From Streptomyces sp. CA-278952 (GTDB lineage Bacteria; Actinomycetota; Actinomycetes; Streptomycetales; Streptomycetaceae): a stretch of 64,000 nucleotides of DNA. A program made the translations under genes and the position numbers. Location of the stretch: contig NZ_CP112880.1 of assembly GCF_028747205.1 (NCBI RefSeq), forward strand, positions 4,278,001 through 4,342,000, read 5' to 3'. This document shows positions 1 through 64,000 of the stretch, piece after piece. Within the stretch, counting starts at the first letter, position 1, and every line of letters starts with the position of its first letter. The notes beneath the pieces are model-generated. The model was not told the DNA's origin, made no database searches, and was given only the letters and a program-made list of their open reading frames with translations.

Positions 1-554
1 TGGGAGGAGACGAGGACCGTACGGCCTTCGGCGGCGAGGGAGGTGAGGAGGGTGCGGATCCACAGGACGCCTTCGGGGTCCAGCCCGTTGACCGGTTCGT
101 CCAGGATGACGGTGGCGGGGTCGCCGAGGAGTGCGGCGGCGATGCCGAGCCGCTGGCCCATGCCGAGGGAGAAGCCCTTGACCCTCCGGCGGGCGGCGTC
201 GGTCAGCCCGGCGAGGTCGATGACCTCCTCGACGCGGCGGCGCGGGATGCCGTGGGTGTGGGCGAGTGCCATCAGGTGGTCGAGGGCGGACCGGCCCGGG
301 TGGACGGACCGGGCCTCCAGCAGGGCGCCGACCTGGGTGAGGGGCGCGGGGTGGGTCGCGTAGGAGCACCCGTTGACGGTGGAGCGGCCGTGCGTCGGGG
401 CGTCGAGGCCGAGGAGCATGCGCATCGTCGTGGATTTCCCGGCGCCGTTGGGGCCGAGGAAGCCGGTGACGGTGCCGGGGCGGACGGTGAAGTCGAGGTC
501 CTGGACGACGGTTCTGTCGCCGTACCGCTTGGTGAGTCCGTGTGCCTTGATCAT
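1..554 (-). CDS. ABC transporter ATP-binding protein (3' end cut by window)
   Basis: Energises an ABC exporter, probably of the drug/antibiotic (DrrA/CcmA-like) type. Translating the minus strand from the ATG at 554 gives MIKAHGLTKRYGDRTVV, a Walker A motif GPNGAGKST, a signature-like FSLGMGQR and a Walker B ILDEPVNGLDP, in the right order and spacing. The frame stays open to base 1, so the C-terminus and any permease gene lie outside the window. Motif identification is certain; the substrate is unknown. Confidence 0.9.
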   Translation of the reverse strand, partial: MIKAHGLTKRYGDRTVVQDLDFTVRPGTVTGFLGPNGAGKSTTMRMLLGLDAPTHGRSTVNGCSYATHPAPLTQVGALLEARSVHPGRSALDHLMALAHTHGIPRRRVEEVIDLAGLTDAARRRVKGFSLGMGQRLGIAAALLGDPATVILDEPVNGLDPEGVLWIRTLLTSLAAEGRTVLVSS

Positions 555-748
555 GCGGTCGACGCTACGGAGACGGCGCGGCACGGTCGTCCGACCGGGG
601 GCTGGACGTGGGCCCGGGGCGTAGTACCGGGGTACGACGGGGTGCCGGTGTGGGGTGGGGCGAGGGTGGTGCGGTGCGGTCGCTCTGTGGGTGGTGGCGG
701 TGGGGTTACTCGGTTGAACGTCGGGCGGGAGGGGGTGAGTATCGGGGG

Positions 749-1309
749 ATGGATTATGTGATGCGTGCGGTGCGGGCCGATGAATGGCCGCAGGTCAGGC
801 AGTTGCGGCTGGACGCTCTGACGGACCCGGCGGCCCCGGTGGCGTTCCTGGAGTCGTACGAGGAGGCCGTGGCGAAACCGGACGCCTTCTGGCAGGAGCG
901 CGCCGCGGCTGCCGCCGAGGGCGGGGGCGATCGTGTCCGGCAGTTCGTCGCGGAGTCGCCCGAGGGGGCGTGGGTGGGTTCGGTCACCGTGCTCGTGGAG
1001 AGCCCGGAGGACGATGTGCGCTTCGGGGAGGCGCCCGCGGTGGAACAGGCGCACTTGGTCGGTGTGTTCGTCCGTCCCGAGGTCCGGGGGACCGGGGTGA
1101 CGGACGCGCTGTTCCGGGAGGCCGTCGCGTGGGCGTGGTCGCTGTCCTCGCCCCGGCTGGAGCGGGTGCGCCTCTATGTCCACGAGAGGAATCCGCGAGC
1201 CGCCGCGTTCTACCGGCGGTTCGGATTCGTCCCCTCCGGGCAGCGGATCCCGGCCCCGGGCGACCGGGGCGAGCTGGAGCTGGAGTATGTCCTCGGGCGC
1301 GAGGGGTAA
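749..1309 (+). CDS. GNAT family N-acetyltransferase
   Basis: A 186-residue GNAT acetyltransferase that should transfer an acetyl group from acetyl-CoA to an amine; the substrate cannot be read from sequence. The acetyl-CoA-binding segment is seen as VGVFVRPEVRGTGVTDALF (Q/RxxGxG/A-like, here R-G-T-G-V) and the C-terminal strand/helix as NPRAAAFYRRFGFVPSG. The frame is open further upstream (608), but the ATG at 749 is preceded by a purine-rich GGGAGGGGG and starts the recognisable domain. It is monocistronic and convergent with the T4S-like operon. Confidence 0.88.
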   Translation: MDYVMRAVRADEWPQVRQLRLDALTDPAAPVAFLESYEEAVAKPDAFWQERAAAAAEGGGDRVRQFVAESPEGAWVGSVTVLVESPEDDVRFGEAPAVEQAHLVGVFVRPEVRGTGVTDALFREAVAWAWSLSSPRLERVRLYVHERNPRAAAFYRRFGFVPSGQRIPAPGDRGELELEYVLGREG

Positions 1310-1312
1310 CGG

Positions 1313-1413
1313 CGCTCCGGGCCCTTAGTCCGGCCGGCCTCCGGGCCCTTCGTCCGGTCGGCGCTCCGGGGGCTTTCGTCCAGTCGCTGCTCCGAGGGCT
1401 TTCGTCTAGCCGG
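1313..1413. repeat. Four imperfect ~25-bp tandem repeats
   Basis: Four degenerate copies of a GC-rich unit (core CTCCGGGCCCTT-GTCCGGTCGG) begin near 1313, 1338, 1362 and 1387. They fill the gap between the convergent GNAT gene and the TraG-like gene, whose stop codon (1406-1408) lies inside the last copy. No clear terminator hairpin was seen; the repeats may have replaced or serve as the transcription end. Confidence 0.7.
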
Positions 1414-3022
1414 CGCCCGGGGCGGAGGCGTGCAGGCGGTCCTGCCAGCGGGCCCGTCCCTGTTCCCGGGAACGGAGCAGCACGAGGGCGGGCATGCCCC
1501 GGTGCTGGCCGGTCGCGAGCAGTTCCGGGAGCTGGGGAAGGGGCGCCACGGCCGCGATGTCGTCGAGGACGAGCGTCATTGGTGGGTCGAGCCGACCGTC
1601 GGATGACCGTGCGGCCATGCGGCGGCCGTGCTCGACCACGTCTGCGGCGAGCGCGGTGAGGAGGGGCATCGCGCCGGGGCGGGAGCGGGGATCCTCGATG
1701 GATTCGCCCACCAGATAGAGCGTTCCCCCTTCGGCCGCAAAAGATTCCAGCGCGAGGGAATCCGCTCGGTTCGCCGTGCAGGCCTCGCGGATGTGCACCG
1801 TGGACAGGGCGGCGAACGCCCGTACCGTCAGTTCCTGGGCCACCTCGCGCCGTTCGGGGTAGGCGGTGAGGGCGGACTCCAGGAGCCCGGCGAGTCCGGA
1901 TGCGGCCTTGGGGTGCGTACGGAGGAGGCGTACCGGTTCGTGGGCGCCGGACCCGGAGGCCCAGCGGAGGACCTGGCGGAAGGGGCGGCCGTCCACCGCT
2001 GCGGCGTGCAGCCAGCACTGGAGGAGCGTCTGCGCGGTGTCGGCCACCGCCGCGTCGATCCGGGCCTGCGGGCGTACCGGGGCGAGCAGGGCGGCGGCGC
2101 GTGCGGCGGCGACGTCGGGGAGCTCGCAGCCTGTGGTGGGCGACCAGTGGAGGCGGGCCGGGGTGTCGCAGAGGTGGCCCGGGTCGTAGACGAGGACCGG
2201 GCCGAGCTTGGCGCGGGCGTCTTTCGTCTCGGCCCAGACGGTGGGGTCCGAGGTGACGACGAGGGTGGGGCCCTCGGCGTCGTGTACGGCCCGGACGACG
2301 GTGGGGCGCCTAGCGGGGGCGGGAGCGTAGACGAGGAGGGGGGTGCGGGGGGAGGGCAGGGAGAGGGGGAGAGGGAGAGGGGCGCCGGCGGGGGTGATTC
2401 CGGAGGGCTCCTCGGAGATCCCGGGGGCTTCGAGGGCCCCGGGGGCGTTGGGGGTTTCGCGGGCCTCGGGGGGCGTGGGTGTCTCTGTGGCCGCGGGTGT
2501 GCCTGCGGCTGTGGTGGGGTGAATTTTCGTCAGTGCTGGTGCCGGTGCGTGGGGCTGGACCGGGGCCGGGGGCGGGCTCTGTGCGGGGGGCTGCTTCTCC
2601 GGCGTTGCGAAGGCTCGTTCCTCGCGGCGGCCCTCCCGTACGGCACGACCACGGGCCACGACTCCGAGCGTGAACACCACGAGGACCACCAGCACCATCA
2701 GTTCGCCGATGAACAGGCCCCAGAACAGGCCGTACCCGGAGAGCTGGGCCGGAGGTGTCCCCGGCCAGGCCGCGGCGAGGTCCTGGGGGGCGGTGGCCAG
2801 TTCACGCAGGGCGAGAGGGGACCCGGTGAACGTCACGCCGTCCGGCCAGGCCCCGTGGGCGAAGAGCCCGGCGAGGCCGGTGGCCGTCCAGCCGACCAGG
2901 GTGGCGGCGAAGAGGAGGCCCAGGAGGCCGATCAGCAGGCCATCCGGGACGCCGCCGCCCTGGGGCCGGTCGCGTCCGTCGTGATGGGCCGGGCCCCGGC
3001 CGCGTGCTGCCTGGCGTGCCAT
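1406..3022 (-). CDS. VirD4/TraG-like coupling-type protein with degenerate P-loop
   Basis: Last gene of the T4S-like operon, 538 residues. Two membrane segments (about 28-50 and 98-123) are followed by a Pro/Ala-rich linker (about 145-225) and a cytoplasmic domain that aligns in layout with VirD4/TraG coupling proteins: a strand TPLLVYAPAP at 228, LVVTSDPTVWAETKD at 254, and a Walker B-like MTLVLDDIA with D487/D488. The P-loop position (229-243) reads LLVYAPAPARRPTVV and has no GxxGxGKT, so ATP binding looks lost. The ATG lies one base after the stop of the VirB4-like ATPase gene, implying coupling. Family assignment rests on layout and context. Confidence 0.75.
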   Translation of the reverse strand: MARQAARGRGPAHHDGRDRPQGGGVPDGLLIGLLGLLFAATLVGWTATGLAGLFAHGAWPDGVTFTGSPLALRELATAPQDLAAAWPGTPPAQLSGYGLFWGLFIGELMVLVVLVVFTLGVVARGRAVREGRREERAFATPEKQPPAQSPPPAPVQPHAPAPALTKIHPTTAAGTPAATETPTPPEARETPNAPGALEAPGISEEPSGITPAGAPLPLPLSLPSPRTPLLVYAPAPARRPTVVRAVHDAEGPTLVVTSDPTVWAETKDARAKLGPVLVYDPGHLCDTPARLHWSPTTGCELPDVAAARAAALLAPVRPQARIDAAVADTAQTLLQCWLHAAAVDGRPFRQVLRWASGSGAHEPVRLLRTHPKAASGLAGLLESALTAYPERREVAQELTVRAFAALSTVHIREACTANRADSLALESFAAEGGTLYLVGESIEDPRSRPGAMPLLTALAADVVEHGRRMAARSSDGRLDPPMTLVLDDIAAVAPLPQLPELLATGQHRGMPALVLLRSREQGRARWQDRLHASAPGAG

Positions 3023-3023
3023 G

Positions 3024-4442
3024 TCATGCCACCGTTGACTCTGACGACTCGTTGATCCGTTGCTGGTTCTCGATCCGGGCCGCCCGTTGTTCCGCCTCCA
3101 GCTCGGCGGCGCGGATGTCCTCGGGCAGGAGGTCGTCCGTCGATCCCTCGGTCATGGCGCGGTCGGTGAAGACCAGAGGGCGTTCGGCTTCGGTGATCAG
3201 GTGCTTGACGACCTGGACGTTGCCGTTGACGTCCCAGACGGCGATGCCGGGCGTGAGCGTCGGAATGATCTCGACGGCCCAGCGGGGCAGGCCGATGACC
3301 CGGCCGGTCGCTCGGGCCTCGTCCGATTTCTGGGCGTAGATCGTGCGGGTGGACGCCATCTTGAGGATGGCCGCCGCTTCCTTCGCCGCGGCCCCGTCCA
3401 CCACGTCGCTGAGGTGGTGGACGACGGCGACGAAGGAGAGGCCGAGGCGGCGTCCGAACTTCAGGAGGCGCTGGAAGAGCTGCGCGACGAAGGGGGAGTT
3501 GATGATGTGCCACGCCTCCTCGACCAGGAAGATGCGCTTCTTGCGGTCGGGCCTGATCCAGGTGTGCTCCAGCCAGACGCCGACGATCGCCATCAGGATC
3601 GGCATCGCGATCGAGTTGCGGTCGATGTGCGAGAGGTCGAAGACGATGAGGGGCGCGTCGAGGTCGATGCCGACGCTCGTGGGGCCGTCGAACATGCCAC
3701 GCAGGTCACCGTCGACCAGGCGGTCCAGGACGAGGGCGACGTCCAGGCCCCAGGCCCGTACATCGTCTATGTCGACGTTCATCGCCTCGGCGGACTCGGG
3801 CTTCGGGTGGCGCAGCTGCTCCACGATGTCCATCAGGACCGGCTGGCGGTCGGTGTTGGTCGCGGTGACGTAGGCGTGGGCGACCTTCAGGGCGAAGCCG
3901 GAACGTTCGTCGAGCCCGTGGCCCATCGCCACTTCGATGATCGTACGGAGCAGGGCGAGCTGGCCGGTGGTGGTGATGGAGGGGTCGAGGGGGTTGAGCC
4001 GGATACCGCCGTTGAGGGCTGCGGTCGGGTCCAGGCGGATGGGGGTTATGCCCAGCTCCTGGGCGATGAGGTTCCATTCGCCGACGCCGTCCTCGCCCTG
4101 GGCGTCGAGGACGACGACCTGGCGGTCACGGAAGCGGAGCTGGCGCAGGACATAGGTCTTCTCCAGCGCCGACTTGCCGTTGCCGGACTCGCCGAGGACG
4201 AGCCAGTGGGGGGCGGGGAGCTGTTGCCCGTACAGCTGGAAGGGGTCGTAGATGTAGCCCTTGCCGCTGTAGACCTCGCGGCCGATGATCACGCCGGAGT
4301 CGCCGAGGCCGGGGGCGGCGGTGGGGAGGTAGACGGCCTGGGCCTGGCCCGTCGACGTACGGACGGGGAGGCGGGTCGTCTCCACCTTGCCGAAGAGGAA
4401 GGAGGTGAAGGCATCCGACAATGCGGACAGGGGGTCTCGCAT
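3024..4442 (-). CDS. VirB4/TraC-like ATPase (C-terminal ATPase half as separate protein)
   Basis: Cytoplasmic motor of the T4S-like system, 472 residues. Walker A is GESGNGKS at 84-91; the Walker B strand RIFLVEEAWH carries E308/E309; the segments LGITPIRLDP and GIRLNPLDP and a C-terminal RAxG region (DEARATGRVIGLP) follow the VirB4/HerA pattern. It lacks the VirB4 N-terminal domain, which the upstream gene carries instead, so VirB4 appears split over two polypeptides. The gap to the upstream gene is 129 bp, the only sizeable gap inside the operon; the downstream gene starts one base after its stop. Confidence 0.88.
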   Translation of the reverse strand: MRDPLSALSDAFTSFLFGKVETTRLPVRTSTGQAQAVYLPTAAPGLGDSGVIIGREVYSGKGYIYDPFQLYGQQLPAPHWLVLGESGNGKSALEKTYVLRQLRFRDRQVVVLDAQGEDGVGEWNLIAQELGITPIRLDPTAALNGGIRLNPLDPSITTTGQLALLRTIIEVAMGHGLDERSGFALKVAHAYVTATNTDRQPVLMDIVEQLRHPKPESAEAMNVDIDDVRAWGLDVALVLDRLVDGDLRGMFDGPTSVGIDLDAPLIVFDLSHIDRNSIAMPILMAIVGVWLEHTWIRPDRKKRIFLVEEAWHIINSPFVAQLFQRLLKFGRRLGLSFVAVVHHLSDVVDGAAAKEAAAILKMASTRTIYAQKSDEARATGRVIGLPRWAVEIIPTLTPGIAVWDVNGNVQVVKHLITEAERPLVFTDRAMTEGSTDDLLPEDIRAAELEAEQRAARIENQQRINESSESTVA

Positions 4443-4502
4443 GGTGGGGGTGCCCTCTCTTGTTGCGGTTCTTCCTGCGGTTCTTCCTGCGGGTGGTGCA
4501 GG

Positions 4503-4537
4503 GGTGATCGATCGGATGGGGAACGGTGATCGATCGG
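4503..4537. repeat. Direct repeat GGTGATCGATCGG x2 inside the T4S-like operon
   Basis: Two identical 13-bp copies (4503-4515 and 4525-4537), each containing the palindrome GATCGATC, lie in the 129-bp gap between the PrgI/VirB4-N gene and the VirB4 ATPase gene. A 12-bp duplication GCGGTTCTTCCT lies beside them near 4467-4490. A spaced pair of palindromic boxes could be a regulator site for an internal promoter, but no function is known. Confidence 0.6.
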
Positions 4538-4571
4538 GTGGTGCGGCGGGGATCGGTACGGTGTCAGGTCG

Positions 4572-6122
4572 TCACCGGCGGATGCCGGTGGCGAACGGGA
4601 GCGTGTTCACGAAGGCCCGGTGGTGCTCGCGGTCGCACCATTCCAGCTTGAGATACGACTTGCCCGCCGAGGCGCGGATGGTGCGCTTGTCGCGGGCGAG
4701 GGCCTCCGGTGAGCGCGACGACACCGTGATGTACCCCACCAGGTTCACTCCGGCCGCTCCGCTGGCGAGATCTTCACCCCGCTGGTCGAGCCGGCCGTGG
4801 GCGGCGATGTCCCGGGGGTCGACGGTGCGGTTCATCTTGGCCTGGCGGCTGGCCTCGGCGTCGTCGTTGGTCTTCTCGGTCAGCATGCGTTCGATGGCTA
4901 CCTCGGTGGGTTCGAGGTCCATGCAGACGGCGACCGTACGGATGACGTCGGGGGTGTGGACGAGGAGCGGGGCGAGGAAGTTGACGCCGACGGGGGTCAT
5001 GGGCCATTCCTTCACCCAGGCCGTGGCGTGGCACCAGGGGGCGCGGGTGGAGGACTCGCGGGTCTTGGCCTGGAGGAACGTCGGCTCGACCGCGTCCAGT
5101 TCGGCAGGCCAGGCGTTGCGCTTGGTCATGGCCTGGATGTGGTCGATGGGGTGGTCGGGGTCGTACATGGAGTGTACGAGGGAGGCCAGGCGGCTCTGGC
5201 CGAGCGGCTGGCGTACCCGGATGTCGGCCTCGGCGAGGCGGGCGCAGATGTCGGTGAGCTCGCGGGCCATGACGACGGCGAGGCCGGCGTCGCGGTCGAG
5301 CTTGCGGCCGCCGTGGGGGCGGGCGGCGCGGGCCATGGCGTTGGCCTCGGCGGCCAGTTCGCGGCTGTAGTGCATGCAGGCGACGAGGTAGGCGCGGTGC
5401 TGCTCGCTGGAGGTGGAGACCATGGACTGGAGCTGGTCGTAGGACTCCTGGAGCCAGCCCGGGGACGCCTTGTCGCCGCGCTGGGCGACGTCCTTGGCGT
5501 GGGCGTCGGGGTCGGCCGGGAGGGTGCGGGCGAGCATCTGGAGGCGGGTGACGAAGCCGTCGCCGTTGGCCACGTGCTTGAGGAGGGTGCCGAAGCGGTC
5601 GACGAGGGCTTCCTGGTCCTCGCTGTCGCGGAGGCCGACGCCGGGGCCCTCGATCTCGATGGCCGCGGTGACGGTGCGGCGGTCGGCGTGGAGGAGCACG
5701 GCGATCTCGTCGGGGCCGAAGGGGGCGGCGAGCCAGCTGATCCGGCCGATGCCGGGGGGCGGGCCGATCTCGACCTCACGGCCGTCGGAGCTGACGCCCG
5801 CTTCCATGGCGGTGGAGCGGTAGGCGGTGCCGCGGCGCAGGGAGCGTTTGAAGCTGCGGTTGATCTCGAACCACTTGTAGAAGGTGCGGCCCTTGTACGG
5901 GACGTACACGACGGCGAGAGCCAGCATGGGGAAGCCCACGAGGCAGACGATGCGGAGGGAGAGGACAGGGACGAGGAGTCCGCTCATCATGCCGAGGAAC
6001 GCGCCGGCGATGATGAGGGCGATCTCGCCGGTCTCGCGGTTCTTGCCGACGATCGCGTTCGGCCGGGCGCGGCCGATGAGATACGTGCGGCGGGGCGTCA
6101 TCGTGTGGGACTGGGTCGTCAA
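4572..6122 (-). CDS. PrgI(VirB3)-VirB4 N-domain fusion, SCO6880 family
   Basis: A 516-residue inner-membrane component. Two closely spaced hydrophobic segments (about 33-51 and 55-75) match a VirB3/PrgI-type hairpin, followed by a soluble alpha/beta region resembling the N-terminal domain of VirB4; no Walker motifs are present. I recognise it as the actinobacterial SCO6880 family that accompanies split VirB4 ATPases. The start is TTG at 6122: it overlaps the upstream stop (TTGA) and has GGAGGTGGAGGG directly before it. An ATG at 6101 is possible but has no ribosome site. The protein probably anchors the next gene's ATPase to the membrane. Confidence 0.85.
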   Translation of the reverse strand: MTTQSHTMTPRRTYLIGRARPNAIVGKNRETGEIALIIAGAFLGMMSGLLVPVLSLRIVCLVGFPMLALAVVYVPYKGRTFYKWFEINRSFKRSLRRGTAYRSTAMEAGVSSDGREVEIGPPPGIGRISWLAAPFGPDEIAVLLHADRRTVTAAIEIEGPGVGLRDSEDQEALVDRFGTLLKHVANGDGFVTRLQMLARTLPADPDAHAKDVAQRGDKASPGWLQESYDQLQSMVSTSSEQHRAYLVACMHYSRELAAEANAMARAARPHGGRKLDRDAGLAVVMARELTDICARLAEADIRVRQPLGQSRLASLVHSMYDPDHPIDHIQAMTKRNAWPAELDAVEPTFLQAKTRESSTRAPWCHATAWVKEWPMTPVGVNFLAPLLVHTPDVIRTVAVCMDLEPTEVAIERMLTEKTNDDAEASRQAKMNRTVDPRDIAAHGRLDQRGEDLASGAAGVNLVGYITVSSRSPEALARDKRTIRASAGKSYLKLEWCDREHHRAFVNTLPFATGIRR

Positions 6123-7507
6123 CGCCCTCCACCTCCTGTGTTCGAGTTACCTGTGGTGCCGAAGCCGCCTCCGCCTCGGGAGGAGCGGCTGCTGTGGGGG
6201 GTCCCGGAGGTGGGTGTGGACCCGCTGCGGGGTGAGGGGGCTGCGCCGCCCCCTCCGCCTCCGCCGGTGGTGCGGGAGCTGTGGGCGGCGACGCCGCCGC
6301 TGGCCGGGTTGGCGGGGCGGGCGCCTCCGCCTCCGCCGCTGTTCTGGTCGTTGCGCCCGCTGTGGGTCTTGATGCCCTGGGAGACGAGGGCGGCCGGGGA
6401 GCTGATCATGGCGGCGGCCTGGGCGCCGTCGGTGGCCTGCTTGCGGTTGGTGCGGGCGCCCTGGATCTCGTCGCCGAAGCCGGGGACGAAGCGGTAGATC
6501 ATGGCAGAGGCGAAGATGGCCAGCAGGATGATGGAGAGGCCGGAGACGACGGCGGAGAAGGCGTCGGGGCCGTCGCCCGTGGAGAGTGCTCCGGCGAGGC
6601 CGAGGACGATGACGATGACCGGCTTCACCATGATCACCGCGATCATGATGCCGGCCCAGCGGCGGACGTGGCCCCACATGTTCTTGTCGACGAGGCCGGC
6701 GTAGACGACGATCCCGAGGAGCGCGCCGACGTAGAGCAGGGCGGCGCGGATGACGAGCTCCAGCCACAGGATGCCGGCGGCGAGGATCGAGACGAGCGAG
6801 ACGACGATCAGCATGATCGGTCCGCCGCCGATGTCCTCGCCCTTTTTGAGGGCTTCGGCGAACGAGCCGAAGAAGACGTCGGTCTGGCCGCCGGTGGCGG
6901 AGGAGATGACCTCGGTGACGCCGTCGGTGGCGGAGACGATCGTGTAGAGGATCAGCGGGGTGAAGGCCGAGGCGAGGACGGTGAGCCAGAGGAAGCCCAC
7001 GGCCTCGGAGATCGCGGTGGTGAGGGGGACGCCGCGGATGGCCCGCTTGGCTACGGCGAGGAGCCAGAGGACGAGGGTGAGGATGGTGGAGGCCGCGAAG
7101 ATGACGGCGTACTGCTGGAGGAACTTGGGGTTGGTGAAGTCGACGTTGGCCGTGGACTCGACGGCCTCGCTGAGCTTGCCGACGATCCAGGAGGCGGCGT
7201 CGGCGCAGCCTCGGGCCAGTGCGGAGAGGGGGTCGAGGGACTCTGTCGGGTCGGGAGATCCCGGCACGCTGCTGGGAGCGCTGTCGCCGTCGCCTTCCTC
7301 GCAGAACTTCTTCACCTCGCCGAACAGCAGACTGCAGTCATTGCTGGCGCTCGGTGAAGGCGTCGGGGTGGGGGTCGGTTCCGCGGCCGCGCGTCCGGCG
7401 AACGTCAGCGCGGCTGCTTGCAGTCCGGTCAGCGTGGTGGTCACCGTACGGAAGCGGTGCTGGCGACTACGGCGCTGGGGACTTGGGCGCTTGGGGCTAC
7501 CTGGCAT
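6119..7507 (-). CDS. VirB6/TrbL-like polytopic membrane protein
   Basis: A 462-residue integral membrane protein. After an N-terminal hydrophobic stretch ending AGRAAA come a Pro/Thr-rich spacer, an extracytoplasmic segment with paired cysteines, then at least six membrane segments (among them FAASTILTLVLWLLAVAK, GPIMLIVVSLVSILAAGIL and VSGLSIILLAIFASAMIY) and a cytoplasmic-looking tail of about 90 residues made mostly of Gly, Ser and Thr. The topology and position fit the channel subunit of a T4S system. ATG 7507 overlaps the end of the VirB8-like gene by 11 bases; the longer frame to 7573 has no support. Low-complexity tails of this kind occur in actinobacterial TrbL-like proteins. Confidence 0.82.
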   Translation of the reverse strand: MPGSPKRPSPQRRSRQHRFRTVTTTLTGLQAAALTFAGRAAAEPTPTPTPSPSASNDCSLLFGEVKKFCEEGDGDSAPSSVPGSPDPTESLDPLSALARGCADAASWIVGKLSEAVESTANVDFTNPKFLQQYAVIFAASTILTLVLWLLAVAKRAIRGVPLTTAISEAVGFLWLTVLASAFTPLILYTIVSATDGVTEVISSATGGQTDVFFGSFAEALKKGEDIGGGPIMLIVVSLVSILAAGILWLELVIRAALLYVGALLGIVVYAGLVDKNMWGHVRRWAGIMIAVIMVKPVIVIVLGLAGALSTGDGPDAFSAVVSGLSIILLAIFASAMIYRFVPGFGDEIQGARTNRKQATDGAQAAAMISSPAALVSQGIKTHSGRNDQNSGGGGGARPANPASGGVAAHSSRTTGGGGGGGAAPSPRSGSTPTSGTPHSSRSSRGGGGFGTTGNSNTGGGGR

Positions 7508-8366
7508 AAGTGAAGCCTCCGTACTCCTCGACGGCCTTGCTGATCGCGTCGGACTGGGAAGCCGCGACATCACCGGGAACCGGCGCCGGGCCGTCGCTCT
7601 CGGATGCTCCCGTCACTTTCCAGTCACCGTCCAGCCACGCCAACTGAGCCGTCCACGTCTTCCAGGTCGTGCTCACGGGTTTGGTGGAGTCCTGCCCGGA
7701 CATGCCGATGAGCCCCGTGTACCAGACAGCTACCTTTGCGGTGTCGCCGTCGAACGCCAGCACCTTCGTGCCCACGGGAACGGTCCTCGAGATGAAGGTG
7801 CTGCCCTGTGGGGCATTGCCGTCGGGGTCGAGACCGAGGTGCGCGAGGAACTCGGCCGAGTAGGCCAGGTCCTGACGTGCTCGGAGTTGATCCGCCGCCG
7901 CGGGCGAGTAGACCGTGTCGAGGATCTGGTGGCGGCTCTCCTTCGTGAACATCTCCGCAGACCCCAGCGCCACCGCATAGTTCGCCGCAGCGCTCTGCGC
8001 CCCCTGTTCGTCGTGGGCGAAGCCGGAGGCGATCGTGCCGTTCTTGCCCTGGACGGGTTGGGTGCCGGTGGCCGCGGTGGGGGCGCTTCCGGTGGTTCCG
8101 GGCTTTTTCGCGCCCGGCGCGGCGTCCTCGTCGCTGCCACCGCCGCGGTTGGCGAAGGCGATGGCGGCGACGAGGAGGACCACGACACCGGTGATCGTCA
8201 GGAGGGAGCGGGAGGTGCGGACCGGGCGGCGCGCGTGCGGGAGACCCGCATCGCCGTCGGGGAGACGGGTGCGGGTCTGACGGGTGCCGCCGAGGGTGCT
8301 GTACGGGTCGTCCGGGCGGCCCCCCTGGTCCTTGCCGCGGTAGTCGTGCTCGCCACCGGGACTCAT
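7497..8366 (-). CDS. VirB8/TcpC-like bitopic transfer protein
   Basis: A 289-residue protein with a charged cytoplasmic N-terminus, one membrane segment (SLLTITGVVVLLVAAIAF, about 54-71), a flexible linker and an extracytoplasmic domain of about 180 residues (AQSAAANYAVALGSAEM ... WTAQLAWLDGDWKV). That order and the closing Trp-rich strands suggest the NTF2-like fold of VirB8 and TcpC; the match is by layout, not by a catalytic motif. ATG 8366 is preceded by GAGGGAG at good spacing; an upstream GTG-type extension to 8471 is unlikely. It is translationally coupled to the TrbL-like gene. Confidence 0.75.
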   Translation of the reverse strand: MSPGGEHDYRGKDQGGRPDDPYSTLGGTRQTRTRLPDGDAGLPHARRPVRTSRSLLTITGVVVLLVAAIAFANRGGGSDEDAAPGAKKPGTTGSAPTAATGTQPVQGKNGTIASGFAHDEQGAQSAAANYAVALGSAEMFTKESRHQILDTVYSPAAADQLRARQDLAYSAEFLAHLGLDPDGNAPQGSTFISRTVPVGTKVLAFDGDTAKVAVWYTGLIGMSGQDSTKPVSTTWKTWTAQLAWLDGDWKVTGASESDGPAPVPGDVAASQSDAISKAVEEYGGFTYAR

Positions 8367-8559
8367 GCCGCGTTCGCTCCCTCGGTCGTGTGCAGATCCG
8401 CGCAGGACGACGGTAGCTGTGCTGGTTGCCGCTTGAGCGCGGTGTGGTGACTCGACATCAGGGAAACGCAACCTCAGCCGGTGGGCGCGACGGGCGGATG
8501 GTGGGGAGCGGGCTGGGACGGCCCGGACGGGACGGCCGACGGGGATGGCCGACGGTGGG

Positions 8560-8877
8560 TCAGACGGCCATTCCGTAGACGATGGTGAACAGGGTGCCCA
8601 GGGAGCCGATGATGAAGACCCCTGTCAGCCCTGCCACGATCAGGCCCTTGCCCTGCTCCGCGCTGAACGTGTCGCGCAGTGCCGTCGCTCCGATGCGCTG
8701 CTTCGCCGCGCCCCAGATCGCGATGCCGAGGCAGAGCAGAATGGCAATGGCCATCACCACCTCGATCATGATGCGCGCCTCGTTGCCCAGCGTCCCGAAC
8801 GGCCCCCAGTCCGGAGCGATTCCGCCGATGATGGTGGTGATGTCGCCCTTCTCTGCTGCCAGGATCATGTAAGTCAC
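8560..8877 (-). CDS. Small two-helix membrane protein, VirB2/TrbC-like
   Basis: First gene of the T4S-like operon, 105 residues, with two hydrophobic helices (about 36-57 and 79-101) joined by a short basic cytoplasmic loop (KQRIGATALRD). Size, two-helix topology and place at the head of the operon are those of VirB2/TrbC-type pilins or other small T4S membrane subunits. There is no cleavable signal peptide, unlike classical VirB2, so the pilin role is an inference. Start GTG 8877 follows AGGGGCG; ATG 8868 is an alternative. Its stop lies about 190 bases before the VirB8-like gene. Confidence 0.72.
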   Translation of the reverse strand: MTYMILAAEKGDITTIIGGIAPDWGPFGTLGNEARIMIEVVMAIAILLCLGIAIWGAAKQRIGATALRDTFSAEQGKGLIVAGLTGVFIIGSLGTLFTIVYGMAV

Positions 8878-9384
8878 CGCCCCTGTTGGGTAGTTCGCTG
8901 CCCGTGCCGTCCGGCACGGGTCGCCTTCTATCTTCGCTGATGAAACCGCGCTCGCACGACGCCTTACCGGGTCTCTTTACCCGGATCTCGCACGTTTGAC
9001 CGGGGCGCCCGTCCTGACCTGCGGCTCGTCCGGCTCTTCACGCACACGCCTGGTTACTCTATGTATCACGGGGTGTGACCAGGAGCAACGACGGTGGCCA
9101 TGGGTTCCCGCCGCGGTTGCAGCGTTCGCGGAGCACGGCGTGTTCGTATGCGCCGTTCGAGAGCCGTCGGTGCGCCGGTCGGCCTCCTGCTGGTGAGGGT
9201 GGTGGTGCTCGGCTCCCCCTTCGTTCGGGTGAACCGGGCGGCTCGGCGGGGACCGGTGCCCCGCTCGGCCCGGCCGGGAACCACGGGACCGGTGGCGTAC
9301 GGCGCCGGGACCCGACGGGTGTGCGTACGGCATGTCGCTCACCGCGTATTTGGCACAGTGCCGCTCCACGATCAGAGGAGCGGG
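8878..9384. other. Divergent intergenic region of the T4S-like locus
   Basis: About 500 bp between the small membrane protein gene (minus) and the WXG-like gene (plus). Open frames crossing it on both strands lack ribosome sites and coding bias, so I regard it as non-coding. It must hold both divergent promoters. A less GC-rich patch at about 9340-9365 (CGTATTTGGCACAGTGCC) lies close before the plus-strand start; no known operator was recognised. Confidence 0.6.
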
Positions 9385-9804
9385 GTGAGCGGTGTGGGCG
9401 GAGTGACCGTGGTCGGGCAACCGAACGATGGCGGGGAGCGGTTCGGGGCGCCGGCCGGATCGGCGGGAGCGGCGGCCGGGGGCGGGGATCTTCGGCACAG
9501 CGGCGGTCCGTGGCTGCGTGCCGCCGGCGGAGCCGATCAACTGGTCGCGCACCTCCGCCCGGTGAGGGGCGAGCTGGAGGCGGCGCACCGGGGCTTGATC
9601 GCCGGAGCCGGGGCTCTGGACGCGCTGGCAGAACTGAACTCCGTGCGTGCCTCGTGGGAGCGCCGGATCGAGGGCGCGCGAGGCGAGTGCGGGAGCCTCG
9701 CCGAGAAACTGCGGGCGGTCGTCCGGGGCCAGGCGCAGGCCAACGAGGCGGTGAAGAGCGGCTTCGACGGGGTGAAGACGCCGGGCGGTGGCGGCGAGTG
9801 GTGA
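9385..9804 (+). CDS. WXG100-like small helical protein
   Basis: A 139-residue, probably all-helical protein. After a Gly-rich first third come two long amphipathic helices with LRPVRGELEAAHRGLI, then NSVRASWERRIEGARGECGSLAEKL, and a short Gly tail. Size, helical hairpin and position immediately before a secreted-hydrolase gene suggest a WXG100/ESX-type partner or chaperone, though a strict W-x-G is not present at the turn. GTG 9385 is preceded by AGAGGAG at 9374-9380; the frame upstream to 9094 has no support. Its stop overlaps the hydrolase start (GTGA), so the two are translated together. Confidence 0.65.
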   Translation: MSGVGGVTVVGQPNDGGERFGAPAGSAGAAAGGGDLRHSGGPWLRAAGGADQLVAHLRPVRGELEAAHRGLIAGAGALDALAELNSVRASWERRIEGARGECGSLAEKLRAVVRGQAQANEAVKSGFDGVKTPGGGGEW

Positions 9805-11621
9805 GCGGACGGGGCGGTGGTGCCGGTTCAGCCCTGACCTGGACCGCGTTACGTGAGGTGAAGTGCGCCGAACTGGAGCAGGCGGCGGACGGCTGGGGGC
9901 GGGTCAGCAACCGTGCCGACGCGGCCCGGGACCGTGTCGAGGGCCAACTCCTGCCCGTTCTGCGCAACACCCAGAAGGGAGAGGCGGTGGGCGCGGCCGT
10001 GGGGCGGCTGCGGAGGCTGGGGACGAACTTCCAGTACATCTACACCGAGTGCGGGCTGCTGCGGACCACGCTGAACAGCCTCGCCCATGAGATCAGGGCC
10101 CAGCAGCGTGTGTTGCAGGGGGCGCTGGACGATGCGGCGGCGCTGCGGTTCACCGTGCACGCGGACGGTTCGGTGGCGTATCCGGCGGCGGGCGAGGGTC
10201 TGGTCGACGGGAAGCCGTTGGCGGGCGGGACGGCGTCCGGGGTTCCGAACCCGGGCATGGTCACCCCTTCGGGTCTCGTAGCGCCCAACCCGAACGCCGG
10301 CAAGGCCCAGGACATCGCGGACCGGGTGGCGCAGGCCGTACGGACGGCGGCCGACGCGGACTGGCGGTACACCAGGATTCTGCGGTCGCTGAAGGCGCAG
10401 GAGGGACTGGGCGTCCCGGCCGCGACTTGGAAGGACGCCGCGGCCGATGCGGCGGCGGTGCGGGAGGCGGCGGGCAGCTACCTGAGGAACGCGATCCCGC
10501 ACGATGCGAGCCCGGCGGAGCGCAAGGCGTGGTGGGCCGGGCTGACGGACGAACAGCGGGAGGAGTACCTCGCGGTGTACCCGGATCAGATCGGCAACCT
10601 GGACGGGATCCCGGCCCTCGTACGGGACGCGGCGAACCGGGACAACCTTCAGCTGCTGATGGGGAAGCTGGAGGGGCGGGACGACGAGGATTCGGCGACC
10701 AAGCTCGCGGCACTGCGGGAGATCGACCGGCAGTTGAGGGCGGTGCCGCGGGCGGGGGAGCCGCCGATGTACCTGCTCGGCATCGGGGATCAGGGAAACG
10801 GTCGGGCGATCGTCTCGTACGGGAATCCTGATACGGCGCGGAATGTGGCGGCTTATGTTCCGGGGTTGAATACCTCGTTGGATGAGGAGTTTGCCACGAA
10901 CGACCTGAAGCGAGCTCGTGACCTGTCCATCGTATCGAATCGTCATGGTGAACCTGCCGCTGCAATCACGTGGCTCGGATATGACGCACCGCAGTCACCG
11001 GATGGGCTCGGGTCTCTTTCTGTCGCTGCGGATGGCAGAGCGGAAGATGGTGGCTTGGCCTTCCGTGAATTTATGGGCGGAATCGAGGTAGCTAACGAGA
11101 ATCAAGATCCTCACATGACGGCCATTGGTCACTCATACGGCTCGCGGACCGTTGGGTCCGCTGCGCAGTATCCAGGCGGAATTCCCGGTGTTGATGACAT
11201 TGTGTTCGTCGGGAGTCCGGGAGTGGGGGTCGATAGTGCGGACGCACTCGGAGTGGGTCGGGATCATGTGTTCGTCGGAGCAGCTGCCAATGATGTTGTG
11301 ACCAAACTTCCATCCAAGGGCGAGTTCGCGGTAGGAGCGTCCGAGATGCTGGTCGGCGGGCCAGTCGCAGCTTATGTCTTCGGTGGACTAGCCGACAGAG
11401 GGGACGACGATGTCTGGTTCGGCAAGGATCCGGCCAGTGAAGCATTCGGGGCCCAACGATTCGAGGTAGGAGCTGGGCCGCCCCTGGTCGGTGAGGGGAG
11501 GGTCACGATCGATGCCCACTCGGAATACTTCGACCCCGAGCTCGATAGGACGTCGGTCGAAAATATGGCCTTGATCGCCGCAGGGCACGCGAACAGGATC
11601 CAAAGAGAAGAGCCTCGCTAA
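9801..11621 (+). CDS. DUF1023-type alpha/beta hydrolase, copy 1 (helical N-domain)
   Basis: A 606-residue protein. Residues 1-110 are predicted helical (LREVKCAELEQAADGWGRVSN region) and resemble WXG/LXG targeting domains. From about 225 a conserved region begins (KAWWAGLTDEQREEYL, NLDGIPALVRDAANR) that leads into an alpha/beta hydrolase fold with nucleophile elbow GHSYGS (S445), a probable acid D498 (AAAND) and His H573 (DAHSEYF). No classical signal peptide is present, so export would need a dedicated system. GTG 9801 overlaps the upstream gene by four bases. From about 10,820 to the end, base composition and codon use fall sharply (about 53% GC in 11041-11100) while the reading frame is intact. 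The reaction is unknown; esterase, lipase or amidase are possible. Confidence 0.85.
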   Translation: MSGRGGGAGSALTWTALREVKCAELEQAADGWGRVSNRADAARDRVEGQLLPVLRNTQKGEAVGAAVGRLRRLGTNFQYIYTECGLLRTTLNSLAHEIRAQQRVLQGALDDAAALRFTVHADGSVAYPAAGEGLVDGKPLAGGTASGVPNPGMVTPSGLVAPNPNAGKAQDIADRVAQAVRTAADADWRYTRILRSLKAQEGLGVPAATWKDAAADAAAVREAAGSYLRNAIPHDASPAERKAWWAGLTDEQREEYLAVYPDQIGNLDGIPALVRDAANRDNLQLLMGKLEGRDDEDSATKLAALREIDRQLRAVPRAGEPPMYLLGIGDQGNGRAIVSYGNPDTARNVAAYVPGLNTSLDEEFATNDLKRARDLSIVSNRHGEPAAAITWLGYDAPQSPDGLGSLSVAADGRAEDGGLAFREFMGGIEVANENQDPHMTAIGHSYGSRTVGSAAQYPGGIPGVDDIVFVGSPGVGVDSADALGVGRDHVFVGAAANDVVTKLPSKGEFAVGASEMLVGGPVAAYVFGGLADRGDDDVWFGKDPASEAFGAQRFEVGAGPPLVGEGRVTIDAHSEYFDPELDRTSVENMALIAAGHANRIQREEPR

Positions 11622-12178
11622 TGGATAGAGCCCGATTGATTATCGTTATCACTCTTTTGGGGACATTGCTGGCAGGGTGTGCAGGGGATCGGGGTGGAGA
11701 CATGGATATGCAGGATGCGGCTGAGCGCGCCGATGGCTTGCTCGACAGCGTTCTAGCCGAGATCGAGCCGAGTGTACTTTGGGTGCACGGTCCGACGACG
11801 ACGGGAAGTTGCACGGTTACTCGGAGGCGGACGGTCATGACAGTCGTCTCTGCTCAGCGAAGAGGAAGTCTCCTGGGTGTAGTGGATCGGTTCTGGCGGA
11901 GGAGCGGCTATCGCGTGACGGCCATCAATAGCCATTTCGATGCTCCCGCGATCTTCGTGAAGACGCAGGAGGGGTTCCAAGTGAGCCTGACTGTCGCTGA
12001 CAAGGGTCAAGTGCATTTCGATGTGGACAGCCCCTGCGTCCGCCGTTCCGAAGTCGCCGACTCCACCAGCCGTGCCACAGCGTTTCTCGATCCGGAAGCG
12101 CGGCTCATCCCCCGCCCCAACATTCACTCCGAATTCTGGTCGGCAGGAGCCCCCGGGGTGGCGGCATCAGGGTCGTGA
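11621..12178 (+). CDS. Lipoprotein paired with hydrolase copy 1
   Basis: A 185-residue putative lipoprotein with lipobox LLAGC (Cys20) after a short signal peptide. The mature part contains MDMQDAAERADGLLDSVL, WVHGPTTTGSC and SPCVRRSEVA, all shared with the paralogue at 14844-15428. The two cysteines outside the lipobox could form a disulfide. ATG 11621 overlaps the hydrolase stop (TAATG). Codon use is as low in GC as in the 3' half of the hydrolase gene, so the two arrived or changed together. A lipoprotein translated from the same message as a secreted hydrolase suggests self-protection or a partner role; this is inferred. Confidence 0.85.
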   Translation: MDRARLIIVITLLGTLLAGCAGDRGGDMDMQDAAERADGLLDSVLAEIEPSVLWVHGPTTTGSCTVTRRRTVMTVVSAQRRGSLLGVVDRFWRRSGYRVTAINSHFDAPAIFVKTQEGFQVSLTVADKGQVHFDVDSPCVRRSEVADSTSRATAFLDPEARLIPRPNIHSEFWSAGAPGVAASGS

Positions 12179-12333
12179 TCGGGGCAAGCTGGCTCAACTG
12201 GGTCGGTAGGTAAGGGTTTTGAGCCCTGTATTGGGCCCTGGGGCCCATGTCGTGTCCCCTGCCCGTGTGGTCGCATACGCGGAGTGACTGATCTGTCGCC
12301 CGTTCCGCCCACTCACGAGGTAGGGGACTGCTC

Positions 12334-14847
12334 TTGTCCGGCATACGAAGAAGCGCGGTCCCTGTTGGCGTCGATGTAAGCGCTGCCGTAGCGGATTCGG
12401 GGCGGTTGATGCCCCGGCCGTTGCAGGCGGTGCTGATCCTTCTTCACGTTCTCTTCGTGGCCACCCTGGTGGGCGCGGTCAGGGCCCTGTCGACGGCGGC
12501 CTCGGTGGACGCTGTCGACGGGTACCTCCTCGGGCTGTTGCTCTACGCGTCGTTACCCGGCATCGGCGCCTTCGTGCTGTCGCTGTACGTCCGTAAGGGC
12601 GGCGTCCGGGTCTGGTACGGGCTTCTCGCCGTTCAGGCGTGGATCGTCCTCGGCGCCCTCGCCGAGCTGAGCGGCGGGGCCGGGGCGGGGGGTGTCGCCC
12701 GGCTGGTGATACCGACGGCCGGCATCGTGCTGCTGTGCCGGCCGGGGAGCCGTCGATGGTTCCGGAGCGGTCTGGAGCAGCGGGCCGAGCAACGGCTGTT
12801 CAGCCTCGGCCGGATGATGAAGCTCCGCCGCGACGCCGGGCAGACCGCGCTGGAGTATCTGGGCCTCGTCCTCGTGGTCGTCGCGCTCGTCGGCGGGCTG
12901 ACGGCCACCGGAACCGGCAGGCAGCTCACCGCAGAGATCCGTAGCGCGATCTGCGAACTCACCGGTGGCTCGTGCCCGGCGTCGGGGCAGGACGTCGTGG
13001 CCGGCGGCGGAAGCGCCGGCGGGAGCGGCAACGGCAGCGGCGGCGGTGACGGCAGCGGTGTCGGCAGCGGTGACGATGATGCTTCGGGTGCCGGTACGGA
13101 CGGGGGTGCTGGTGCCGACGGCGGCGGTGGTGACGAGTCCAGTCTTACCGGGGGTGTCGGCGGTGCCGATACCAGCGGTGGCACGCGTGACACCGGAGGG
13201 ACCGCGACCACCGGAAGCACTGGCGGCACTGGCGGTACCGGCGGCGCTGGTGGAACTGGGGGAGACCGCGGCAGTACCGCCGGGAGCGCCAGCAGCGGCG
13301 GCAGCGGCTCCGGTGACGCCGTCGGCTCCGGGAACGCTTCAGGTGCCCAAGGGGGTGACCAAGGCGGCGGTGCCTTTCCCCCGAGCGATTCCCTTGTGCC
13401 GGTCGACGCGGGTAGACCCGCGGACCCCCATGGCGGCGGGTTCCTCGACGGGTTCCTCAGGGACGGGCTGGGCGGCGACGTGCAAGGGGTCGTCGACGCG
13501 GTGCTGCGGCCGGGCGAGAGCGGTCAGCGCATCGTCGACCAGTGGGGGCGCGACACCCAGGGCGCGGGTGAGAAATGGGGGCGGGGCGACTACGTCGGCG
13601 CTGTCTGGGACTGGAACAAGGCGGTCGGCGGCGCCGGCGCCGGGCTGGCGATACCCGGCTCCGGGGCGCGGGTCGACGCCGAGGTGCGGGACGCCGAGCG
13701 CGCGCACCTGAGCGGGCGGATCCCGCAGAACGCCACGCCCGCCGGGAACAAGGCCTGGTGGGACGGGCTCTCGCCCGAGGAGCGCGATCGGTACATCGAG
13801 CTTGTCCCGGAGCGGATCGGCAATCTCGACGGCATCCCGGTCCTCGCGCGCGACGCCGCCAACCGCAGGAATCTCCCCGCGCTCATCGACAAGCTGGAGG
13901 GCGTCGACACCGACAAGGCCCGTGACCAGCTGGCCGGGCTGCGGGAGATCGAGCGGCAGCTCGAGGAGGACGGGAAGCCGCCCATGTATCTCATCGGGAT
14001 CGGTGACGAGGGCAACGGGCGGGCCATCGTCTCGTTCGGCAATCCGGACGCCTCCCAGCACGTGTCGGCATACGTACCGGGGCTCAACACCTCGCTCGAC
14101 GAGGAGTTCGCCAAGAACGACCTCGGGCGGGCCCGGGACACCGCGATCGGGGCGCAGGGGTACGACGACTCGACTGCGTCCATCGTCTGGCTCGGGTACG
14201 ACGCGCCGCAGCTGCCGGACAAGGACGGGGCGGCGGGCTACTTCGCCGTCATGGGCACGGGGCGCGCCGAGAAGGGCGGGGCGGCCTACCGCGACTTCAT
14301 GGGCGGGATCTCCGTGACCAACCAGAACAAGGACCCGCACATGACGGCCATCGGACACTCCTACGGGTCCCGGACCGTGGGCGCCGCCGCGGCCCGGCCC
14401 GGCGGGATCCCCGGGGTCGACGACATCATCCTGGTCGGCAGTCCGGGGGTCGGCGTCGACCACGCCGTGGACCTCGGTGTCGGCAGTGAGCACGTCTTCG
14501 TGGGGGCCGCCGCCAACGACCCGGTGACCAAGCTGCCCTCGAAGACCCAGGTGGTGGTGGGCGGCATCGGGCTGGCCCTGGGCGGCCCCGGTGGGGCCTA
14601 TCTGGGCGGCGATCTGGCCGATCCGGGCGACGACGACCTGTGGTTCGGGAAGGATCCGGCGAGCAAGGCGTTCGGGGCGCGGCGCTTCCCGGTGGCCGAC
14701 GGACCGCCGCTCGTCAGTGGGAGCGGTGTCAGTCTGGACTCGCACTCGAACTACTTCAGCCCGGAACGCGATGCCGTGTCCGCGGACAGCATCGCCCTGA
14801 TCGTGTCGGGCAACGCCGACCGGCTCAAGATGGAGGAACCGAAGTGA
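12334..14847 (+). CDS. DUF1023-type alpha/beta hydrolase, copy 2, with Flp-pilin-like membrane segment
   Basis: An 837-residue multidomain protein. Residues 26-160 form four membrane helices; 161-190 read MMKLRRDAGQTALEYLG followed by a hydrophobic helix, the signature of Flp/TadE-type pilin signals; 220-365 is an extreme Gly/Ser/Asp linker; the rest is a DUF1023-like hydrolase with S676 (GHSYGS), D729 and H804 (DSHSNYF), closely similar to copy 1 along the whole catalytic part. The open frame starts with TTG 12334; ATG 12409 is equally plausible, and ATG 12814 would yield only the pilin-type signal plus hydrolase. Codon use is normal high GC. The hydrolase is expected on the outer face of the membrane. 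Confidence 0.82.
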   Translation: MSGIRRSAVPVGVDVSAAVADSGRLMPRPLQAVLILLHVLFVATLVGAVRALSTAASVDAVDGYLLGLLLYASLPGIGAFVLSLYVRKGGVRVWYGLLAVQAWIVLGALAELSGGAGAGGVARLVIPTAGIVLLCRPGSRRWFRSGLEQRAEQRLFSLGRMMKLRRDAGQTALEYLGLVLVVVALVGGLTATGTGRQLTAEIRSAICELTGGSCPASGQDVVAGGGSAGGSGNGSGGGDGSGVGSGDDDASGAGTDGGAGADGGGGDESSLTGGVGGADTSGGTRDTGGTATTGSTGGTGGTGGAGGTGGDRGSTAGSASSGGSGSGDAVGSGNASGAQGGDQGGGAFPPSDSLVPVDAGRPADPHGGGFLDGFLRDGLGGDVQGVVDAVLRPGESGQRIVDQWGRDTQGAGEKWGRGDYVGAVWDWNKAVGGAGAGLAIPGSGARVDAEVRDAERAHLSGRIPQNATPAGNKAWWDGLSPEERDRYIELVPERIGNLDGIPVLARDAANRRNLPALIDKLEGVDTDKARDQLAGLREIERQLEEDGKPPMYLIGIGDEGNGRAIVSFGNPDASQHVSAYVPGLNTSLDEEFAKNDLGRARDTAIGAQGYDDSTASIVWLGYDAPQLPDKDGAAGYFAVMGTGRAEKGGAAYRDFMGGISVTNQNKDPHMTAIGHSYGSRTVGAAAARPGGIPGVDDIILVGSPGVGVDHAVDLGVGSEHVFVGAAANDPVTKLPSKTQVVVGGIGLALGGPGGAYLGGDLADPGDDDLWFGKDPASKAFGARRFPVADGPPLVSGSGVSLDSHSNYFSPERDAVSADSIALIVSGNADRLKMEEPK

Positions 14848-15428
14848 GTCGAGCGAAGCGGGCTCTGCCCCTCGGCGCGGTCGTCCTTGCCCTGGGGGTG
14901 GTGCTGTCCGGGTGCGGCAGTGAGGACGGAAGCGCGCGCGACGGCGGCGTGAGCACCGGGAAGGAGCGCGGGATGGACATGCAGGAGGCTGCCGAGCAGT
15001 CCGACGCGATGCTGGACGCCGTCCTGAAGGGCATCGACCCCGATGTGCGGTGGGCGCACGGGCCGACCACCACCCGCGCCTGCGGTGTGACCCGTCGGCG
15101 GGCCGTCATGACCGTCGTCTCCCCCGAACTCCGTCAGACGTTCCTGGACCGTGCGGAGACGTTCTGGCGGAAGAACGACTACCGGATCAAGGCGGTCAAC
15201 AAGGATGAGAAGTTCCCGGCGGTCTACGCGGTCACGAAGAGCGGTTTCGGTGTCAGCGTCTCCTTCCGGGGGAAGGGACAGGCCTTCCTGGAGGCCGACA
15301 GCCCGTGCGTGAAGGAGTCCGATGTCGCCGCTCCCACCGCCGAGCCGAACGGTCCGGCGTACAAGGACGTCTATCCGCTGCCCCGTCCCAACGTGCGCTC
15401 CGACTTCTGGTCGGGGGACGGCGGCTGA
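14844..15428 (+). CDS. Lipoprotein paired with hydrolase copy 2
   Basis: A 194-residue putative lipoprotein with signal peptide and lipobox VLSGC (Cys24). It shares MDMQEAAEQSDAMLDAVL, WAHGPTTTRAC and SPCVKESDVA with the lipoprotein at 11621-12178, so hydrolase and lipoprotein were duplicated together. GTG 14844 overlaps the hydrolase stop codon by four bases (GTGA). The stretch after the lipobox (about 25-45) is polar and flexible. The role is unknown; co-translation with a surface hydrolase suggests protection or activity control. Confidence 0.86.
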   Translation: MSRAKRALPLGAVVLALGVVLSGCGSEDGSARDGGVSTGKERGMDMQEAAEQSDAMLDAVLKGIDPDVRWAHGPTTTRACGVTRRRAVMTVVSPELRQTFLDRAETFWRKNDYRIKAVNKDEKFPAVYAVTKSGFGVSVSFRGKGQAFLEADSPCVKESDVAAPTAEPNGPAYKDVYPLPRPNVRSDFWSGDGG

Positions 15429-15562
15429 GGCCGCGTCACCCATGGTGCCGGTGAGCCGTCGGCGCCCCCGTGTGCTTCGGGTGCGCCGGGTGTGCCGCGG
15501 ATGACTCGTACACACCGTCGAAAACGGCTCTGAAGCGCGCCCCGATGGGGGATGGTTGAGGG

Positions 15563-16573
15563 GTGCGGAAATTCTGGGTGTTCGGTGGCATCGGCGTCGG
15601 CATGGTCATGTGCTTCCTGGCGCTGCTCGTCGTCGGTACGTACTCCGCCGCCGCCGGGCTCGCCGGGCCGGGGGGCGGCGGTGCAGTCGCGCTGGCCAAG
15701 GGGGCGGTCCCGGCGCGGTTCCAGCCGCTGGTGCAGAAGTGGGGCAACCTCTGCCCCGCCATCAACCCGGCGCTGCTGGCCGCGCAGTTGTACCAGGAGA
15801 GCGGCTGGAACCCGCAGGCGCAGAGTCACGCCGCCGCGCAGGGCATCGCCCAGTTCATCCCCGGTACGTGGGCCACGCACGGGATCGACGGCAACGGCGA
15901 CGGCAAGCGGGACGTGTGGGACCCCGCCGACGCGATCCCCTCGGCCGCCTCGTACGACTGTGAGCTCGCCGGGTACGTGAAGAAGGTGCCGGGCGACCCG
16001 ACGAGCAACATGCTCGCCGCGTACAACGCCGGCGCGTACGCGGTGATCAAGTACGGCGGCGTCCCGCCGTACAAGGAGACGCAGAACTACGTCAGGATCA
16101 TCCGCTCGCTGGAGAAGAGCTTCGCCCGGCCCGTCGGCCGCGTCACGCCCTCCCGGCAGGCCGCCGGGGCCCTCTACTTCGCACAGAAGAAGCTCGGCAC
16201 GCCGTATCTGTGGGGCGGTAACGGGACGCCGGAGCAGCAGGGCCGGTTCGACTGTTCGGGACTGACCCAGGCGGCGTACCGGACCGTCGGCATCGAGCTG
16301 CCGCGCGTCGCCAACGACCAGTACAACGCGGGCCCGCATCCCTCGCGGGACGAGCTGCTGCCGGGGGATCTGGTGTTCTTCTCCGACGACCTCACCAACT
16401 CGCGTGCGATCCGGCACGTCGGGATGTACGTCGGGGGCGGCTATATGATCAACGCGCCGTTCACCGGCTCGGTCATCCGGTTCGACAAGATCGATACGCC
16501 GGACTACTTCGGTGCGACACGGGTCACGAAGGACGGCGCCGCCGCCCTTCCGACGGATCTGCCCACGGGGTGA
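15563..16573 (+). CDS. Bifunctional lytic transglycosylase / NlpC-P60 endopeptidase
   Basis: A 336-residue cell-wall hydrolase with an N-terminal membrane anchor or signal (11-30). The first domain is an SLT-type lytic transglycosylase with catalytic E79 in YQESGWNP, GIAQFIPGTW and AAYNAGAYA; the second is an NlpC/P60 cysteine peptidase with C231 (FDCSGL), H285 (RHVGMYVGGG) and probable third residue N297. The same pair of domains is used by the VirB1-like/TcpG-like enzymes of Gram-positive conjugation systems to open peptidoglycan for the channel. Its position at the end of the T4S-like locus fits that role. Start GTG 15563 is preceded by a modest TGAGGG. Confidence 0.9.
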   Translation: MRKFWVFGGIGVGMVMCFLALLVVGTYSAAAGLAGPGGGGAVALAKGAVPARFQPLVQKWGNLCPAINPALLAAQLYQESGWNPQAQSHAAAQGIAQFIPGTWATHGIDGNGDGKRDVWDPADAIPSAASYDCELAGYVKKVPGDPTSNMLAAYNAGAYAVIKYGGVPPYKETQNYVRIIRSLEKSFARPVGRVTPSRQAAGALYFAQKKLGTPYLWGGNGTPEQQGRFDCSGLTQAAYRTVGIELPRVANDQYNAGPHPSRDELLPGDLVFFSDDLTNSRAIRHVGMYVGGGYMINAPFTGSVIRFDKIDTPDYFGATRVTKDGAAALPTDLPTG

Positions 16574-17005
16574 CGGATGTCTCCCGGATGTCTCCCGCGC
16601 ATCCCCTGGCGGTGCCCGGCGGTTCCCGGTGTCCTTCCGTAAGGGTGTACCGTCCGGGGCTTCCGGAGCGGCCCAGGGTGCTGACGGGCAGTCGGCCGTG
16701 GTCGGAACTCTCTGTGAAGCCTGGGCCCTGAGCTGCGATGACGAGTCACTCTTCGATAACGTCATGGTGATCATTCGGTGGAGAGCGGAACGCACACGAC
16801 GACCGGGCCGTTCCCTGGACAGGGGACGGGAACGGCAGCGCACCGACCATGCGTCCGCACTGACCACGCGTCGCAGCAGTGATGCAGTACGGCGATGGTG
16901 TGCAGTGCGTTAGCGGTCAGCACCGGACACGGGGGTTCGACCACGGCGGCGTGCAAGGACGCGCGTCGCAGCAGAAGAAGCAGACAAGGCAAGGGGCCGC
17001 AGCAG
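16574..17005. other. Intergenic region before the PAP2 gene
   Basis: About 430 bp without a convincing gene. Frames crossing it (16512-16913 and the upstream extension of the PAP2 frame to 16895) have no ribosome site. The middle (about 16735-16790) is AT-richer, with CTCTTCGATAACGTCATGG, and may hold the promoter of the downstream phosphatase. I see no riboswitch or strong terminator. Confidence 0.5.
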
Positions 17006-17737
17006 ATGGCTGGACTCGAACTCGACGGGTCGAACCCGGACGTCAGTCTGCTCTACGACATCAACGGCCTTGCGAAGGCCGCTCCGACCTGGTTCGACCG
17101 GGTCATGGAGTTCGTCGGCGAGTACGGGATCATGTTCGGCCTGGTGCTGGTGGGCCTGTGGTGCTGGTGGAGCATGCGCAAGCGTGGGACGGCCGAGGAC
17201 TCGGTGACGGCTGCCGCCGCCATCGTCTGGGCGCCGCTCGCCGCCGCCATCGCGATCCTCGTCAACGTCCCGATCCGCGGTTTTGTCGAACGGCCGCGCC
17301 CGTTCAACGACCACGAGGGCCTTGAGGTCCTGATCCACGGCAAGACCGACTTCTCGTTCGTCAGCGACCACTCCACCCTGGCGATGGGCATCGCCGTCGG
17401 CATCTTCGTGGCGAACCGGAAGTTCGGCTTCGTCGCGATCGGCCTCGCGCTCTTCGCCGGTTTCAGCCGGGTCTACATGGGCGTCCACTACCCGACCGAC
17501 GTGATCGGCGGATTCGCCCTCGGTACGGCGGTCGCCCTGCTGCTGGCCCCGCTCGCCATGGCGTTGCTGACCCCCCTGATGGCGGCGATCGCCCGCTCGC
17601 CGCGGGTGGGCTGGTTCGTCCGGTCGAAGAGCGCGCCCGTCGCGTACGCGGACGAGCACGGCGAGGCGATGGGCATCCCCGAGCCGCGGCCCGGTTCCGG
17701 ACGGGCAGACCCGGGGGAGAAGGACCTGGCCGCCTGA
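17006..17737 (+). CDS. PAP2 superfamily membrane phosphatase (BcrC-like)
   Basis: A 243-residue membrane phosphatase, probably an undecaprenyl-diphosphate or other lipid phosphatase. The three PAP2 motifs are present: IRGFVERPRPF (90-100), the catalytic His motif SDHS at 120-123 (where most members have PSGH), and SRVYMGVHYPTD (154-165) with H161. About five membrane helices surround them. ATG 17006 is preceded by AAGGGG at 9 bases; the open frame reaches further up without support. A strong terminator follows at 17862. Confidence 0.88.
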   Translation: MAGLELDGSNPDVSLLYDINGLAKAAPTWFDRVMEFVGEYGIMFGLVLVGLWCWWSMRKRGTAEDSVTAAAAIVWAPLAAAIAILVNVPIRGFVERPRPFNDHEGLEVLIHGKTDFSFVSDHSTLAMGIAVGIFVANRKFGFVAIGLALFAGFSRVYMGVHYPTDVIGGFALGTAVALLLAPLAMALLTPLMAAIARSPRVGWFVRSKSAPVAYADEHGEAMGIPEPRPGSGRADPGEKDLAA

Positions 17738-17861
17738 CGGTCTCCGTCGGTCTCCGTCAGCCCCCGTCAGTCCTCTGGATCTCGGTCGGCCTGGTTCTGT
17801 CTCCGTCCGTCTTCCCTCTCTCTCCCCGCCCGCCCCCTCTTCAACTGATCGAACGGTTCTT

Positions 17862-17899
17862 ACGATCCCCCGGACGCCCCCGCGCGTCCGGGGGATCGT
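17862..17899. terminator. Bidirectional terminator hairpin
   Basis: Perfect 16-bp inverted repeat ACGATCCCCCGGACGC (17862-17877) and its complement (17884-17899) with a 6-base loop, between the convergent PAP2 gene and the small gene at 17929. Confidence 0.9.
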
Positions 17900-17928
17900 G
17901 CTCAGGCCCCGCGCCGCGAGCGGGCGGG

Positions 17929-18219
17929 TCAGGGGGTGGCGAGGTGTTTCGCCGCGTCGGTACGGGCCAGGTCCCGGGACCTGCGCGCCGGGCCCGACCA
18001 GCCGCAGGTGCAGCGGGCCAGGCAGAACGAGCCGCGTTCGATCGTCGTGGCGCTGTGCCCGGCAGGCGGGCCGGGCGGGGGAGCGGAGGCGGAGCCGGAC
18101 GGGGGCCCCGGGGCGGTGGGGGCCAGGACCACGACGGGGGCCGCCGAGGGAGCCGGGGCTGTCCGGGTGCGGGTGCGGGGGACGGTGGTGCGGGCCGGGG
18201 CGGGGAGATCCTCATGCAC
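17929..18219 (-). CDS. Small conserved protein with C-terminal CxCGWxGPARR motif
   Basis: A 96-residue protein with a Pro/Ala/Thr-rich first two thirds and a C-terminal motif CLARCTCGWSGPARRSRDLA followed by RTDAAKHL. The Cys-x-Cys motif beside an Arg-rich helix recurs in short Streptomyces proteins and may bind metal or nucleic acid; no function is known to me. GTG 18219 is the best start although its ribosome site is weak. It is divergent from the lipoprotein gene at 18421. Confidence 0.6.
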   Translation of the reverse strand: MHEDLPAPARTTVPRTRTRTAPAPSAAPVVVLAPTAPGPPSGSASAPPPGPPAGHSATTIERGSFCLARCTCGWSGPARRSRDLARTDAAKHLATP

Positions 18220-18420
18220 CCGACCACGGTACTGGCCACAGCCGGCGAACGGGGGGCCGCGTACGGGCTGCTGCCCACCGGGCACCGCACCCGGTGACGG
18301 GACCCACGCTCCCCCGCCGGGCCACAACGCGCCGGGGGCGCGTGACGAGGGGCGTCGGCGGTCGTTATGCGGGGCGGGTGAGGGCTCGGCCGGGCGGTAG
18401 TCGTTGGGGGTTGGCAGGCG

Positions 18421-19281
18421 ATGGCGGTGCAGCAGTACAGGGACGGAGGCAGGGCCCGTGCTGTGCGCGCCCTCGCCGCGGCCGGAGTGATCGCGGTCAG
18501 CGCCGGGTGTTTCGGCGGGGACGCGGGGAGCGGCGCGAGCGACGGTTCCGGGCGGCGCTCCGTGGCCGCCGATCGTCCGCTCGATCTGCTCGGGCAGGCG
18601 GCGGACGTACTCGTCGAGGCGGGCGGCGCGGAGACCCGTACGTCGATGGAGACGGCGGCGGGCGGGACGCGGGTGACGATCCGGGGGCAGGGCTCGTACG
18701 ACTTCCGCCGGCAGCTGGGGCGGCTCAAGGTGGTGCTGCCCGAGGAAGCCGCGGGTGCGGACGGACACCGGCCGATCACCGAGCTGCTGGCCCCGGGGAC
18801 GTTGTACATGAAGAACCGCGGTGCCGGGGTGCCCGACGACAAGTGGGTCAGGATCGACACGACCACGCTGAAGGACGGCAACCTCCTCACCGGCGGGGCC
18901 ACCGACCCGATGGCGGCGGCCGAACTGCTGCGCGGCGCGGCCGATGTGACCTATGCGGGGAAGTCCGAGCTGGCCGGGGTGACGGTGCATCACTACCGGG
19001 GGGTCGCCGATCTGGGCCGGGCGGCCCGGGCCGCGTCACCGCAGTCGCGCGGGGCGCTGAGCGCGGCGGCGAAAGGGTTCAGCAAGGACGCCGTCCCGTT
19101 CGACGCCTACCTGGACGAGGACGGCCGGCTGCGGAAGGTGCGGCACCGGTTCACGTTCTCCGCCGAGGGCCCGGAGGTGTCGGTGGTCTCGACACTGCTG
19201 CTGTACGGGTTCGGGCTGCCGGTCACGGTGACCCTGCCGGACGAGGACGCCATCTACACCGGCGAGATCCGGCAGGGGTGA
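18421..19281 (+). CDS. LppX/LprG-like lipoprotein
   Basis: A 286-residue lipoprotein with signal peptide and lipobox VSAGC (Cys30). The mature part (DLLGQAADVLVEAGGAETRTSM, YDFRRQLGRLKVV, LYMKNRGAGVPDDKWVRID, FDAYLDEDGRLRKVRHRF) has the half-barrel layout of the actinobacterial LppX/LprAFG family, which carries lipids across the envelope. The family assignment is by pattern; the ligand is unknown. ATG 18421 is kept as start. It appears to be a single-gene unit. Confidence 0.8.
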   Translation: MAVQQYRDGGRARAVRALAAAGVIAVSAGCFGGDAGSGASDGSGRRSVAADRPLDLLGQAADVLVEAGGAETRTSMETAAGGTRVTIRGQGSYDFRRQLGRLKVVLPEEAAGADGHRPITELLAPGTLYMKNRGAGVPDDKWVRIDTTTLKDGNLLTGGATDPMAAAELLRGAADVTYAGKSELAGVTVHHYRGVADLGRAARAASPQSRGALSAAAKGFSKDAVPFDAYLDEDGRLRKVRHRFTFSAEGPEVSVVSTLLLYGFGLPVTVTLPDEDAIYTGEIRQG

Positions 19282-19550
19282 CGGTGGCGGGGGCGACGAC
19301 GGGGCGGCCGGGCGACGGGACCGGGCGGCGTCGGTGTTACGGGGCGGGCGGCGTCGCGTGTTGGCGGCCGGGGCGGACCGGGCCGGGGCGGGGCGGGGCG
19401 GCCGGGACGGGCCGGGTGGTGGGGCCGGTTGGGAGGGGGCGCAAATGGCCCGTCCGTGCCATGCGCGGTGCCTATCGCGCTCCCTAGGCTGGGAAGCCGG
19501 TGTGCCAGGGGCAGGTGACGGCCGGGAGACGGCAGAGAGAGGTGACGCAG

Positions 19551-19745
19551 GTGGTGACGCTCAGCGCTCCGAACGCTCAGGACTGTGTGGCCCTCGCCGA
19601 GATCGAACTGTGCGGCGAGCTGATGATCGCCGCGTCGGCGGCGGGCGAGGAACGCCTCAGTCCCGACCGGATCGACGAAGTGCTCGACGTACGCGGTGCG
19701 GAGTCCTGGGCGACGGTCCCCCGGCAGGCCGCTCGCCGGGGGTGA
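19551..19745 (+). CDS. Small conserved Streptomyces protein (64 aa)
   Basis: A 64-residue protein (VVTLSAPNAQDCVALAEIEL, CGELMIAASAAGEERLS, PDRIDEVLDVRG). I recall near-identical short proteins in this chromosomal position in other streptomycetes; no function is known. GTG 19551 follows AGAGAGG; GTG 19542 or 19554 are alternatives. The acidic, helical sequence has no membrane segment. It is convergent with csoR. Confidence 0.7.
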   Translation: MVTLSAPNAQDCVALAEIELCGELMIAASAAGEERLSPDRIDEVLDVRGAESWATVPRQAARRG

Positions 19746-19790
19746 CGCCCGCTTTCCTCCGCACCGCCACCGCTCACGGGGTCGCGCGTC

Positions 19791-20174
19791 TCAGGTGCGG
19801 AGCAGGCGGGCGATGGCCTTCGTGGCCTCCTCGACCTTCGCGTCGACCTCCTCGCCGCCCTTGACGGCCGCGTCGGCGACACAGTGGCGCAGGTGCTCCT
19901 CCAGGAGCTGGAGGGCGAAGGACTGGAGCGCCTTGGTGGACGCCGATACCTGGGTGAGTATGTCGATGCAGTAGACGTCCTCGTCGACCATGCGCTGGAG
20001 GCCGCGGATCTGGCCCTCGATGCGGCGGAGCCGTTTGAGGTGCTCGTCCTTCTGGTGGTGGTAGCCGTGAATGCCGCGGTCGTGGTCGGTGACGATGTCC
20101 ACGGGGGCGGCCGCCCCCGCGTCCGGGGCCGCCACGCCCGTTGATTCCGTCCCCGTGGTCCCGGTCGTGGTCAT
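19791..20174 (-). CDS. csoR: CsoR family copper-sensing repressor
   Basis: A 127-residue copper-responsive repressor of the all-helical CsoR/RcnR family. The Cu(I) ligands are present in the family order and spacing: C69 (VYCIDILTQV), H94 and C98 (EEHLRHC). An N-terminal extension of about 35 residues is rich in Thr, Ala and Gly. ATG 20174 has GGGAGG six bases upstream. The candidate operator at 20342-20358 lies about 170 bp upstream, between csoR and the DUF47 gene, so autoregulation is likely. No copper ATPase or CopZ gene is adjacent; targets must lie elsewhere. Confidence 0.93.
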   Translation of the reverse strand: MTTTGTTGTESTGVAAPDAGAAAPVDIVTDHDRGIHGYHHQKDEHLKRLRRIEGQIRGLQRMVDEDVYCIDILTQVSASTKALQSFALQLLEEHLRHCVADAAVKGGEEVDAKVEEATKAIARLLRT

Positions 20175-20341
20175 CTGCGTCCTCCCGTTGCTGTCCTCTG
20201 AGTGTCCCTGCCGGTAAGTGTCCCTGCCGGAAGGGGGAAATGCGGAACCCTCGGGCCCGCTGTTGTGCCGTGGGGGCCGTGCCGGACGGTTCCGCCGCCC
20301 TGCCCCGCCCTGCCACGCCCGCACCGCACCGTGCCGAGTTG

Positions 20342-20358
20342 ATACCCCTGCCGGGTAT
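20342..20358. promoter_or_regulatory. CsoR-type operator
   Basis: ATACCC-CTGCC-GGGTAT is a perfect 6-bp inverted repeat with a 5-base spacer. It matches the ATACCCC...GGGTAT form of Streptomyces CsoR sites as I know it. It stands in the intergenic region between csoR (minus) and the DUF47-pit operon (plus), so it could control either or both. Confidence 0.8.
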
Positions 20359-20505
20359 ATGGTAACGAATCCCGCCGAACCGTGACCGGGGGTCCGTGCT
20401 GATCGACGTGTCCGATGGGCGACACTGAAGAACGCCGGTTAGCCGTGGCCGGATGATGCGCCTAGCATCAGCCTGACCGAATCCAAAGCACCCCGAGGAC
20501 CCCAC

Positions 20506-21126
20506 GTGCGCTTTCGTCTGACCCCCAGGGAGACGAGCTTCTACGACATGTTCTCCGCGTCCGCGGACAACATTGTCACGGGCTCGAAACTCCTGATGGA
20601 ACTGCTCGGGGCGGATTCTGCCTCCCGAGTCGAGATCGCGGAGCGTATGCGGGCAGCGGAGCACGCGGGGGACGATGCCACCCACGCGATCTTCCACCAG
20701 CTGAACTCCTCCTTCATCACGCCGTTCGACCGCGAGGACATCTACAAGCTGGCGTCCTCGCTCGACGACATCATGGACTTCATGGAGGAGGCCGTCGACC
20801 TGGTCGTCCTCTACCAGGTCCAGGAGCTCCCCAAGGGCGTCGAGAAGCAGATCGAGGTGCTGGCCCGGGCGGCGGAGCTGACCGCCGAGGCCATGCCGGG
20901 GCTGCGGACCATGGACAACCTCACCGAGTACTGGATCGAGATCAACCGCCTGGAGAACCAGGCCGATCAGGTCCACCGCAAGCTGCTGGCCCAGCTCTTC
21001 AACGGCAAGTACGACGCCATGGAGGTGCTGAAGCTCAAGCAGATCGTGGATGTGCTGGAAGAGGCGGCTGACGCGTTCGAGCACGTCGCGAACACCGTGG
21101 AGACCATCGCGGTCAAGGAGTCCTGA
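20506..21126 (+). CDS. DUF47/PhoU-like Pit accessory protein
   Basis: A 206-residue helical protein of the DUF47 (YkaA) family. Recognisable segments are FYDMFSASADNIVTGSKLL, FITPFDREDIYKLASSLDDIMDF and YWIEINRLENQADQVHRKLL, with the paired acidic metal-binding E/DxxxD motifs shared with PhoU. These proteins are encoded next to Pit transporters and are thought to control their activity. GTG 20506; the pit gene starts five bases after the stop, so they form an operon. Confidence 0.9.
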   Translation: MRFRLTPRETSFYDMFSASADNIVTGSKLLMELLGADSASRVEIAERMRAAEHAGDDATHAIFHQLNSSFITPFDREDIYKLASSLDDIMDFMEEAVDLVVLYQVQELPKGVEKQIEVLARAAELTAEAMPGLRTMDNLTEYWIEINRLENQADQVHRKLLAQLFNGKYDAMEVLKLKQIVDVLEEAADAFEHVANTVETIAVKES

Positions 21127-21131
21127 ACCTC

Positions 21132-22130
21132 GTGGACACCTTTGCGCTGATCGTGACCATCGGGGTCGCGCTCGGCTTCACGTATACGAACGGCTTCCAC
21201 GACTCCGCGAACGCCATCGCCACCTCGGTCTCCACCCGGGCGCTGACCCCGCGTGCGGCTCTGGCGATGGCGGCGGTGATGAACCTCGCCGGCGCCTTCC
21301 TGGGCCAGGGGGTCGCCAAGACCGTCAGCGAGGGCCTGATCGCGACGCCCGTGGGGCAGAAGGGGATGGGGATCCTGTTCGCGGCGCTGGTCGGCGCGAT
21401 CATCTGGAACCTCATCACCTGGTACTACGGCCTCCCCTCCTCGTCCTCGCACGCCCTGTTCGGCGGCATGGTCGGGGCGGCGCTGGCCGGCGGCACGGAC
21501 GTCATCTGGTCCGGGGTGCTGGAGAAGGTCGTCATCCCGATGTTCATCTCCCCGTTCGTCGGTCTGATCGCCGGCTATCTGGTGATGGTCGGGATCATGT
21601 GGATGTTCCGGAAGTCCAACCCGCACAAGGCCAAGCGCGGCTTCCGGATCGCGCAGACGGTCTCGGCGGCGGGCATGGCGCTCGGCCACGGCCTCCAGGA
21701 CGCGCAGAAGACGATGGGCATCGTCGTGATGGCCCTGGTCATCGCGGACATCGAGGGCCCCAACGACGAGATCCCCGTCTGGGTCAAGATCGCCTGTGCG
21801 CTGATGCTCTCGCTCGGTACGTACGCGGGCGGCTGGCGCATCATGCGGACCCTCGGCCGCAAGATCATCGAGCTGGACCCGCCGCAGGGCTTCGCGGCGG
21901 AGACGACCGGCGCCTCGATCATGTTCGGTTCGGCGTTCCTGTTCCACGCGCCGATCTCGACGACGCACGTCATCACCTCCGCGATCATGGGCGTCGGGGC
22001 CACCAAGCGGGTGAACGCGGTGCGCTGGGGCGTCGCGAAGAACATCATCCTGGGCTGGTTCATCACCATGCCGGCCGCGGCGCTGGTCGCCGCGCTGAGC
22101 TACGGAGCGGTTCTCCTGCTCTTCGGCTGA
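21132..22130 (+). CDS. pit: Low-affinity inorganic phosphate transporter, Pit family
   Basis: A 332-residue proton-coupled phosphate (metal-phosphate) permease. The duplicated Pit signatures are visible: NGFHDSANAIATSVSTRAL near the N-terminus, WYYGLPSSSSHALFGGMVG in the first half and FHAPISTTHVITSAIMGVG in the second, with about eight membrane helices. GTG 21132. It is the second gene of the DUF47-pit operon and is closed by a strong terminator. It complements the high-affinity Pst system next door. Confidence 0.95.
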   Translation: MDTFALIVTIGVALGFTYTNGFHDSANAIATSVSTRALTPRAALAMAAVMNLAGAFLGQGVAKTVSEGLIATPVGQKGMGILFAALVGAIIWNLITWYYGLPSSSSHALFGGMVGAALAGGTDVIWSGVLEKVVIPMFISPFVGLIAGYLVMVGIMWMFRKSNPHKAKRGFRIAQTVSAAGMALGHGLQDAQKTMGIVVMALVIADIEGPNDEIPVWVKIACALMLSLGTYAGGWRIMRTLGRKIIELDPPQGFAAETTGASIMFGSAFLFHAPISTTHVITSAIMGVGATKRVNAVRWGVAKNIILGWFITMPAAALVAALSYGAVLLLFG

Positions 22131-22172
22131 GCCGCCGGTGCCCGGTGATCCGACCGGGTTGGTTACACGTGT

Positions 22173-22212
22173 GGGTCCGCCCCCGTTCTCGTACGAGAAC
22201 GGGGGCGGACCC
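22173..22212. terminator. Bidirectional terminator between pit and pstB
   Basis: A perfect 40-bp palindrome (left arm GGGTCCGCCCCCG..., 22173-22192; right arm 22193-22212) followed by CTTTCG, placed between convergent operons. Confidence 0.9.
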
Positions 22213-22294
22213 TTTCGCCTTGTGGTGGCACCGCCATGCAGCACCGCAAGGCTGTCTGTGGGGTGGGACGGAGAGGCGTGGTGGCCGGGGTGGC

Positions 22295-23071
22295 TCAGCC
22301 GAAGCGGCCGGAGATGTAGTCCTCCGTGGCCTGGACCGACGGGTTGGAGAAGATCCGCTCCGTCTCGTCGATCTCGATGAGCCGGCCGGGCTTGCCGACC
22401 GCCGAGAGGTTGAAGAACGCGGTGCGGTCCGAGACGCGGGCCGCCTGCTGCATGTTGTGCGTCACGATGACGATCGTGAAGCGCTCCTTCAGCTCGCCGA
22501 TCAGGTCCTCGATGGCGAGCGTCGAGATCGGGTCCAGCGCCGAGCACGGCTCGTCCATCAGCAGGACCTGCGGCTCGACCGCAATGGCGCGGGCGATGCA
22601 CAGGCGCTGCTGCTGGCCGCCGGAGAGTCCGGAGCCGGGCTTGTTGAGGCGGTCCTTGACCTCGTTCCAGAGGTTCGCGCCGCGCAGGGACCTCTCCACG
22701 ACGTCGTTGAGCTCGCTCTTGCGGTAGCTGCCGTTGAGCCGCAGCCCGGCCGCCACGTTGTCGAAGATCGACATGGTGGGGAAGGGGTTGGGGCGCTGGA
22801 AGACCATGCCGATCGTGCGGCGCACGGTGACCGGGTCGACGCCCTGGCCGTACAGGTCTTCGTCGTCCAGCAGCACCTTGCCCTCGACGCGGCCGCCGGG
22901 GGTGACCTCGTGCATCCGGTTCAGGGTGCGCAGGAACGTGGACTTGCCGCAGCCGGAGGGGCCGATGAAGGCCGTCACGGAGCGGGGCTCCACGGTCATC
23001 GAGATGTCCTCGATGGCCTTGTGGCTGCCGTAGTAGGCGTTCAGACCGCCGATGTCGATGCGCTTGGCCAT
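22295..23071 (-). CDS. pstB: Phosphate ABC transporter ATP-binding protein PstB
   Basis: A 258-residue ATPase of the high-affinity phosphate transporter. Walker [11 protein letters not shown]-loop [10 protein letters not shown], signature LSGGQQQR and Walker [14 protein letters not shown] are all present and of PstB type. ATG 23071 is chosen; a GTG at 23080 is in frame. It follows pstA by about 40 bp at the end of the pstSCAB operon. Confidence 0.97.
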
Positions 23072-23110
23072 GGAAATCACTGCTTCTTTCGGGGGTCGCT
23101 GTTGGCCGCG

Positions 23111-24193
23111 TCAGCGACCGGTCTTCGGGGCCTTCCAGCGGGCGATGCCGCGAGCCACCAGATTGAGGATCATGACGAAGGCGATCAGGACCAGGGCCGC
23201 GGCCCAGGCGCGGTCGTAGGACGCGACCTCGCCGACCTTGTACTGCTCGTAGATGTAGAACGGCAGCGAGGACTGGTCGCCTTCGAAGGGGTTCGCGTTG
23301 ATCTGCTGGCTGCCGAAGACCACCAGGATGATCGGTGCGGTCTCCCCGGCGACGCGGGCGATGGCCAGCATGACGCCGGTGGTGATGCCGCCGATCGCGG
23401 TGGGCAGGACCACCTTCAGGATGGTGCGCCACTTCGGGATGCCGAGGGCGAGGGAGGCCTCGCGGAGCTCGTTGGGGACGAGCTTGAGCATCTCCTCGGT
23501 GGAGCGGACCACGACCGGCACCATCAGGATGGTCAGGGCCAGGGAGCCCATCAGGCCCGACGACTCGATGCCGACGATCAGCATGATCGACAGGATGAAG
23601 AGACCGGCGACGATGGACGGGATGCCCGTCATCACGTCCACGAAGAAGGTGACGGCCCGTGCGAGCGCGCCCTTGCCGTACTCCACGAGGTAGACGGCGG
23701 TCAGCAGGCCGATCGGCGCGGAGATCACCGTGGCGATTCCCACCTGCTCCAGGGTGCCGATCAGCGCGTGGTAGACGCCCCCGGTGTGCTCGGCGCCGAG
23801 CACACCGTTCATGGAGTGGGTGAGGAAGTGGAGGTCCAGACGCTCCATGCCCCGACTGGCGGTCGTCCAGATCAGGGAGACGAGCGGGACGACCGCGATG
23901 AGGAAGCAGACCCAGACGACGCTGGTGGCGAGGCGGTCCTTGGCCTGGCGCTGGTTCTCGACGACCGTCGTCGCGATGTACGAGATGACCACGAAGAGGA
24001 GAGCCGAGAGCAGCCCCCACTGGATGCGGCTGTGCAGACCGGCGGCCAGACCCGTGCCGACGCCGAGCGCGATGGCGACGGCGGCGAAGCCGAGGGGGGC
24101 CCAGCGGGGCAGCGTCCGGCTGGAGAGGCTGGTCCCCCGGGGCGCCGAGGGGGGCGTCTTCCGGTCCTGCAGGGCGGTGGGTGCGTGGCTCAT
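23111..24193 (-). CDS. pstA: Phosphate ABC transporter permease PstA
   Basis: A 360-residue inner-membrane permease. The binding-protein-dependent transport signature is seen as REASLALGIPKWRTILKVVLP, with six membrane helices plus two extra N-terminal ones (WAPLGFAAVAIALGVGTGLAAG and the next segment), as common in actinobacteria. ATG 24193 overlaps the end of pstC by four bases (ATGA). It pairs with PstC to form the channel. Confidence 0.97.
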   Translation of the reverse strand: MSHAPTALQDRKTPPSAPRGTSLSSRTLPRWAPLGFAAVAIALGVGTGLAAGLHSRIQWGLLSALLFVVISYIATTVVENQRQAKDRLATSVVWVCFLIAVVPLVSLIWTTASRGMERLDLHFLTHSMNGVLGAEHTGGVYHALIGTLEQVGIATVISAPIGLLTAVYLVEYGKGALARAVTFFVDVMTGIPSIVAGLFILSIMLIVGIESSGLMGSLALTILMVPVVVRSTEEMLKLVPNELREASLALGIPKWRTILKVVLPTAIGGITTGVMLAIARVAGETAPIILVVFGSQQINANPFEGDQSSLPFYIYEQYKVGEVASYDRAWAAALVLIAFVMILNLVARGIARWKAPKTGR

Positions 24194-25182
24194 GCGTTGG
24201 CCCCCGAGTACTCCTTGCGGCGGGCGATGATGAGCCGGGCCGCGCCGTTGACCAGCAGGGTGAGGACGAACAGGACGAGGCCGGAGGCGATCAGGGCGTC
24301 GCGCCCGACCTCGTTGGCCTCTCCGAATTTCGCCGCGATGTTCTGGGCGAAGGTTCCGCCGCCCGGGTTGAGCACGTGCAGGGAGATGATGAAGCTCGGC
24401 GACAGGACCGTGGCGACGGCCATCGTCTCGCCGAGTGCGCGGCCCAGCCCCAGCATGGAGGCGGAGATCACGCCGGAACGTCCGAAGGGCAGGACGGAGA
24501 GGCGGATGACCTCCCAGCGCGTGGCGCCGAGGGCGAGCGCGGCCTCCTCGTTCATCTTCGGGACCTGGAGGAACACCTCGCGGCTGACGCTGGTCACGAT
24601 CGGCAGAATCATGATCGCGAGCAGGATGCCGACGGTGAAGAGCGAGCGGGCTACGCCGACCTCGGTCTTCTCGAAGATGTAGGTCCAGCCGAAGAACTGG
24701 TCGAGCCAGAGGTTCAGGCCCTCCAGATACGGGACGAGGACCAGGGCGCCCCAGATGCCGTAGACGATGCTGGGCACCGCGGCGAGCAGGTCGATCACGT
24801 AGGCGAGGGGCGCGGCCAGCCTGCGCGGCGCGTAGTGCGAGATGAACAGGGCGATGCCGACAGCGATCGGAACCGCGATGACCATCGCGATGATCGAGCT
24901 GACGACGGTGCCGAAGAGCAGGACCGCGATGCCGAAGACCGGCGGGTCGCCGGCCGGGTTCCAGTCGAAGGTGGTGAGGAAGTTGCCCTCGTTCTCCGAG
25001 AGGGCGATGGCGGAGCGGTAGCTGAGGAACACGGCGATCGACGCCATGATCACGAGCAGCAGGATGCCGGAGCCGCGGGAGAGGCCCAGGAAGATCTTGT
25101 CGCCCATGCGCCCGGTGGGCCGGGGGCTGGGCCGGTGGGCCGGCGGCGCCGGTGGCGTGTCTATCGGTGTGGTGGAAGCCAT
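24190..25182 (-). CDS. pstC: Phosphate ABC transporter permease PstC
   Basis: A 330-residue permease with six membrane helices and the signature EEAALALGATRWEVIRLSVLP. The N-terminal 25 residues are Pro-rich. ATG 25182. It is separated from pstS by 201 bp that contain GC-rich hairpins (see 25353), which would allow more PstS than permease to be made. Confidence 0.97.
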   Translation of the reverse strand: MASTTPIDTPPAPPAHRPSPRPTGRMGDKIFLGLSRGSGILLLVIMASIAVFLSYRSAIALSENEGNFLTTFDWNPAGDPPVFGIAVLLFGTVVSSIIAMVIAVPIAVGIALFISHYAPRRLAAPLAYVIDLLAAVPSIVYGIWGALVLVPYLEGLNLWLDQFFGWTYIFEKTEVGVARSLFTVGILLAIMILPIVTSVSREVFLQVPKMNEEAALALGATRWEVIRLSVLPFGRSGVISASMLGLGRALGETMAVATVLSPSFIISLHVLNPGGGTFAQNIAAKFGEANEVGRDALIASGLVLFVLTLLVNGAARLIIARRKEYSGANA

Positions 25183-25352
25183 GGTCTTTCCGGTCTGTGT
25201 GGGGGAGCGGTGAGCTCCCCTGGCGGCGGTGCACCGGATGGAGAGTGGGGCGGGAGGCGGGCCGGTCCGGAGGGGTGCGCCGGGCCGGCCTGCCGGTGGC
25301 GCGTCACGTCGGTGGCGCGGGGCGCCGGTGACGGGTTGCGCCGGTGGGCGGG

Positions 25353-25371
25353 CGGGCCCGGTGGGGGCCCG
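25353..25371 (-). terminator. Hairpin after pstS, likely attenuator
   Basis: CGGGCCC (25353-25359), 5-base loop, GGGCCCG (25365-25371), 13 bases beyond the pstS stop on the minus strand, before pstC. Without a U-tract it may work as a partial terminator or a 3' stabiliser, which would explain unequal expression of pstS and pstCAB. Confidence 0.55.
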
Positions 25372-25383
25372 GCCGCCCGGGTG

Positions 25384-26520
25384 TTACGAGAGGGAGCCGA
25401 TGGTCTCGCGGACCTTGGCGTTGATCTCGGCCGGGATCGGGGCGTAGCCGGCGTCGGTCAGGATCTTCTGGCCGTCGTCGGAGGCGGTGTAGGAGAGGAA
25501 GGACTTGAGCGTGTCGAGGGTCTCGGCCTTGTTGCCGGTGTCGCAGACGACCTCGTACGTCACCAGGACCAGCGGGTAGGCGCCCTCGGCCTTGGTGGTG
25601 TAGTCGAGTTCGAGCGCCAGGTCCTTGCCGGTGCCCTTGACCTTGGCGGCGGCGATGGCCTTGGAGGCGTTCTCCGAGGTGGCCTTCACCGGGGTGGCGC
25701 CACCGGTGTTGATGTCCACCGTGGTGATGCCCTGGGACTTGGCGTAGGAGAGCTCGAAGTAGCCGATCGCGCCGTCGACCTGCTTGACCTGGGCGGCGAC
25801 GCCGGAGGAACCGGACGCGGCCTGGCCACCGGGGGCCGGCCACTTCTTCTCGGCCTCGTACTTCCAGTCGCTCGGGGCGGCGGCGCCGAGGTACTTGCCG
25901 AGGTTCTGCGTGGTGCCGGAGTCCTCGGAGCGGTGGAAGGCCTGGATCGCCTTGTCCGGCAGCTCGACGCCGTCGTTCAGCTTGGCGATCGCCGGGTCGT
26001 TCCACTTCTTGATCTTGCTGTCGAAGATCTTGGCGAGGGTCGGGGCGTCCAGGACGAGGGTGTCGACGCCCTCCAGGTGGAAGCCGACCGCGACCGGGCC
26101 GCCGACCATCGGGAGGTTGATGCCCTGGCCGGTCTTGCACATCTTCTTCGACTGGGCGACCTCGTCGGGCTTCAGCGCCGAGTCGGAGCCGGCGAAGCCG
26201 ACGGTGCCCTGGTTGAAGGCGACGATGCCCTCGCCGGAGGAGGAGGAGTTGTAGTTGATCTGCACACCGTCACAGGCGGCCATGTAGTTCTTGACCCAGA
26301 GGTCCATGGCGTTCTTCTGAGCGCTGGAGCCGGAGGCGCGGAGCTGGCCCTTGGCCTTGCCGCAGTCGACGTCCGAGGCGGCGGTCGTCTTCTCGCCCGC
26401 CCCGGCCGTTCCGCCGCCGGTGTTGTCGTCCGAACCGCACGCCGTGAGGACCAGGGCGCCGGAGACGGCGAGGGCACCGAGCGCGGTGGCACGAAGCCGG
26501 TTCTTGCGCTGAAGCTTCAC
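25384..26520 (-). CDS. pstS: Phosphate-binding lipoprotein PstS
   Basis: A 378-residue lipoprotein that captures phosphate for PstCAB. Lipobox LVLTAC gives Cys28; the phosphate-binding loops appear as LRASGSSAQKNAM, NYNSSSSGEGIVAF and FAGSDSALKPDE. GTG 26520 has GGAAGGAA upstream; longer frames to 26610 lack a signal peptide start. It is the first gene of the operon and is preceded by a clear PHO box. Confidence 0.97.
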   Translation of the reverse strand: MKLQRKNRLRATALGALAVSGALVLTACGSDDNTGGGTAGAGEKTTAASDVDCGKAKGQLRASGSSAQKNAMDLWVKNYMAACDGVQINYNSSSSGEGIVAFNQGTVGFAGSDSALKPDEVAQSKKMCKTGQGINLPMVGGPVAVGFHLEGVDTLVLDAPTLAKIFDSKIKKWNDPAIAKLNDGVELPDKAIQAFHRSEDSGTTQNLGKYLGAAAPSDWKYEAEKKWPAPGGQAASGSSGVAAQVKQVDGAIGYFELSYAKSQGITTVDINTGGATPVKATSENASKAIAAAKVKGTGKDLALELDYTTKAEGAYPLVLVTYEVVCDTGNKAETLDTLKSFLSYTASDDGQKILTDAGYAPIPAEINAKVRETIGSLS

Positions 26521-26622
26521 TTTCGGGTGTTCCTTCCAGGAGCCGCCGTGGTCAGTTCGTTCTACGACGGCGTGCGATGAGGAGCGGTGCTGTGGCTTGC
26601 CGCCGCGCACCGTGTACGTCCG

Positions 26623-26677
26623 AAATTAGGCAGAACAGGTGAAGCCGCCGACGGGGGCGGGTGAACGGCAGGTGAAC
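26623..26677 (-). promoter_or_regulatory. PHO box and -10 of the pstS promoter
   Basis: On the minus strand, four consecutive 11-base units start at 26677: GTTCACCTGCC, GTTCACCCGCC, a degenerate unit, then CTTCACCTGTT. This is the direct-repeat PHO box bound by PhoP in Streptomyces. A -10 hexamer TAATTT (26628-26623) follows immediately. It lies about 100 bp before the pstS start. Confidence 0.9.
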
Positions 26678-26787
26678 CGTGTCGGGCAGGTGGGTGCGGG
26701 CCGGTCCGGGGCGGTGGCCGGGGCGCGGTGCCGAGCGCGATCGGGGCGCGGCTGCGGAAGGTGGTGCAGGGCGGGCCGGAGCGCAGG

Positions 26788-27237
26788 TCAGGGCGCGGCG
26801 AGGGTGTCCAGCAGGGCGGTCAGCTGCCGGACGTCGCGGGGCTGGGTGAGCCGGACCCGGGCGGCGTCGGGGGTCAGCCACAGGATGCGGTCCACCTCGT
26901 CGTTGGCCGTGAAGGAGCCGCCGGTCGCCTCGGCCGCCCAGTAGGCGACCTCCTTGGGCCGGCCGTCCACCGGGTAGCGGGAGGTCGGCAGCCGGTCCCC
27001 CGGGGCGCAGTGGTGGCCGGTCTCCTCCAGCACTTCCCGTACGGCGGCGGCCAGCGGGTCCTCGCCGCGCTTCAGCTTGCCCTTGGGGAAGGACCAGTCG
27101 TCGTAACGGGGCCGGTGGACCAGGCAGACCTCGACCCCGGCCCCGTCCGGGGCGCGGCGCCACAGCACGCAGCCCGCGGCCCGGACGGGGCCCATGCGGT
27201 CCTTCACGGGCCCGGTGGCCCCCGGGTCCCCGCTCAT
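26788..27237 (-). CDS. Nudix hydrolase (MutT-like)
   Basis: A 149-residue pyrophosphohydrolase. The Nudix box is complete: GKLKRGEDPLAAAVREVLEE followed by TG, preceded by DDWSFPK. Together with the upstream CHAD protein and Ppk, it may act on polyphosphate-related or nucleotide pyrophosphate substrates; MutT-like sanitation is the other option. ATG 27237 overlaps the CHAD gene stop by four bases. It is the last gene of the ppk operon. Confidence 0.93.
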   Translation of the reverse strand: MSGDPGATGPVKDRMGPVRAAGCVLWRRAPDGAGVEVCLVHRPRYDDWSFPKGKLKRGEDPLAAAVREVLEETGHHCAPGDRLPTSRYPVDGRPKEVAYWAAEATGGSFTANDEVDRILWLTPDAARVRLTQPRDVRQLTALLDTLAAP

Positions 27238-28457
27238 GGGGTGCTCAGGGCCGCGGCGTACGGCCAGGTCTCCCGGAAGACGGCCCGTGCCGCCTCCACC
27301 TCGTGGCGCTGGTCCGCGTGGAGCACGCCCAGCGCGTACGCCGTGGCCGGGGCGATCCGGGGGGTGCGGGCCGCCGCTGCCGCCGCCCCGGCCGCCTCCA
27401 CGGCGTCCCGGTGCAGGTCGAGGGCGTGGCCCGCGCCGGTCAGGGCCGGGTCGGCGGCGCCGAGGACGACCTCGTGGGCGTACCGGTGCAGCCGCAGCAG
27501 CAGGCGGGTCTGGTGCCACGCCGCGTCCTGTGCCTCGTTGTACGGCTCCGTGTCGTCGGGCGGCAGGGCGGCCACGGCGGTGAGGAGGCGTTGCTCGGCG
27601 TGTTCGGCGGGCTCCATGAGGGCCTCGGCGGTCCGGCCCGCGGGGCCGGGAGCCAGGGGGACGTCGGAGGCCAGGAGCGCCACGGCGTCGGCGACCGCGT
27701 GGAAGCGGGAGGAGCCGAGCGCCTGGAGGGCCGCGGAGTGGGACCGGGTCCGGGCGAGGGTGAGGCGGCGTTCCAGCAGGGCCCCCGCCCGTGCGGCGCC
27801 GACCCCGAGGGCGGCGCGGCCCTGGAGGTCGGAGGCGGCGCTGTCCCCGGCGGCCCGGACGCCCCGGGCTGCGGGGAGAGCGGGGCCGGAGAGCTGGTGC
27901 AGGGCCTCGACGAGCCGGGTGAGGCGGCCCGCGTAGGCGTGTTCGCGGGCGAGGATGCCGGAGAGCCAGGCCAGTTCGGCGCGGAGCTGATCGGCCCAGA
28001 GCGGGTCGAGCGCGGCCCGGAAGGTGTGCAGGCAGCCGCTGATCCGGCGGGCCGAGCGGCGCAGTGCGCGGGTGGCGGCCGCGGCGTCGCGGCCGCCGGA
28101 CTCCGCGGGGGCGCTGTGCTCGTGGTGCAGGCGCAGGCTCCGCAGAAACTCGGCGGCCTGCCCCCGGAGGTAGGGCGCGAGGACCGCCTCCGTGGTCAGG
28201 TCCCCGGTGGGGCGGGAGCCGGTGGGGTCCGGGGGGCGAGCCGCACCGGTGGCGTCGGCGAGGCTCCGTGTCCGCGGTCCCGTGGCGTCGGCGAGGCGCT
28301 GTGCCCCCGGTCCGGTGGCCTCGGCGAGGCCCTGTGTCCCCGGTTCCGGGGGGTGTGCCCCCACTCCCGTGGCCTCGGCGGGCGGCGCGTCCGGTGGGGT
28401 GCCGGGGGCCGCGTCCGGCGTCGGCCGGGTCGTCGTCTGCTGGTCAGGGCGTCGCAC
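27234..28457 (-). CDS. CHAD domain protein (polyphosphate-associated)
   Basis: A 407-residue helical protein; residues about 95-400 contain the CHAD-domain pattern of conserved His/Arg/Lys helices ([56 protein letters not shown]). CHAD domains bind polyphosphate, consistent with the neighbouring ppk. The N-terminal 90 residues are a low-complexity Pro/Ala/Thr stretch with an 11-residue repeat ([11 protein letters not shown] type). GTG 28457 overlaps the ppk stop by 14 bases. Confidence 0.9.
28249..28347. repeat. 33-bp tandem repeat x3 in the CHAD gene
   Basis: Three copies with GTGGCNTCGGCGAGG starts at 28249, 28282 and 28315, and a fourth partial start at 28369. The unit length is a multiple of three, so the copies encode an 11-residue repeat and keep the frame. 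It probably varies in copy number between strains. Confidence 0.8.
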
Positions 28458-30693
28458 GCCTGCGCCTCCGGGCGTCGATGAGCATTTCCTGGACGTGCCG
28501 CAGCGGCTGGCCGTCCGCGTCCGTGGCGTGCCGGGTCCAGTTCCCGTCGGGGCCCAGGTGCCAGGAGGCGGTGGTGTCGGCCATACCGGTCTCCAGGAGT
28601 CGGCTGAGTGCGGCGCGGTGGGCGGGGTCGGTGACCCGGACCAGGGCTTCGATCCGGCGGTCGAGGTTGCGGTGCATCATGTCGGCGCTGCCGAACCACA
28701 CCTCGGGCTCGCCGCCGTTGCCGAAGGAGAAGACCCGGGAGTGTTCGAGGAAGCGGCCGAGTATGGAGCGGACCCGGATGTTCTCGGAGAGCCCGGCGAC
28801 GCCGGGGCGGATCGCGCAGATCCCGCGCACCCAGATGTCGACGGGGACGCCCGCCTGGGCGGCCCGGTAGCAGGCGTCGATGATCGCCTCGTCGACCATC
28901 GAGTTGACCTTGATCCGCACGTAGGCGGGGCGGCCGGCGCGGTGGTGGGCGATCTCCTTGTTGATCCGGGCGATCAGCCCGTCGCGCAGGGACTTCGGGG
29001 CGACCAGGAGGCGGCGGTAGGTCTCGCGGCGGGAGTAGCCCGAGAGCCGGTTGAACAGGTCGGAGAGGTCCGCCCCGACCTGCGGGTCGGCCGTGAGCAG
29101 GCCGAGGTCCTCGTACAGCCGGGCCGTCTTGGGGTGGTAGTTGCCGGTGCCGACGTGGGAGTAGCGGCGCAGCGTGTCGCCCTCCTGGCGGACGACGAGG
29201 GAGAGCTTGCAGTGGGTCTTCAGCCCGACGAGGCCGTACACGACGTGGCAGCCGGACTCCTCCAGCTTGCGCGCCCACTTGATGTTGGCCTGCTCGTCGA
29301 AGCGGGCCTTGATCTCGACGAGGACGAGGACCTGCTTGCCGGACTCGGCGGCGTCGATGAGGGCGTCCACTATCGGGGAGTCGCCGGAGGTGCGGTACAG
29401 CGTCTGCTTGATGGCCAGCACGTCCGGGTCGCCCGCCGCCTGCTCCAGGAACGCCTGGACGGAGGTGGAGAACGAGTCGTACGGGTGGTGGAGCAGGACG
29501 TCGCGCTCGCGCAGGGCGGCGAATATGTCGGGCGCGGAGGCGGACTCCACCTCGGCCAGGTCCCGGTGGGTGCCCGCGATGAACTTGGGGAACTTCAGCT
29601 CCGGCCGGTCCAGCGAGGCGATGGCGAACAGCCCGGTCAGGTCGAGCGGTCCGGGCAGCGGATAGACCTCCGCGTCGGACACCTTCAGCTCGCGGACCAG
29701 CAGGTCAAGGACGTACGGGTCGATGGCCTCCTCGACCTCCAGGCGCACCGGCGGGCCGAACCGGCGGCGCATGAGCTCCTTCTCCAGGGCCTGGAGAAGA
29801 TTCTCCGTGTCGTCCTCCTCGACCTCCAGGTCCTCGTTCCTGGTGACCCGGAACATGTGGTGCGCCAGCACCTCCATGCCCGGGAACAGCTCCTCCAGGT
29901 GGGCCGCGATGACGTCCTCGATGGGGACGTACCGCTGGGGCGAGGCCTCCAGGAAGCGGGTCAGCAGCGGCGGGACCTTGACCCGGGCGAAGTGGCGGTG
30001 GCCGCTGACCGGGTTGCGGACGACGACGGCGAGGTTGAGGGAGAGCCCGGAGATGTACGGGAAGGGGTGCGCGGGGTCGACGGCCAGCGGGGTCAGGACC
30101 GGGAAGACGCGCTGCCGGAAGAAGGTGAACAGGCGGGCCTGCTCCTTCTCGGTCAGGTCCGGCCAGCGGATCAGCTGGATGCCCTCGTCGGACAGGTCCG
30201 GGGCGATGTCCTGCTGGTAGCAGGCGGCGTGCCGGGCCATGAGTTCGCGCGACCGGGTCCAGATGAGGTCCAGGACCTCGCGGGGCTGGAGGCCGGAGGC
30301 GGAGCGGGTGGCGACGCCGGTGGCGATGCGGCGCTTGAGGCCGGCCACCCGGACCATGAAGAACTCGTCCAGGTTCGACGCGAAGATGGCGAGGAAGTTG
30401 GCCCGCTCCAGGATGGGCGTGTTCGGGTCCTCGGCCAGCTCCAGGACCCGTTCGTTGAACGCGAGCCAGCTGCGTTCGCGGTCCAGGAAGCGGCCCTGGG
30501 GCAGCTCGTCGCCGTCCCGGTCGGGCTCGTAGGCGTCCGCGTCGGCGTCCAGATCGGGATCCAGATCGGCGGCGGTGGAGAAGCCGACCCCGTGGGAGGC
30601 GGGGGTGGCGTGCGGCCGGTGTGCGGCGAGTGAACCGACGGACGGCTGGGCGGCGGGCTGGACCGGGACCTCGGAGCTGGGCTGCTGGCTCAT
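28444..30693 (-). CDS. ppk: Polyphosphate kinase 1
   Basis: A 749-residue enzyme that polymerises the gamma-phosphate of ATP into polyphosphate, reversibly. The PPK1 pattern is clear: [18 protein letters not shown] at the start of the N-domain, [12 protein letters not shown], the motif [20 protein letters not shown] containing the phospho-accepting His, and [15 protein letters not shown] near the end. The first 65 residues are a disordered extension. ATG 30693. It heads the ppk-CHAD-Nudix operon. I did not find a convincing PHO box upstream. Confidence 0.97.
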
Positions 30694-31084
30694 GGACCTA
30701 TTGTTCCGCGCTGAGCGCTCCTCAGGCGCGTCGGAGCCCGGAAAGATCGCGGAAGGCCCGGGAAACCCCGGGTCACGGCCGGGGGAGCCCTGAGTGGCGT
30801 TTCCCCGGGCTCTCCCGTTGCGGCGGGGGGCGGGCACAGCTGGCTGCATCCCGCGAGCGTCGCAAGGGCGTCTGAATGGCCGGTAACGGCGACATGACGT
30901 ACAGGAAGCGGTGTGCCTGCGGGTGGGCCTCGTCGTCACTGTACGTGTTCAGCGCGCCGGGTTGCCGAGCGGGGGCGGGCGTGCGTGTTCGGCGCGCTGG
31001 GCCTCCGGGGGCGGCCGTACGTGCTCGCCGTCCGGGCCCACCCTCGTGGGGCCCGGACGGCGGTCCTTCCGCGGGCGGGTGCGC
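30694..31084. other. Intergenic region upstream of ppk
   Basis: About 390 bp. It must contain the ppk promoter; no PHO box of the quality seen at pstS was found. The far end holds the terminator of the ABC operon (31027-31061). Open frames here have no ribosome sites. Confidence 0.5.
31027..31061 (-). terminator. Terminator of the ABC permease operon
   Basis: GCCGTCCGGGCCC (31027-31039) and its perfect complement (31049-31061) with a 9-base loop, just beyond the permease stop on the minus strand. Confidence 0.85.
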
Positions 31085-32095
31085 TCAGCCGTGCAGGCGG
31101 CGCAGGACCCGGAAGGCGGCGAACACGGCGAGGGCGGCGAGGGCGAGCAGGATGCCGGTCTCGACGAGCTGGAGGGGCCAGTAGTGGGAGGCGGGGTGCA
31201 CCTCGGCGAACGGGGTCACCCCGCCCCGGTCGCGCATACAGGCTTCGTAGCCGTCCACCGAGCCGGCGTGGTAGCAGTCCCGCCAGTACACCTTGCTGCC
31301 CGACGCCGTGAGCATGCCGCCTTCCAGGTGCCAGTCGCTGTCACGCAGCAACTTGGGGCCCTCGCCCTGACGGAGGACGGCGGGCCACAGCAGGTACCGC
31401 CGCGTGCTGAGCCCGATGCCCACCGCCGCGAGCACGAGCGCGCTCAGGGACATGGACAGCAGGGTGCGGCGGACGAGCACCGCGCACAACGCCCCGACCG
31501 CCACGGCCAGCAGCGCGTAACCGAGGATCGCGGGCCCGGTGCCGGGGAACACTCCGTCGGCGTGCCATCTGAGCCCAGGGCTGTACGGGCCCGCCCGCAG
31601 AGCCCACAGCCCCCAGCGGTAGGCGAGGACCAGGACCGTCAGGCCGGTGACCGTGAGCGCGGCGGGTACGGCCAGCCGGGCGGCCAGCCAGTGGGCGGGG
31701 GAGACCGACTGCGTCCAGGCCGGCCGGAAGGTGCCGCTCTCCAGTTCGCGGGCGATCATCGGGCCCGCCACGAAGATGCCGATGAGCGCGGCCAACAGCA
31801 CCAGCGCCGTGCCGCCGTCAGCCAGATACGTCTCGGTGGACGTATGGGCGTTGCTGGAGACGAAGACGTCATCGCCGCACGGAGTCGTGTCGCCGTCGGC
31901 GCACAACACCTTCGAGGAGGCCATCCAGACGCGGTGCGCGACGACGATGCCGATGCCGAGGACCAGCAGGGCGGCTCCGGCCCAGAGGGCCTTGCGGTGC
32001 ACCCGCAGCAGCACCCGCACGGGCCCCCGCAAGGTGGCGCGGGCGGGCGTGGGGGCGGTGGCCGCGTCGGGTTTCGGGGGCGTCAGCGTGCTCAT
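31085..32095 (-). CDS. ABC transporter permease (YtrC/D-like)
   Basis: A 336-residue membrane protein with about six helices and a large outer loop between the first two (VLCADGDTTPCGDDVFVSSNAHT) and another before the last helix with three cysteines. IARELESGTFRPAWTQSVSP is the cytoplasmic coupling segment typical of ABC-2 type permeases. ATG 32095 overlaps the ATPase gene by four bases. Its substrate is unknown; the operon resembles the cell-wall-antibiotic-responsive ytr locus. Confidence 0.88.
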   Translation of the reverse strand: MSTLTPPKPDAATAPTPARATLRGPVRVLLRVHRKALWAGAALLVLGIGIVVAHRVWMASSKVLCADGDTTPCGDDVFVSSNAHTSTETYLADGGTALVLLAALIGIFVAGPMIARELESGTFRPAWTQSVSPAHWLAARLAVPAALTVTGLTVLVLAYRWGLWALRAGPYSPGLRWHADGVFPGTGPAILGYALLAVAVGALCAVLVRRTLLSMSLSALVLAAVGIGLSTRRYLLWPAVLRQGEGPKLLRDSDWHLEGGMLTASGSKVYWRDCYHAGSVDGYEACMRDRGGVTPFAEVHPASHYWPLQLVETGILLALAALAVFAAFRVLRRLHG

Positions 32096-33009
32096 GCGGC
32101 TGCCACCTCCGCACGGGCCGCGTCCGCGACGACGCTCGCGCTCGGTGTCAGCAGCGGCGGGGCGTCCGGGGAGCGGAGGTGGGCCAGCAGTAGCTCCTCC
32201 AGGGACGGTTCCGTGACGGCCCAGGCGGCGGTGTCCACGGGGCCCTCCTTCCTGACGAGTGCGGTGAGCTGACGGCCCGTCGTGCGAGATTCGACGACGG
32301 TGTGCGGGGAAAGGTCCTGCGTCCGGCCGGTGAGGAGGGCGTGGGCGGAGACGATGTCCTCGGCCTCGCCGCCGAGCCGGACGCGTCCGCCGTCGACGAA
32401 CAGGAGGTAGTCGCAGGCGCCCTCCAGCTCGGTGAGGATGTGCGAGGACATCACGATGCTGGTGCCGTGCTCGGCGGTCTCCGCCATCAGGACGCCCATC
32501 AGCTCGTGCCGGGCGAGGGGGTCGAGGTCGGCCATCGGCTCGTCCAGCAGCATCAGTTCGGGCCGCTTGCCGAGTGCGAGGGCCAGCGCGAGGCGGGTGC
32601 GCTGCCCGCCGGAGAGGGTGCGGACACGGGCCTTGCGCGGCAGCGGTCCGGCGATCCGGTCGGCGGTGGCGCGGTCCCAGCGCCCCGGGTTCAGCTCGGC
32701 CCCGGCCCACAGCGTGTCGGCGACGGTGAGCTGCGGGTACAGGGGCTTGTCCTGGGAGACGAAGGCGACGCGGTCGCGTACGTCGCCGCGGGTGGTGGAG
32801 CCGAGGACGGTGAGGGACCCGGCGCTGGGGCGGTCCAGCCCGGCCGCCAGGTGCAACAGGGTCGACTTGCCGGCGCCGTTGGGCCCGACGAGGGCGCAGA
32901 CGCGGCCGGCGGGCAGCCGGAACGAGCAGTCGTGCAGGGCGCGGTGGCCGCGGCCCCCGCGCCCGTAGGTCCTTCCGAGGCCGTGTGCCTCGATCGCGAC
33001 GCCGGTCAT
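32092..33009 (-). CDS. ABC transporter ATP-binding protein (YtrB-like)
   Basis: A 305-residue ATPase with Walker A VGPNGAGKST, signature LSGGQRTR and Walker B LMLLDEPMADLDP, followed by a C-terminal accessory domain (about 215-305) typical of ABC-2 exporters. ATG 33009 overlaps the GntR gene stop (ATGA). Encoded between the regulator and the permease in a three-gene operon. Confidence 0.93.
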   Translation of the reverse strand: MTGVAIEAHGLGRTYGRGGRGHRALHDCSFRLPAGRVCALVGPNGAGKSTLLHLAAGLDRPSAGSLTVLGSTTRGDVRDRVAFVSQDKPLYPQLTVADTLWAGAELNPGRWDRATADRIAGPLPRKARVRTLSGGQRTRLALALALGKRPELMLLDEPMADLDPLARHELMGVLMAETAEHGTSIVMSSHILTELEGACDYLLFVDGGRVRLGGEAEDIVSAHALLTGRTQDLSPHTVVESRTTGRQLTALVRKEGPVDTAAWAVTEPSLEELLLAHLRSPDAPPLLTPSASVVADAARAEVAAA

Positions 33010-33443
33010 CGTTCCTCGTCCCCCTTGTACGTGCTGTCGAGTACGGCGGTGAAGAGCGCGCCGACGTCGTCCTTCTCCAGGCCGGCCGCCCGGGCCCGGC
33101 GGGCCCAGTCGGCGAGTTCGGTGCGCAGCGGTGCGTCGGCGGCGGTCGCGTCGGCCGCGCCGCCCAGCGTGCCGAGCGTGCCGAGCGTCCTGCGGACGAA
33201 GGTGCCGAGCCCGCGGCGGGCCTCGACGAGGCCTTCGCGCTCCAGCTCGCGGTAGGCCTTGAGGACCGTGTTCGGGTTGATCGCGGTGGCTTCCACGACC
33301 TCACGGGCGGTCGGCAGCCGATCGCCCGGTTCGAGCACGCCCAGGCGCAGGGCCTGCTTCGTCTGCTGGACGATCTGGAGGTAGGTGGCGACGCCGCTGC
33401 GCCGGTCGATGCGGAACTCGACCGCTGCGGATCCGGGTGTCAT
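33006..33443 (-). CDS. GntR family regulator, YtrA subfamily
   Basis: A 145-residue regulator. The N-terminal winged helix is IDRRSGVATYLQIVQQTKQA, RLPTAREVVEATAINPNTVL, KAYRELEREGLVEARRGLGT; the C-terminal part is short (about 50 residues), as in YtrA proteins that dimerise through a few helices. ATG 33443 follows AAAGGGTGG; a GTG at 33455 is possible. A 42-bp palindrome overlaps its ribosome site, implying tight autoregulation of the ABC operon. Confidence 0.93.
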   Translation of the reverse strand: MTPGSAAVEFRIDRRSGVATYLQIVQQTKQALRLGVLEPGDRLPTAREVVEATAINPNTVLKAYRELEREGLVEARRGLGTFVRRTLGTLGTLGGAADATAADAPLRTELADWARRARAAGLEKDDVGALFTAVLDSTYKGDEER

Positions 33444-33447
33444 GTGC

Positions 33448-33489
33448 TGCACCACCCTTTCACTAATTGAGTAGTGAAAGGGTGGTGCA
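33448..33489. promoter_or_regulatory. 42-bp perfect palindrome, YtrA-type operator
   Basis: Two 18-base arms (TGCACCACCCTTTCACTA at 33448-33465 and its complement at 33472-33489) around ATTGAG. The inner core CACTA-N6-TAGTG resembles YtrA-family operators. It covers the leader and ribosome site of the GntR gene, so a bound regulator or an RNA hairpin would both block expression. Confidence 0.85.
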
Positions 33490-33494
33490 AAGAA

Positions 33495-33520
33495 GGGGCG
33501 GCGTCAAGTGACGCCGCCCC
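33495..33520. terminator. Terminator downstream of mshD
   Basis: GGGGCGGCGTCA (33495-33506), 2-base centre, TGACGCCGCCCC (33509-33520): a perfect 12-bp stem just past the mshD stop on the minus strand. Confidence 0.8.
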
Positions 33521-33539
33521 TCGCCGGTCTGCCGGGGTG

Positions 33540-34463
33540 TCAGGACTCCGTGCGGTACATCAGGTCCACCTCGTGCGTGGTGAAGCCCATGCGCTCGTAC
33601 ACCGTCACGGCCGCCGTGTTGTCCGCGTCCACGTAGAGCATCGCGGTGGGCAGCGTCTCGGCGGCCAGGTGGCGCAGCCCGATCGAGGTCAGCGCCTTGC
33701 CGAGGCCGCCGCCCTGGGCCTCGGGCAGGACGCCGACCACGTAGACCTCGCCGATCCGTTCCTCGGCGTGGACCTTCGTCCAGTGGAAGCCGACGATCTC
33801 CCCGTCCCGCTCGGCCAGGAAGAAGCCCTTCGGGTCGAACCAGGGCTCCGCCTTGCGGTCGTCCAGGTCCTGCTGGGTCAGGGACCCCTGCTCGGGGTGG
33901 TGGGCGAACGCGGCCCGGTTCACCGCCAGCCAGGCGGCGTCGTCACGGCCCGGCTCGAAGGTCCGTACGGTGACGCCCTCCGGCAGCACCGGCTCCGCGA
34001 GGTCGAGCGGGACCAGGCTCCGCCGGAGCTGGCGCAGCTCGCGGAAGAGGGAGAGGCCGAGGACCTGGGCCAGGTGGCGGGCGGCGGAGCTGCCGCCGTG
34101 CGCCCAGACCCGCAGCCGCTTGCCGGTCGCGGCGAGGAGGGCCGCGCCCAGCGCCCGGCCGTGCCCGGTGCCGCGCCGGTCGGGGTGGACGACCAGTTCG
34201 GCGGCCGGGGCCTCGACCGGGTCGGTGTCCTCCAGCTGGGCGTAGCCGGCGAGCGTCCCGTCGATGGTGAGGAGGAAGTGCCGTACGCCGTCGCGGTGAC
34301 CGCCCCGGATGCGTAGCCTGCCCTGCTCGGAGACCGCCTGCCGGCCGTCCGACCGGGCGGCCTCGGCGAGCAGGGCGAGGACGGCGTCGGCCTGCGCGGA
34401 GTCGAGTGCGTCGAGGGTGTGGACCTCGCGTCCGGGAGCGGGGAGGGGTGCGTCAGTCGTCAT
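33540..34463 (-). CDS. mshD: Mycothiol synthase (two GNAT domains)
   Basis: A 307-residue enzyme that acetylates the cysteinyl amine of Cys-GlcN-Ins in the last step of mycothiol synthesis. Two GNAT domains are visible: the first with VVHPDRRGTGHGRALGAALL, the second with VYVVGVLPEAQGGGLGKALT and LYVDADNTAAVTVYERMGF. Length and tandem layout are those of MshD. ATG 34463. It is monocistronic with its own terminator. Confidence 0.95.
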   Translation of the reverse strand: MTTDAPLPAPGREVHTLDALDSAQADAVLALLAEAARSDGRQAVSEQGRLRIRGGHRDGVRHFLLTIDGTLAGYAQLEDTDPVEAPAAELVVHPDRRGTGHGRALGAALLAATGKRLRVWAHGGSSAARHLAQVLGLSLFRELRQLRRSLVPLDLAEPVLPEGVTVRTFEPGRDDAAWLAVNRAAFAHHPEQGSLTQQDLDDRKAEPWFDPKGFFLAERDGEIVGFHWTKVHAEERIGEVYVVGVLPEAQGGGLGKALTSIGLRHLAAETLPTAMLYVDADNTAAVTVYERMGFTTHEVDLMYRTES

Positions 34464-34572
34464 GCCTCCGAGCGTACGGCGACGGGCGCGCCGGGCGGCG
34501 GCGCGGCGGGGCGGCGGTGCCGCGGACCGTGGGGGAAACCGGGTCGGTGTGCGGCCTCGGACGGAGGGGCGG

Positions 34573-35673
34573 TCAGCTGTCCTCGGACGGAGGCGTGGCG
34601 TTGAGGACGTGGTCCGCGATGCGGGAGAGGTCCTCCGCACTGGGCAGCAGCTCTCGCACCCCTTCGGGGAGCCCGGCGTACGTGCTGACGGCCAGCGGGG
34701 TGTTGTACCCGCGCAGGGCGTACTCCACCATGGCCCGGTCCCGGCTCTCGGCGATCAGGATGCCGAGTGTGGGCTCGTCCCGCTCCTTGTCCCTGACCAG
34801 GTCGTCCACCACCGAGACGTAGAACCCGAGCTGCCCGAAGTGCTCGGCCCGTGCCTTACGGGTCTTCAGCTCCAGCACGACGTAGCAGTGCAACTTGCAG
34901 TGGTAGAAGAGAAGATCGATGCGGTACTCCGAGTCGCCGACCACGATCGGGTACTGACGCCCGACGAAGGCGAACCCGACGCCCAGTTCGGTCAGGAACC
35001 GCACGAGGTTGTCGACCAGCGCGTCCTCCAGATCGCGCTCCGCCGGCCGGCCCGTGAGTTCGGTGAAGTCGAGACGGTAGGGGTCCTTGAGGATCTGCCG
35101 CACGGCGTCGGACTTCCCGGGCAGGCTGACGTCGAAGTTGTTCGCGGCGGCGCCTTCGGCGAGGTGCAGCTGCCGGTGGATCACCGACTCCAGATGCGTA
35201 CGCGACCAGCCGTGGTGGACGGCGTGCTGGGCGTAGAAGTCCCGCTCGAAGCGGGTCGCGCACTTGCCCATGATGAGGACGACGTGGCCCCAGGGCAATT
35301 GTCCAACAGGCTGTTGGACAATTGTGTCGGGCCAGATCCGGGCCATCTGCTGCATGTAGTGAAGGTTGGACCGGCTGAATCCCCGCTGCTGCGGGAACTC
35401 CGTCCGCAGCTCCGTGGCGATCCGCTCGATGACCTTCGTGCCCCACCTCTCCCCGCGCTGGCGCTCCAGGATCGTCCGTCCGATCTCCCAGTACATCCGG
35501 AGCATCTCGGTGTTGACCTTGAGCTGTGCCCGGACATGGGCGCCGCGGACGATCGTCTTGAGGTCGTCGACCATGTCGAGGAAGCCGTCGGGAAGTCCGG
35601 CGGAGTGTTCTGCTGACGGCTGCTGCTGCTGTTGGCCCGGCACCTTCGCCGTGGCCGTGAGTTCGTTCTCCAT
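34573..35673 (-). CDS. PDDEXK nuclease, YhcG/DUF1016 family
   Basis: A 366-residue putative nuclease. The N-terminal DUF1016 domain (MYWEIGRTILERQ, ATELRTEFPQQRGFSRSNLH, QLPWGHVVLIMGK) is followed by a PDDEXK core with YRIDLLFYHCKLHCYVVLELKT, giving the D...ExK catalytic set. Members occur singly or beside restriction-modification genes and have been linked to repair and genome defence; here there is no methylase. ATG 35673. A perfect 29-bp palindrome lies within the gene (see 35296). Function in this host is unknown. Confidence 0.9.
   Translation of the reverse strand: MENELTATAKVPGQQQQQPSAEHSAGLPDGFLDMVDDLKTIVRGAHVRAQLKVNTEMLRMYWEIGRTILERQRGERWGTKVIERIATELRTEFPQQRGFSRSNLHYMQQMARIWPDTIVQQPVGQLPWGHVVLIMGKCATRFERDFYAQHAVHHGWSRTHLESVIHRQLHLAEGAAANNFDVSLPGKSDAVRQILKDPYRLDFTELTGRPAERDLEDALVDNLVRFLTELGVGFAFVGRQYPIVVGDSEYRIDLLFYHCKLHCYVVLELKTRKARAEHFGQLGFYVSVVDDLVRDKERDEPTLGILIAESRDRAMVEYALRGYNTPLAVSTYAGLPEGVRELLPSAEDLSRIADHVLNATPPSEDS
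35296..35324. repeat. Perfect inverted repeat inside the nuclease gene
   Basis: CAATTGTCCAACAG (35296-35309), one central base, and the exact complement (35311-35324). It encodes a conserved part of the protein (IVQQPVGQLPW), so chance from coding constraint cannot be excluded, but 14-base perfect arms are unusual and AT-richer than their surroundings. Confidence 0.85.
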
Positions 35674-35929
35674 GGCGTACAGGTTTCCGGTGGTGATGCG
35701 TGCCGTGACGTTTCTGCCCGGATATGTGAGCCATACGGGTGATGCGAGCGGCTTGTGGGGGCGTTCCTGACGAGCCATTTGGCCGGATGGCAACCAGTCC
35801 GTAACCCCGAACACCTGTTGCGCTACGCGCGTTGACTCTAGGCTGCGGCACGCAGGATCCCAGACGTGACACCAGCGACACGACTGCCACCACCGACACC
35901 ACCGACAGCACTGACACACAAGGGGACCG

Positions 35930-37741
35930 ATGTCAGCGACTCCGCAGAAGAACCGGGCGACACGGCGGGTGCTCGCCGCCGCGGCCGGTCTGGCCACCGT
36001 GGGCGCGCTCGTCGCCGCGATGCCGGCCGGTGCCCACGACCGGGGCCCCGGGCACGGTCACGGCCACAAGCCCCGTACCGTCGACGTGCAGTTGCTGTCG
36101 TTCAACGACCTGCACGGCAACCTGGAGCCGCCGGCCGGTTCGGCGGGCAACGTCTCCGAGACGCAGCCCGACGGCACGGTGAAGGCGATCCCGGCCGGTG
36201 GCGTCGAGTACCTGGCGACCTCGCTGCGCACCGCGCGCAAGGGCAACCCGTACTCCGTCACGGCGGCCGGCGGCGACATGGTCGGCGCGAGCCCGCTGCT
36301 GTCGGGCCTCTTCCACGACGAACCGACGATCGAGGCGCTCAACGGCCTGGACCTGGACGTCACGGCGGTCGGCAACCACGAGTTCGACGAGGGCGCGGCC
36401 GAGCTGGCCCGCCTCCAGAACGGCGGCTGCCACCCGGTCGAGGGCTGCTACGAGAAGGGCAAGGAGTTCGAGGGAGCCGACTTCCCCTACCTCGCGGCCA
36501 ACGTGACCGAGGAGAAGACCGGCAAGCCGCTGCTGAAGCCGTACACCGTCTGGAAGAAGAACGGCGTCAAGATCGGCTTCATCGGTGTGACGCTGGAGGG
36601 CACCCCGGACATCGTCACGGCGAACGGCGTCAAGGGCCTCGCGTTCCACGACGAGGTCGAGACGATCAACAAGTACGCCCGCGAGCTGGACCGCAAGGGC
36701 GTCAAGTCCATCGTCGCGCTGATCCACGAGGGTGGGGCCCCGGCCTCCACCTCGTACAACTACGACTGCGACAGCCCCGGCGCGGGCGACGGCATCTCCG
36801 GCCCGATCGTCGACATCGCGAAGGGCATCACGCCGAAGGTGGACGCCCTGGTCACGGGCCACACCCACCAGGCGTACGTGTGCACCGTCCCGGACCCGGC
36901 GGGCAAGCCGCGCATGGTCACCTCGGCCTCCTCGTTCGGCAAGGTGTACACGGACACCACGCTCACCTACGACCGCCGCACCAAGGACATCGTCCGTACG
37001 TCGGTGAAGTCCGCGAACCACGTCGTGACCCGGGACCAGGCCAGGGCCACCGACATGACGCGCCTGATCGACCGCTGGAACAAGCTCGCCGCCCCGATCG
37101 CGAGCAAGCCGCAGGGCTGGATCAGCGCCGACATCAACGGCCGCGGCTCCACGGCCCCCGAGAAGCCGCTCGGCAACGTCATCGCCGACGCCCAGCTCGA
37201 AGGCCTCGCCCCGGCCGACAAGGGCGGCGCGGAAGTCGCGTTCATGAACCCGGGCGGCATCCGCGCGGACCTGGTGCACAAGGCGTCCGGCGGTGAGGGC
37301 GACGGCGTCGTCACCTACGGCGAGGCGTTCACCGTGCAGCCGTTCACCAACATGATGAACGTCGTCGACCTGACCGGCGCCCAGTTGGTCACCGCGCTCC
37401 AGCAGCAGGTCAGCGGCTCCAACGCGGCCAGCCCGAAGATCCTCCAGGTCTCCGAGGGCCTCACCTACACCCTCGACCTGACGAAGAGCGGCGCGGACCG
37501 CGTGGTCGCCGGCACCATCAAGCTGAACGGCGCGGCGATCGACCCGGCCAGGACCTACCGCGTCGCGATGAACGAGTTCCTCGCGGGCGGCGGCGACGGC
37601 TTCGCGGCCCTCGGTGAGGGCACGAACAAGCTGGTCGGCGCCTCCGACCTGGATCTGTTCAACGCCTATCTGGCGGCCCACTCCACGGCCACCGTCCCGC
37701 TGGCCCCGCCGGCGACGGACCGGATCACGGTCATTCAGTAA
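35930..37741 (+). CDS. Secreted bifunctional metallophosphatase/5'-nucleotidase
   Basis: A 603-residue exported enzyme that removes phosphate from extracellular nucleotides. After a signal peptide (ending AAMPAGA, about residue 35) comes a metallophosphatase domain with SFNDLHGN, AAGGDMVGASPLLSG, VGNHEFDEGA and VTGHTHQAYVC, then a 5'-nucleotidase C-domain with FMNPGGIRADLV and NEFLAGGGDGFA. ATG 35930 is preceded by AAGGGG. It probably serves phosphate scavenging with the Pst/Pit genes; no certain PHO box was seen. A stretch of GACACC-like repeats (35865-35915) lies in its leader. Confidence 0.95.
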   Translation: MSATPQKNRATRRVLAAAAGLATVGALVAAMPAGAHDRGPGHGHGHKPRTVDVQLLSFNDLHGNLEPPAGSAGNVSETQPDGTVKAIPAGGVEYLATSLRTARKGNPYSVTAAGGDMVGASPLLSGLFHDEPTIEALNGLDLDVTAVGNHEFDEGAAELARLQNGGCHPVEGCYEKGKEFEGADFPYLAANVTEEKTGKPLLKPYTVWKKNGVKIGFIGVTLEGTPDIVTANGVKGLAFHDEVETINKYARELDRKGVKSIVALIHEGGAPASTSYNYDCDSPGAGDGISGPIVDIAKGITPKVDALVTGHTHQAYVCTVPDPAGKPRMVTSASSFGKVYTDTTLTYDRRTKDIVRTSVKSANHVVTRDQARATDMTRLIDRWNKLAAPIASKPQGWISADINGRGSTAPEKPLGNVIADAQLEGLAPADKGGAEVAFMNPGGIRADLVHKASGGEGDGVVTYGEAFTVQPFTNMMNVVDLTGAQLVTALQQQVSGSNAASPKILQVSEGLTYTLDLTKSGADRVVAGTIKLNGAAIDPARTYRVAMNEFLAGGGDGFAALGEGTNKLVGASDLDLFNAYLAAHSTATVPLAPPATDRITVIQ

Positions 37742-37756
37742 CCCGTTGGTGGATGG

Positions 37757-37788
37757 AGGGGCGGTGGGTCTTCGGGCCTGCCGCCCCT
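37757..37788 (+). terminator. Terminator of the 5'-nucleotidase gene
   Basis: AGGGGCGG (37757-37764) and CCGCCCCT (37781-37788) with a loop that can itself pair (GGG...CC around TCTTCG), followed by TCCTGCTTTT. Confidence 0.8.
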
Positions 37789-37859
37789 TCCTGCTTTTCC
37801 CTAAGGTGGGGATCCGGTCGCCGGACACACCATTTCCCCGTTCCTGAGGAGCCCGCCGG

Positions 37860-38540
37860 GTGAGCAACGTACTGAGGATGAACGGCGACCGGCGAAGGCG
37901 CCGGAAACTCACGTCCACCACGGTCGCGGACGCGATCGACTTCTCCGACGGACCGGAACCGGCCCGCACGGTCGCGTACCCGGAGCGCGAGCTGCCGCCG
38001 GGCGGCCTGCCCGCCTATCTCGCGGCCCGCAAGAGCGGCGCCCGCTCCTTCGTGCTCTGGGCCGATGAGCACCGCCGGGAGCGGGTGGCCACGGTGGTGA
38101 CCCGGTCCGCCGCCGGTGGCGTCGCCACCTTCCACGTCCTCGGCGCGCACGGCGAGCACCTCGGCACGATCGTGCGCGAGAAGGCGTTCCGCGGCAGGGG
38201 CCTTCGCACGCGCTGGACCGTGACCCCGGCCGGCGGCCCCGAGGCGGTGGGCTACAAGGGCCGGATCGTGTGGTGGTTCGTGTGGTGGCTGTGTCTGCCC
38301 CTGATGGTGGTGGTCGTCATCTTCTCCGTCCTCGACGGCATCCCCGGCAACGAGGGCGGCGCCGCGCGCGCCCCCCGGCGCATCCGATGGCGTGCGGGCG
38401 GCAGGATGCCCCTGGAGTTCAGGTCCCGCGGCAGCAAGCTGCATCTGCACGCGCCGGAGACGGACTGGCGGCTCGGGGCGGCGCTGGTCGCCCTGGTGCG
38501 CAGCTTCAGCGCCGACAAGTGGGACGGCCTGAAGACGTGA
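37860..38540 (+). CDS. Hypothetical protein with one membrane segment
   Basis: A 226-residue protein. A soluble part of about 140 residues (KSGARSFVLWADEHRRERV, VATFHVLGAHGEHLGTIVRE) is followed by one strongly hydrophobic, Trp-rich segment (IVWWFVWWLCLPLMVVVVIF, about 138-157) and a basic tail (LEFRSRGSKLHLHAPETDW). The folded part resembles tubby-C/LURP-like beta sheets only vaguely; I give no function. GTG 37860 has GAGGAG at good spacing. High-GC coding bias supports it as real. Confidence 0.8.
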   Translation: MSNVLRMNGDRRRRRKLTSTTVADAIDFSDGPEPARTVAYPERELPPGGLPAYLAARKSGARSFVLWADEHRRERVATVVTRSAAGGVATFHVLGAHGEHLGTIVREKAFRGRGLRTRWTVTPAGGPEAVGYKGRIVWWFVWWLCLPLMVVVVIFSVLDGIPGNEGGAARAPRRIRWRAGGRMPLEFRSRGSKLHLHAPETDWRLGAALVALVRSFSADKWDGLKT

Positions 38541-38583
38541 GGGTGGTGGTGTTCCGGGTCCGGGCACAGGAGAATTGGGCTCC

Positions 38584-38943
38584 ATGTCCGACCAACAGCC
38601 TCCCCCGCACTGGGGCCCGCCGCACGTTGCGCCGCCCGTCGCGCCGCCCGGGGTGTACGCGCCACCGCGGGCTCGTGAGGTGACCGCTTCCTACCGGCGG
38701 TGGACGGTCGTTCTCACCTGGGCCGCCGTCGTCGTCGCCGCCCTCATGGCGTTCGCGCTCGTGATGAGCATCGTCTTCCTCGTATGGGCGGACCAGGACA
38801 CGCGCAACGCCGCCTACGGCTACCTCGCGCTCGTTCTCTGGGTCGGGATCGCCGCGGGGGTCCCGGTCCTGATCGCGGTCACGGTCTCCGCCCGGGACAT
38901 GAGGCGTCGGGTGCGGCAGCAGAACTGGACGGGGAACGGGTGA
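38584..38943 (+). CDS. Small membrane protein with Pro-rich N-terminus
   Basis: A 119-residue protein: a Pro/Gly-rich cytoplasmic head, two membrane helices (VVLTWAAVVVAALMAFALVMSIVF and YLALVLWVGIAAGVPVLIAV) and a short basic tail. ATG 38584 follows AGGAG at a slightly long distance; TTG 38575 is possible. Its stop codon is directly joined to the TetR remnant, which suggests that the region downstream was rearranged. No known function. Confidence 0.75.
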   Translation: MSDQQPPPHWGPPHVAPPVAPPGVYAPPRAREVTASYRRWTVVLTWAAVVVAALMAFALVMSIVFLVWADQDTRNAAYGYLALVLWVGIAAGVPVLIAVTVSARDMRRRVRQQNWTGNG

Positions 38944-39309
38944 CGGGCCCCTGAGGCGGCTTTTCGCCTCTTGGTCGCCGAAGGCATCACCGGTCTTTCG
39001 CTGCGAAAGGTCGCCGCCGAGTCGGGGCTGGACATCGGGTCGGTGCGGCATTATTTCGACGATCACCGCAACCTTCTCGTCGCGGCCGTGACCGAAGTCG
39101 GCGACCGCATGGGGAAGAGGCTCACCCGCTATTCGACCGACACCCTCGTCGGACTCGACGGCGAGCCTGCCGTGGACGCGTTGCAGGCCCTCGTCGAGGA
39201 GTCGCTGCCGCTCGACGGCGAACGGCGCGTCGAGTCGATCGTGCTGCTGGAGTTCATCGTCGCGGCACGGGTGAATCCGATCTTCCGCCCGGTGACCGCG
39301 CGGCGGACG
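38944..39309 (+). pseudogene. TetR family regulator, truncated at both ends
   Basis: In-frame translation from 38944 gives EAAFRLLVAEGITGLSLRKV and SGLDIGSVRHYFDDHRNLL, a typical TetR helix-turn-helix, followed by about 70 residues of the effector domain (LLEFIVAARVNPIFRPVTA). The first helix and the start codon are missing, since the preceding codon is the stop of the upstream gene, and after about 39309 the TetR pattern ends in non-homologous sequence. It is the remnant of a regulator and lacks its natural start and ligand domain. Confidence 0.75.
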
Positions 39310-39363
39310 CCCGGTGACCTGACCTCACAGCCTGTCAGGCCTCTGCCGTGTACGCGAGGTGGC

Positions 39364-40089
39364 TCAGGGCCGGTACAGCGACGTCAGGCCGGTCACCCGG
39401 CCCGTGCCGTCGAAGATCAGGTCGTACCCGATGCCGCCGGAGAGCGCGGGGTCCAGCCGGTTGATCAGGGTGACGAGCTGGGCCGGGGAGTGCCCGAGCA
39501 GCTCGGCGCGGCTGGTACCGGGCACCTCGCCGCGCACCGGGACCGCCAGCAGTACCTGGCCGTTCTCGGCCATGGGCACCGTGGTGTAGGAGCCCGTGCC
39601 CGGAGTGATCTCCCACGTGTCGAACCGGGTGTTGATCTTCTTCTGGGCGGACCGCACGGACAGGTAGGTGCGGCCGTTGCTGCTCCAGGCCTTGCTGATG
39701 GTCACGAACTGCTCGGTGCCGGCGAAGGGGGCGTTGAGGGCCGGTGCCGCAGTGTCCTCGGAGGCGTTGGCCGTCGGTGCCGAGGTGGCCTTGGGGTCTG
39801 CCGGCGCGGCCGTCCTGCGGGTCGGCTCGGAAGACGGCTCGGGAGACGGCGCGGAGGACGGGGCAGCGGCGCTGGGCTTCCCGCCGGTGTCCGTCCGGTC
39901 GTCCCGCGCAGAAGGAGAGGCCTCGGCCGGCTTGGCGGACGTGGCGGACGAGGAGGACGAGGAGGACTCGGCGGCCGTGGCGGGCCCCAGGTCTTCGGAG
40001 GGGTTCTGACCGCAGCCGGTCAGGACGAGGGCGCTGAGAGCGATAGCGGTGATCCAGCCCTTGGCGGAGTGACGGAGGAAAGCGTTCAT
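39364..40089 (-). CDS. Lipoprotein, copy 2 of the ECF-operon module
   Basis: A 241-residue lipoprotein with lipobox LVLTGC (Cys about 26). A Ser/Ala/Pro-rich, probably unfolded stretch of about 95 residues precedes a globular domain (FAGTEQFVTISKAWSSNG, RFDTWEITPGTGSYTTV, GYDLIFDGTGRVTGLTSLYRP) that is homologous to the lipoprotein at 41003-41554. ATG 40089 has GGAG upstream. Preceded by its own ECF-type promoter (40133-40161). The linker is much longer than in copy 1. Confidence 0.85.
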   Translation of the reverse strand: MNAFLRHSAKGWITAIALSALVLTGCGQNPSEDLGPATAAESSSSSSSATSAKPAEASPSARDDRTDTGGKPSAAAPSSAPSPEPSSEPTRRTAAPADPKATSAPTANASEDTAAPALNAPFAGTEQFVTISKAWSSNGRTYLSVRSAQKKINTRFDTWEITPGTGSYTTVPMAENGQVLLAVPVRGEVPGTSRAELLGHSPAQLVTLINRLDPALSGGIGYDLIFDGTGRVTGLTSLYRP

Positions 40090-40132
40090 GGTCAACTGCT
40101 CCTATTGTTCGGTGCGTTGGGGTTACACACTC

Positions 40133-40161
40133 TCTACGCCTCAGCTCCTCCGCCGGGTTGC
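40133..40161 (-). promoter_or_regulatory. ECF-type promoter, copy 2
   Basis: On the minus strand GCAACC (40161-40156), a 17-base spacer, then CGTAGA (40138-40133). The same elements with the same spacing occur before the paralogous lipoprotein gene at 41599-41627, which makes them likely targets of the ECF sigma factor encoded at 42292-42810. It stands about 45 bp before the start codon. Confidence 0.7.
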
Positions 40162-40222
40162 ATCCGGATCAGACTATTTTTTCTCTCGAGTCGGACAGCC
40201 CTTGGCTGCCCCGGAAAAAAGA

Positions 40223-40256
40223 GAGATCCCATCGTCAAGAAGACTGGTGGGATCTC
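40223..40256. terminator. Stem-loop between the two module copies
   Basis: GAGATCCCA (40223-40231) and TGGGATCTC (40248-40256) with a 16-base loop, downstream of the gene ending at 40344 on the minus strand. The surrounding 60 bases (A-runs, T-runs) are unusually AT-rich. Likely terminator of the first module, leaving copy 2 to its own promoter. Confidence 0.6.
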
Positions 40257-40343
40257 GGCGAACAGTGCGCACAGTGCGGACCGGGCGCGTCGGAGAGGTG
40301 TCGTCGATGTGCAGTGGGATGCCCGTCCTGCCAGGTCAGAAGC

Positions 40344-40940
40344 TCATTTCACCGTCAGCCAGTAGGCTTCCCGCAGCGACTGCACGCGGCCCTCACCGTC
40401 GTAGTCGAGGGCGAACACCCACTGCGGTCGGGCGCTCAGCCGGCCCACCAAGGCGCCTATCCGTATGTCTCCTGCTTCTCCGTCCGTCACATGTTTGACT
40501 TCGACCTGAGTTTCCGGTCGCAGCGTTATTCTGTGCACCACTCCGGTGCGTATGACGGCGTCCTTTCCGGTACGCACCTGCGCCACGGTGACCCGAACCG
40601 TTTTTCCCTCCCCTGCCACCGCGTCGTAGACGAAACCGAGTTCACTCGCGTATTCCTCTCCTTGTGCGGGCGTCGGGGCCACGAACGGGGAGGCGCTTGC
40701 CGCTGCTGTCGGCTTCGCGGCGGACCGTGCCGCCTCCGGTCCGAGCCGGGCGACCGACAGGACTCCCACGGCCAGAGCCGCCGCCATCATCACGCCGCCC
40801 GACGCCCGGGCCGCCCGTTTGCGCCGACGGCGCCGATCGCCGCGCACGCGGACCTGCTCCGCGGTCTGTGGGGCGGCGTGTTTCCGGCCCGAGGCGGCGA
40901 GGCCGGCAAGCCGGCCCTTCAGATCGGTTTCATCGTCCAT
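40344..40940 (-). CDS. Anti-sigma-like membrane protein, copy 2
   Basis: A 198-residue protein. N-terminal cytoplasmic part (DLKGRLAGLAASGRKHAA), a very basic stretch [17 protein letters not shown], one membrane helix (VMMAAALAVGVLSVARL) and an outer domain with EEYASELGFVYDAV and WVFALDYDGEGRVQSLREAYWL. It is a paralogue of 41703-42299. Position after a sigma factor and single-pass topology suggest an anti-sigma factor or sensor, though no ZAS motif is seen. ATG 40940 has a strong GGAGGTGA. Confidence 0.82.
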   Translation of the reverse strand: MDDETDLKGRLAGLAASGRKHAAPQTAEQVRVRGDRRRRRKRAARASGGVMMAAALAVGVLSVARLGPEAARSAAKPTAAASASPFVAPTPAQGEEYASELGFVYDAVAGEGKTVRVTVAQVRTGKDAVIRTGVVHRITLRPETQVEVKHVTDGEAGDIRIGALVGRLSARPQWVFALDYDGEGRVQSLREAYWLTVK

Positions 40941-41002
40941 GCCTCACCTCCGCTGCTGTCCCCGGCGGATTCCGGTGGGCCAGGGCACCCGGTGTGCTCG
41001 GC

Positions 41003-41554
41003 TCACGGCTTGTACAGGGACTGCACCTTGGTGGCCCGGCCCTCACCGTCGAAGCTCAGGTCGAATCCGGCGCCTTCGCGGGTCCGGGGGTCCAACCGCG
41101 TCAGCAGGGTGATGAACTCGGCCTGTGAGGCCGGCAGGGGCTCCCCGCCCCCGGCCCCCGGGGTGTCATCGCCGCGCACCGGCACGGTCAGCAGCACCCG
41201 GGCGTCCTCCGCCAGGGTCACCGTGGTGTACTTCCCCGCGCCGGGGGCGATCTCCCAGGTGTCGAACTGGGTGTTCACCGTCTTCTCGGCGAGCCGCACC
41301 GACAGTTTGGTCAGTCCGCCCTCGGCCCAGGCCTTGTCGATCGTCACGAACTGCTTGGTACCGGCGAAGGGGACGTCGGCGGTGGCGTCGGCGGCCGGTG
41401 CGGTGTCCTCGGCGGCCGGTGCGGCGGCCGCCGTCCCGGCGGGGGAGGGGGCCGCGGTGTCCTCGGTCGTCCCGCCGCAACCGGTCAGGGCAAGGGTGCC
41501 GGAGGCGACGACGGCGAGCAGGCGCAACGTGGCCCGACGGCGTGCGGCGTGCAT
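41003..41554 (-). CDS. Lipoprotein, copy 1 of the ECF-operon module
   Basis: A 183-residue lipoprotein with lipobox LALTGC and an Ala/Pro/Asp-rich linker of about 45 residues, followed by the same globular domain as copy 2 (FAGTKQFVTIDKAWAEGG, FDTWEIAPGAGKYTTVTLAE, FDLSFDGEGRATKVQSLYKP). ATG 41554 follows AGGAG. The conserved ends of the two lipoproteins and of the neighbouring membrane proteins (G-x-V-x-S-L-x-x) hint that they recognise the same ligand. Preceded by its own ECF-type promoter. Confidence 0.85.
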   Translation of the reverse strand: MHAARRRATLRLLAVVASGTLALTGCGGTTEDTAAPSPAGTAAAAPAAEDTAPAADATADVPFAGTKQFVTIDKAWAEGGLTKLSVRLAEKTVNTQFDTWEIAPGAGKYTTVTLAEDARVLLTVPVRGDDTPGAGGGEPLPASQAEFITLLTRLDPRTREGAGFDLSFDGEGRATKVQSLYKP

Positions 41555-41598
41555 GATCAACGTACTCCTGGAAGCCGGTGTGGACGGGTTACACGGTC

Positions 41599-41627
41599 TC
41601 TACGCCCCACACCGCCCGCCGGGTTGC
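41599..41627 (-). promoter_or_regulatory. ECF-type promoter, copy 1
   Basis: On the minus strand GCAACC (41627-41622), 17-base spacer, CGTAGA (41604-41599). The conserved block GGATGCAACCCGGCGG and the downstream GTGTAACC are shared with the copy at 40133-40161, so the promoter was duplicated with the genes and has been kept. Confidence 0.72.
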
Positions 41628-41702
41628 ATCCGGGCCGGACCAATCTTTCGAGCGGGTCCGGACGCCGTACCGGCCGGACCTCCCGGCCGGACCTCCCGGC
41701 CG

Positions 41703-42299
41703 TCACCCCACGGTCAGCCAGTGGGCTTCCCGCAGCGACTGGACCCGGCCCTCACCGTCGTAGTCGAGGGCGAACGCCCACTGCGGCCCGGCCCGCAGCC
41801 GGCCCACGACGTCCTCCAGCCGCTTGTCCCCCGGTTCCCCTCCGGCCAGGCGCTCCACCTCGACCGGGGTCACCGCCGGCAGGGTCAGATCGTGCACCAC
41901 GCCGGTGGGCACGGCCCTCCCCTTCTCGTCACGGAGCTGCTGGACGGTGACCCGGACCCTGCCCCCGCCCACGTCCACCGCGTCGTACACGTAGCCGAGT
42001 TCGCTGGCGTACTCCTCGCCCGGCGCGGGCGTCGGGGCCACGAACCGGGGAGCGCTCACGGACGGGCTCGGATCCGCGGCGGTCGGAGCCGGCTCGGACG
42101 CGGGCCGAAGCAACGACAGACCCCCCACGACCACCGCGGCGGCCAGCAGCACACCGCCCGACGCCCGGGCGGCCCGCTTGCGCCGCCGACGCCGGTCCCC
42201 GCGCGCCCGGATCAGCTCGGCGGCCATCGGCGCGGCCCCCTGGCGGCCGTCGGTGGCAAGGCCGGCGAGCCGCTCGTCCAGGCTGGTCCCGTCAGCCAC
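41703..42299 (-). CDS. Anti-sigma-like membrane protein, copy 1
   Basis: A 198-residue protein with the same plan as copy 2: cytoplasmic head SLDERLAGLATDGRQGAAP, basic stretch, one membrane helix (about 50-66) and outer domain EEYASELGYVYDAVD ... WAFALDYDGEGRVQSLREAHWL. GTG 42299 overlaps the sigma factor stop by 8 bases and has GGAGG upstream; this coupling supports a role in controlling that sigma factor. No histidine-cysteine zinc anti-sigma motif is present. Confidence 0.84.
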   Translation of the reverse strand: MADGTSLDERLAGLATDGRQGAAPMAAELIRARGDRRRRRKRAARASGGVLLAAAVVVGGLSLLRPASEPAPTAADPSPSVSAPRFVAPTPAPGEEYASELGYVYDAVDVGGGRVRVTVQQLRDEKGRAVPTGVVHDLTLPAVTPVEVERLAGGEPGDKRLEDVVGRLRAGPQWAFALDYDGEGRVQSLREAHWLTVG

Positions 42300-42810
42300 G
42301 TTCCACCTCCGACACCCGGTCCGCCCGCGGATCCAGCTCAGTATCGGCCAGAATCCTCGCCAGCGCAGCCCGCCCCCGGCTCAGCTGCGCCTTGACCGTG
42401 CCCACGGGGGAGTTGGTCTCCTCGGCGACCTGTTTCACTTCCAGGTCGCACAGGTGGTGGAGCACGACGACCCGCCGCTGCGCCGCGGGGATCTGCTTCA
42501 ACGCCGCGACCAGCAGCACATGGTGATCGTCCGGCGGCGGTACGTTCGGAGGCGGACCCTGCCGTTTCGCGAAGGTGAGAGAGGTACGCACGCGCCGCCA
42601 CCGGCTGACGGCCAGCCGGTAGGCCACGGTGCGCACCCACGCCTCCGGCGCCCCGTCCTTGTCCAGCGCGGTCCGGCGCTCCCAGGCCCGCACGAAGGCT
42701 TCCTGAACCACGTCCTGCGCTTCGGCGCGGTCACCGATCATGGCGTACAGCTGACCGATGAGCCGACCCACGCTCCCGGCGTAAAAGGCGTCGAACGCCT
42801 GCTCGTCCAT
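42292..42810 (-). CDS. ECF RNA polymerase sigma factor (SigE-like)
   Basis: A 172-residue ECF sigma factor. Region 2 is AFDAFYAGSVGRLIGQLYAM, IGDRAEAQDVVQEAFVRAW, EAWVRTVAYRLAVSRWRR; region 4 is LPAAQRR-like IPAAQRRVVVLHHLCDLEVK and SPVGTVKAQLSRGRAALA. ATG 42810 is chosen; GTG 42816 is close. It heads an operon with an overlapping single-pass membrane protein, and two ECF-type promoters follow it. I do not know the inducing signal. Confidence 0.94.
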   Translation of the reverse strand: MDEQAFDAFYAGSVGRLIGQLYAMIGDRAEAQDVVQEAFVRAWERRTALDKDGAPEAWVRTVAYRLAVSRWRRVRTSLTFAKRQGPPPNVPPPDDHHVLLVAALKQIPAAQRRVVVLHHLCDLEVKQVAEETNSPVGTVKAQLSRGRAALARILADTELDPRADRVSEVERG

Positions 42811-42935
42811 CCCCACCTGGTCTTTGGGAAGATCGCCTACCTGTTCGGTCGTGCGAACACTGCCATTCGGCCGTCGCACGGCGCAAGGATCCGCGGAGAG
42901 GAATGTGCACCCGCCGGAGCCCGGGCCGCGGTGGT

Positions 42936-43439
42936 TCACATCGCGGCGGAGGCCCAGGAGACGGCGAAGTACCTGACGCGTTCGTCCTCCCCGACCGGAA
43001 GCATTCCCGCCGCCGTCATCACGTGGTGGGACGCGACGTTGTCGTGGTCGGCGTCTCCCTTCACCGAGACGACGCCGCCCGCCCGGGCGAACGACAGCAG
43101 GGCGCGGAGGGCTTCGGATGCGTAGCCCCGGCCCTGGGCGGACGGGACGACGCCGTAGCCGATCGTGACGTGACCGTGTTCGTCCGGAGGGGTGTGGAAG
43201 TCCACGCCGCCGATCACCCGGTGGTCGGAGCGGCGGCGGATCGCGTACGGGCCGAACGGCCGGGGATCGCCCGTGGCCGAGCAGCGTGCCAGGAAGCGCT
43301 TGGCCACGGACACGTCGTCCTCGGTCGGGAACCCGGGCGCCCAGGCCGTGCCGGCGTCCGGCTCGCCCGCCACCATCCGTTCGGCCTCGGCCACGGATAT
43401 CGGGTGCAGGACGAGCCGCTCGGTCACCAGGTCGGTCAT
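42936..43439 (-). CDS. GNAT acetyltransferase (RimJ/RimL-like)
   Basis: A 167-residue acetyltransferase of the RimJ/L-type (TERLVLHPISVAEAERMVAG, GGVDFHTPPDEHGHVTIGYG, VVPSAQGRGYASEALRALLSF). The acetyl-CoA loop is Q-G-R-G-Y-A. The start region carries a 20-bp tandem duplication (43424-43462) that supplies an upstream ATG in another frame; the ATG at 43439 is the one that reads into the domain. No good ribosome site is visible, so translation may depend on that upstream mini-frame. Confidence 0.88.
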   Translation of the reverse strand: MTDLVTERLVLHPISVAEAERMVAGEPDAGTAWAPGFPTEDDVSVAKRFLARCSATGDPRPFGPYAIRRRSDHRVIGGVDFHTPPDEHGHVTIGYGVVPSAQGRGYASEALRALLSFARAGGVVSVKGDADHDNVASHHVMTAAGMLPVGEDERVRYFAVSWASAAM

Positions 43440-43462
43440 GGCGTCACCAGGTCGGTCATGGC
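43424..43462 (-). repeat. 20-bp tandem duplication over the start codon of the GNAT gene
   Basis: TCACCAGGTCGGTCATGGC occurs at 43424-43442 and again at 43444-43462. On the coding strand the upstream copy reads ATG ACC GAC CTG GTG ACG CCA TGA, a seven-codon frame whose stop overlaps the real start codon. Confidence 0.9.
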
Positions 43463-43531
43463 AGGGAGGTGTATCACGCGGTACGGAGGGGGCGCGCGTG
43501 GATTTTCCGGCCCGGGGCCGCCCCTCCCCGG

Positions 43532-44116
43532 TTACCTCAGGGACTCCTGCGTCGGGACGACCACCCCGTACAGGTCGCCGATGGTGGCCAGCGCGGCGTG
43601 GTGCACCTGCTGGGCGTCGAGGTCGGTCCCGGCGACCGGCAGTGACCGGGTCGCGCAGGCGTCGGCGACGACCGTGGGGCGGTTGCCGCGCAGGAACGCG
43701 CCCTGGGCCGTGAACGCCACGCACATATGGGTCATCCAGCCCGCGATGATCACGTCCCCGCCCGCCGGGACGTGCTCGCCCAGGTCGGTGCCGTGGAAGG
43801 AGTCCGGAGCCTCCTTGACGACGACGGTCTCGCCGTCGGCCGGGGCGACGGCCGGGCAGATCTGCCCGATCTCGGCCCGGATGTCGTACGGAGTCCCCTC
43901 GCCGCCGTCGTTGATGACGTGGACGACCTTGGTCCCCGCCTCGCGGGCCCGGGCCAGCAGGTGCGCGGCGGCGTCCAGCGAGTCCTGCCAGCCGTCGAGT
44001 TCCATCACGCCGCGGGTGTAGGTGTTCTGGTAGTCGACCAGGATCAGGGTGGAGCCGGCGAGCGCGGCCGGGGTCGCGTCGAAGCCGTTGAGTTCGCGCA
44101 GGGTGGTTCGGGACAT
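43532..44116 (-). CDS. Isochorismatase-like cysteine hydrolase
   Basis: A 194-residue hydrolase of the isochorismatase/nicotinamidase fold. The acid D (LILVDYQNTYT), Lys (VVVKEAPDSFHGTDL) and nucleophile Cys (GWMTHMCVAFTAQGAFLRG) with the preceding cis-peptide pattern are visible. The substrate is an amide or vinyl ether, not known. ATG 44116. Divergent from a GlxA-type AraC regulator, the usual arrangement for this pair. Confidence 0.9.
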   Translation of the reverse strand: MSRTTLRELNGFDATPAALAGSTLILVDYQNTYTRGVMELDGWQDSLDAAAHLLARAREAGTKVVHVINDGGEGTPYDIRAEIGQICPAVAPADGETVVVKEAPDSFHGTDLGEHVPAGGDVIIAGWMTHMCVAFTAQGAFLRGNRPTVVADACATRSLPVAGTDLDAQQVHHAALATIGDLYGVVVPTQESLR

Positions 44117-44147
44117 GGGTGTACCGCCTCGGGGTGTCGTACGTCAG

Positions 44148-44205
44148 GGAGGGATCAGGGAGGGATCGGGAAGGGATCGGCGAGGGATGGGGGAGGGATG
44201 GGCTC
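44148..44205. repeat. Purine-rich AGGGATC(N) repeats in the divergent promoter
   Basis: Five to six imperfect 11-base copies of AGGGAGGGATC/AGGGATCGG-type sequence follow one another about 30-90 bp before the isochorismatase start. They may mark a regulator site for the GlxA-type protein, or be a simple-sequence expansion. Confidence 0.65.
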
Positions 44206-44333
44206 GGTCGGCGAGCCGCTTCCCACGCTAGGACCCGGCAGGGATGTCCGCAATGACGTCTAACATGCAGATACCGACATGCGCGTTGGGTGGCCGCCGC
44301 CACCGGACGTACGGCTGAACAGGGAGATCGGGC

Positions 44334-45329
44334 ATGGACACCGTCGGACGACTCGTCGTCATCGTCCTCTTCGAGGGCGTCGACCTGCTCGACGTCACCG
44401 GCCCGCCGGAGGTGTTCTCGCTCGCCCGGCGCGAAGCCGAGGACGCCGACGGCTACGAGGTCGTTCTGGCCGCCGAGTCCATGGACCCCGTCACCACCGG
44501 AGCCGGGGTCCGCATCCTCCCCGATCTCACCTTCGACGAGGTGGCCGGGCGGAGCATCGACACCCTCATCGTGCCCGGCTCGGTGGAGATCGACAGCGAG
44601 CGGCGGGTGCACGCCCTCGTCGACCCCGCCCTGGTGGAGCGGGTGAAGGAACTCGCCGGGCGGAGCCGGCGGACCGCCTCCGTCTGTGTCGGGGCGCATC
44701 TGCTGGCCGCCGCCGGGCTGCTCGACGGCAGGCGCGCCACCACCCACTGGTCGACCGCACCCCAACTCGCCGCCGCACACCCGGAGGTCGAGGTCGACGC
44801 CGACCCGATCTTCATTCGCGAGGGCGACGTCTGGACCGGGGCCGGGATCAGCGCCTGCCTCGACCTGTCCCTCGCCCTCGTCGCCGACGATCTCGGCGAG
44901 GCCCTCGCCCTGCGGGTCGCCCGTCAGCTCGTGATGTACCTGAAGCGGCCGAGCGGGCAGAGCCAGTTCAGCGTCCCGCTGGAGCAGATCTCGCCCACCA
45001 GGCGCATCGAGGACCTCCGCCACCACATCCTGCGCAACATCGGCCGCCGGCTCACCGTCGAGGACCTCGCCGCCCACGCGCACGTCAGCGACCGCCACCT
45101 CACCCGGATCTTCAGGACCGAGCTGAACACGACCCCGCACGCGTACATCGAGTCCGTCCGGGTGGAGAAGGCGCGCAACGAACTGGAGTCCTCCGACGCC
45201 ACTCTCGAACGCATCGCGTCCGTCTGCGGGTTCGGCACGGTGGACACCCTGGTACGCGCCTTCCGGCGGCGGCTGAACGCGACGCCGACGGAGTACCGGC
45301 GCAGGTTCCGGACCTCCCGCACCGGCTGA
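44334..45329 (+). CDS. GlxA family AraC-type transcriptional regulator
   Basis: A 331-residue regulator with an N-terminal DJ-1/PfpI-like domain (LFEGVDLLDVTGPPEVF, SVCVGAHLLAAAGLLDGRRAT with the Cys at the elbow, GAGISACLDLSLALV) and two C-terminal helix-turn-helix motifs (TVEDLAAHAHVSDRHLTRIF and LERIASVCGFGTVDTLVRAF). ATG 44334 follows CAGGGAGA. It probably controls the divergent isochorismatase gene. Confidence 0.93.
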   Translation: MDTVGRLVVIVLFEGVDLLDVTGPPEVFSLARREAEDADGYEVVLAAESMDPVTTGAGVRILPDLTFDEVAGRSIDTLIVPGSVEIDSERRVHALVDPALVERVKELAGRSRRTASVCVGAHLLAAAGLLDGRRATTHWSTAPQLAAAHPEVEVDADPIFIREGDVWTGAGISACLDLSLALVADDLGEALALRVARQLVMYLKRPSGQSQFSVPLEQISPTRRIEDLRHHILRNIGRRLTVEDLAAHAHVSDRHLTRIFRTELNTTPHAYIESVRVEKARNELESSDATLERIASVCGFGTVDTLVRAFRRRLNATPTEYRRRFRTSRTG

Positions 45330-45401
45330 TGGCCGGGGGCGGGAGCGCCGGGGGCCGGGGCCGTGGGCGGGGAGCGCCGGGGCCGGTGGGCGACGTCCGG
45401 C

Positions 45402-45516
45402 TCAGGCGCCCCCGAGGAAGTCCGCCCGTACGGTCTTGAGGTCGGTCTCCAGGGCGATCCCGGCCGCCCCGGCGCGGGGGCCAGTTCCTCGCAGGGCTCC
45501 TCCGTCATCTCCGCCA
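45402..45516 (-). pseudogene. C-terminal gene remnant, possibly ROK family
   Basis: On the minus strand a frame ending at 45402 reads GGALRGTGPRAGAAG, IALETDLKTVRADFLGGA. It has coding-like third positions and looks like the C-terminus of a ROK-type regulator or kinase (GALRGA...ALE...VR motif), but there is no start or body: the sequence upstream is the terminator at 45536. The identification is tentative. Confidence 0.35.
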
Positions 45517-45535
45517 GGTCGACCGGTTCCGACGG

Positions 45536-45571
45536 GAGAGGGCGGAGACCCGTACAGGTCTCCGCCCTCTC
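45536..45571. terminator. Terminator of the LAXTG protein gene
   Basis: GAGAGGGCGGAGACC (45536-45550), loop CGTACA, perfect complement (45557-45571), about 60 bases after the stop of the minus-strand gene. Confidence 0.88.
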
Positions 45572-45630
45572 ACCGCTTCAGCGCTTCAGCGTTTCACCGC
45601 TTCGGTGCCTCAGCGACTTTCGCTTCGCCG

Positions 45631-46950
45631 TCAGGCGTCGGAACCGGCCTTCCGGCGACGGACGACGAACACCGCCGCCGCGCCGAGCACCACGGCCGCA
45701 CCGCCCGCGAGAGCGATCGAGGTGGTGGCGGAGGACGAACCGGTGGCGGCGAGGCTGCCGTCCGTGCCCGTCTTCGCCGGGGTGCCCGTCGCCGAGCCCT
45801 GCGGCTGGTGGCCGGAGCCCTTGTCGCCGGGCTTCGTGGTCTTGGCGGGCTTGGGCTTGGCGTCCTCGGTCTTGCCGGGCTCGCTGCCCGCGGCCTTGAC
45901 GTCGAACTCGTACATGTCCGCGCCGGGCGTCCCGCCGCAGGAGCCGTCCTCGTTGTAGAAGCCGGCCGCGATGAAGGCGACACCGTTGCCGGCCGGGGTG
46001 GCCTTGTCGAGGGTGAGGCGCATCTTCAGGTCGGTCCGGGCGCCGGGCTTCAGCGCGCCGACGGCGTCGATGTAGTCGTCCTTGACGTTCTTCCACTTCG
46101 GGGACGACTCGGAGGACCACTGGAGGCGGAAGAACTTGCCCGTGTCCTTGAGACCGGACTTGTCGGTCGCGTGGACTCCGACGTACGTGATGATCTCGTC
46201 CATGTGCCGGTCGGAGCCGTTGGTCAGCCGGAGGGAGAAGGCGGTGGTCGTCCCGGCGACGAGCTTGGTCGGCAGGCCGGTCACCACGGCGGTGAGGTCG
46301 TCCTCCTCGGGCTCGCAGTCCTCGCCCTCCTCCTCGGCCTCCTTCTTGGCCTGGGCCAGCGCCGCGTCGGCGGCGATCTTCGCGGCGAGCGCGTCGTCCT
46401 TGGCCTTGTCGGCCACGCCGGCCGCGCGGACAGCCGCGACCCGTGCGTCCTGTACCGCCTTTTCGGCCTCCGCGGCCTTGGTGTCGGCGGTGGTCTTGGC
46501 GGTGGCAGCCGTCGCCGCGGTCGCCTCGGCCTCGGAGAGCGCGGTCTCGGCGGTCTTCCGCTCCTCGGTGTCGTCGGCGGGGAGGGCGTCGAGGGCGGCC
46601 TTGGCGTCGGTCACGGCCTGGTCGGCGGCGTCCTTCGCGGCTCCGGCGTCCTTCGCGGCCTGCTTGGCGGCGTTGGCGGCGGCCACGAGAGGGTGGCTGT
46701 CCTTGGACAGTTCATCGAGGGCCTTCCGCACCGTGATCTGGGCCTCGTCGCGAGCCTTGACGGCCTCTTCGTACGCCTTCTGCGCTGCGGCGGCGGCCGC
46801 CTCCAGCTCCTTGATGGTCGGCTTGCTCTGCTTGTTCTGCGTCTGCGTCACCGGCTTGGTGTCGGCGAACGCGGGAGTGACGGAGAGCAGGACGACGGGG
46901 GCGGTCACGGCGGCGGCGACGGCGGTGGCGAGAGCGCGGCGAATCTTCAC
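45631..46950 (-). CDS. LAXTG-anchored surface protein with long coiled coil
   Basis: A 439-residue exported protein: signal peptide (ending PAFA), an Ala-rich coiled coil (about 40-220, heptads of AEKAV/AKAAL type), a globular beta domain (about 230-350, LTNGSDRHMDEIITYVGVH, FIAAGFYNEDGSCGG), a Lys/Pro/Thr-rich wall-spanning segment, the sorting motif LAATG at 400-404, a hydrophobic helix and RRRK. LAXTG is the motif of class E sortases, common in high-GC Gram-positives. GTG 46950 follows AAGGGA. No sortase gene is in the window. Probable cell-wall stalk protein; ligand unknown. Confidence 0.9.
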   Translation of the reverse strand: MKIRRALATAVAAAVTAPVVLLSVTPAFADTKPVTQTQNKQSKPTIKELEAAAAAAQKAYEEAVKARDEAQITVRKALDELSKDSHPLVAAANAAKQAAKDAGAAKDAADQAVTDAKAALDALPADDTEERKTAETALSEAEATAATAATAKTTADTKAAEAEKAVQDARVAAVRAAGVADKAKDDALAAKIAADAALAQAKKEAEEEGEDCEPEEDDLTAVVTGLPTKLVAGTTTAFSLRLTNGSDRHMDEIITYVGVHATDKSGLKDTGKFFRLQWSSESSPKWKNVKDDYIDAVGALKPGARTDLKMRLTLDKATPAGNGVAFIAAGFYNEDGSCGGTPGADMYEFDVKAAGSEPGKTEDAKPKPAKTTKPGDKGSGHQPQGSATGTPAKTGTDGSLAATGSSSATTSIALAGGAAVVLGAAAVFVVRRRKAGSDA

Positions 46951-47208
46951 ATGATCCCTTGGGTCGGGTCCGAACGGCGGAAAACGCTGTGGGGCGGCTG
47001 CCACGGCGGAGTGATCACGCGGGCGACCTGTGCCGATCGTATGGGGATCCTGTGAGGGGGGCGGGGCATTATTCCGGGCCCGGGGGCGGGAAGGCATCCC
47101 CGGGAGCGGACAGACGTCACCAAAGCGCGCAGTTGCTCCCGGATTCCGTCTTTTCGCTGTGACGAAAGCCATGCGGCCGTGCCGTCCGTGCCGGTGGGCT
47201 CCGCCCGG
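46951..47208. other. Intergenic region before the LAXTG gene
   Basis: About 260 bp; contains only the upstream region of the LAXTG gene and the end of the helix-turn-helix protein gene. Frames here lack start signals. A slightly AT-richer stretch at 47060-47165 may hold the promoter. Confidence 0.45.
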
Positions 47209-48294
47209 TCAGGCGGCGGCAGTTCGTGTGTCGTGGCTCCGGTGCGTGCGGTGTTCGCGGCAGTCGCGGCAGTGGCCGGGGGTGGGGGATCGGAAGGCCC
47301 GGTCGCAGTCGCCGCAGGTCTGGAAGGGCGTGACGGTGATGCGCGGGCGGGTGGGGGCGGTGAGGTCGCGGACGCCGGGGAGCGGCGGGGGAAGGAGGGC
47401 GGTGAGTCGGTGTTTGAGGAGCAGGGCGGGACGCCTGAGGGGGTGGGGCAGGTCGGTGGTGAGGGCGCGGCGGACGGCGTCGGGATGGGCGGCCCGTTCG
47501 AGCCAGGCCGCGACGCCGGGCGCCAGTTGACGGATGTCGGCTTCGGAGAGTGCCAACTCCGGTGTGTGACGGCGTAGGTCGCTGAGGAGCGCGGTGGCGG
47601 CGCGGTCGAGTTCCGGGGTCAGTTCGTCCGGCTGGGGGAGAGGCGGGGGTGGTGGCTTGGGTGCGGTCGGGGGCGGGAGCAGCGGTACGAAGAGTGGGGG
47701 CGGGGGCGTGGACGGGGGCGGGGGCGTTGCGAGGGAGGGCGGCGGCGGTACGGGCGGGGGATCGGGCATGCCCTGCGAGGTTGCCGGGGCCGGGGCCGGA
47801 GCGGGAGTCGGGGCCGGGGCGGGCGTGGGCACTTCGGCCGGTGCCGGTGCCGGTGCTGGTGCCGGTGCCTGGGGTGTGGCTGTTACGGCGGGTCGTCGGG
47901 GGCCCGACGTCTGACGGGGGCGTAACAGCGCTGTGGGGTGGTTGCAGAACACCGTGCGGGTGATGACCCGGCCGTTGGGCAGCCGTTCCCGGACGCGTTG
48001 CAGGTAGCCGAGGGCTTCCAGTTCGCGCAGGGCGGCCGCGATGCGTTTCTCGCCTTCGTGGCAGTGGGCGGCGAGTGCCTTGATGCTGACTTCCGTCCCC
48101 TGGGGCAGTGACTGGATGCGTACGGCGATGCCGATCGCGGTGCAGCTGAGGCCGGGGTGCTGGGCGAGGTGGTTGCCGACGACGGTGAAGCGGTCGGTGT
48201 GCGGGATGACGATGTGGATCACGCCGGAGGTGGGCAGTGGTCCGGGAACCTCTGCCAGGGCGCGCGTGAGCGCAGTATTCTGCTGGGTATCCAT
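47209..48294 (-). CDS. Helix-turn-helix protein with Pro-rich linker and C-terminal CxxC/CxxC
   Basis: A 361-residue protein. Residues 1-125 contain a winged-helix domain (LSCTAIGIAVRIQSLPQG, TEVSIKALAAHCHEGEKRIA, AALRELEALGYLQRVRERLPNGR) of the kind found in plasmid/phage replication regulators and common in streptomycetes. A linker of about 90 residues is almost only Pro and Ala. The last 130 residues have a helical part and a zinc-ribbon-like C-x2-C ... C-x2-C (QTCGDCDRAFRSPTPGHCRDC). ATG 48294 is chosen; its AGGAAG is 12 bases away. DNA-binding is likely, the target is unknown. Confidence 0.85.
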   Translation of the reverse strand: MDTQQNTALTRALAEVPGPLPTSGVIHIVIPHTDRFTVVGNHLAQHPGLSCTAIGIAVRIQSLPQGTEVSIKALAAHCHEGEKRIAAALRELEALGYLQRVRERLPNGRVITRTVFCNHPTALLRPRQTSGPRRPAVTATPQAPAPAPAPAPAEVPTPAPAPTPAPAPAPATSQGMPDPPPVPPPPSLATPPPPSTPPPPLFVPLLPPPTAPKPPPPPLPQPDELTPELDRAATALLSDLRRHTPELALSEADIRQLAPGVAAWLERAAHPDAVRRALTTDLPHPLRRPALLLKHRLTALLPPPLPGVRDLTAPTRPRITVTPFQTCGDCDRAFRSPTPGHCRDCREHRTHRSHDTRTAAA

Positions 48295-48776
48295 CGGGAA
48301 GCTGTCTCTTCCTTGGTGGTCAGGCCCTCGGTTGGGATTGCAGTCCCGGTCGGGGGCCGACGTATGTCGGGTGGGGTGTTGCTGGCGTGAGCATATGCCG
48401 GACAACCTGCCCGAAAGCGAGCTGAGTTGGGAAATCTCACCCGTGTGGGTGACGAGCCCTGGGATGCGTCAGGTGGTCGCCGGGGTGGGTCGGGTGGGGT
48501 TCTTTCTCTTGTTTCTTTAGGTAGTTGATGTCGCGCTTCACCGGGTCGCGGTCGAGAACGATCCGGTCGGGGGTCCATCGGGACGCACCGGGTCGCGGCG
48601 GCGCCCGACCCGGTCGGAGCAACCCCCCAGCGAGCGTGCTCAAGCGGCCGGGACTACATGAAGTCCGAGGACGAACGGACCCACAAACCGCTGTTGCTGT
48701 CAGAAGGTTTGACAGTTCACGAGCCGGGGGCACCGCGGAGCCAGACGCGAGGCCGCCGACGCCCGCGTTCGCTACC
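48295..48776. other. Gene-poor stretch
   Basis: Nearly 500 bp with only short competing frames on both strands, no consistent codon bias and no ribosome site. It lies between the helix-turn-helix gene and the phosphotransferase remnant and probably consists of decayed sequence. I see no RNA gene or terminator of note. Confidence 0.45.
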
Positions 48777-48908
48777 TCACCGGCCACCTCGGCCAACCTG
48801 CGCAGGGAAAGGCGGCACGAGGGTGCCCGGGCCGCGCGGGCGCTGTGCCGTCAGCAGCGACCGGATCAGCGTCTCGTCGACTGGGATCTCATCCTCGTGA
48901 AGCGTCAC
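48777..48908 (-). pseudogene. N-terminal remnant of an aminoglycoside phosphotransferase family gene
   Basis: From GTG 48908 the minus strand reads VTLHEDEIPVDETLIRSLLT followed by AQRP, which is the characteristic beginning of actinobacterial APH/choline-kinase-like phosphotransferases. Homology stops after about 24 residues and the frame ends at 48777; no ATP-binding or catalytic loop (HGD) follows. It is a broken gene head. Confidence 0.55.
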
Positions 48909-49018
48909 GTCGGCAGTCTCACCGCAAGAGGAAGCGAGAAGCGAGTGACTTTCTGAGGTGCCCGGCACCTGCGGCCAGAACCGAGCTTCGACAGCGCCGC
49001 GCTCCGGTCATGCTCCGG

Positions 49019-49540
49019 TCACGGTCCTTCCGCCAACCGTTGGCTCGTCCTCCAGCGCGGGGCGTCGAGATCCGGGACATCCAGAGACGCGAAGTGGAAG
49101 GGCACCTGAAGGTGGCAGGCCAGCGCCCGGCCGGCCTCGGCAGCAGCAACGCCAGGACGAGGGCGGCCAGATCGGTGGTAGACGGTCGCCAGGTGACTCT
49201 CTCCCTCCGGAGAATCCAGGACCGCGACCAGGTCCACGAACCAGCCGTGCACGGTGTCGCCGTCCCACACCGCCTCAACCGCTGCCACTCGGCCGGGAAG
49301 AGCTGCGACCCGAGCTGCGAGCGAGGGGAGGTCCAGCGGATCGGGCGGCGTGCGCTGTACACGGTCGCCCAGAGCCTCGTATCGCGCGTGGACCACCAGC
49401 TCGGCCTCGTGCAGGCCGACCCCCAGAGGGCGCAGCGCCTCCCAGACGGACACGACCGCCGACAACCGACGGTCGCGCAGCACGTCGGCATCCACCTCAC
49501 GGCGGGTTCGTTCCTCCAGGTAGGCCCACCACCCACTCAC
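49019..49540 (-). CDS. Hypothetical protein (173 aa)
   Basis: A 173-residue acidic soluble protein starting VSGWWAYLEERTRREVDADV, with RLSAVVSVWEALRPLGVGLHE, AAVEAVWDGDTVHGWFVDLV and a C-terminal FHFASLDVPDLDAPRW. Codon use is typical high-GC. I recall similar proteins of unknown function in streptomycetes; the motif set is not one I can assign. GTG 49540 is a choice; the frame is open to 49672. It is divergent from the ECF operon at 49839. Confidence 0.65.
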   Translation of the reverse strand: MSGWWAYLEERTRREVDADVLRDRRLSAVVSVWEALRPLGVGLHEAELVVHARYEALGDRVQRTPPDPLDLPSLAARVAALPGRVAAVEAVWDGDTVHGWFVDLVAVLDSPEGESHLATVYHRSGRPRPGVAAAEAGRALACHLQVPFHFASLDVPDLDAPRWRTSQRLAEGP

Positions 49541-49838
49541 TGGGCCACCAGCCGGGATCTCAGGGTGCACATCATGGGTTCGAACGTACGCCAGGGCTCG
49601 GTACCCGCCCGGACCGCCCGCTTGGGGGTGCTGTCGAATCGCGGGCGCTGGGCCATGGAGAATCGAGAGCACGATGTGCGGGATGTGACGTTCGGAGAGG
49701 ACGCCTCACGGGTACGGACCGGCAGCGCGCCGCAGACGATGGCCTCCAACTTTTCCGGGCGCAGGCCGAATCCTTTCGGCGGGCCCGCGCCTCCTATACA
49801 TGGGCCGACAAACGTCGGGACGGGATCAGGAGGTCGTC

Positions 49839-49931
49839 ATGATCATAGGTATCGCCATCGCCGCCGGAGCCGTGCTGCTCTGCACGTGCAGCTACTTCGT
49901 CATGCGCAAGCGAAAGCAAGCCCGTGGCTGA
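49839..49931 (+). CDS. 30-residue membrane peptide heading an ECF sigma operon
   Basis: ATG 49839 is preceded by a perfect AGGAGG five to six bases upstream. The peptide is MIIGIAIAAGAVLLCTCSYF followed by VMRKRKQARG: one hydrophobic helix with a CTC motif and a basic tail. Its stop lies inside the sigma factor start (8-base overlap), so the two are coupled. A role in membrane sensing or merely in driving sigma translation is possible. Confidence 0.75.
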   Translation: MIIGIAIAAGAVLLCTCSYFVMRKRKQARG

Positions 49932-50502
49932 CTCGTCCTGGCCCGGTGAGCAGCTGATTGTCGCCGCCCAGCGCGGCGACGCCGATTCGATCACCGCGTT
50001 GGTGTCGGATGCGCACCCGAACGTGCGGCGATTCGCCCGCTCGCTCTGCGCCACTCCTGAGGATGCCGAGGACGCGACGCAAGAAGCCTTGATCATCCTC
50101 TATCGGAAGATCGGGATGCTACGGGCGTCCGGCGCACTGGCGTCGTGGATGTTCCGCATCGTCCGCAACGAGTGCCTGCGCCGTGCGCGGACGATGCGGG
50201 CCCACGCACCCCTGCCGGATGCCGCCGTGCGCTCGGCCGAGGAAGTGGTTCTGCAACGCATCGAGGCGGGCAAGGTGGCGGCGGCCATCGCCGCTCTGCC
50301 GGCCGAGCAGCGCCGCGTGTTGATCATGCGGGACATTCAGGGCTACAGCGGACGAACGGTCGCCGAGGCGCTCGGCCTCAGTACCGCCGCGATGAAATCC
50401 CGTCTGCACCGCGCCCGCACTGCGGTTCAGCAGTCCCTCCGTGTCCCACCCGAACCCGCGCCTGGAGACACCCATGACGACAACCAAAGCCGACGGCCCT
50501 GA
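49924..50502 (+). CDS. ECF RNA polymerase sigma factor
   Basis: A 192-residue ECF sigma factor. Region 2: LVSDAHPNVRRFARSLCATP, EDAEDATQEALIILYRKIGM, ASWMFRIVRNECLRRAR; region 4: LPAEQRRVLIMRDIQGYSGR and LGLSTAAMKSRLHRARTAVQ. GTG 49924. It overlaps the next gene by 29 bases, a long overlap. The three-gene set (membrane peptide, sigma, DUF2892-like protein) suggests redox or metal sensing by the cysteines of its partners; this is inference. Confidence 0.92.
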   Translation: MADSSWPGEQLIVAAQRGDADSITALVSDAHPNVRRFARSLCATPEDAEDATQEALIILYRKIGMLRASGALASWMFRIVRNECLRRARTMRAHAPLPDAAVRSAEEVVLQRIEAGKVAAAIAALPAEQRRVLIMRDIQGYSGRTVAEALGLSTAAMKSRLHRARTAVQQSLRVPPEPAPGDTHDDNQSRRP

Positions 50503-50785
50503 CTTCGCGAGTTCGTCCCTGCCCCGCCACCTGGTCCGGGGCGTGATCGGATTCGGCAGCCTGATCGGCTCGGTCGCGTGCATCCCGACCGTCGGCCCGG
50601 CCGGCCTGCTGCTCCTGCCGGTCGGCGTACTGGCACTGCGCGGCTGCCCGATGTGCTGGACCATCGGCCTGATCCAGACCATCTCGCGGGGCCGCCTGCA
50701 GCGCGCTTGCGAGGACGGCCAGTGCAAGCTGACCGTCGTGGACCGGGACCACGAGGAGCGCCCGACCGCATCGGTCTCGCTATAG
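50474..50785 (+). CDS. DUF2892-like membrane protein with CPMCW motif
   Basis: A 103-residue protein with two membrane helices (VRGVIGFGSLIGSVACIPTV and GLLLLPVGVLALRG) leading into GCPMCWTIGLIQ and a short tail with two more cysteines (RACEDGQCKL). The layout resembles the DUF2892/YgaP membrane domain. The C-x2-C and C-x5-C pairs suit a thiol or metal sensor and thus an anti-sigma or redox partner. ATG 50474 follows GGAG. Confidence 0.75.
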   Translation: MTTTKADGPDFASSSLPRHLVRGVIGFGSLIGSVACIPTVGPAGLLLLPVGVLALRGCPMCWTIGLIQTISRGRLQRACEDGQCKLTVVDRDHEERPTASVSL

Positions 50786-50955
50786 CAGAGCCGTGGATTC
50801 GGTGCCTGCGTCCGGGACACCGCGTCCGCCGAGGACACTGCACCGGCCACCGGCCGGCAGGGACCCCCACGAAGGCGGGCACCGGCAACATGCCGGGTGT
50901 TTGCGACTCTCTGCTGCTCCAAACGGTTCCTCAAACTGACCATGTAGGACATGGG

Positions 50956-51144
50956 CTAAGTGTCGTACATCGGGTGTCCGGGGCCGAGGAGGTCCGCGGC
51001 TTCTTCGTGGCGCCGCCGGTCGGACGGGTCGGAGTCCATCGGCGGCGCTTCCCTCGCGGTGGGCCCCGGCGCCAGGGCGATCCCGGCGGCGAGCGCGCCG
51101 AGAGCCAGGGCTGCCACCGCGAAGCCCCACGGGGTGACGATCAC
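50956..51144 (-). CDS. Small membrane-anchored protein (62 aa)
   Basis: GTG 51144 overlaps the stop of the ATPase gene (GTGA). The protein has one hydrophobic helix (PWGFAVAALALGALAAGIAL) and a charged tail ending DLLGPGHPMYDT. Small proteins of this type often follow HATPase genes in Streptomyces; function unknown. Confidence 0.7.
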   Translation of the reverse strand: MIVTPWGFAVAALALGALAAGIALAPGPTAREAPPMDSDPSDRRRHEEAADLLGPGHPMYDT

Positions 51145-51593
51145 GGGGTCGGCTCCGGCCGCCCGAGCGTGAACCAGACGGCCTTGCGCCCGGGGTGTCG
51201 GCGATCGCCGCCGCGCGTCCCCCAGGCCAGTGCCAGGCTCTCCACCAGGACGAGCCCCCGCCCGCCCTCCGCCTCCAGGCCTGCCCCCGGTGCGCCGAGC
51301 GTGCCGGTGAGCGGGCTGCCCTCATCCGTGACGGTGACGGTGACCCGCTTCCGGTTGACGGTCGCGTGGACCCGGATCAGTGGCGTACCGGTGTGGCGGT
51401 GGGCGTTGGTGACCAGCTCGGTCACGCAGATCCGGGCGTCGTCGACCAGCCCGAGGTGCCGGCTGACCTCCAGCAGTGAGGTGACGAAGTCCCGCGCGAC
51501 GCGCGGTGCGCTCGCGGTGTTCGGCAGGGTGAGCCGGTAGGTCTCGCCGCCGATCGGGTTCGGCTGTACGGGAGTTGGCAATGCAGCGGTCAT
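51141..51593 (-). CDS. HATPase_c anti-sigma-type ATP-binding protein
   Basis: A 150-residue GHKL ATPase of the RsbW/SpoIIAB-like group. N-box: ICVTELVTNAHRHTGTP; G-boxes: VTDEGSPLTG and GRGLVLVESLALAWG. Such proteins act as serine kinases or anti-sigma switches. ATG 51593 has GGGGAG upstream. It is divergent from the XRE regulator gene at 51844, making a WhiJ-like locus. Confidence 0.9.
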   Translation of the reverse strand: MTAALPTPVQPNPIGGETYRLTLPNTASAPRVARDFVTSLLEVSRHLGLVDDARICVTELVTNAHRHTGTPLIRVHATVNRKRVTVTVTDEGSPLTGTLGAPGAGLEAEGGRGLVLVESLALAWGTRGGDRRHPGRKAVWFTLGRPEPTP

Positions 51594-51843
51594 GTCGGTC
51601 TCCCCATGCGGTCCGGTTCGGTGAACGGGTGCGCTGCGCCCGGCCCGTGGCGATGGCCGCCTCGCCGCACGTGTCAACGCACGGCGATGCGACTGCACTT
51701 CGGGAGGACCCGGGGTGAAGCGCGGTGTGTGGTCGACCATAGCGGTAAGTCTCATTTGTGCTACGCATCTGGAAAATTAAGAGACCGAATGGATTACCGT
51801 GGGCGTGCCAGCCAGACTGTGAGCCGATCAGAGGAGATCGTCG

Positions 51844-52695
51844 ATGCCACCGAGGAAGGCACCCACGGCGCGGCAGTGTCGCGTTGGTGCGGAGCTGCGC
51901 AAGATGCGGCAACACGCGGGCCTGGCGCTGGCCGAGGCCGCCGCCCTGCTCAGTACGGATCGCACCGCCATCAGCAACACGGAGTCCGGGCGCTTTGGCG
52001 TGAGCGGCGAACGGGTGCGTGCCTGGGCCGGTGGCTATGCGTGTCCTGACGAGGCCTACGTGGATGCGCTCGCCGCGATGGCCGACGAGCGGGGGCGGGG
52101 CTGGTGGGAGGAGTATCGCGGCGACCTGACCAGCGGAACGCTCGACCTGGCGGAGCTTGAGCACCATGCCGTCGGCATCCGGGCGGTGCTGATTATGTAC
52201 ATGCCGGGTCTGCTCCAGAACGAGGACTACGCGCGCGCCGTCTTCGCGGAGGCGGTCCCGGAGCTGCCCCCGGCGCGCAGGCGACGGCTGCTCTCCCACC
52301 GGCTCAAGCGCCGAGATGTTCTCGACCGGGAGAACCCGCCGACCTGTACGTTCCTCATTCACGAGGCGGCGCTACGGATGACGTACGGCGACTCGGGCGT
52401 CGCGCGCGGTCAGTTGGAGCACCTGCTGCGCGAATCGGAGCGGGACAACGTGACCATCCGGGTGGTTCCCTTCGCCGCCGGCGGTTTCCCGGAGACGGGA
52501 AGCTCGACGCAGTATGTCTACGGCCCTGTTCCGCAGCTGGATACTCTGCTGACGGACACGGCAGCCGGACCCGCGTTCCTGGACGCCGAAACGCCTCTGA
52601 GGAACTATCGAGCGGCGATGGACCGGGTCGAGGAGCTGTCCCTCGACCCGCGGAAGTCGAGAGACTTCATTCGTGAGGTTGCACAACAAGTGTGA
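51844..52695 (+). CDS. XRE family regulator with DUF5753 (WhiJ-like)
   Basis: A 283-residue regulator: an N-terminal XRE helix-turn-helix (LRKMRQHAGLALAEAAALLS, TDRTAISNTESGRFGVSGER) and a C-terminal DUF5753 domain (AVLIMYMPGLLQNEDYARAV, FLIHEAALRMTYGDSGVARG, VTIRVVPFAAGGFPETGSST). Such proteins pair with a DUF397 protein, encoded just downstream, and with an ATPase, in developmental control loci like whiJ. ATG 51844. Confidence 0.94.
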   Translation: MPPRKAPTARQCRVGAELRKMRQHAGLALAEAAALLSTDRTAISNTESGRFGVSGERVRAWAGGYACPDEAYVDALAAMADERGRGWWEEYRGDLTSGTLDLAELEHHAVGIRAVLIMYMPGLLQNEDYARAVFAEAVPELPPARRRRLLSHRLKRRDVLDRENPPTCTFLIHEAALRMTYGDSGVARGQLEHLLRESERDNVTIRVVPFAAGGFPETGSSTQYVYGPVPQLDTLLTDTAAGPAFLDAETPLRNYRAAMDRVEELSLDPRKSRDFIREVAQQV

Positions 52696-52699
52696 AGGC

Positions 52700-52903
52700 G
52701 TGAGGTACGTGGATATTCAGTGGCGCAAGTCCTCGAAGTCGTCGGGGGCCGAGGGCAACGCCTGCCTGGAGCTTGCCGAGCACGGCGGTGAGATCCTGCT
52801 GCGCGAGAGTGACAACCCCGATGTGATCGTCCGCACGACGCGCACCAAGCTTCGGGCGTTCCTGGGCGGTGCGAAGGAGGGCGAGTTCGACGACCTGGCC
52901 TGA
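52700..52903 (+). CDS. DUF397 small protein
   Basis: A 67-residue protein with the DUF397 signature IQWRKSSKSSGAEGNACLEL and LRESDNPDVIVRTTRTKLRA. It is the regular partner of the upstream XRE-DUF5753 protein. GTG 52700 or GTG 52709 may be used. Followed by a strong terminator. Confidence 0.93.
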   Translation: MRYVDIQWRKSSKSSGAEGNACLELAEHGGEILLRESDNPDVIVRTTRTKLRAFLGGAKEGEFDDLA

Positions 52904-52922
52904 GCAGCCCTGATCGGTAGTG

Positions 52923-52954
52923 AGCGGTCCCCATCGGCGCAGATGGGGACCGCT
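52923..52954 (+). terminator. Terminator of the XRE-DUF397 operon
   Basis: AGCGGTCCCCATC (52923-52935), loop GGCGCA, perfect complement (52942-52954), then TCTCGTCGTTTG. Confidence 0.9.
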
Positions 52955-53012
52955 TCTCGTCGTTTGTATCACTTGTTTGTCCAGCCAGATTCACTCGTTA
53001 GACGTCAAACAC

Positions 53013-53042
53013 TTGATACGCGCCCGCATCACGCGCTAGCTT
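53013..53042 (+). promoter_or_regulatory. Housekeeping-type promoter
   Basis: TTGATA (53013-53018), 18-base spacer, TAGCTT (53037-53042), in an AT-rich island. A GTG at 53049 would be near the first transcribed base, but the better start for a gene is ATG 53191. Also present is an imperfect inverted repeat around TATCACTTG/CTTGATA. Confidence 0.5.
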
Positions 53043-53190
53043 CCGGATGTGCCGTCCCGTCACGTGGCGGCCAACTCCTCCTCTGTCTGCGCCCTTTGGG
53101 GGAGTCGAGAGCAGTGCGCCCCCTCCCCGCGGCTCGTCACGCCGGCCGTGGGCGGGGGGCGTTACTGGTGTCACGTCAGGAGGCCCTTGC

Positions 53191-53710
53191 CATGTGCGAC
53201 CCCGACCCTGATCCGACGCGCCCCGAGGGCTCCGCCCTCCGCGCGTACTGGTGTGAACGCACCACGTACCCCCTGCTGCGCGGCAGTGCCCCCGACTGCT
53301 TCACCCGGTCCTCCGCGCCCACCGCCGTCGAGGCGATCCGGCGGTTCCAGTCGGAAGCGCGGGCTCTCACGGCGACCATGGGCCCCGACGCGCGCCGCAG
53401 GGCCCTGGAGCTGATCGACGGGGGCGGCCGCGTGCGCACGATCGCCGCGCTGCACCGGGGGCGTACCTGCGGGTTCTCACTCGGGCACGGCGATCGGTGG
53501 ACGGAATGGACGGTACGCCCGTACCTCGCGTTTCCCGTGGCGCCCCGGCATCTGTTGCCCGTCCTGTCCCCGGAGGGCTGCCCGTGCGGGGGTGGCGGTG
53601 GATTGTCCGAGCCATGGCCCGGCCCCTGTCCGGGTGCTGGAGAGAGCCGGGCCACGGGCGGTGTCAGCCGACGATGTTGTACAGGTCGAACTGCTCCCAG
53701 GAGCCGGTGA
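53191..53710 (+). CDS. Hypothetical cysteine-containing protein (172 aa)
   Basis: ATG 53191 has a perfect AGGAGG nine bases upstream and the frame shows strong GC3 bias. The protein begins MCDPDPDPTRPEGSALRAYW, continues with a helical part (TAVEAIRRFQSEARALTATM) and ends in a Gly/Pro/Cys-rich tail (EGCPCGGGGGLSEPW). The last 47 bases overlap the 3' end of the convergent beta-trefoil gene, so the tail may be spurious or read through. I do not recognise the family. Confidence 0.55.
53612..53657. terminator. Possible stem-loop at the convergent gene ends
   Basis: CCATGGCCCGGC (53612-53623) and GCCGGGCCACGG (53646-53657) pair with one mismatch around a 22-base loop, just beyond the stop of the minus-strand beta-trefoil gene. 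Confidence 0.5.
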
Positions 53711-54368
53711 CGTCGGCGGAGCGGGCGCGCAGCGTGTACTGGAGCGAACCCGTGTAGCTGTTCTCCATCGCGACGAAGAGGTTGTTCAGGGTGGACCGGA
53801 GCGCGTAGAGGTTCAGGTCCTCGTTGTGGTACATCACGAACCGCTCCCAGCCGCCGGCGGTCGTCGAACGGGCCCGCAGTACGTTCTGCGCCTGGCCGGT
53901 GAAGTTCTTCTCGACCGCCACGTAGCGGTTGTTCGCGAGGGACTTGAGGGCGAAGGTCTCGCCGACCTCGTCCCACTCGAACGCGAAACTCTCCCACGCG
54001 CCGAAGACATGGGTGGAACGGGCGCGCAATGCACCGGTGTTGGGCGCGACGTAATTCACCTCGGTGGTCGTGAACTTCCCGTTGCGCATCGACTTGATGG
54101 CCATGGGGCCGGACTCGTCGGCCGGGGCGGCGGCGCTTCTGCCGGAGGCGGAGAGGGCCTGCTGTCTGTCGGAGGCGTCGGTGATGCGCGCCAGGTCGGC
54201 CCCGTCCACCTTCTCCCAGCCCGCGGGGACGCCGCCTGCGGAGACTTCGCTCGCGGAGGCGCCGGCCGCGCGGTCGTTGTGCGGGGCGGCTCCGGCCGCC
54301 GGGGCCGCCAGGACGGAGGCGGTCAGCAGGGCGCTCAGGGAAAGGAGGGTGGAGGTCATGCGTCGCAC
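53664..54368 (-). CDS. Secreted beta-trefoil (fascin-like) protein
   Basis: A 234-residue secreted protein with a signal peptide (about 1-27, ending AAGAA). Residues about 88-234 form three repeats of about 45 residues, each with a pattern like F-A-L-K-S-x-x-N-N-R-Y-V-A-x-E and L-R-A-R-S-T-x-x-x-x-W-E-x-F, i.e. a fascin-type beta-trefoil. It may bind carbohydrate or other polymers. GTG 54368 has GAGGAAG at better spacing than the ATG at 54359. Confidence 0.85.
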   Translation of the reverse strand: MRRMTSTLLSLSALLTASVLAAPAAGAAPHNDRAAGASASEVSAGGVPAGWEKVDGADLARITDASDRQQALSASGRSAAAPADESGPMAIKSMRNGKFTTTEVNYVAPNTGALRARSTHVFGAWESFAFEWDEVGETFALKSLANNRYVAVEKNFTGQAQNVLRARSTTAGGWERFVMYHNEDLNLYALRSTLNNLFVAMENSYTGSLQYTLRARSADVTGSWEQFDLYNIVG

Positions 54369-54581
54369 AGGTCTTCCTCGCTTTTCATTGCCGCGTATTC
54401 CGGAATCCGGAATACGCGGAGGGTGGAGAGAAAGGGTCCGGGCGTCGTCGCTCGCTCGCGCGCCGGGAACCCCGAAGTGACCTCAGCGTAAGGGCAGTTC
54501 GAGATTCCCGGCAAAGGTTTTCAGGGCGTCCCGGAAATTCCGGAAAAGGTCGAGCTGAATATGTTCTTCCGCTGCTATCCG

Positions 54582-54992
54582 TTAAGAAAGATGACCTGCT
54601 CCGTCTTTGTCACGGACACTTCGCGTCTCCGGGCGCAGCGTGCTGCGGTGGGCCCGGTTGACGGCCATCAGGGCGTCCAGGGCGTCCCGGGTGGCGCGAA
54701 GGTCCTCGATGTGCGCGGAGAGCCGCTCCCGCTCCTGCTCCATCCGCTCCATCGCCGCGTCGGAGGTCTCCTCGCTGGGCGCGTCGACGCAGGGCAGCAG
54801 CTTCATGATGGTGCGGCTGGACAGGCCGGCGGCGTAGAGCCGCTGGATGAAGTGGACCCGCTCGACCTCCGCGTGGGTGTAGTGCCGCTGGCCGCTCGGG
54901 CTGCGGCTGCTCGTCAGGAGCCGCTGCTCCTCGTAGTAGCGCAGGGACCGGACGCTGGCCCCCGTGAGGGCCGCGAGTTCTCCGATGCGCAT
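54582..54992 (-). CDS. MerR family transcriptional regulator
   Basis: A 136-residue regulator: MerR helix-turn-helix (MRIGELAALTGASVRSLRYY followed by EEQRLLTSSRSPSGQRHY), then a long dimerisation helix (EETSDAAMERMEQERERLSA). There are no metal-binding cysteines of the MerR/CueR type beyond one (LLPCVDAP), so it probably senses an organic compound or stress. ATG 54992. Divergent from the old yellow enzyme gene. Confidence 0.92.
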   Translation of the reverse strand: MRIGELAALTGASVRSLRYYEEQRLLTSSRSPSGQRHYTHAEVERVHFIQRLYAAGLSSRTIMKLLPCVDAPSEETSDAAMERMEQERERLSAHIEDLRATRDALDALMAVNRAHRSTLRPETRSVRDKDGAGHLS

Positions 54993-55036
54993 GGTGTGGC
55001 CCCTCCGCTTCCCGCCGAGAGGGTCACCGTACGGGC

Positions 55037-55068
55037 TTGCCCCTCACATTGATGTCAGGTTTTAGCGT
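55037..55068 (+). promoter_or_regulatory. MerR-type promoter of the old yellow enzyme gene
   Basis: TTGCCC (55037-55042) and TAGCGT (55063-55068) are separated by 20 bases, the overlong spacer of MerR-activated promoters. Within it CCTCACAT-TG-ATGTCAGG (55042-55059) is an inverted repeat with one mismatched pair. Confidence 0.75.
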
Positions 55069-55125
55069 AGCGCCGTACCCGGTTCACGGGTGCTTCGGAG
55101 CTGATGGAACCAGGAGATTCGCGCC

Positions 55126-56202
55126 ATGAACCAGAGCCTTTTCGACAGCTACCGCCTCGGTGACCTGCGGTTGCCCAACCGGGTGGTGATGGCGCCGATG
55201 AGCCGCGTCCGGGCGGCCGCCGGAGGGCTGGCGACACCGTCGATGGCCACGTACTACGCGCAGCGGGCGTCCGCCGGGCTCATCGTGAGCGAGGGGGTGC
55301 AGCCGAGCCTGGTCGGGCAGTCCAACCCCGGTACGCCGGGACTCCACACCGACGAGCAGGTCGCCTCGTGGCGGCCGGTGACCGCCGCGGTCCACGCCAA
55401 CGGCGGCCGAATCTTCGCCCAGATCATGCACGGCGGCCGGGTCTCGCACCCGGACACCAACGGACTGCGGCCGGTCGGGCCCTCCGCCGTCGCGGCGACC
55501 GGCGAGGTGTTCACCCCGACGGGCCCGCAGCCCGTGCCGGTGCCGCGCGCCTTGGAGACGGCGGAGGTGCCCGAGCACGCCGAGTCCTACGCGTCGGCTG
55601 CCCGCCGGGCCGTCGACGCCGGGTTCGACGGCGTGGAACTCCACGGCGCGAACGGCTACTTGATCTCCCAGTTCCTCTCCTCGAACGCCAACCTCCGCAC
55701 CGACCGCTACGGCGGGTCCCTCGCCAACCGGGTGCGGTTCGCCGTCGACGCGATGGCGGCGACCGTCGACGCCGTGGGTGCGGCCAGGACCGGCATCCGG
55801 CTCTCGCCGGGCGGGGCGTTCTGGGGCGTCGAGGAGCGGAACGTACTCGAGCTCTACACCGCACTGCTCCGGGAGTTGGCGTGTCTGGAGCCGGCCTATG
55901 TGCACCTGGAGGCGACGGCCGACGAGGAGGTGCTGGTCGCCCTGCGCCGGGCGTGGCCCGGAACTCTGATCATGAACCCGGTGCTGCCGATGGGGCCCAA
56001 GCGCGCCGAGCGTTCGGACGCCGACCGCTGGCTCGGACTGGGCGCCGATCTCATCAGCTTCGGCCGGGCCTTCATCGCCAACCCGGACCTGGTCGAGCGG
56101 ATGCGCGCCGGGCTGCCGATCGCCCCGGAGGACGAGGCGACGTACTTCCAGGGGGGCGACACGGGGTACGTCACCTACGCCTCGTACCAGCACGCGGGCT
56201 GA
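55126..56202 (+). CDS. Old yellow enzyme family ene-reductase (NemA-like)
   Basis: A 358-residue FMN-dependent oxidoreductase that reduces activated C=C or nitro groups with NAD(P)H. The OYE pattern is complete: LPNRVVMAPMSRVRA at the N-terminus, FAQIMHGGRVSHPD, GFDGVELHGANGYLISQFLS, DRYGGSLANRVRFAVD and SFGRAFIANPDLVERM. ATG 55126. Likely induced by electrophiles through the divergent MerR regulator. Confidence 0.95.
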   Translation: MNQSLFDSYRLGDLRLPNRVVMAPMSRVRAAAGGLATPSMATYYAQRASAGLIVSEGVQPSLVGQSNPGTPGLHTDEQVASWRPVTAAVHANGGRIFAQIMHGGRVSHPDTNGLRPVGPSAVAATGEVFTPTGPQPVPVPRALETAEVPEHAESYASAARRAVDAGFDGVELHGANGYLISQFLSSNANLRTDRYGGSLANRVRFAVDAMAATVDAVGAARTGIRLSPGGAFWGVEERNVLELYTALLRELACLEPAYVHLEATADEEVLVALRRAWPGTLIMNPVLPMGPKRAERSDADRWLGLGADLISFGRAFIANPDLVERMRAGLPIAPEDEATYFQGGDTGYVTYASYQHAG

Positions 56203-56349
56203 ACCGGCGAGCGCGGCCGGGGGTCACCTCCGGAGGAGGCCGGGGCCCCGGCCCTCTTCCAGAGGTGACGTGCGCCCGTCAGAATCCAAGGGCCCAGGGG
56301 GCCGGACACACCCCCTGCTCCCCCCCCACGGCCCTTGGAGGCACCCCGC

Positions 56350-57324
56350 ATGTCCAGTCCCAGCCCCACTCCCAGCCCCACTCCCCGTCCCGCCCGCGCG
56401 TCCGGGCCTCTGCTGCCCGAGCCCCTGTCCCGGCCCTCCCGCAGAGGCTTCCTGGCCGGCGCCCTCGCCGTCTCCGCCACCGCGATCGTCGGCGCGGCGC
56501 CCGCCGTCGCCGCCACGCGGGAGGCCGGCCGGGCGGTCCGGGGGACGTGGGACTGGATGGCCGCCCTGCCCGACGGCACCGCACTCCGGCGGCTCACGAT
56601 CCCGGGCACGCACGACTCGGGGGCCCGGTTCGGCGGCCCCTGGGCGGAGTGCCAGAACACCACGATCGCGCAGCAGTTGGCCGGCGGCATCCGTTTCCTC
56701 GACGTACGGTGCCGGCTCATCGACGGCTCGTTCGCGATCCACCACGGGGCTGCGTTCCAGAACATGATGTTCGGCGACGTCCTCGTCGCCTGCCGGGACT
56801 TCCTCGCCACGCGGCCGACCGAGACCGTGCTGATGCGGGTCAAGCAGGAGCACTCCTCGGAGAGCGACGCCGCGTTCCGGGCGGTCTTCGACGACTACCT
56901 GGACGTACGCGGCTGGCGGTCGCTGTTCCACCTCGACGCCACCCTGCCCGACCTCGGCGCGGCCCGGGGCAAGGTGGTGCTGCTCGCGGACAACGGAGGG
57001 CTGCCCGGGGTGCGGTACGGGGACCAGGCCCTCTTCGACATCCAGGACGACTACATGGCGGAGCCGTTCGCCAAGTACCCCAAGATCGAAGCCCAGTTCC
57101 GCAAGGCGGCCCAGCAGCCGGGCAAGTTCTTCATGAACTACGTCTCCACCGCCGCCCTGATGCCGCCCCGCTGGAACGCCGACCGGCTCAACCCGCAGGT
57201 GCACTCCTTCCTGGAGCGCGCGGAGACCGCCGGGTGGACGGGGCTCGGCATCGTCCCGCTGGACTACCCGAACCAGCGGTCCGGCCTGGTCGAGTCGCTG
57301 ATCCGGCACAACCCGACGGGGTGA
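56350..57324 (+). CDS. Tat-exported PI-PLC X-domain protein
   Basis: A 324-residue phosphatidylinositol-specific phospholipase C-like protein. It has a Tat signal (SRRGFLAGALAVSATAIVGA) and a PLC-X domain with the two catalytic histidines in TIPGTHDSGARF and FAIHHGAAF, plus RFLDVRCRL and VLMRVKQEH. Such enzymes cleave glycerophosphoinositol lipids; secretion and the phosphate-related neighbourhood suit phosphate scavenging. ATG 56350. Confidence 0.92.
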   Translation: MSSPSPTPSPTPRPARASGPLLPEPLSRPSRRGFLAGALAVSATAIVGAAPAVAATREAGRAVRGTWDWMAALPDGTALRRLTIPGTHDSGARFGGPWAECQNTTIAQQLAGGIRFLDVRCRLIDGSFAIHHGAAFQNMMFGDVLVACRDFLATRPTETVLMRVKQEHSSESDAAFRAVFDDYLDVRGWRSLFHLDATLPDLGAARGKVVLLADNGGLPGVRYGDQALFDIQDDYMAEPFAKYPKIEAQFRKAAQQPGKFFMNYVSTAALMPPRWNADRLNPQVHSFLERAETAGWTGLGIVPLDYPNQRSGLVESLIRHNPTG

Positions 57325-57345
57325 GCGGCGCCCTCCGCCCCGGCC

Positions 57346-58815
57346 TCACAGCCCCGGCGGCGGCGTCGGCGCCCCCGGCAGGGTGAGCGCCGCCACGGTG
57401 CCGGGGCCGGCGTCCGGGGCCGGGCGCAGGGCGATCGAGCCGCCCGCCTGGTGCACCGTACGGGCCACGATGGACAGGCCCAGGCCCGAGCCGGGGAGCT
57501 GACGGGCGGTCGGTGAGCGCCAGAAGCGTTCGAAGACGTGCGGGAGGTCCTCGGCGGGGATGCCGGGGCCCCGGTCCCGGACGGTCAGCTCGCCCCGGTG
57601 CAGCCGCACGTCGACCGTGCCGCGCGGCGGGCTGAACTTCACCGCGTTGTCCAGGACGTTGACGATCGCCCGCTCCAGGGCGGCCGGCTCCGCGCGTACG
57701 TACCAGGGGGCCAGGTCTTCCGTGATCGTCAGCTCCGGGCCGCGCAGGCGGGCGCGGCGCAGGGCGGTGCGGGTGGTCTCGTGCAGGGCCACCACCTGGA
57801 GCGGGCCGGGCTCGGCCGCGTCGGGGCGGGCCAGTTCCTGGAGGTCGCCGATCAGCGCGGCCAACTCCGTCATCTGGGCCTTCACCGAGGCCATCAGCGC
57901 CTTGCGGTCCTCCGGCGGGATCATCCGGCCCGTCTCGTCGCTGCGGGCCAGTAGCTCCACGTTCGTCCGGAGCGAGGTCAGCGGGGTGCGCAGCTCGTGG
58001 CCCGCGTCCGCGATCAGCTGGGCCTGGCGGTCGCGGGAGGAGGCGAGCTGGGCCGTCATCGAGTTGAAGGAGCTGGAGAGCCGGGCGATCTCGTCCTCGC
58101 CGTCCACCGGGATGCGTACGGTCAGGTCCTCGGTGCGGGCCACGTGCTCGACGGCCTCGGTGAGTTCGTCGACCGGCCGGAGCCCGGCGCGCGCGATCCA
58201 CAGCCCGGCCGCGCCCGCGCCGAGGGCGCCGATGCCGCCGACGAGGGCCAGCACCCAGGCGAGCGTGGACAGCGGCGCGTCGATCTCGCTGAGGGGTCGG
58301 GCCACCGAGACCGCGAGCTGATTGTTGGCCTGGCCGGAGCCGACTACCGGCGGCAGCTTGCGGGTGTAGACCCGCATGTCCTGTCCGGCGTCGTTCTCCG
58401 TCGTGTGCAGGGCATCGGTCTCCCGCCCCGCCGCCACGGCGATGTCGCTGGGCTGGGCGGGGACGGGCGTGGTGTTCGGGGCCGTGCAGTAGTCGCCGTT
58501 CGCCGCGACGATCTGCACGGTGTACTGGCCGGGGAACTCCTGCGCGGGCAACTGCCCGCCGCTCAGGCACGAGCTCAGCAGATCGCGCATCGGCGCGTTG
58601 TCCATCTTCGCGTTGCGCAGCGAGTCGTCGAGCTGGCCCTCCAACTGCTCCCGGGTCACGAACCAGCAGGCCGCCGCCACCGCGGCGACCGCCACCGCGA
58701 CCGCCGTCGCGACCAGCATCGCGAGCCGGGAGCGCAGCGGCAGCGCCCGGAACCGGCGCACCGGGCTCATACCGGCCCGCTCCCGCCCGTGCGCGGTGGG
58801 CGCCGGACCGCTCAC
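57346..58815 (-). CDS. Sensor histidine kinase (MprB/CseC-like)
   Basis: A 489-residue membrane kinase: first helix ([20 protein letters not shown]), an outer sensor domain of about 140 residues with paired cysteines (LLSSCLSGG and NGDYCTAP), second helix, HAMP, HisKA with [19 protein letters not shown], and HATPase with [21 protein letters not shown] and [12 protein letters not shown] 58815 overlaps the regulator gene stop (GTGA). The signal may be envelope stress, given the adjacent protease. Confidence 0.94.
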
Positions 58816-59546
58816 GCCTCCCCGCTCCCGCCCGTGCGCAGCGCGTACCCCACCCCGCGCACGGTGTGGACGAGGCGCGGCTCGCCGCCCGCCTCCGTCT
58901 TGCGGCGCAGATACATCACGTACACGTCCAGGGAGTTGGAGCTCGGCTCGAAGTCGAAGCCCCAGACGGCCTTGAGGATCTGTTCCCGGGTCAGCACCTG
59001 GCGCGGGTGGGACAGGAACATCTCCAGCAGCGTGAACTCGGTACGGGTCAGCTCGACCCGCCGCTCGCCCCGGGTGACCTCGCGGGTCGCCAGGTCCATC
59101 CGCAGGTCGGCGAAGGACAGGACGTCGTCGTCGGGGGCGTCCGTGCCCGCCGCCGAGGCGTAGGAGCTGCGGCGCAGCAGGGCCCGGATGCGGGCGAACA
59201 GTTCGTCCAGCTCGAACGGCTTGACCAGGTAGTCGTCCGCGCCCGCGTCGAGGCCGGTGACCCGGTCGCCGACGGTGTCGCGTGCGGTGAGCATGAGGAT
59301 GGGCGTGGTCGAGCCGGTGGCCCGGATGCGGCGGGCGGCGGTGAGGCCGTCCATCCGGGGCATCTGGATGTCCAGGACGATGAGGTCGGGGGCGTAGGCC
59401 TCGGCCATGGCCAGGGCGTCGTACCCGTCGACCGCGACCCGTGTCCCGTATCCCTCGAAGGCGAGGCTGCGCTGGAGCGCCTCGCGCACGGCCGGCTCGT
59501 CGTCGACGATCAGGATGCGCTGGGGATCGTCTTCGGCGGGGCTCAT
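58812..59546 (-). CDS. OmpR-family response regulator (MprA-like)
   Basis: A 244-residue regulator with receiver domain ([20 protein letters not shown], phospho-acceptor D59 in [14 protein letters not shown] in [13 protein letters not shown]) and a winged-helix output domain ([42 protein letters not shown]). ATG 59546. It lies directly downstream of a serine protease gene transcribed in the same direction, as in mprAB-pepD-type loci. Confidence 0.95.
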
Positions 59547-59620
59547 CGCTGTCTCGTCCTCTTCTCGTTCCGGCCGACGGGGGCGCACTCAGCCTTGCAC
59601 GGCCGGGGTGGTGTACGGGA

Positions 59621-60673
59621 TCAGGAGCCGCCGCCCGCGCGCAGGGTGTCCAGGTCGGCCTTGAGGGTGTCCACCGGGATCGCGAAGCCGAGCCCGACGC
59701 TGCCCGCCGCGGAACCACTGCCCGCCGCCGAGGAACTCGGCGCGTACATCGCGGAGTTGATGCCGATGATCTCACCGTCCATGTTGATCAGCGCACCGCC
59801 GGAGTTGCCGGGGTTGAGCGACGCGTCGGTCTGGAGCGCCTTGTACGTGGTCGTCTCCTCGCCCGTGTCGCCGTTGAACTGCTGTCCCCCGAACTCGAAC
59901 GGCCACTGCTGGCCCCCACCCTGCCGGCCCTGGCCCTGCCCCTGTCCGGAGCTGCCGGAGTCGTCCTTGGCGACGGTGACGTCCCGGTCGAGCGCGGAGA
60001 CGATGCCGCTGGTGACGGTGCCGGTCAAGCCCTCGGGCGAGCCGATCGCCACGACCTGGTCGCCGACCTTGACCTGCGAGGAATCGCCGAGCGTCGCCGT
60101 CTTCATGCCGCTCGCGCCCCGGAGCTTGATGAGCGCGAGGTCCTTGTCGGGGTCGGTGCCCACGACGTCGGCCGTATAGGTCTTGCCGGTGGAGAGCGTG
60201 ACCTGGATCTGCTGCGCGCCCGAGATGACGTGGTTGTTGGTGACGATCTCGCCGTCCTCGGTGATCACCACGCCCGACCCGGTGGAGTTGCCCGCCGACG
60301 AGGCCGCGCCGATCTCCACGATCGCGGGCGAGACCGCCTCCGCGACGCCCGAGACGGTGCCCTTGCTGCTCTGCGAGACGGTGGTGCCGTTGACCGCGCC
60401 GCCCGAGCCGGTGGCTCCGGAGCCACCGTCGTTCAGCTGGCCGACGAGGGTCGCGGTGCCGCCGCCGATCACGCCCGCCGCGAGCGCCACCGCCGCCAGC
60501 AGCGCGACCGGCCGCTTCGCCCGGCGCCTGGTGGTGGGGGCGTACGGGGGCGGCGGCGGGTAGCCGCCGGCCGCACCGGTGTGCGCCGTGCCGTCGTACG
60601 ACGTGCCGTAGCCGTACGGGGTCGGGTCCTGGTCCGTGGTGTACGCGCCGCTGGGGCGAAGGCTCTCCGTCAT
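59621..60673 (-). CDS. Membrane-anchored HtrA-type serine protease without PDZ domain
   Basis: A 350-residue trypsin-like protease with a Pro/Tyr-rich cytoplasmic head, one membrane helix (about 55-77) and an outer protease domain with H148 (NNHVIS), D178 (DKDLALIKL) and S291 (GNSGGAL). A Gly/Gln-rich insertion (about 237-275) lies between Asp and Ser. The protein ends at the point where HtrA PDZ domains normally begin. ATG 60673; TTG 60691 is in frame. Probably part of an envelope-stress circuit with the two-component system downstream. Confidence 0.93.
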   Translation of the reverse strand: MTESLRPSGAYTTDQDPTPYGYGTSYDGTAHTGAAGGYPPPPPYAPTTRRRAKRPVALLAAVALAAGVIGGGTATLVGQLNDGGSGATGSGGAVNGTTVSQSSKGTVSGVAEAVSPAIVEIGAASSAGNSTGSGVVITEDGEIVTNNHVISGAQQIQVTLSTGKTYTADVVGTDPDKDLALIKLRGASGMKTATLGDSSQVKVGDQVVAIGSPEGLTGTVTSGIVSALDRDVTVAKDDSGSSGQGQGQGRQGGGQQWPFEFGGQQFNGDTGEETTTYKALQTDASLNPGNSGGALINMDGEIIGINSAMYAPSSSAAGSGSAAGSVGLGFAIPVDTLKADLDTLRAGGGS

Positions 60674-60767
60674 GTCCACCAGGCTGGTCAACGAAGATGA
60701 GAAGGGCCTGAGTACGTCCTGAGAAGCCCGGAAGAACCGCGTATGCCCGCTGTAAGGACCGAAGGGC

Positions 60768-60855
60768 CGAAGAAGACCCGAAGAAGACCCGAAGGAGGGC
60801 CGAAGGAGGCCCGAAGAAGACCCGAAGGAGGCCCGAAGAAGACCCGAAGGAGGGC
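60768..60855. repeat. Eight 11-bp tandem repeats
   Basis: Eight consecutive 11-base units of CGAAGAAGACC, CGAAGGAGGGC or CGAAGGAGGCC. They lie in the 204-bp gap between the LacI regulator gene and the protease gene, about 95-180 bp before the protease start. The strand bias is strong (purine-rich on the plus strand). Confidence 0.92.
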
Positions 60856-60877
60856 CGAGGATCCGAAGAGCGGGCGG

Positions 60878-61918
60878 TCAGGCGGACGCCGGGGGCTCCC
60901 CGCAGCCGCACGAGCGCCGGACCACCAGTGCGGAGGGGAACTGCTTCAGCCGCTCGCGCCGCGATCCCGAGACCCGCAGCGAGTCGTCCAGCACCAGGTC
61001 CACCGCCGCCCGCGCCATCGCCGGGCGGTCGGAGTGGACCGTGGTCAGCGGCGGATCGGTGAGGCCGGCTTCCTTCACGTCGTCGAAGCCCGCCACCGCC
61101 AGCTCGCCCGGCACGTCGATGCGCAGCTCACGGGCGGCCCGCAGCACGCCGAAGGCCTGGTCGTCCGTGGCGCAGAAGATCGCCGGGGGCCTGTCCGGGC
61201 CCGCCAGCAGCCCGAGGGCCACCTGATAGGCGTCGTAACGGTTGTACGGGGCCTGGAAGAGCCGGCCCTCCGTGGAGCGGCCCGACTCGTGCATCGCCCG
61301 TCGCCAGCCCTCGACGTGGTCGGCGACCGGGTCGCCGACCACCGGGGTCTCCTCCGTGCCGCCGAGGCAGGCCACGTACGCGTTGCCGTGCTCCAGCAGA
61401 TGCCGGGTGGCGAGCTGGGCGCCGCCCACGTCGTCGGTGACGACGGCGACGTCGTCGATCGCCTCGGGGCGCTCGTGCAGCAGGACGACCCGGGCGTCCC
61501 AGGCCTCGATCTCGGCGGCGGCGCGCTCGCTGGGGCCCTGGCTGACCAGGATCAGCCCGGAGACGCGCATACCGAGGAAGGCCCGCAGATAGTGGACCTC
61601 GCGCTCGTCGCGGTAGTCGGAGTTGCCGACGAGCACCATTTTCCCGCGCTCGGCGGCGGCCTGTTCGACCGCGTGCGCCATCTCCGCGAAGAACGGCTGC
61701 CGGGCGTCCGGCACGATCATTCCTATGAGGTCCGTGCGGCGCGAGGCCATGGCCTGGGCGACCCGGTCGGGCCGGTAGCCCAACTGCTTGATCGCGGCGA
61801 GCACCCGCTCGCGCGTGGCCGGGGCGACCGGCCGGGGTCCGTTGTTGATGACGTAGCTGACGACCGCGGTCGACGTCCCCGCCAGTCTCGCCACATCGTC
61901 CCGCGTCACCTTGGCCAC
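60878..61918 (-). CDS. LacI family transcriptional regulator
   Basis: A 346-residue regulator: helix-turn-helix and hinge ([40 protein letters not shown]) and a periplasmic-binding-like sugar domain ([40 protein letters not shown]). The C-terminus is cysteine-containing ([10 protein letters not shown]), frequent in actinobacterial members. GTG 61918. No sugar gene is adjacent; targets unknown. Confidence 0.94.
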
Positions 61919-61942
61919 GCGCCGCAGTCTACGCGGATGGAC

Positions 61943-62761
61943 CTACCTCTTGGCAGCCTCCACCGGGGCTTCTTCCGTCACCTCGGCGGCCGGGGACTGC
62001 TCCGAACGGGCGACGGCCCCGGTTTCCCTCGACTGGCGCTGCCGCTGGGCGGCGGCCCGGTCCTTCGCCTCCTCCGCCGCGCGCTCGACCTTCTCCGGCG
62101 TGACGAAGCGGTAACCGACGTTGCGCACGGTGCCGATCAGCGACTCGTGCTCGGGGCCGAGCTTGGCGCGCAGCCGCCGTACGTGGACGTCGACCGTCCG
62201 CGTACCGCCGAAGTAGTCGTAGCCCCAGACCTCCTGGAGGAGCTGCGCACGGGTGAACACCCGGCCCGGGTGCTGGGCGAGGTACTTCAGCAGTTCGAAT
62301 TCCTTGAAGGTCAGGTCCAGGACCCGGCCCTTGAGTTTCGCGCTGTACGTCGCCTCGTCGACGGAGAGATCACCGTTGCGGATCTCCATCGGGGAGTCGT
62401 CGGAGGTGATCTGTCGGCGGCCCATGGCCAGCCGCAGCCGGGCCTCGACCTCGGCCGGTCCCGCCGTGTCCAGCAGGACGTCGTCGATGCCCCAGTCGGC
62501 GGTGACGGCCGCGAGACCGCCCTCGGTGACGACGAGTATCAGCGGACAGCCGGGCCCCGTGGACCGCAGCAGCTGACAGAGCGAGCGGACCTGCGGAAGG
62601 TCGCGCCGCCCGTCGACGAGTATCACGTCGGCGCCCGGGGTGTCCACGAGGGCCGGGCCCTCGGCGGGGGCCACCCGCACGCTGTGGAGCAGGAGCCCGA
62701 GAGCGGGGAGCACCTCCGTCGACGGCTGGAGTGCGTTCGTCAGAAGCAGCAGTGAACTCAT
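61943..62761 (-). CDS. glnR: Nitrogen regulator GlnR (orphan OmpR-type)
   Basis: A 272-residue protein that fits GlnR, the global nitrogen regulator of actinomycetes. The receiver-like domain has a single retained Asp ([11 protein letters not shown]) but not the acidic pocket of a phosphorylated regulator. The winged helix is [53 protein letters not shown]-terminal acidic/basic tail of about 45 residues follows. ATG 62761. No kinase gene is adjacent, as expected. A half GlnR-like site lies upstream (62983-62998). Confidence 0.95.
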
Positions 62762-63068
62762 CGCCGGCCACCTGCCTGGTTCGGTCGATCGTGTTGCACG
62801 GTTCGCTCGCCCATTACGTCGGTCCTCCTCGTTCCCTGCGAGAGGGGCACTCCCGGGTCGGACCCGGGGGAGTATGCGGCACTGCTTCGTACGTCATGCG
62901 GTCATGCGGTCATGCGGTCGTGCGGTCCGCGTCATGCGGGTTTCACGGTGCGGTCCCGCGCCCTGGGACCGCTGAGCTTGTTGAAACGTCGTCGTAACAA
63001 CGCCGGTAAAGCACAAAAGGACCCGGGGGCTGCATTGCCCGGATCCTCTTCGCAGCAGAATAGCCCAC
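62762..63068. other. Intergenic region upstream of glnR
   Basis: About 300 bp between the divergent glnR and hydrolase genes. It contains an 8-base tandem repeat (GTCATGCG three times plus GTCGTGCG, 62893-62925, with a further copy at 62931) and a direct GAAAC-N6-GTAAC pair at 62983-62998, which resembles part of a GlnR binding site. No gene is supported here. Confidence 0.6.
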
Positions 63069-64000
63069 ATGAGTTCCGCGCCCGAGGGTCGATTCCCGAG
63101 TTCTTCTGTTCCCTTGCTCACGCGACCTCCACGCTTCGCCACGTTGCGGACGGATGACGGCGTACCGGTCGAGGCGGTGTACGAACCGTGTACGGCGGGT
63201 GCCGGGACACCGGGGGGCGAAGCGGGCGAGGGACCTGCGGCGACCCCCGCGATCGTCGTCGCGCACGGGTTCACGGGCTCGGCCGACCGCCCCGCCGTGC
63301 GGCGCGCCGCACGGGTCTTCGCCCGGCGTGCGGGCGTGGTCACGTTCTCGTTCCGGGGCCACGGGCGGTCCGGCGGACGCTCCACGGTGGGCGACCGCGA
63401 GGTGCTGGACCTGGCCGCCGCGGTGGCCTGGGCGCGGGAGCTGGGGCACTCCCGGGTGGTGACGGTCGGGTTCTCGATGGGCGGCTCGGTGGTGCTCCGG
63501 CACGGCGCCCTGTACGCGGCGGGACCCGCGGAATCCCTGACGGGGCATACGGCCGTTCGGGTACCGGCGCGCGCGGGGCGTACGGGGAGCGCGGGGAGCG
63601 CGGGGGCGCACTCGGACGCGGTGGTCTCCGTCAGCGCTCCCGCTCGCTGGTACTACCGGGGGACGGCCCCGATGCGCCGGCTGCACTGGGTGGTCACCCG
63701 CCCCTCGGGCCGCCTCGTCGGGCGCTACGGACTCCGTACCCGCATCGCGACCGCGGACTGGGACCCCGTCCCGCTCTCCCCGGTCGCCGCGGTCCCGCTC
63801 ATCGCCCCGGCCCCGCTGCTGCTCGTGCACGGCGACCTGGACCCCTACTTCCCGCTGGACCATCCGAGGATGCTGGCCGAGGCGGCCGGGCCCGGCGGCG
63901 CGGAGCTGTGGCTGGAGCGGGGGATGGGCCACGCCGAGAACGCGGCGGACGACGCCCTGCTGGCCCGTATCGCCGACTGGGCGACGGCCGCACCGCGCGC
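63069..64000 (+). CDS. Alpha/beta hydrolase (3' end cut by window)
   Basis: At least 310 residues of a serine hydrolase. The oxyanion region is VVAHGFTGSADRPAV, the nucleophile elbow GFSMGG, the acid in LLVHGDLDPYFPLDH and the His in ERGMGHAEN. It resembles dienelactone hydrolase/acyl esterase-like proteins conserved beside glnR. ATG 63069 starts the recognisable protein. An insertion rich in Gly, Ala and Arg (TGSAGSAGAHS) lies in the cap region. The C-terminus is beyond the window. Confidence 0.9.
   Translation, partial: MSSAPEGRFPSSSVPLLTRPPRFATLRTDDGVPVEAVYEPCTAGAGTPGGEAGEGPAATPAIVVAHGFTGSADRPAVRRAARVFARRAGVVTFSFRGHGRSGGRSTVGDREVLDLAAAVAWARELGHSRVVTVGFSMGGSVVLRHGALYAAGPAESLTGHTAVRVPARAGRTGSAGSAGAHSDAVVSVSAPARWYYRGTAPMRRLHWVVTRPSGRLVGRYGLRTRIATADWDPVPLSPVAAVPLIAPAPLLLVHGDLDPYFPLDHPRMLAEAAGPGGAELWLERGMGHAENAADDALLARIADWATAAPR

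Follow-up and report, generated by a model that had tools for sequence, protein, structure and literature searches.

The cmd-tgdA locus of Streptomyces: a type IV secretion-like gene set with a seemingly decayed coupling protein, and a separate hydrolase/lipoprotein cassette

Introduction

Does a type IV secretion (T4S)-like apparatus encoded on a Streptomyces chromosome export the hydrolases encoded beside it, or do two separate gene sets share one address? The question is raised by a window of 64,000 nucleotides from Streptomyces sp. CA-278952, for which a first-pass annotation had proposed a chromosomal T4S-like machine with hydrolases as its cargo, lipoproteins as their controllers, and a wall-cutting enzyme.

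By synteny with the published numbering, the minus-strand genes at 1406-8877 are orthologs of cmdABCDEF (SCO4126-4131) and the wall enzyme is the ortholog of tgdA (SCO4132). In S. coelicolor, cmd deletion mutants are defective in sporulation, septation and segregation and form 6-8% anucleate spores (Xie et al. 2009; PMC2782261); deletion of cmdA leaves a wild-type appearance, transfer of an SLP2-derived plasmid is unaltered by cmd deletion (their data not shown), and a possible type IV-like channel is mentioned. The tgdA gene was linked to differentiation and actinorhodin by Xie et al. (2013), as cited in PMC6585502, and antibiotic overproduction is common to tgdA and cmd mutants (PMC6585502). 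The term 'cmd' is absent from the text of a T4S review (PMC12857230).

Results

Two separate gene sets lie here: cmdA-F with tgdA, and an accessory hydrolase/lipoprotein cassette (Table 1). Gene calls and Pfam searches bore out the gene positions previously given on both strands. The six cmd genes, VirB4-like cmdB included, share one strand; divergent to them run tgdA and, downstream, the phosphate genes. Synteny, a VirB4-like CmdB and adjacency to tgdA and phosphate genes mark the locus as that described in PMC2782261. Neighbours scanned against Pfam are ordinary chromosomal genes (GNAT, PAP2, DUF47, Pit); pst genes, read by eye, come next. To the left, 3.4 kb outside the window, is an rRNA operon. 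The first-pass annotation had missed the loss of ATPase motifs in CmdA, the published status of cmd and tgdA, and the between-species variability of 8877-15563.

Table 1. Features of the cmd-tgdA region (positions within the window).
Feature	Position	Strand	Description and basis
cmdA (SCO4126 ortholog)	1406..3022	-	VirD4-like coupling protein that has lost its P-loop, with an altered Walker B and a truncated C-terminus; PF12696
cmdB (SCO4127 ortholog)	3024..4442	-	VirB4-like ATPase, intact P-loop GESGNGKS; PF12846, PF19044
cmdC (SCO4128 ortholog)	4572..6122	-	SCO6880 family; VirB3/VirB4 N-terminal part proposed by position; NF042935
cmdD (SCO4129 ortholog)	6119..7444	-	Multi-pass membrane protein; VirB6 position, gene order only
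cmdE (SCO4130 ortholog)	7497..8366	-	VirB8-like: one TM helix and NTF2-like domain
cmdF (SCO4131 ortholog)	8560..8877	-	105-aa membrane protein; VirB2 position; translation
Small helical 'WXG-like' cassette partner	9394..9804	+	Gene call
Hydrolase 1	9801..11621	+	Helical N-terminus and DUF1023 alpha/beta hydrolase (GHSYGS); PF06259, 117.4 bits
Lipoprotein 1	11621..12178	+	Lipobox LAGC; 1-bp overlap with hydrolase 1 stop; translation
Hydrolase 2	12430..14847	+	DUF1023 domain, joined by a Gly/Ser-rich linker to an N-terminus that by eye is membrane/pilin-like; PF06259, 113.7 bits
Lipoprotein 2	14844..15428	+	Lipobox LSGC; overlaps hydrolase 2 by 4 bp; gene call
tgdA (SCO4132 ortholog)	15563..16573	+	SLT transglycosylase (PF01464) and NlpC/P60 peptidase (PF00877)

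The proposal that the six minus-strand genes supply T4S-like parts holds best for CmdB and CmdE. CmdB, a VirB4-like protein by Pfam, matched the VirB4 structure 4ag5 in a profile search (E 3.1e-6), and the P-loop pattern GxxGxGKS occurs in 94 of 99 CmdB and CmdB-like sequences. Since the CmdE profile found no match in the PDB, we turned to its predicted structure, a comparison which the earlier annotation had recommended, and this has a VirB8 fold. CmdC matched NF042935 at 190.7 bits, with a corresponding match in 198/199 genomes of the genus. The VirB6 and VirB2 labels of CmdD and CmdF come from gene order, to which only profile matches to plasmid counterparts can be added (E 4e-72 and 2e-40 for CmdD; 4e-23 and 3e-21 for CmdF). 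The SLT and NlpC/P60 domains of the VirB1-like wall enzyme were confirmed. Judged by median dN/dS, cmdA (0.37), cmdE (0.37), tgdA (0.14), cmdC (0.09) and cmdB (0.07) are all under constraint.

The finding that is new here concerns CmdA, the VirD4-like coupling protein of the locus, which is decayed in its motifs. As first proposed, it is the VirD4-like part, with a weak match to the VirD4/TraG C-terminal family (PF12696, 22.9 bits against a cut-off of 22); the loss of its ATPase motifs had been overlooked. The P-loop lysine is kept in none of 76 cmd-locus copies, 'DD' replaces 'DE' in Walker B in 69/76, and the C-terminal part is absent from 75/76. Five relatives (L223, L229 and three that are plasmid-borne) retain all three features. 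Against the PDB, the CmdA profile reached TrwB only at E 0.54, ranked under unrelated entries (ATP synthase b) that match its Pro/Ala-rich linker, and a search of the genome with the coupling-protein domain PF10412 gave no match (CmdB searched alone gave 21.3 bits).

Counterparts of the whole set are found on a plasmid. On pMDJK44.2, typed MOBF, the order tgdA-F-E-D-C-B-A is collinear, and all seven proteins have plasmid profile matches (E 1e-118 to 3e-21; 1e-88 for TgdA). Plasmids L259 and L260 are typed as non-mobilizable in PLSDB; of the three examined, a typed relaxase is found on pMDJK44.2 only. The gene set and order of such Streptomyces plasmid loci (pMDJK44.2, and SLP2 as described in PMC2782261) are those of the cmd locus, and in pMDJK44.2 the likeness extends to the SLT/C40 wall enzyme. 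In contrast to chromosomal CmdA, the VirD4-like ATPase is intact on all three plasmids. Relative to what is available of the 2009 study, our analysis adds CmdA as a decayed VirD4, CmdE as VirB8 and TgdA as a member of the set; relative to the 2013 work on tgdA, as referenced elsewhere, it adds the T4S plasmid counterpart and collinearity.

Related loci occur in other families. Five loci in family f15 comprise CmdB (5/5), CmdC (5/5), CmdD (4/5), CmdE (2/5) and a tgdA-like gene (3/5), with CmdA in none, and in genome G205 (family f8) cmdB-F diverge from tgdA. Gram-positive T4S systems have VirB4, VirB8 and two-domain wall hydrolases of the CwlT/Orf14/PrgK type. These three parts are common to cmd/tgdA which, unlike those systems, seemingly has no active coupling protein.

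The cassette was found to hold the two hydrolase/lipoprotein modules previously described, namely two PF06259 proteins, each followed by a lipobox protein. Hydrolase 1 starts at a GTG at 9801 (the gene caller chose 9858); Abhydrolase_8 is its only Pfam match at E 0.1, and its predicted model combines long N-terminal helices with an esterase fold, PDB matches being confined to the C-terminal half. Across 22 hydrolase sequences, GHSYGS and a C-terminal His column are invariant. Neither lipoprotein matched a Pfam family. The small-protein gene proposed as 'WXG-like' is present; the epithet describes a resemblance, as its product gave only chance-level, sub-cut-off Pfam matches and no WXG/LXG match over cut-off. 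PHROGs returned nothing informative, a promoter and terminator scan of 8800-16700 stayed near chance level, and among the listed matches of a literature search for DUF1023 with Streptomyces or type VII there was no study of the cassette, the Streptomyces match being a hydrolase classification.

Actinobacterial type VII WXG/LXG effector-immunity modules consist of a small helical partner, a helical N-terminus, an enzyme domain and a downstream lipoprotein. The cassette resembles them in each of these respects and differs in having no Pfam WXG/LXG match.

The interval 8877-15563 differs between species. A hydrolase was found in 19/100 intervals, a lower bound to which coordinates add three or four further cases, as against CmdC in nearly every genome. 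A loose association of cassette and T4S-like genes, which the first-pass annotation had named as grounds for refuting its reading, is thus largely what is seen. A good lipoprotein match occurs in 57 genomes: in 27 a match lies within 35 kb of cmdC, and in the other 30 no match is placed close to it, several of these being drafts in which nearness cannot be judged. Twenty lipoprotein loci away from cmd were read: 19 contain a hydrolase, 17 a small-protein profile match and none a cmd gene within about 5 kb. The interval was also considered as a dedicated effector bay and rejected as such: 71 of 167 cluster representatives (at least 90 aa) had matches to 106 Pfam families in all, and no family recurred beyond two members. 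Some representatives possibly lie outside the interval, because tgdA was not seen at their loci. Among the 25 Pfam matches listed, metabolic and regulatory ones predominate, and T7SS_signal and RHS proteins also occur.

Discussion

We consider it probable that cmdA-F and tgdA are a conjugative T4S machine taken over by the Streptomyces chromosome for development, and that the cassette is separate. Gene order, homology, motif loss and distribution are observed here, and the mutant phenotypes are those of the literature. From these we infer a complex in which CmdB, as a VirB4-type ATPase, would drive a membrane assembly made up of CmdC, CmdD, VirB8-like CmdE and CmdF, with TgdA opening the peptidoglycan for it. 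CmdA, formerly the VirD4 motor that fed a relaxase-DNA substrate, would be retained as a protein without ATPase motifs, and plasmid-type DNA would therefore no longer be exported; in aerial hyphae the machine may instead have a role in septation or in the growth of the envelope. The earlier view that DNA transfer is probably not the purpose of this chromosomal apparatus agrees with the state of CmdA and with the unaltered plasmid transfer noted in PMC2782261. The cassette would be a set of accessory genes that came to lie next to tgdA within a single clade, with type VII or Sec as its most likely export route.

A bolder version, to which we give somewhat less than even credence, is that a complete conjugation machine and its wall hydrolase became a fixed developmental organelle in which an inactive but retained pseudoenzyme VirD4 plugs or scaffolds the channel, a second actinobacterial family having followed this path too, in its case with no VirD4 at all.

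That Cmd is instead a DNA pump aiding chromosome segregation in aerial hyphae, CmdB acting like FtsK/SpoIIIE, was suggested in PMC2782261. The VirB4-like motor and the anucleate spores reported there favour this; however, the coupling motor is lost, bad septation alone can yield segregation defects, and the antibiotic phenotype is common to tgdA, which encodes a wall enzyme (PMC6585502), so we regard the suggestion as unlikely.

Slightly less likely still is a cassette that works with TgdA in the envelope, independently of the T4S-like genes. Its genes lie directly upstream of tgdA in all 17 intervals showing both (here, 135 bp separate lipoprotein 2 from tgdA), and by coordinates a lipoprotein is beside tgdA also in G050, G051, G068, G073, G163 and G176; in these genomes some 18-28 kb separate tgdA from cmdC, or the two are on different contigs. 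However, a single shared insertion would produce the same adjacency, cassettes are also found elsewhere without tgdA, and the roughly 20 bp that precede the tgdA start are conserved whether or not the cassette is present, a hint of independent tgdA expression.

The original proposal, that the T4S-like machine exports the hydrolases while lipoproteins control or neutralise them, now seems improbable. It could draw on the adjacency of the two sets in one clade, the overlap of hydrolase and lipoprotein genes, the invariant GHSYGS motif and His column, and tandem lipoproteins behind a single hydrolase (L258, L265), as immunity genes would show. Against it stand the variable, mostly hydrolase-free intervals, the cmd-free cassette loci, the 30 lipoprotein-bearing genomes with none placed near cmdC, and the decay of CmdA, the expected substrate receptor. 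We thus rejected it as the main reading: our results lend no support to hydrolase export through the T4S-like machine, and the two type VII loci of this genome (two EccB matches over cut-off) would be a likelier route. Contact-dependent secretion, also raised earlier, has nothing in its favour beyond the toxin/immunity-pair look of the cassette. It is scarcely credible that an integrated element left cmd behind as a remnant now in decay, as CmdA decay might suggest, given CmdC in 198 genomes, purifying selection and the mutant phenotypes in PMC2782261.

A known but unexplained sporulation locus is now set apart from an accessory toxin-like cassette, and gains a testable reading, in which a wall cutter is teamed with a T4S engine that lacks its substrate motor. 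The role that such a domesticated machine may play in hyphae thereby becomes a question for simple genetics and localisation in S. coelicolor.

Locus identity and published phenotypes

Genes at 1406-8877 (minus) and 9394-16573 (plus) were borne out by translation, a codon-usage gene caller and family scans. Synteny with the numbered S. coelicolor genes identifies cmdA-F (SCO4126-4131) and tgdA (SCO4132) among them. The source genome is a single contig of 8.2 Mb (window at 4278001-4342000), and CmdD similarity places its nearest named relatives in the griseus/anulatus/globisporus group of Streptomyces. tgdA is followed by PAP2, DUF47 and Pit genes (family scan) and then by pst genes (by eye). 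An rRNA operon lies 3.4 kb left of the window (L264, 9468-14619), which is probably why numerous draft contigs stop a few kb past cmdA.

Features of the cmd-tgdA locus, in window coordinates
Feature	Position	Strand	Junction (from sequence)
Small partner	9394-9804	+	4 bp overlap with hydrolase 1
Hydrolase 1 (DUF1023)	9801-11621	+	4 bp overlap with small partner
Lipoprotein 1	11621-12178	+	Start is last base of hydrolase 1
Hydrolase 2 (DUF1023)	12430-14847	+	4 bp overlap with lipoprotein 2
Lipoprotein 2	14844-15428	+	4 bp overlap with hydrolase 2
tgdA	15563-16573	+	

The T4S-like locus is real, already known and developmental. In the available text of PMC2782261, the six cmdABCDEF genes of S. 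coelicolor share one transcript, CmdB is located in the membrane, and cmd deletion mutants sporulate late and poorly, show branching and uneven septa, have 6-8% of their spores anucleate and produce actinorhodin early. The same text reports a wild-type appearance on deletion of cmdA, failed complementation by CmdB ATPase-domain point mutants (with possible instability noted by the authors), and unchanged transfer of an SLP2-derived plasmid when cmd is deleted (authors' data not shown). Excerpts of two further papers describe similar antibiotic overproduction in mutants of tgdA, cmdBCDEF and SCO5677 (PMC6585502), and list SCO4130 (CmdE) among glycoproteins (PMC6593405).

CmdC was matched in 198 of 199 genomes of the genus and in 89 of 295 sampled from the class, the matches outside the genus being mostly distant. 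In G205, a genome of another family, cmdB-F stand 204 bp from a divergent tgdA, on a contig ending at cmdB. Five loci of a further actinobacterial family (f15) all matched CmdB and CmdC, four CmdD, two CmdE and none CmdA; a tgdA-like gene was found at three, the other two stretches ending too early to tell. Three f15 loci without CmdA encode, by eye, a P-loop/MinD-like protein (L224 12247-14133, L226 3962-4993, L228 3847-5298). Another Streptomyces genome carries a second cmd-like cluster (L223) with intact coupling-ATPase motifs and its own secreted wall enzyme (3673-4863, SLT/CHAP by eye). On plasmid pMDJK44.2 (L261 16135-21515), directly downstream of the T4S-like genes, a large protein with DUF6531 is encoded that may be a polymorphic toxin.

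The hydrolase/lipoprotein cassette

We sampled 100 Streptomyces regions, mostly in order of CmdC identity, so that close relatives are over-represented. Both cmdF and tgdA were placed in 87, and the gaps between them (n = 88, window included) ranged from 331 to 14625 bp, with a median of 4.2 kb and 14 under 600 bp. For the 13 regions with either gene unplaced, genome searches turned up tgdA orthologs at 76-89% identity in all but G001, which gave partial matches only; tgdA lies apart from cmd in G040, G068 and G011. The interval (8877-15563; L117-L216 in other genomes) is insertion-prone across Streptomyces, with gaps larger still than 14 kb in some genomes, and often holds XRE-DUF5753 regulator genes and others that we take to be DUF397-like.

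A cassette hydrolase occurred in at least 19 of 100 intervals (99 regions with cmdF, plus the window), a lower bound given that the lipoprotein adjoins tgdA just past the sampled stretch in G050, G073 and G176, and that both lie on another contig in G068. Eighty named loci, many ending before tgdA, showed zero, one or two cassette modules, in a single case (L109) on the cmd strand. A hydrolase or lipoprotein gene was the immediate tgdA neighbour in all 17 hydrolase-holding intervals with tgdA visible, two of these lipoproteins having been missed by the gene caller and recovered with tblastn. Six further genomes show the same adjacency, which slightly raises the odds that the cassette works with TgdA, a reading we still consider improbable.

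PF06259 was present in all 199 genomes, and the lipoprotein query found a match in 64. Good lipoprotein matches (E 1e-10 or better) numbered 81 in 57 genomes: 38, from 27 genomes, no more than 35 kb from cmdC, 10 far away on the same contig, and 33 on another contig or with cmdC not among the matches listed, a group including draft genomes in which nearness cannot be judged. Twenty of the matched loci away from cmd were inspected over about 5 kb each side; 10 share a contig with cmdC but lie far from it, and the others are on different contigs or unplaced. The hydrolase adjoined the lipoprotein in 19 and the small partner was present in 17, and none held a cmd or tgdA match. One had a solitary lipoprotein and another three in tandem. 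PF06259 occurs at six places in the source genome, with the cassette-type N-terminus at two: hydrolase 1 and a second cassette at 5.19 Mb, which has two tandem lipoproteins of a different kind. Two EccB matches represent type VII machinery there.

The hydrolase/lipoprotein genes, closely packed as read from the sequence, are real but accessory, and the joint secretion system that the first-pass annotation had proposed for them and the T4S-like genes is not supported. The G+C content of 59% around lipoprotein 1 (11001-12000), against 66-79% in the window's other 1-kb steps, hints at a separate origin of the cassette. Two to three tandem lipoprotein genes behind a single DUF1023 hydrolase (L258 4983-6618, L265 5571-6872) look as expected of orphan immunity genes. 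The start of hydrolase 2 (12430-12930), unlike hydrolase 1, has several TM-like segments, a GQTALEYLG pilin-like stretch and a long Gly/Ser linker; its N-terminus gave a Pfam match at chance level only.

The tgdA leader

An alignment of 50 leaders, of which 10 come from cassette-bearing loci and 40 from loci lacking it, shows conservation of about 20 bp directly 5' of the tgdA start, which suggests that tgdA may have its own promoter. Farther upstream, a longer conserved stretch was seen only among 17 cassette-bearing leaders, and 72 leaders without the cassette showed little conservation there in ungapped register. A conserved GGGGGATGGTTGAGGGGTG-type leader (15500-15563) runs right up to the start of tgdA, and in many species it is preceded by a TA(C/G)AC element.

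Decay of CmdA

CmdA was aligned with L223, L229 (from another family) and plasmid loci L259-L261. These relatives have P-loops such as PREGKT, PRSGKG and MGSGKT, where the window CmdA reads PAPARRPT. We compiled 76 cmd-locus CmdA sequences: 63 of the 80 loci found by CmdD similarity, filtered for length and quality, the window, and 12 further Streptomyces. The P-loop lysine was found in none; Walker B was DD in 69, ED in three, and other or missing in four. The region after Walker B, retained by all five relatives, is absent from 75 of the 76. L223 and L261 scored strongly against PF02534 and PF12696, and CmdA only just passed the PF12696 cut-off. Median dN/dS, for each sequence against the window and pairs with dS < 1.2 only, was 0.37 for cmdA (62 pairs) and cmdE (30), 0.14 for tgdA (41), 0.09 for cmdC (79) and 0.07 for cmdB (78). 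Motif loss and dN/dS together indicate that CmdA is loosely constrained and, as judged by motif, no longer an ATPase. The available portions of the literature bearing these locus tags do not present CmdA as a coupling protein. The decayed coupling protein is a new trait of an otherwise known T4S-like locus.
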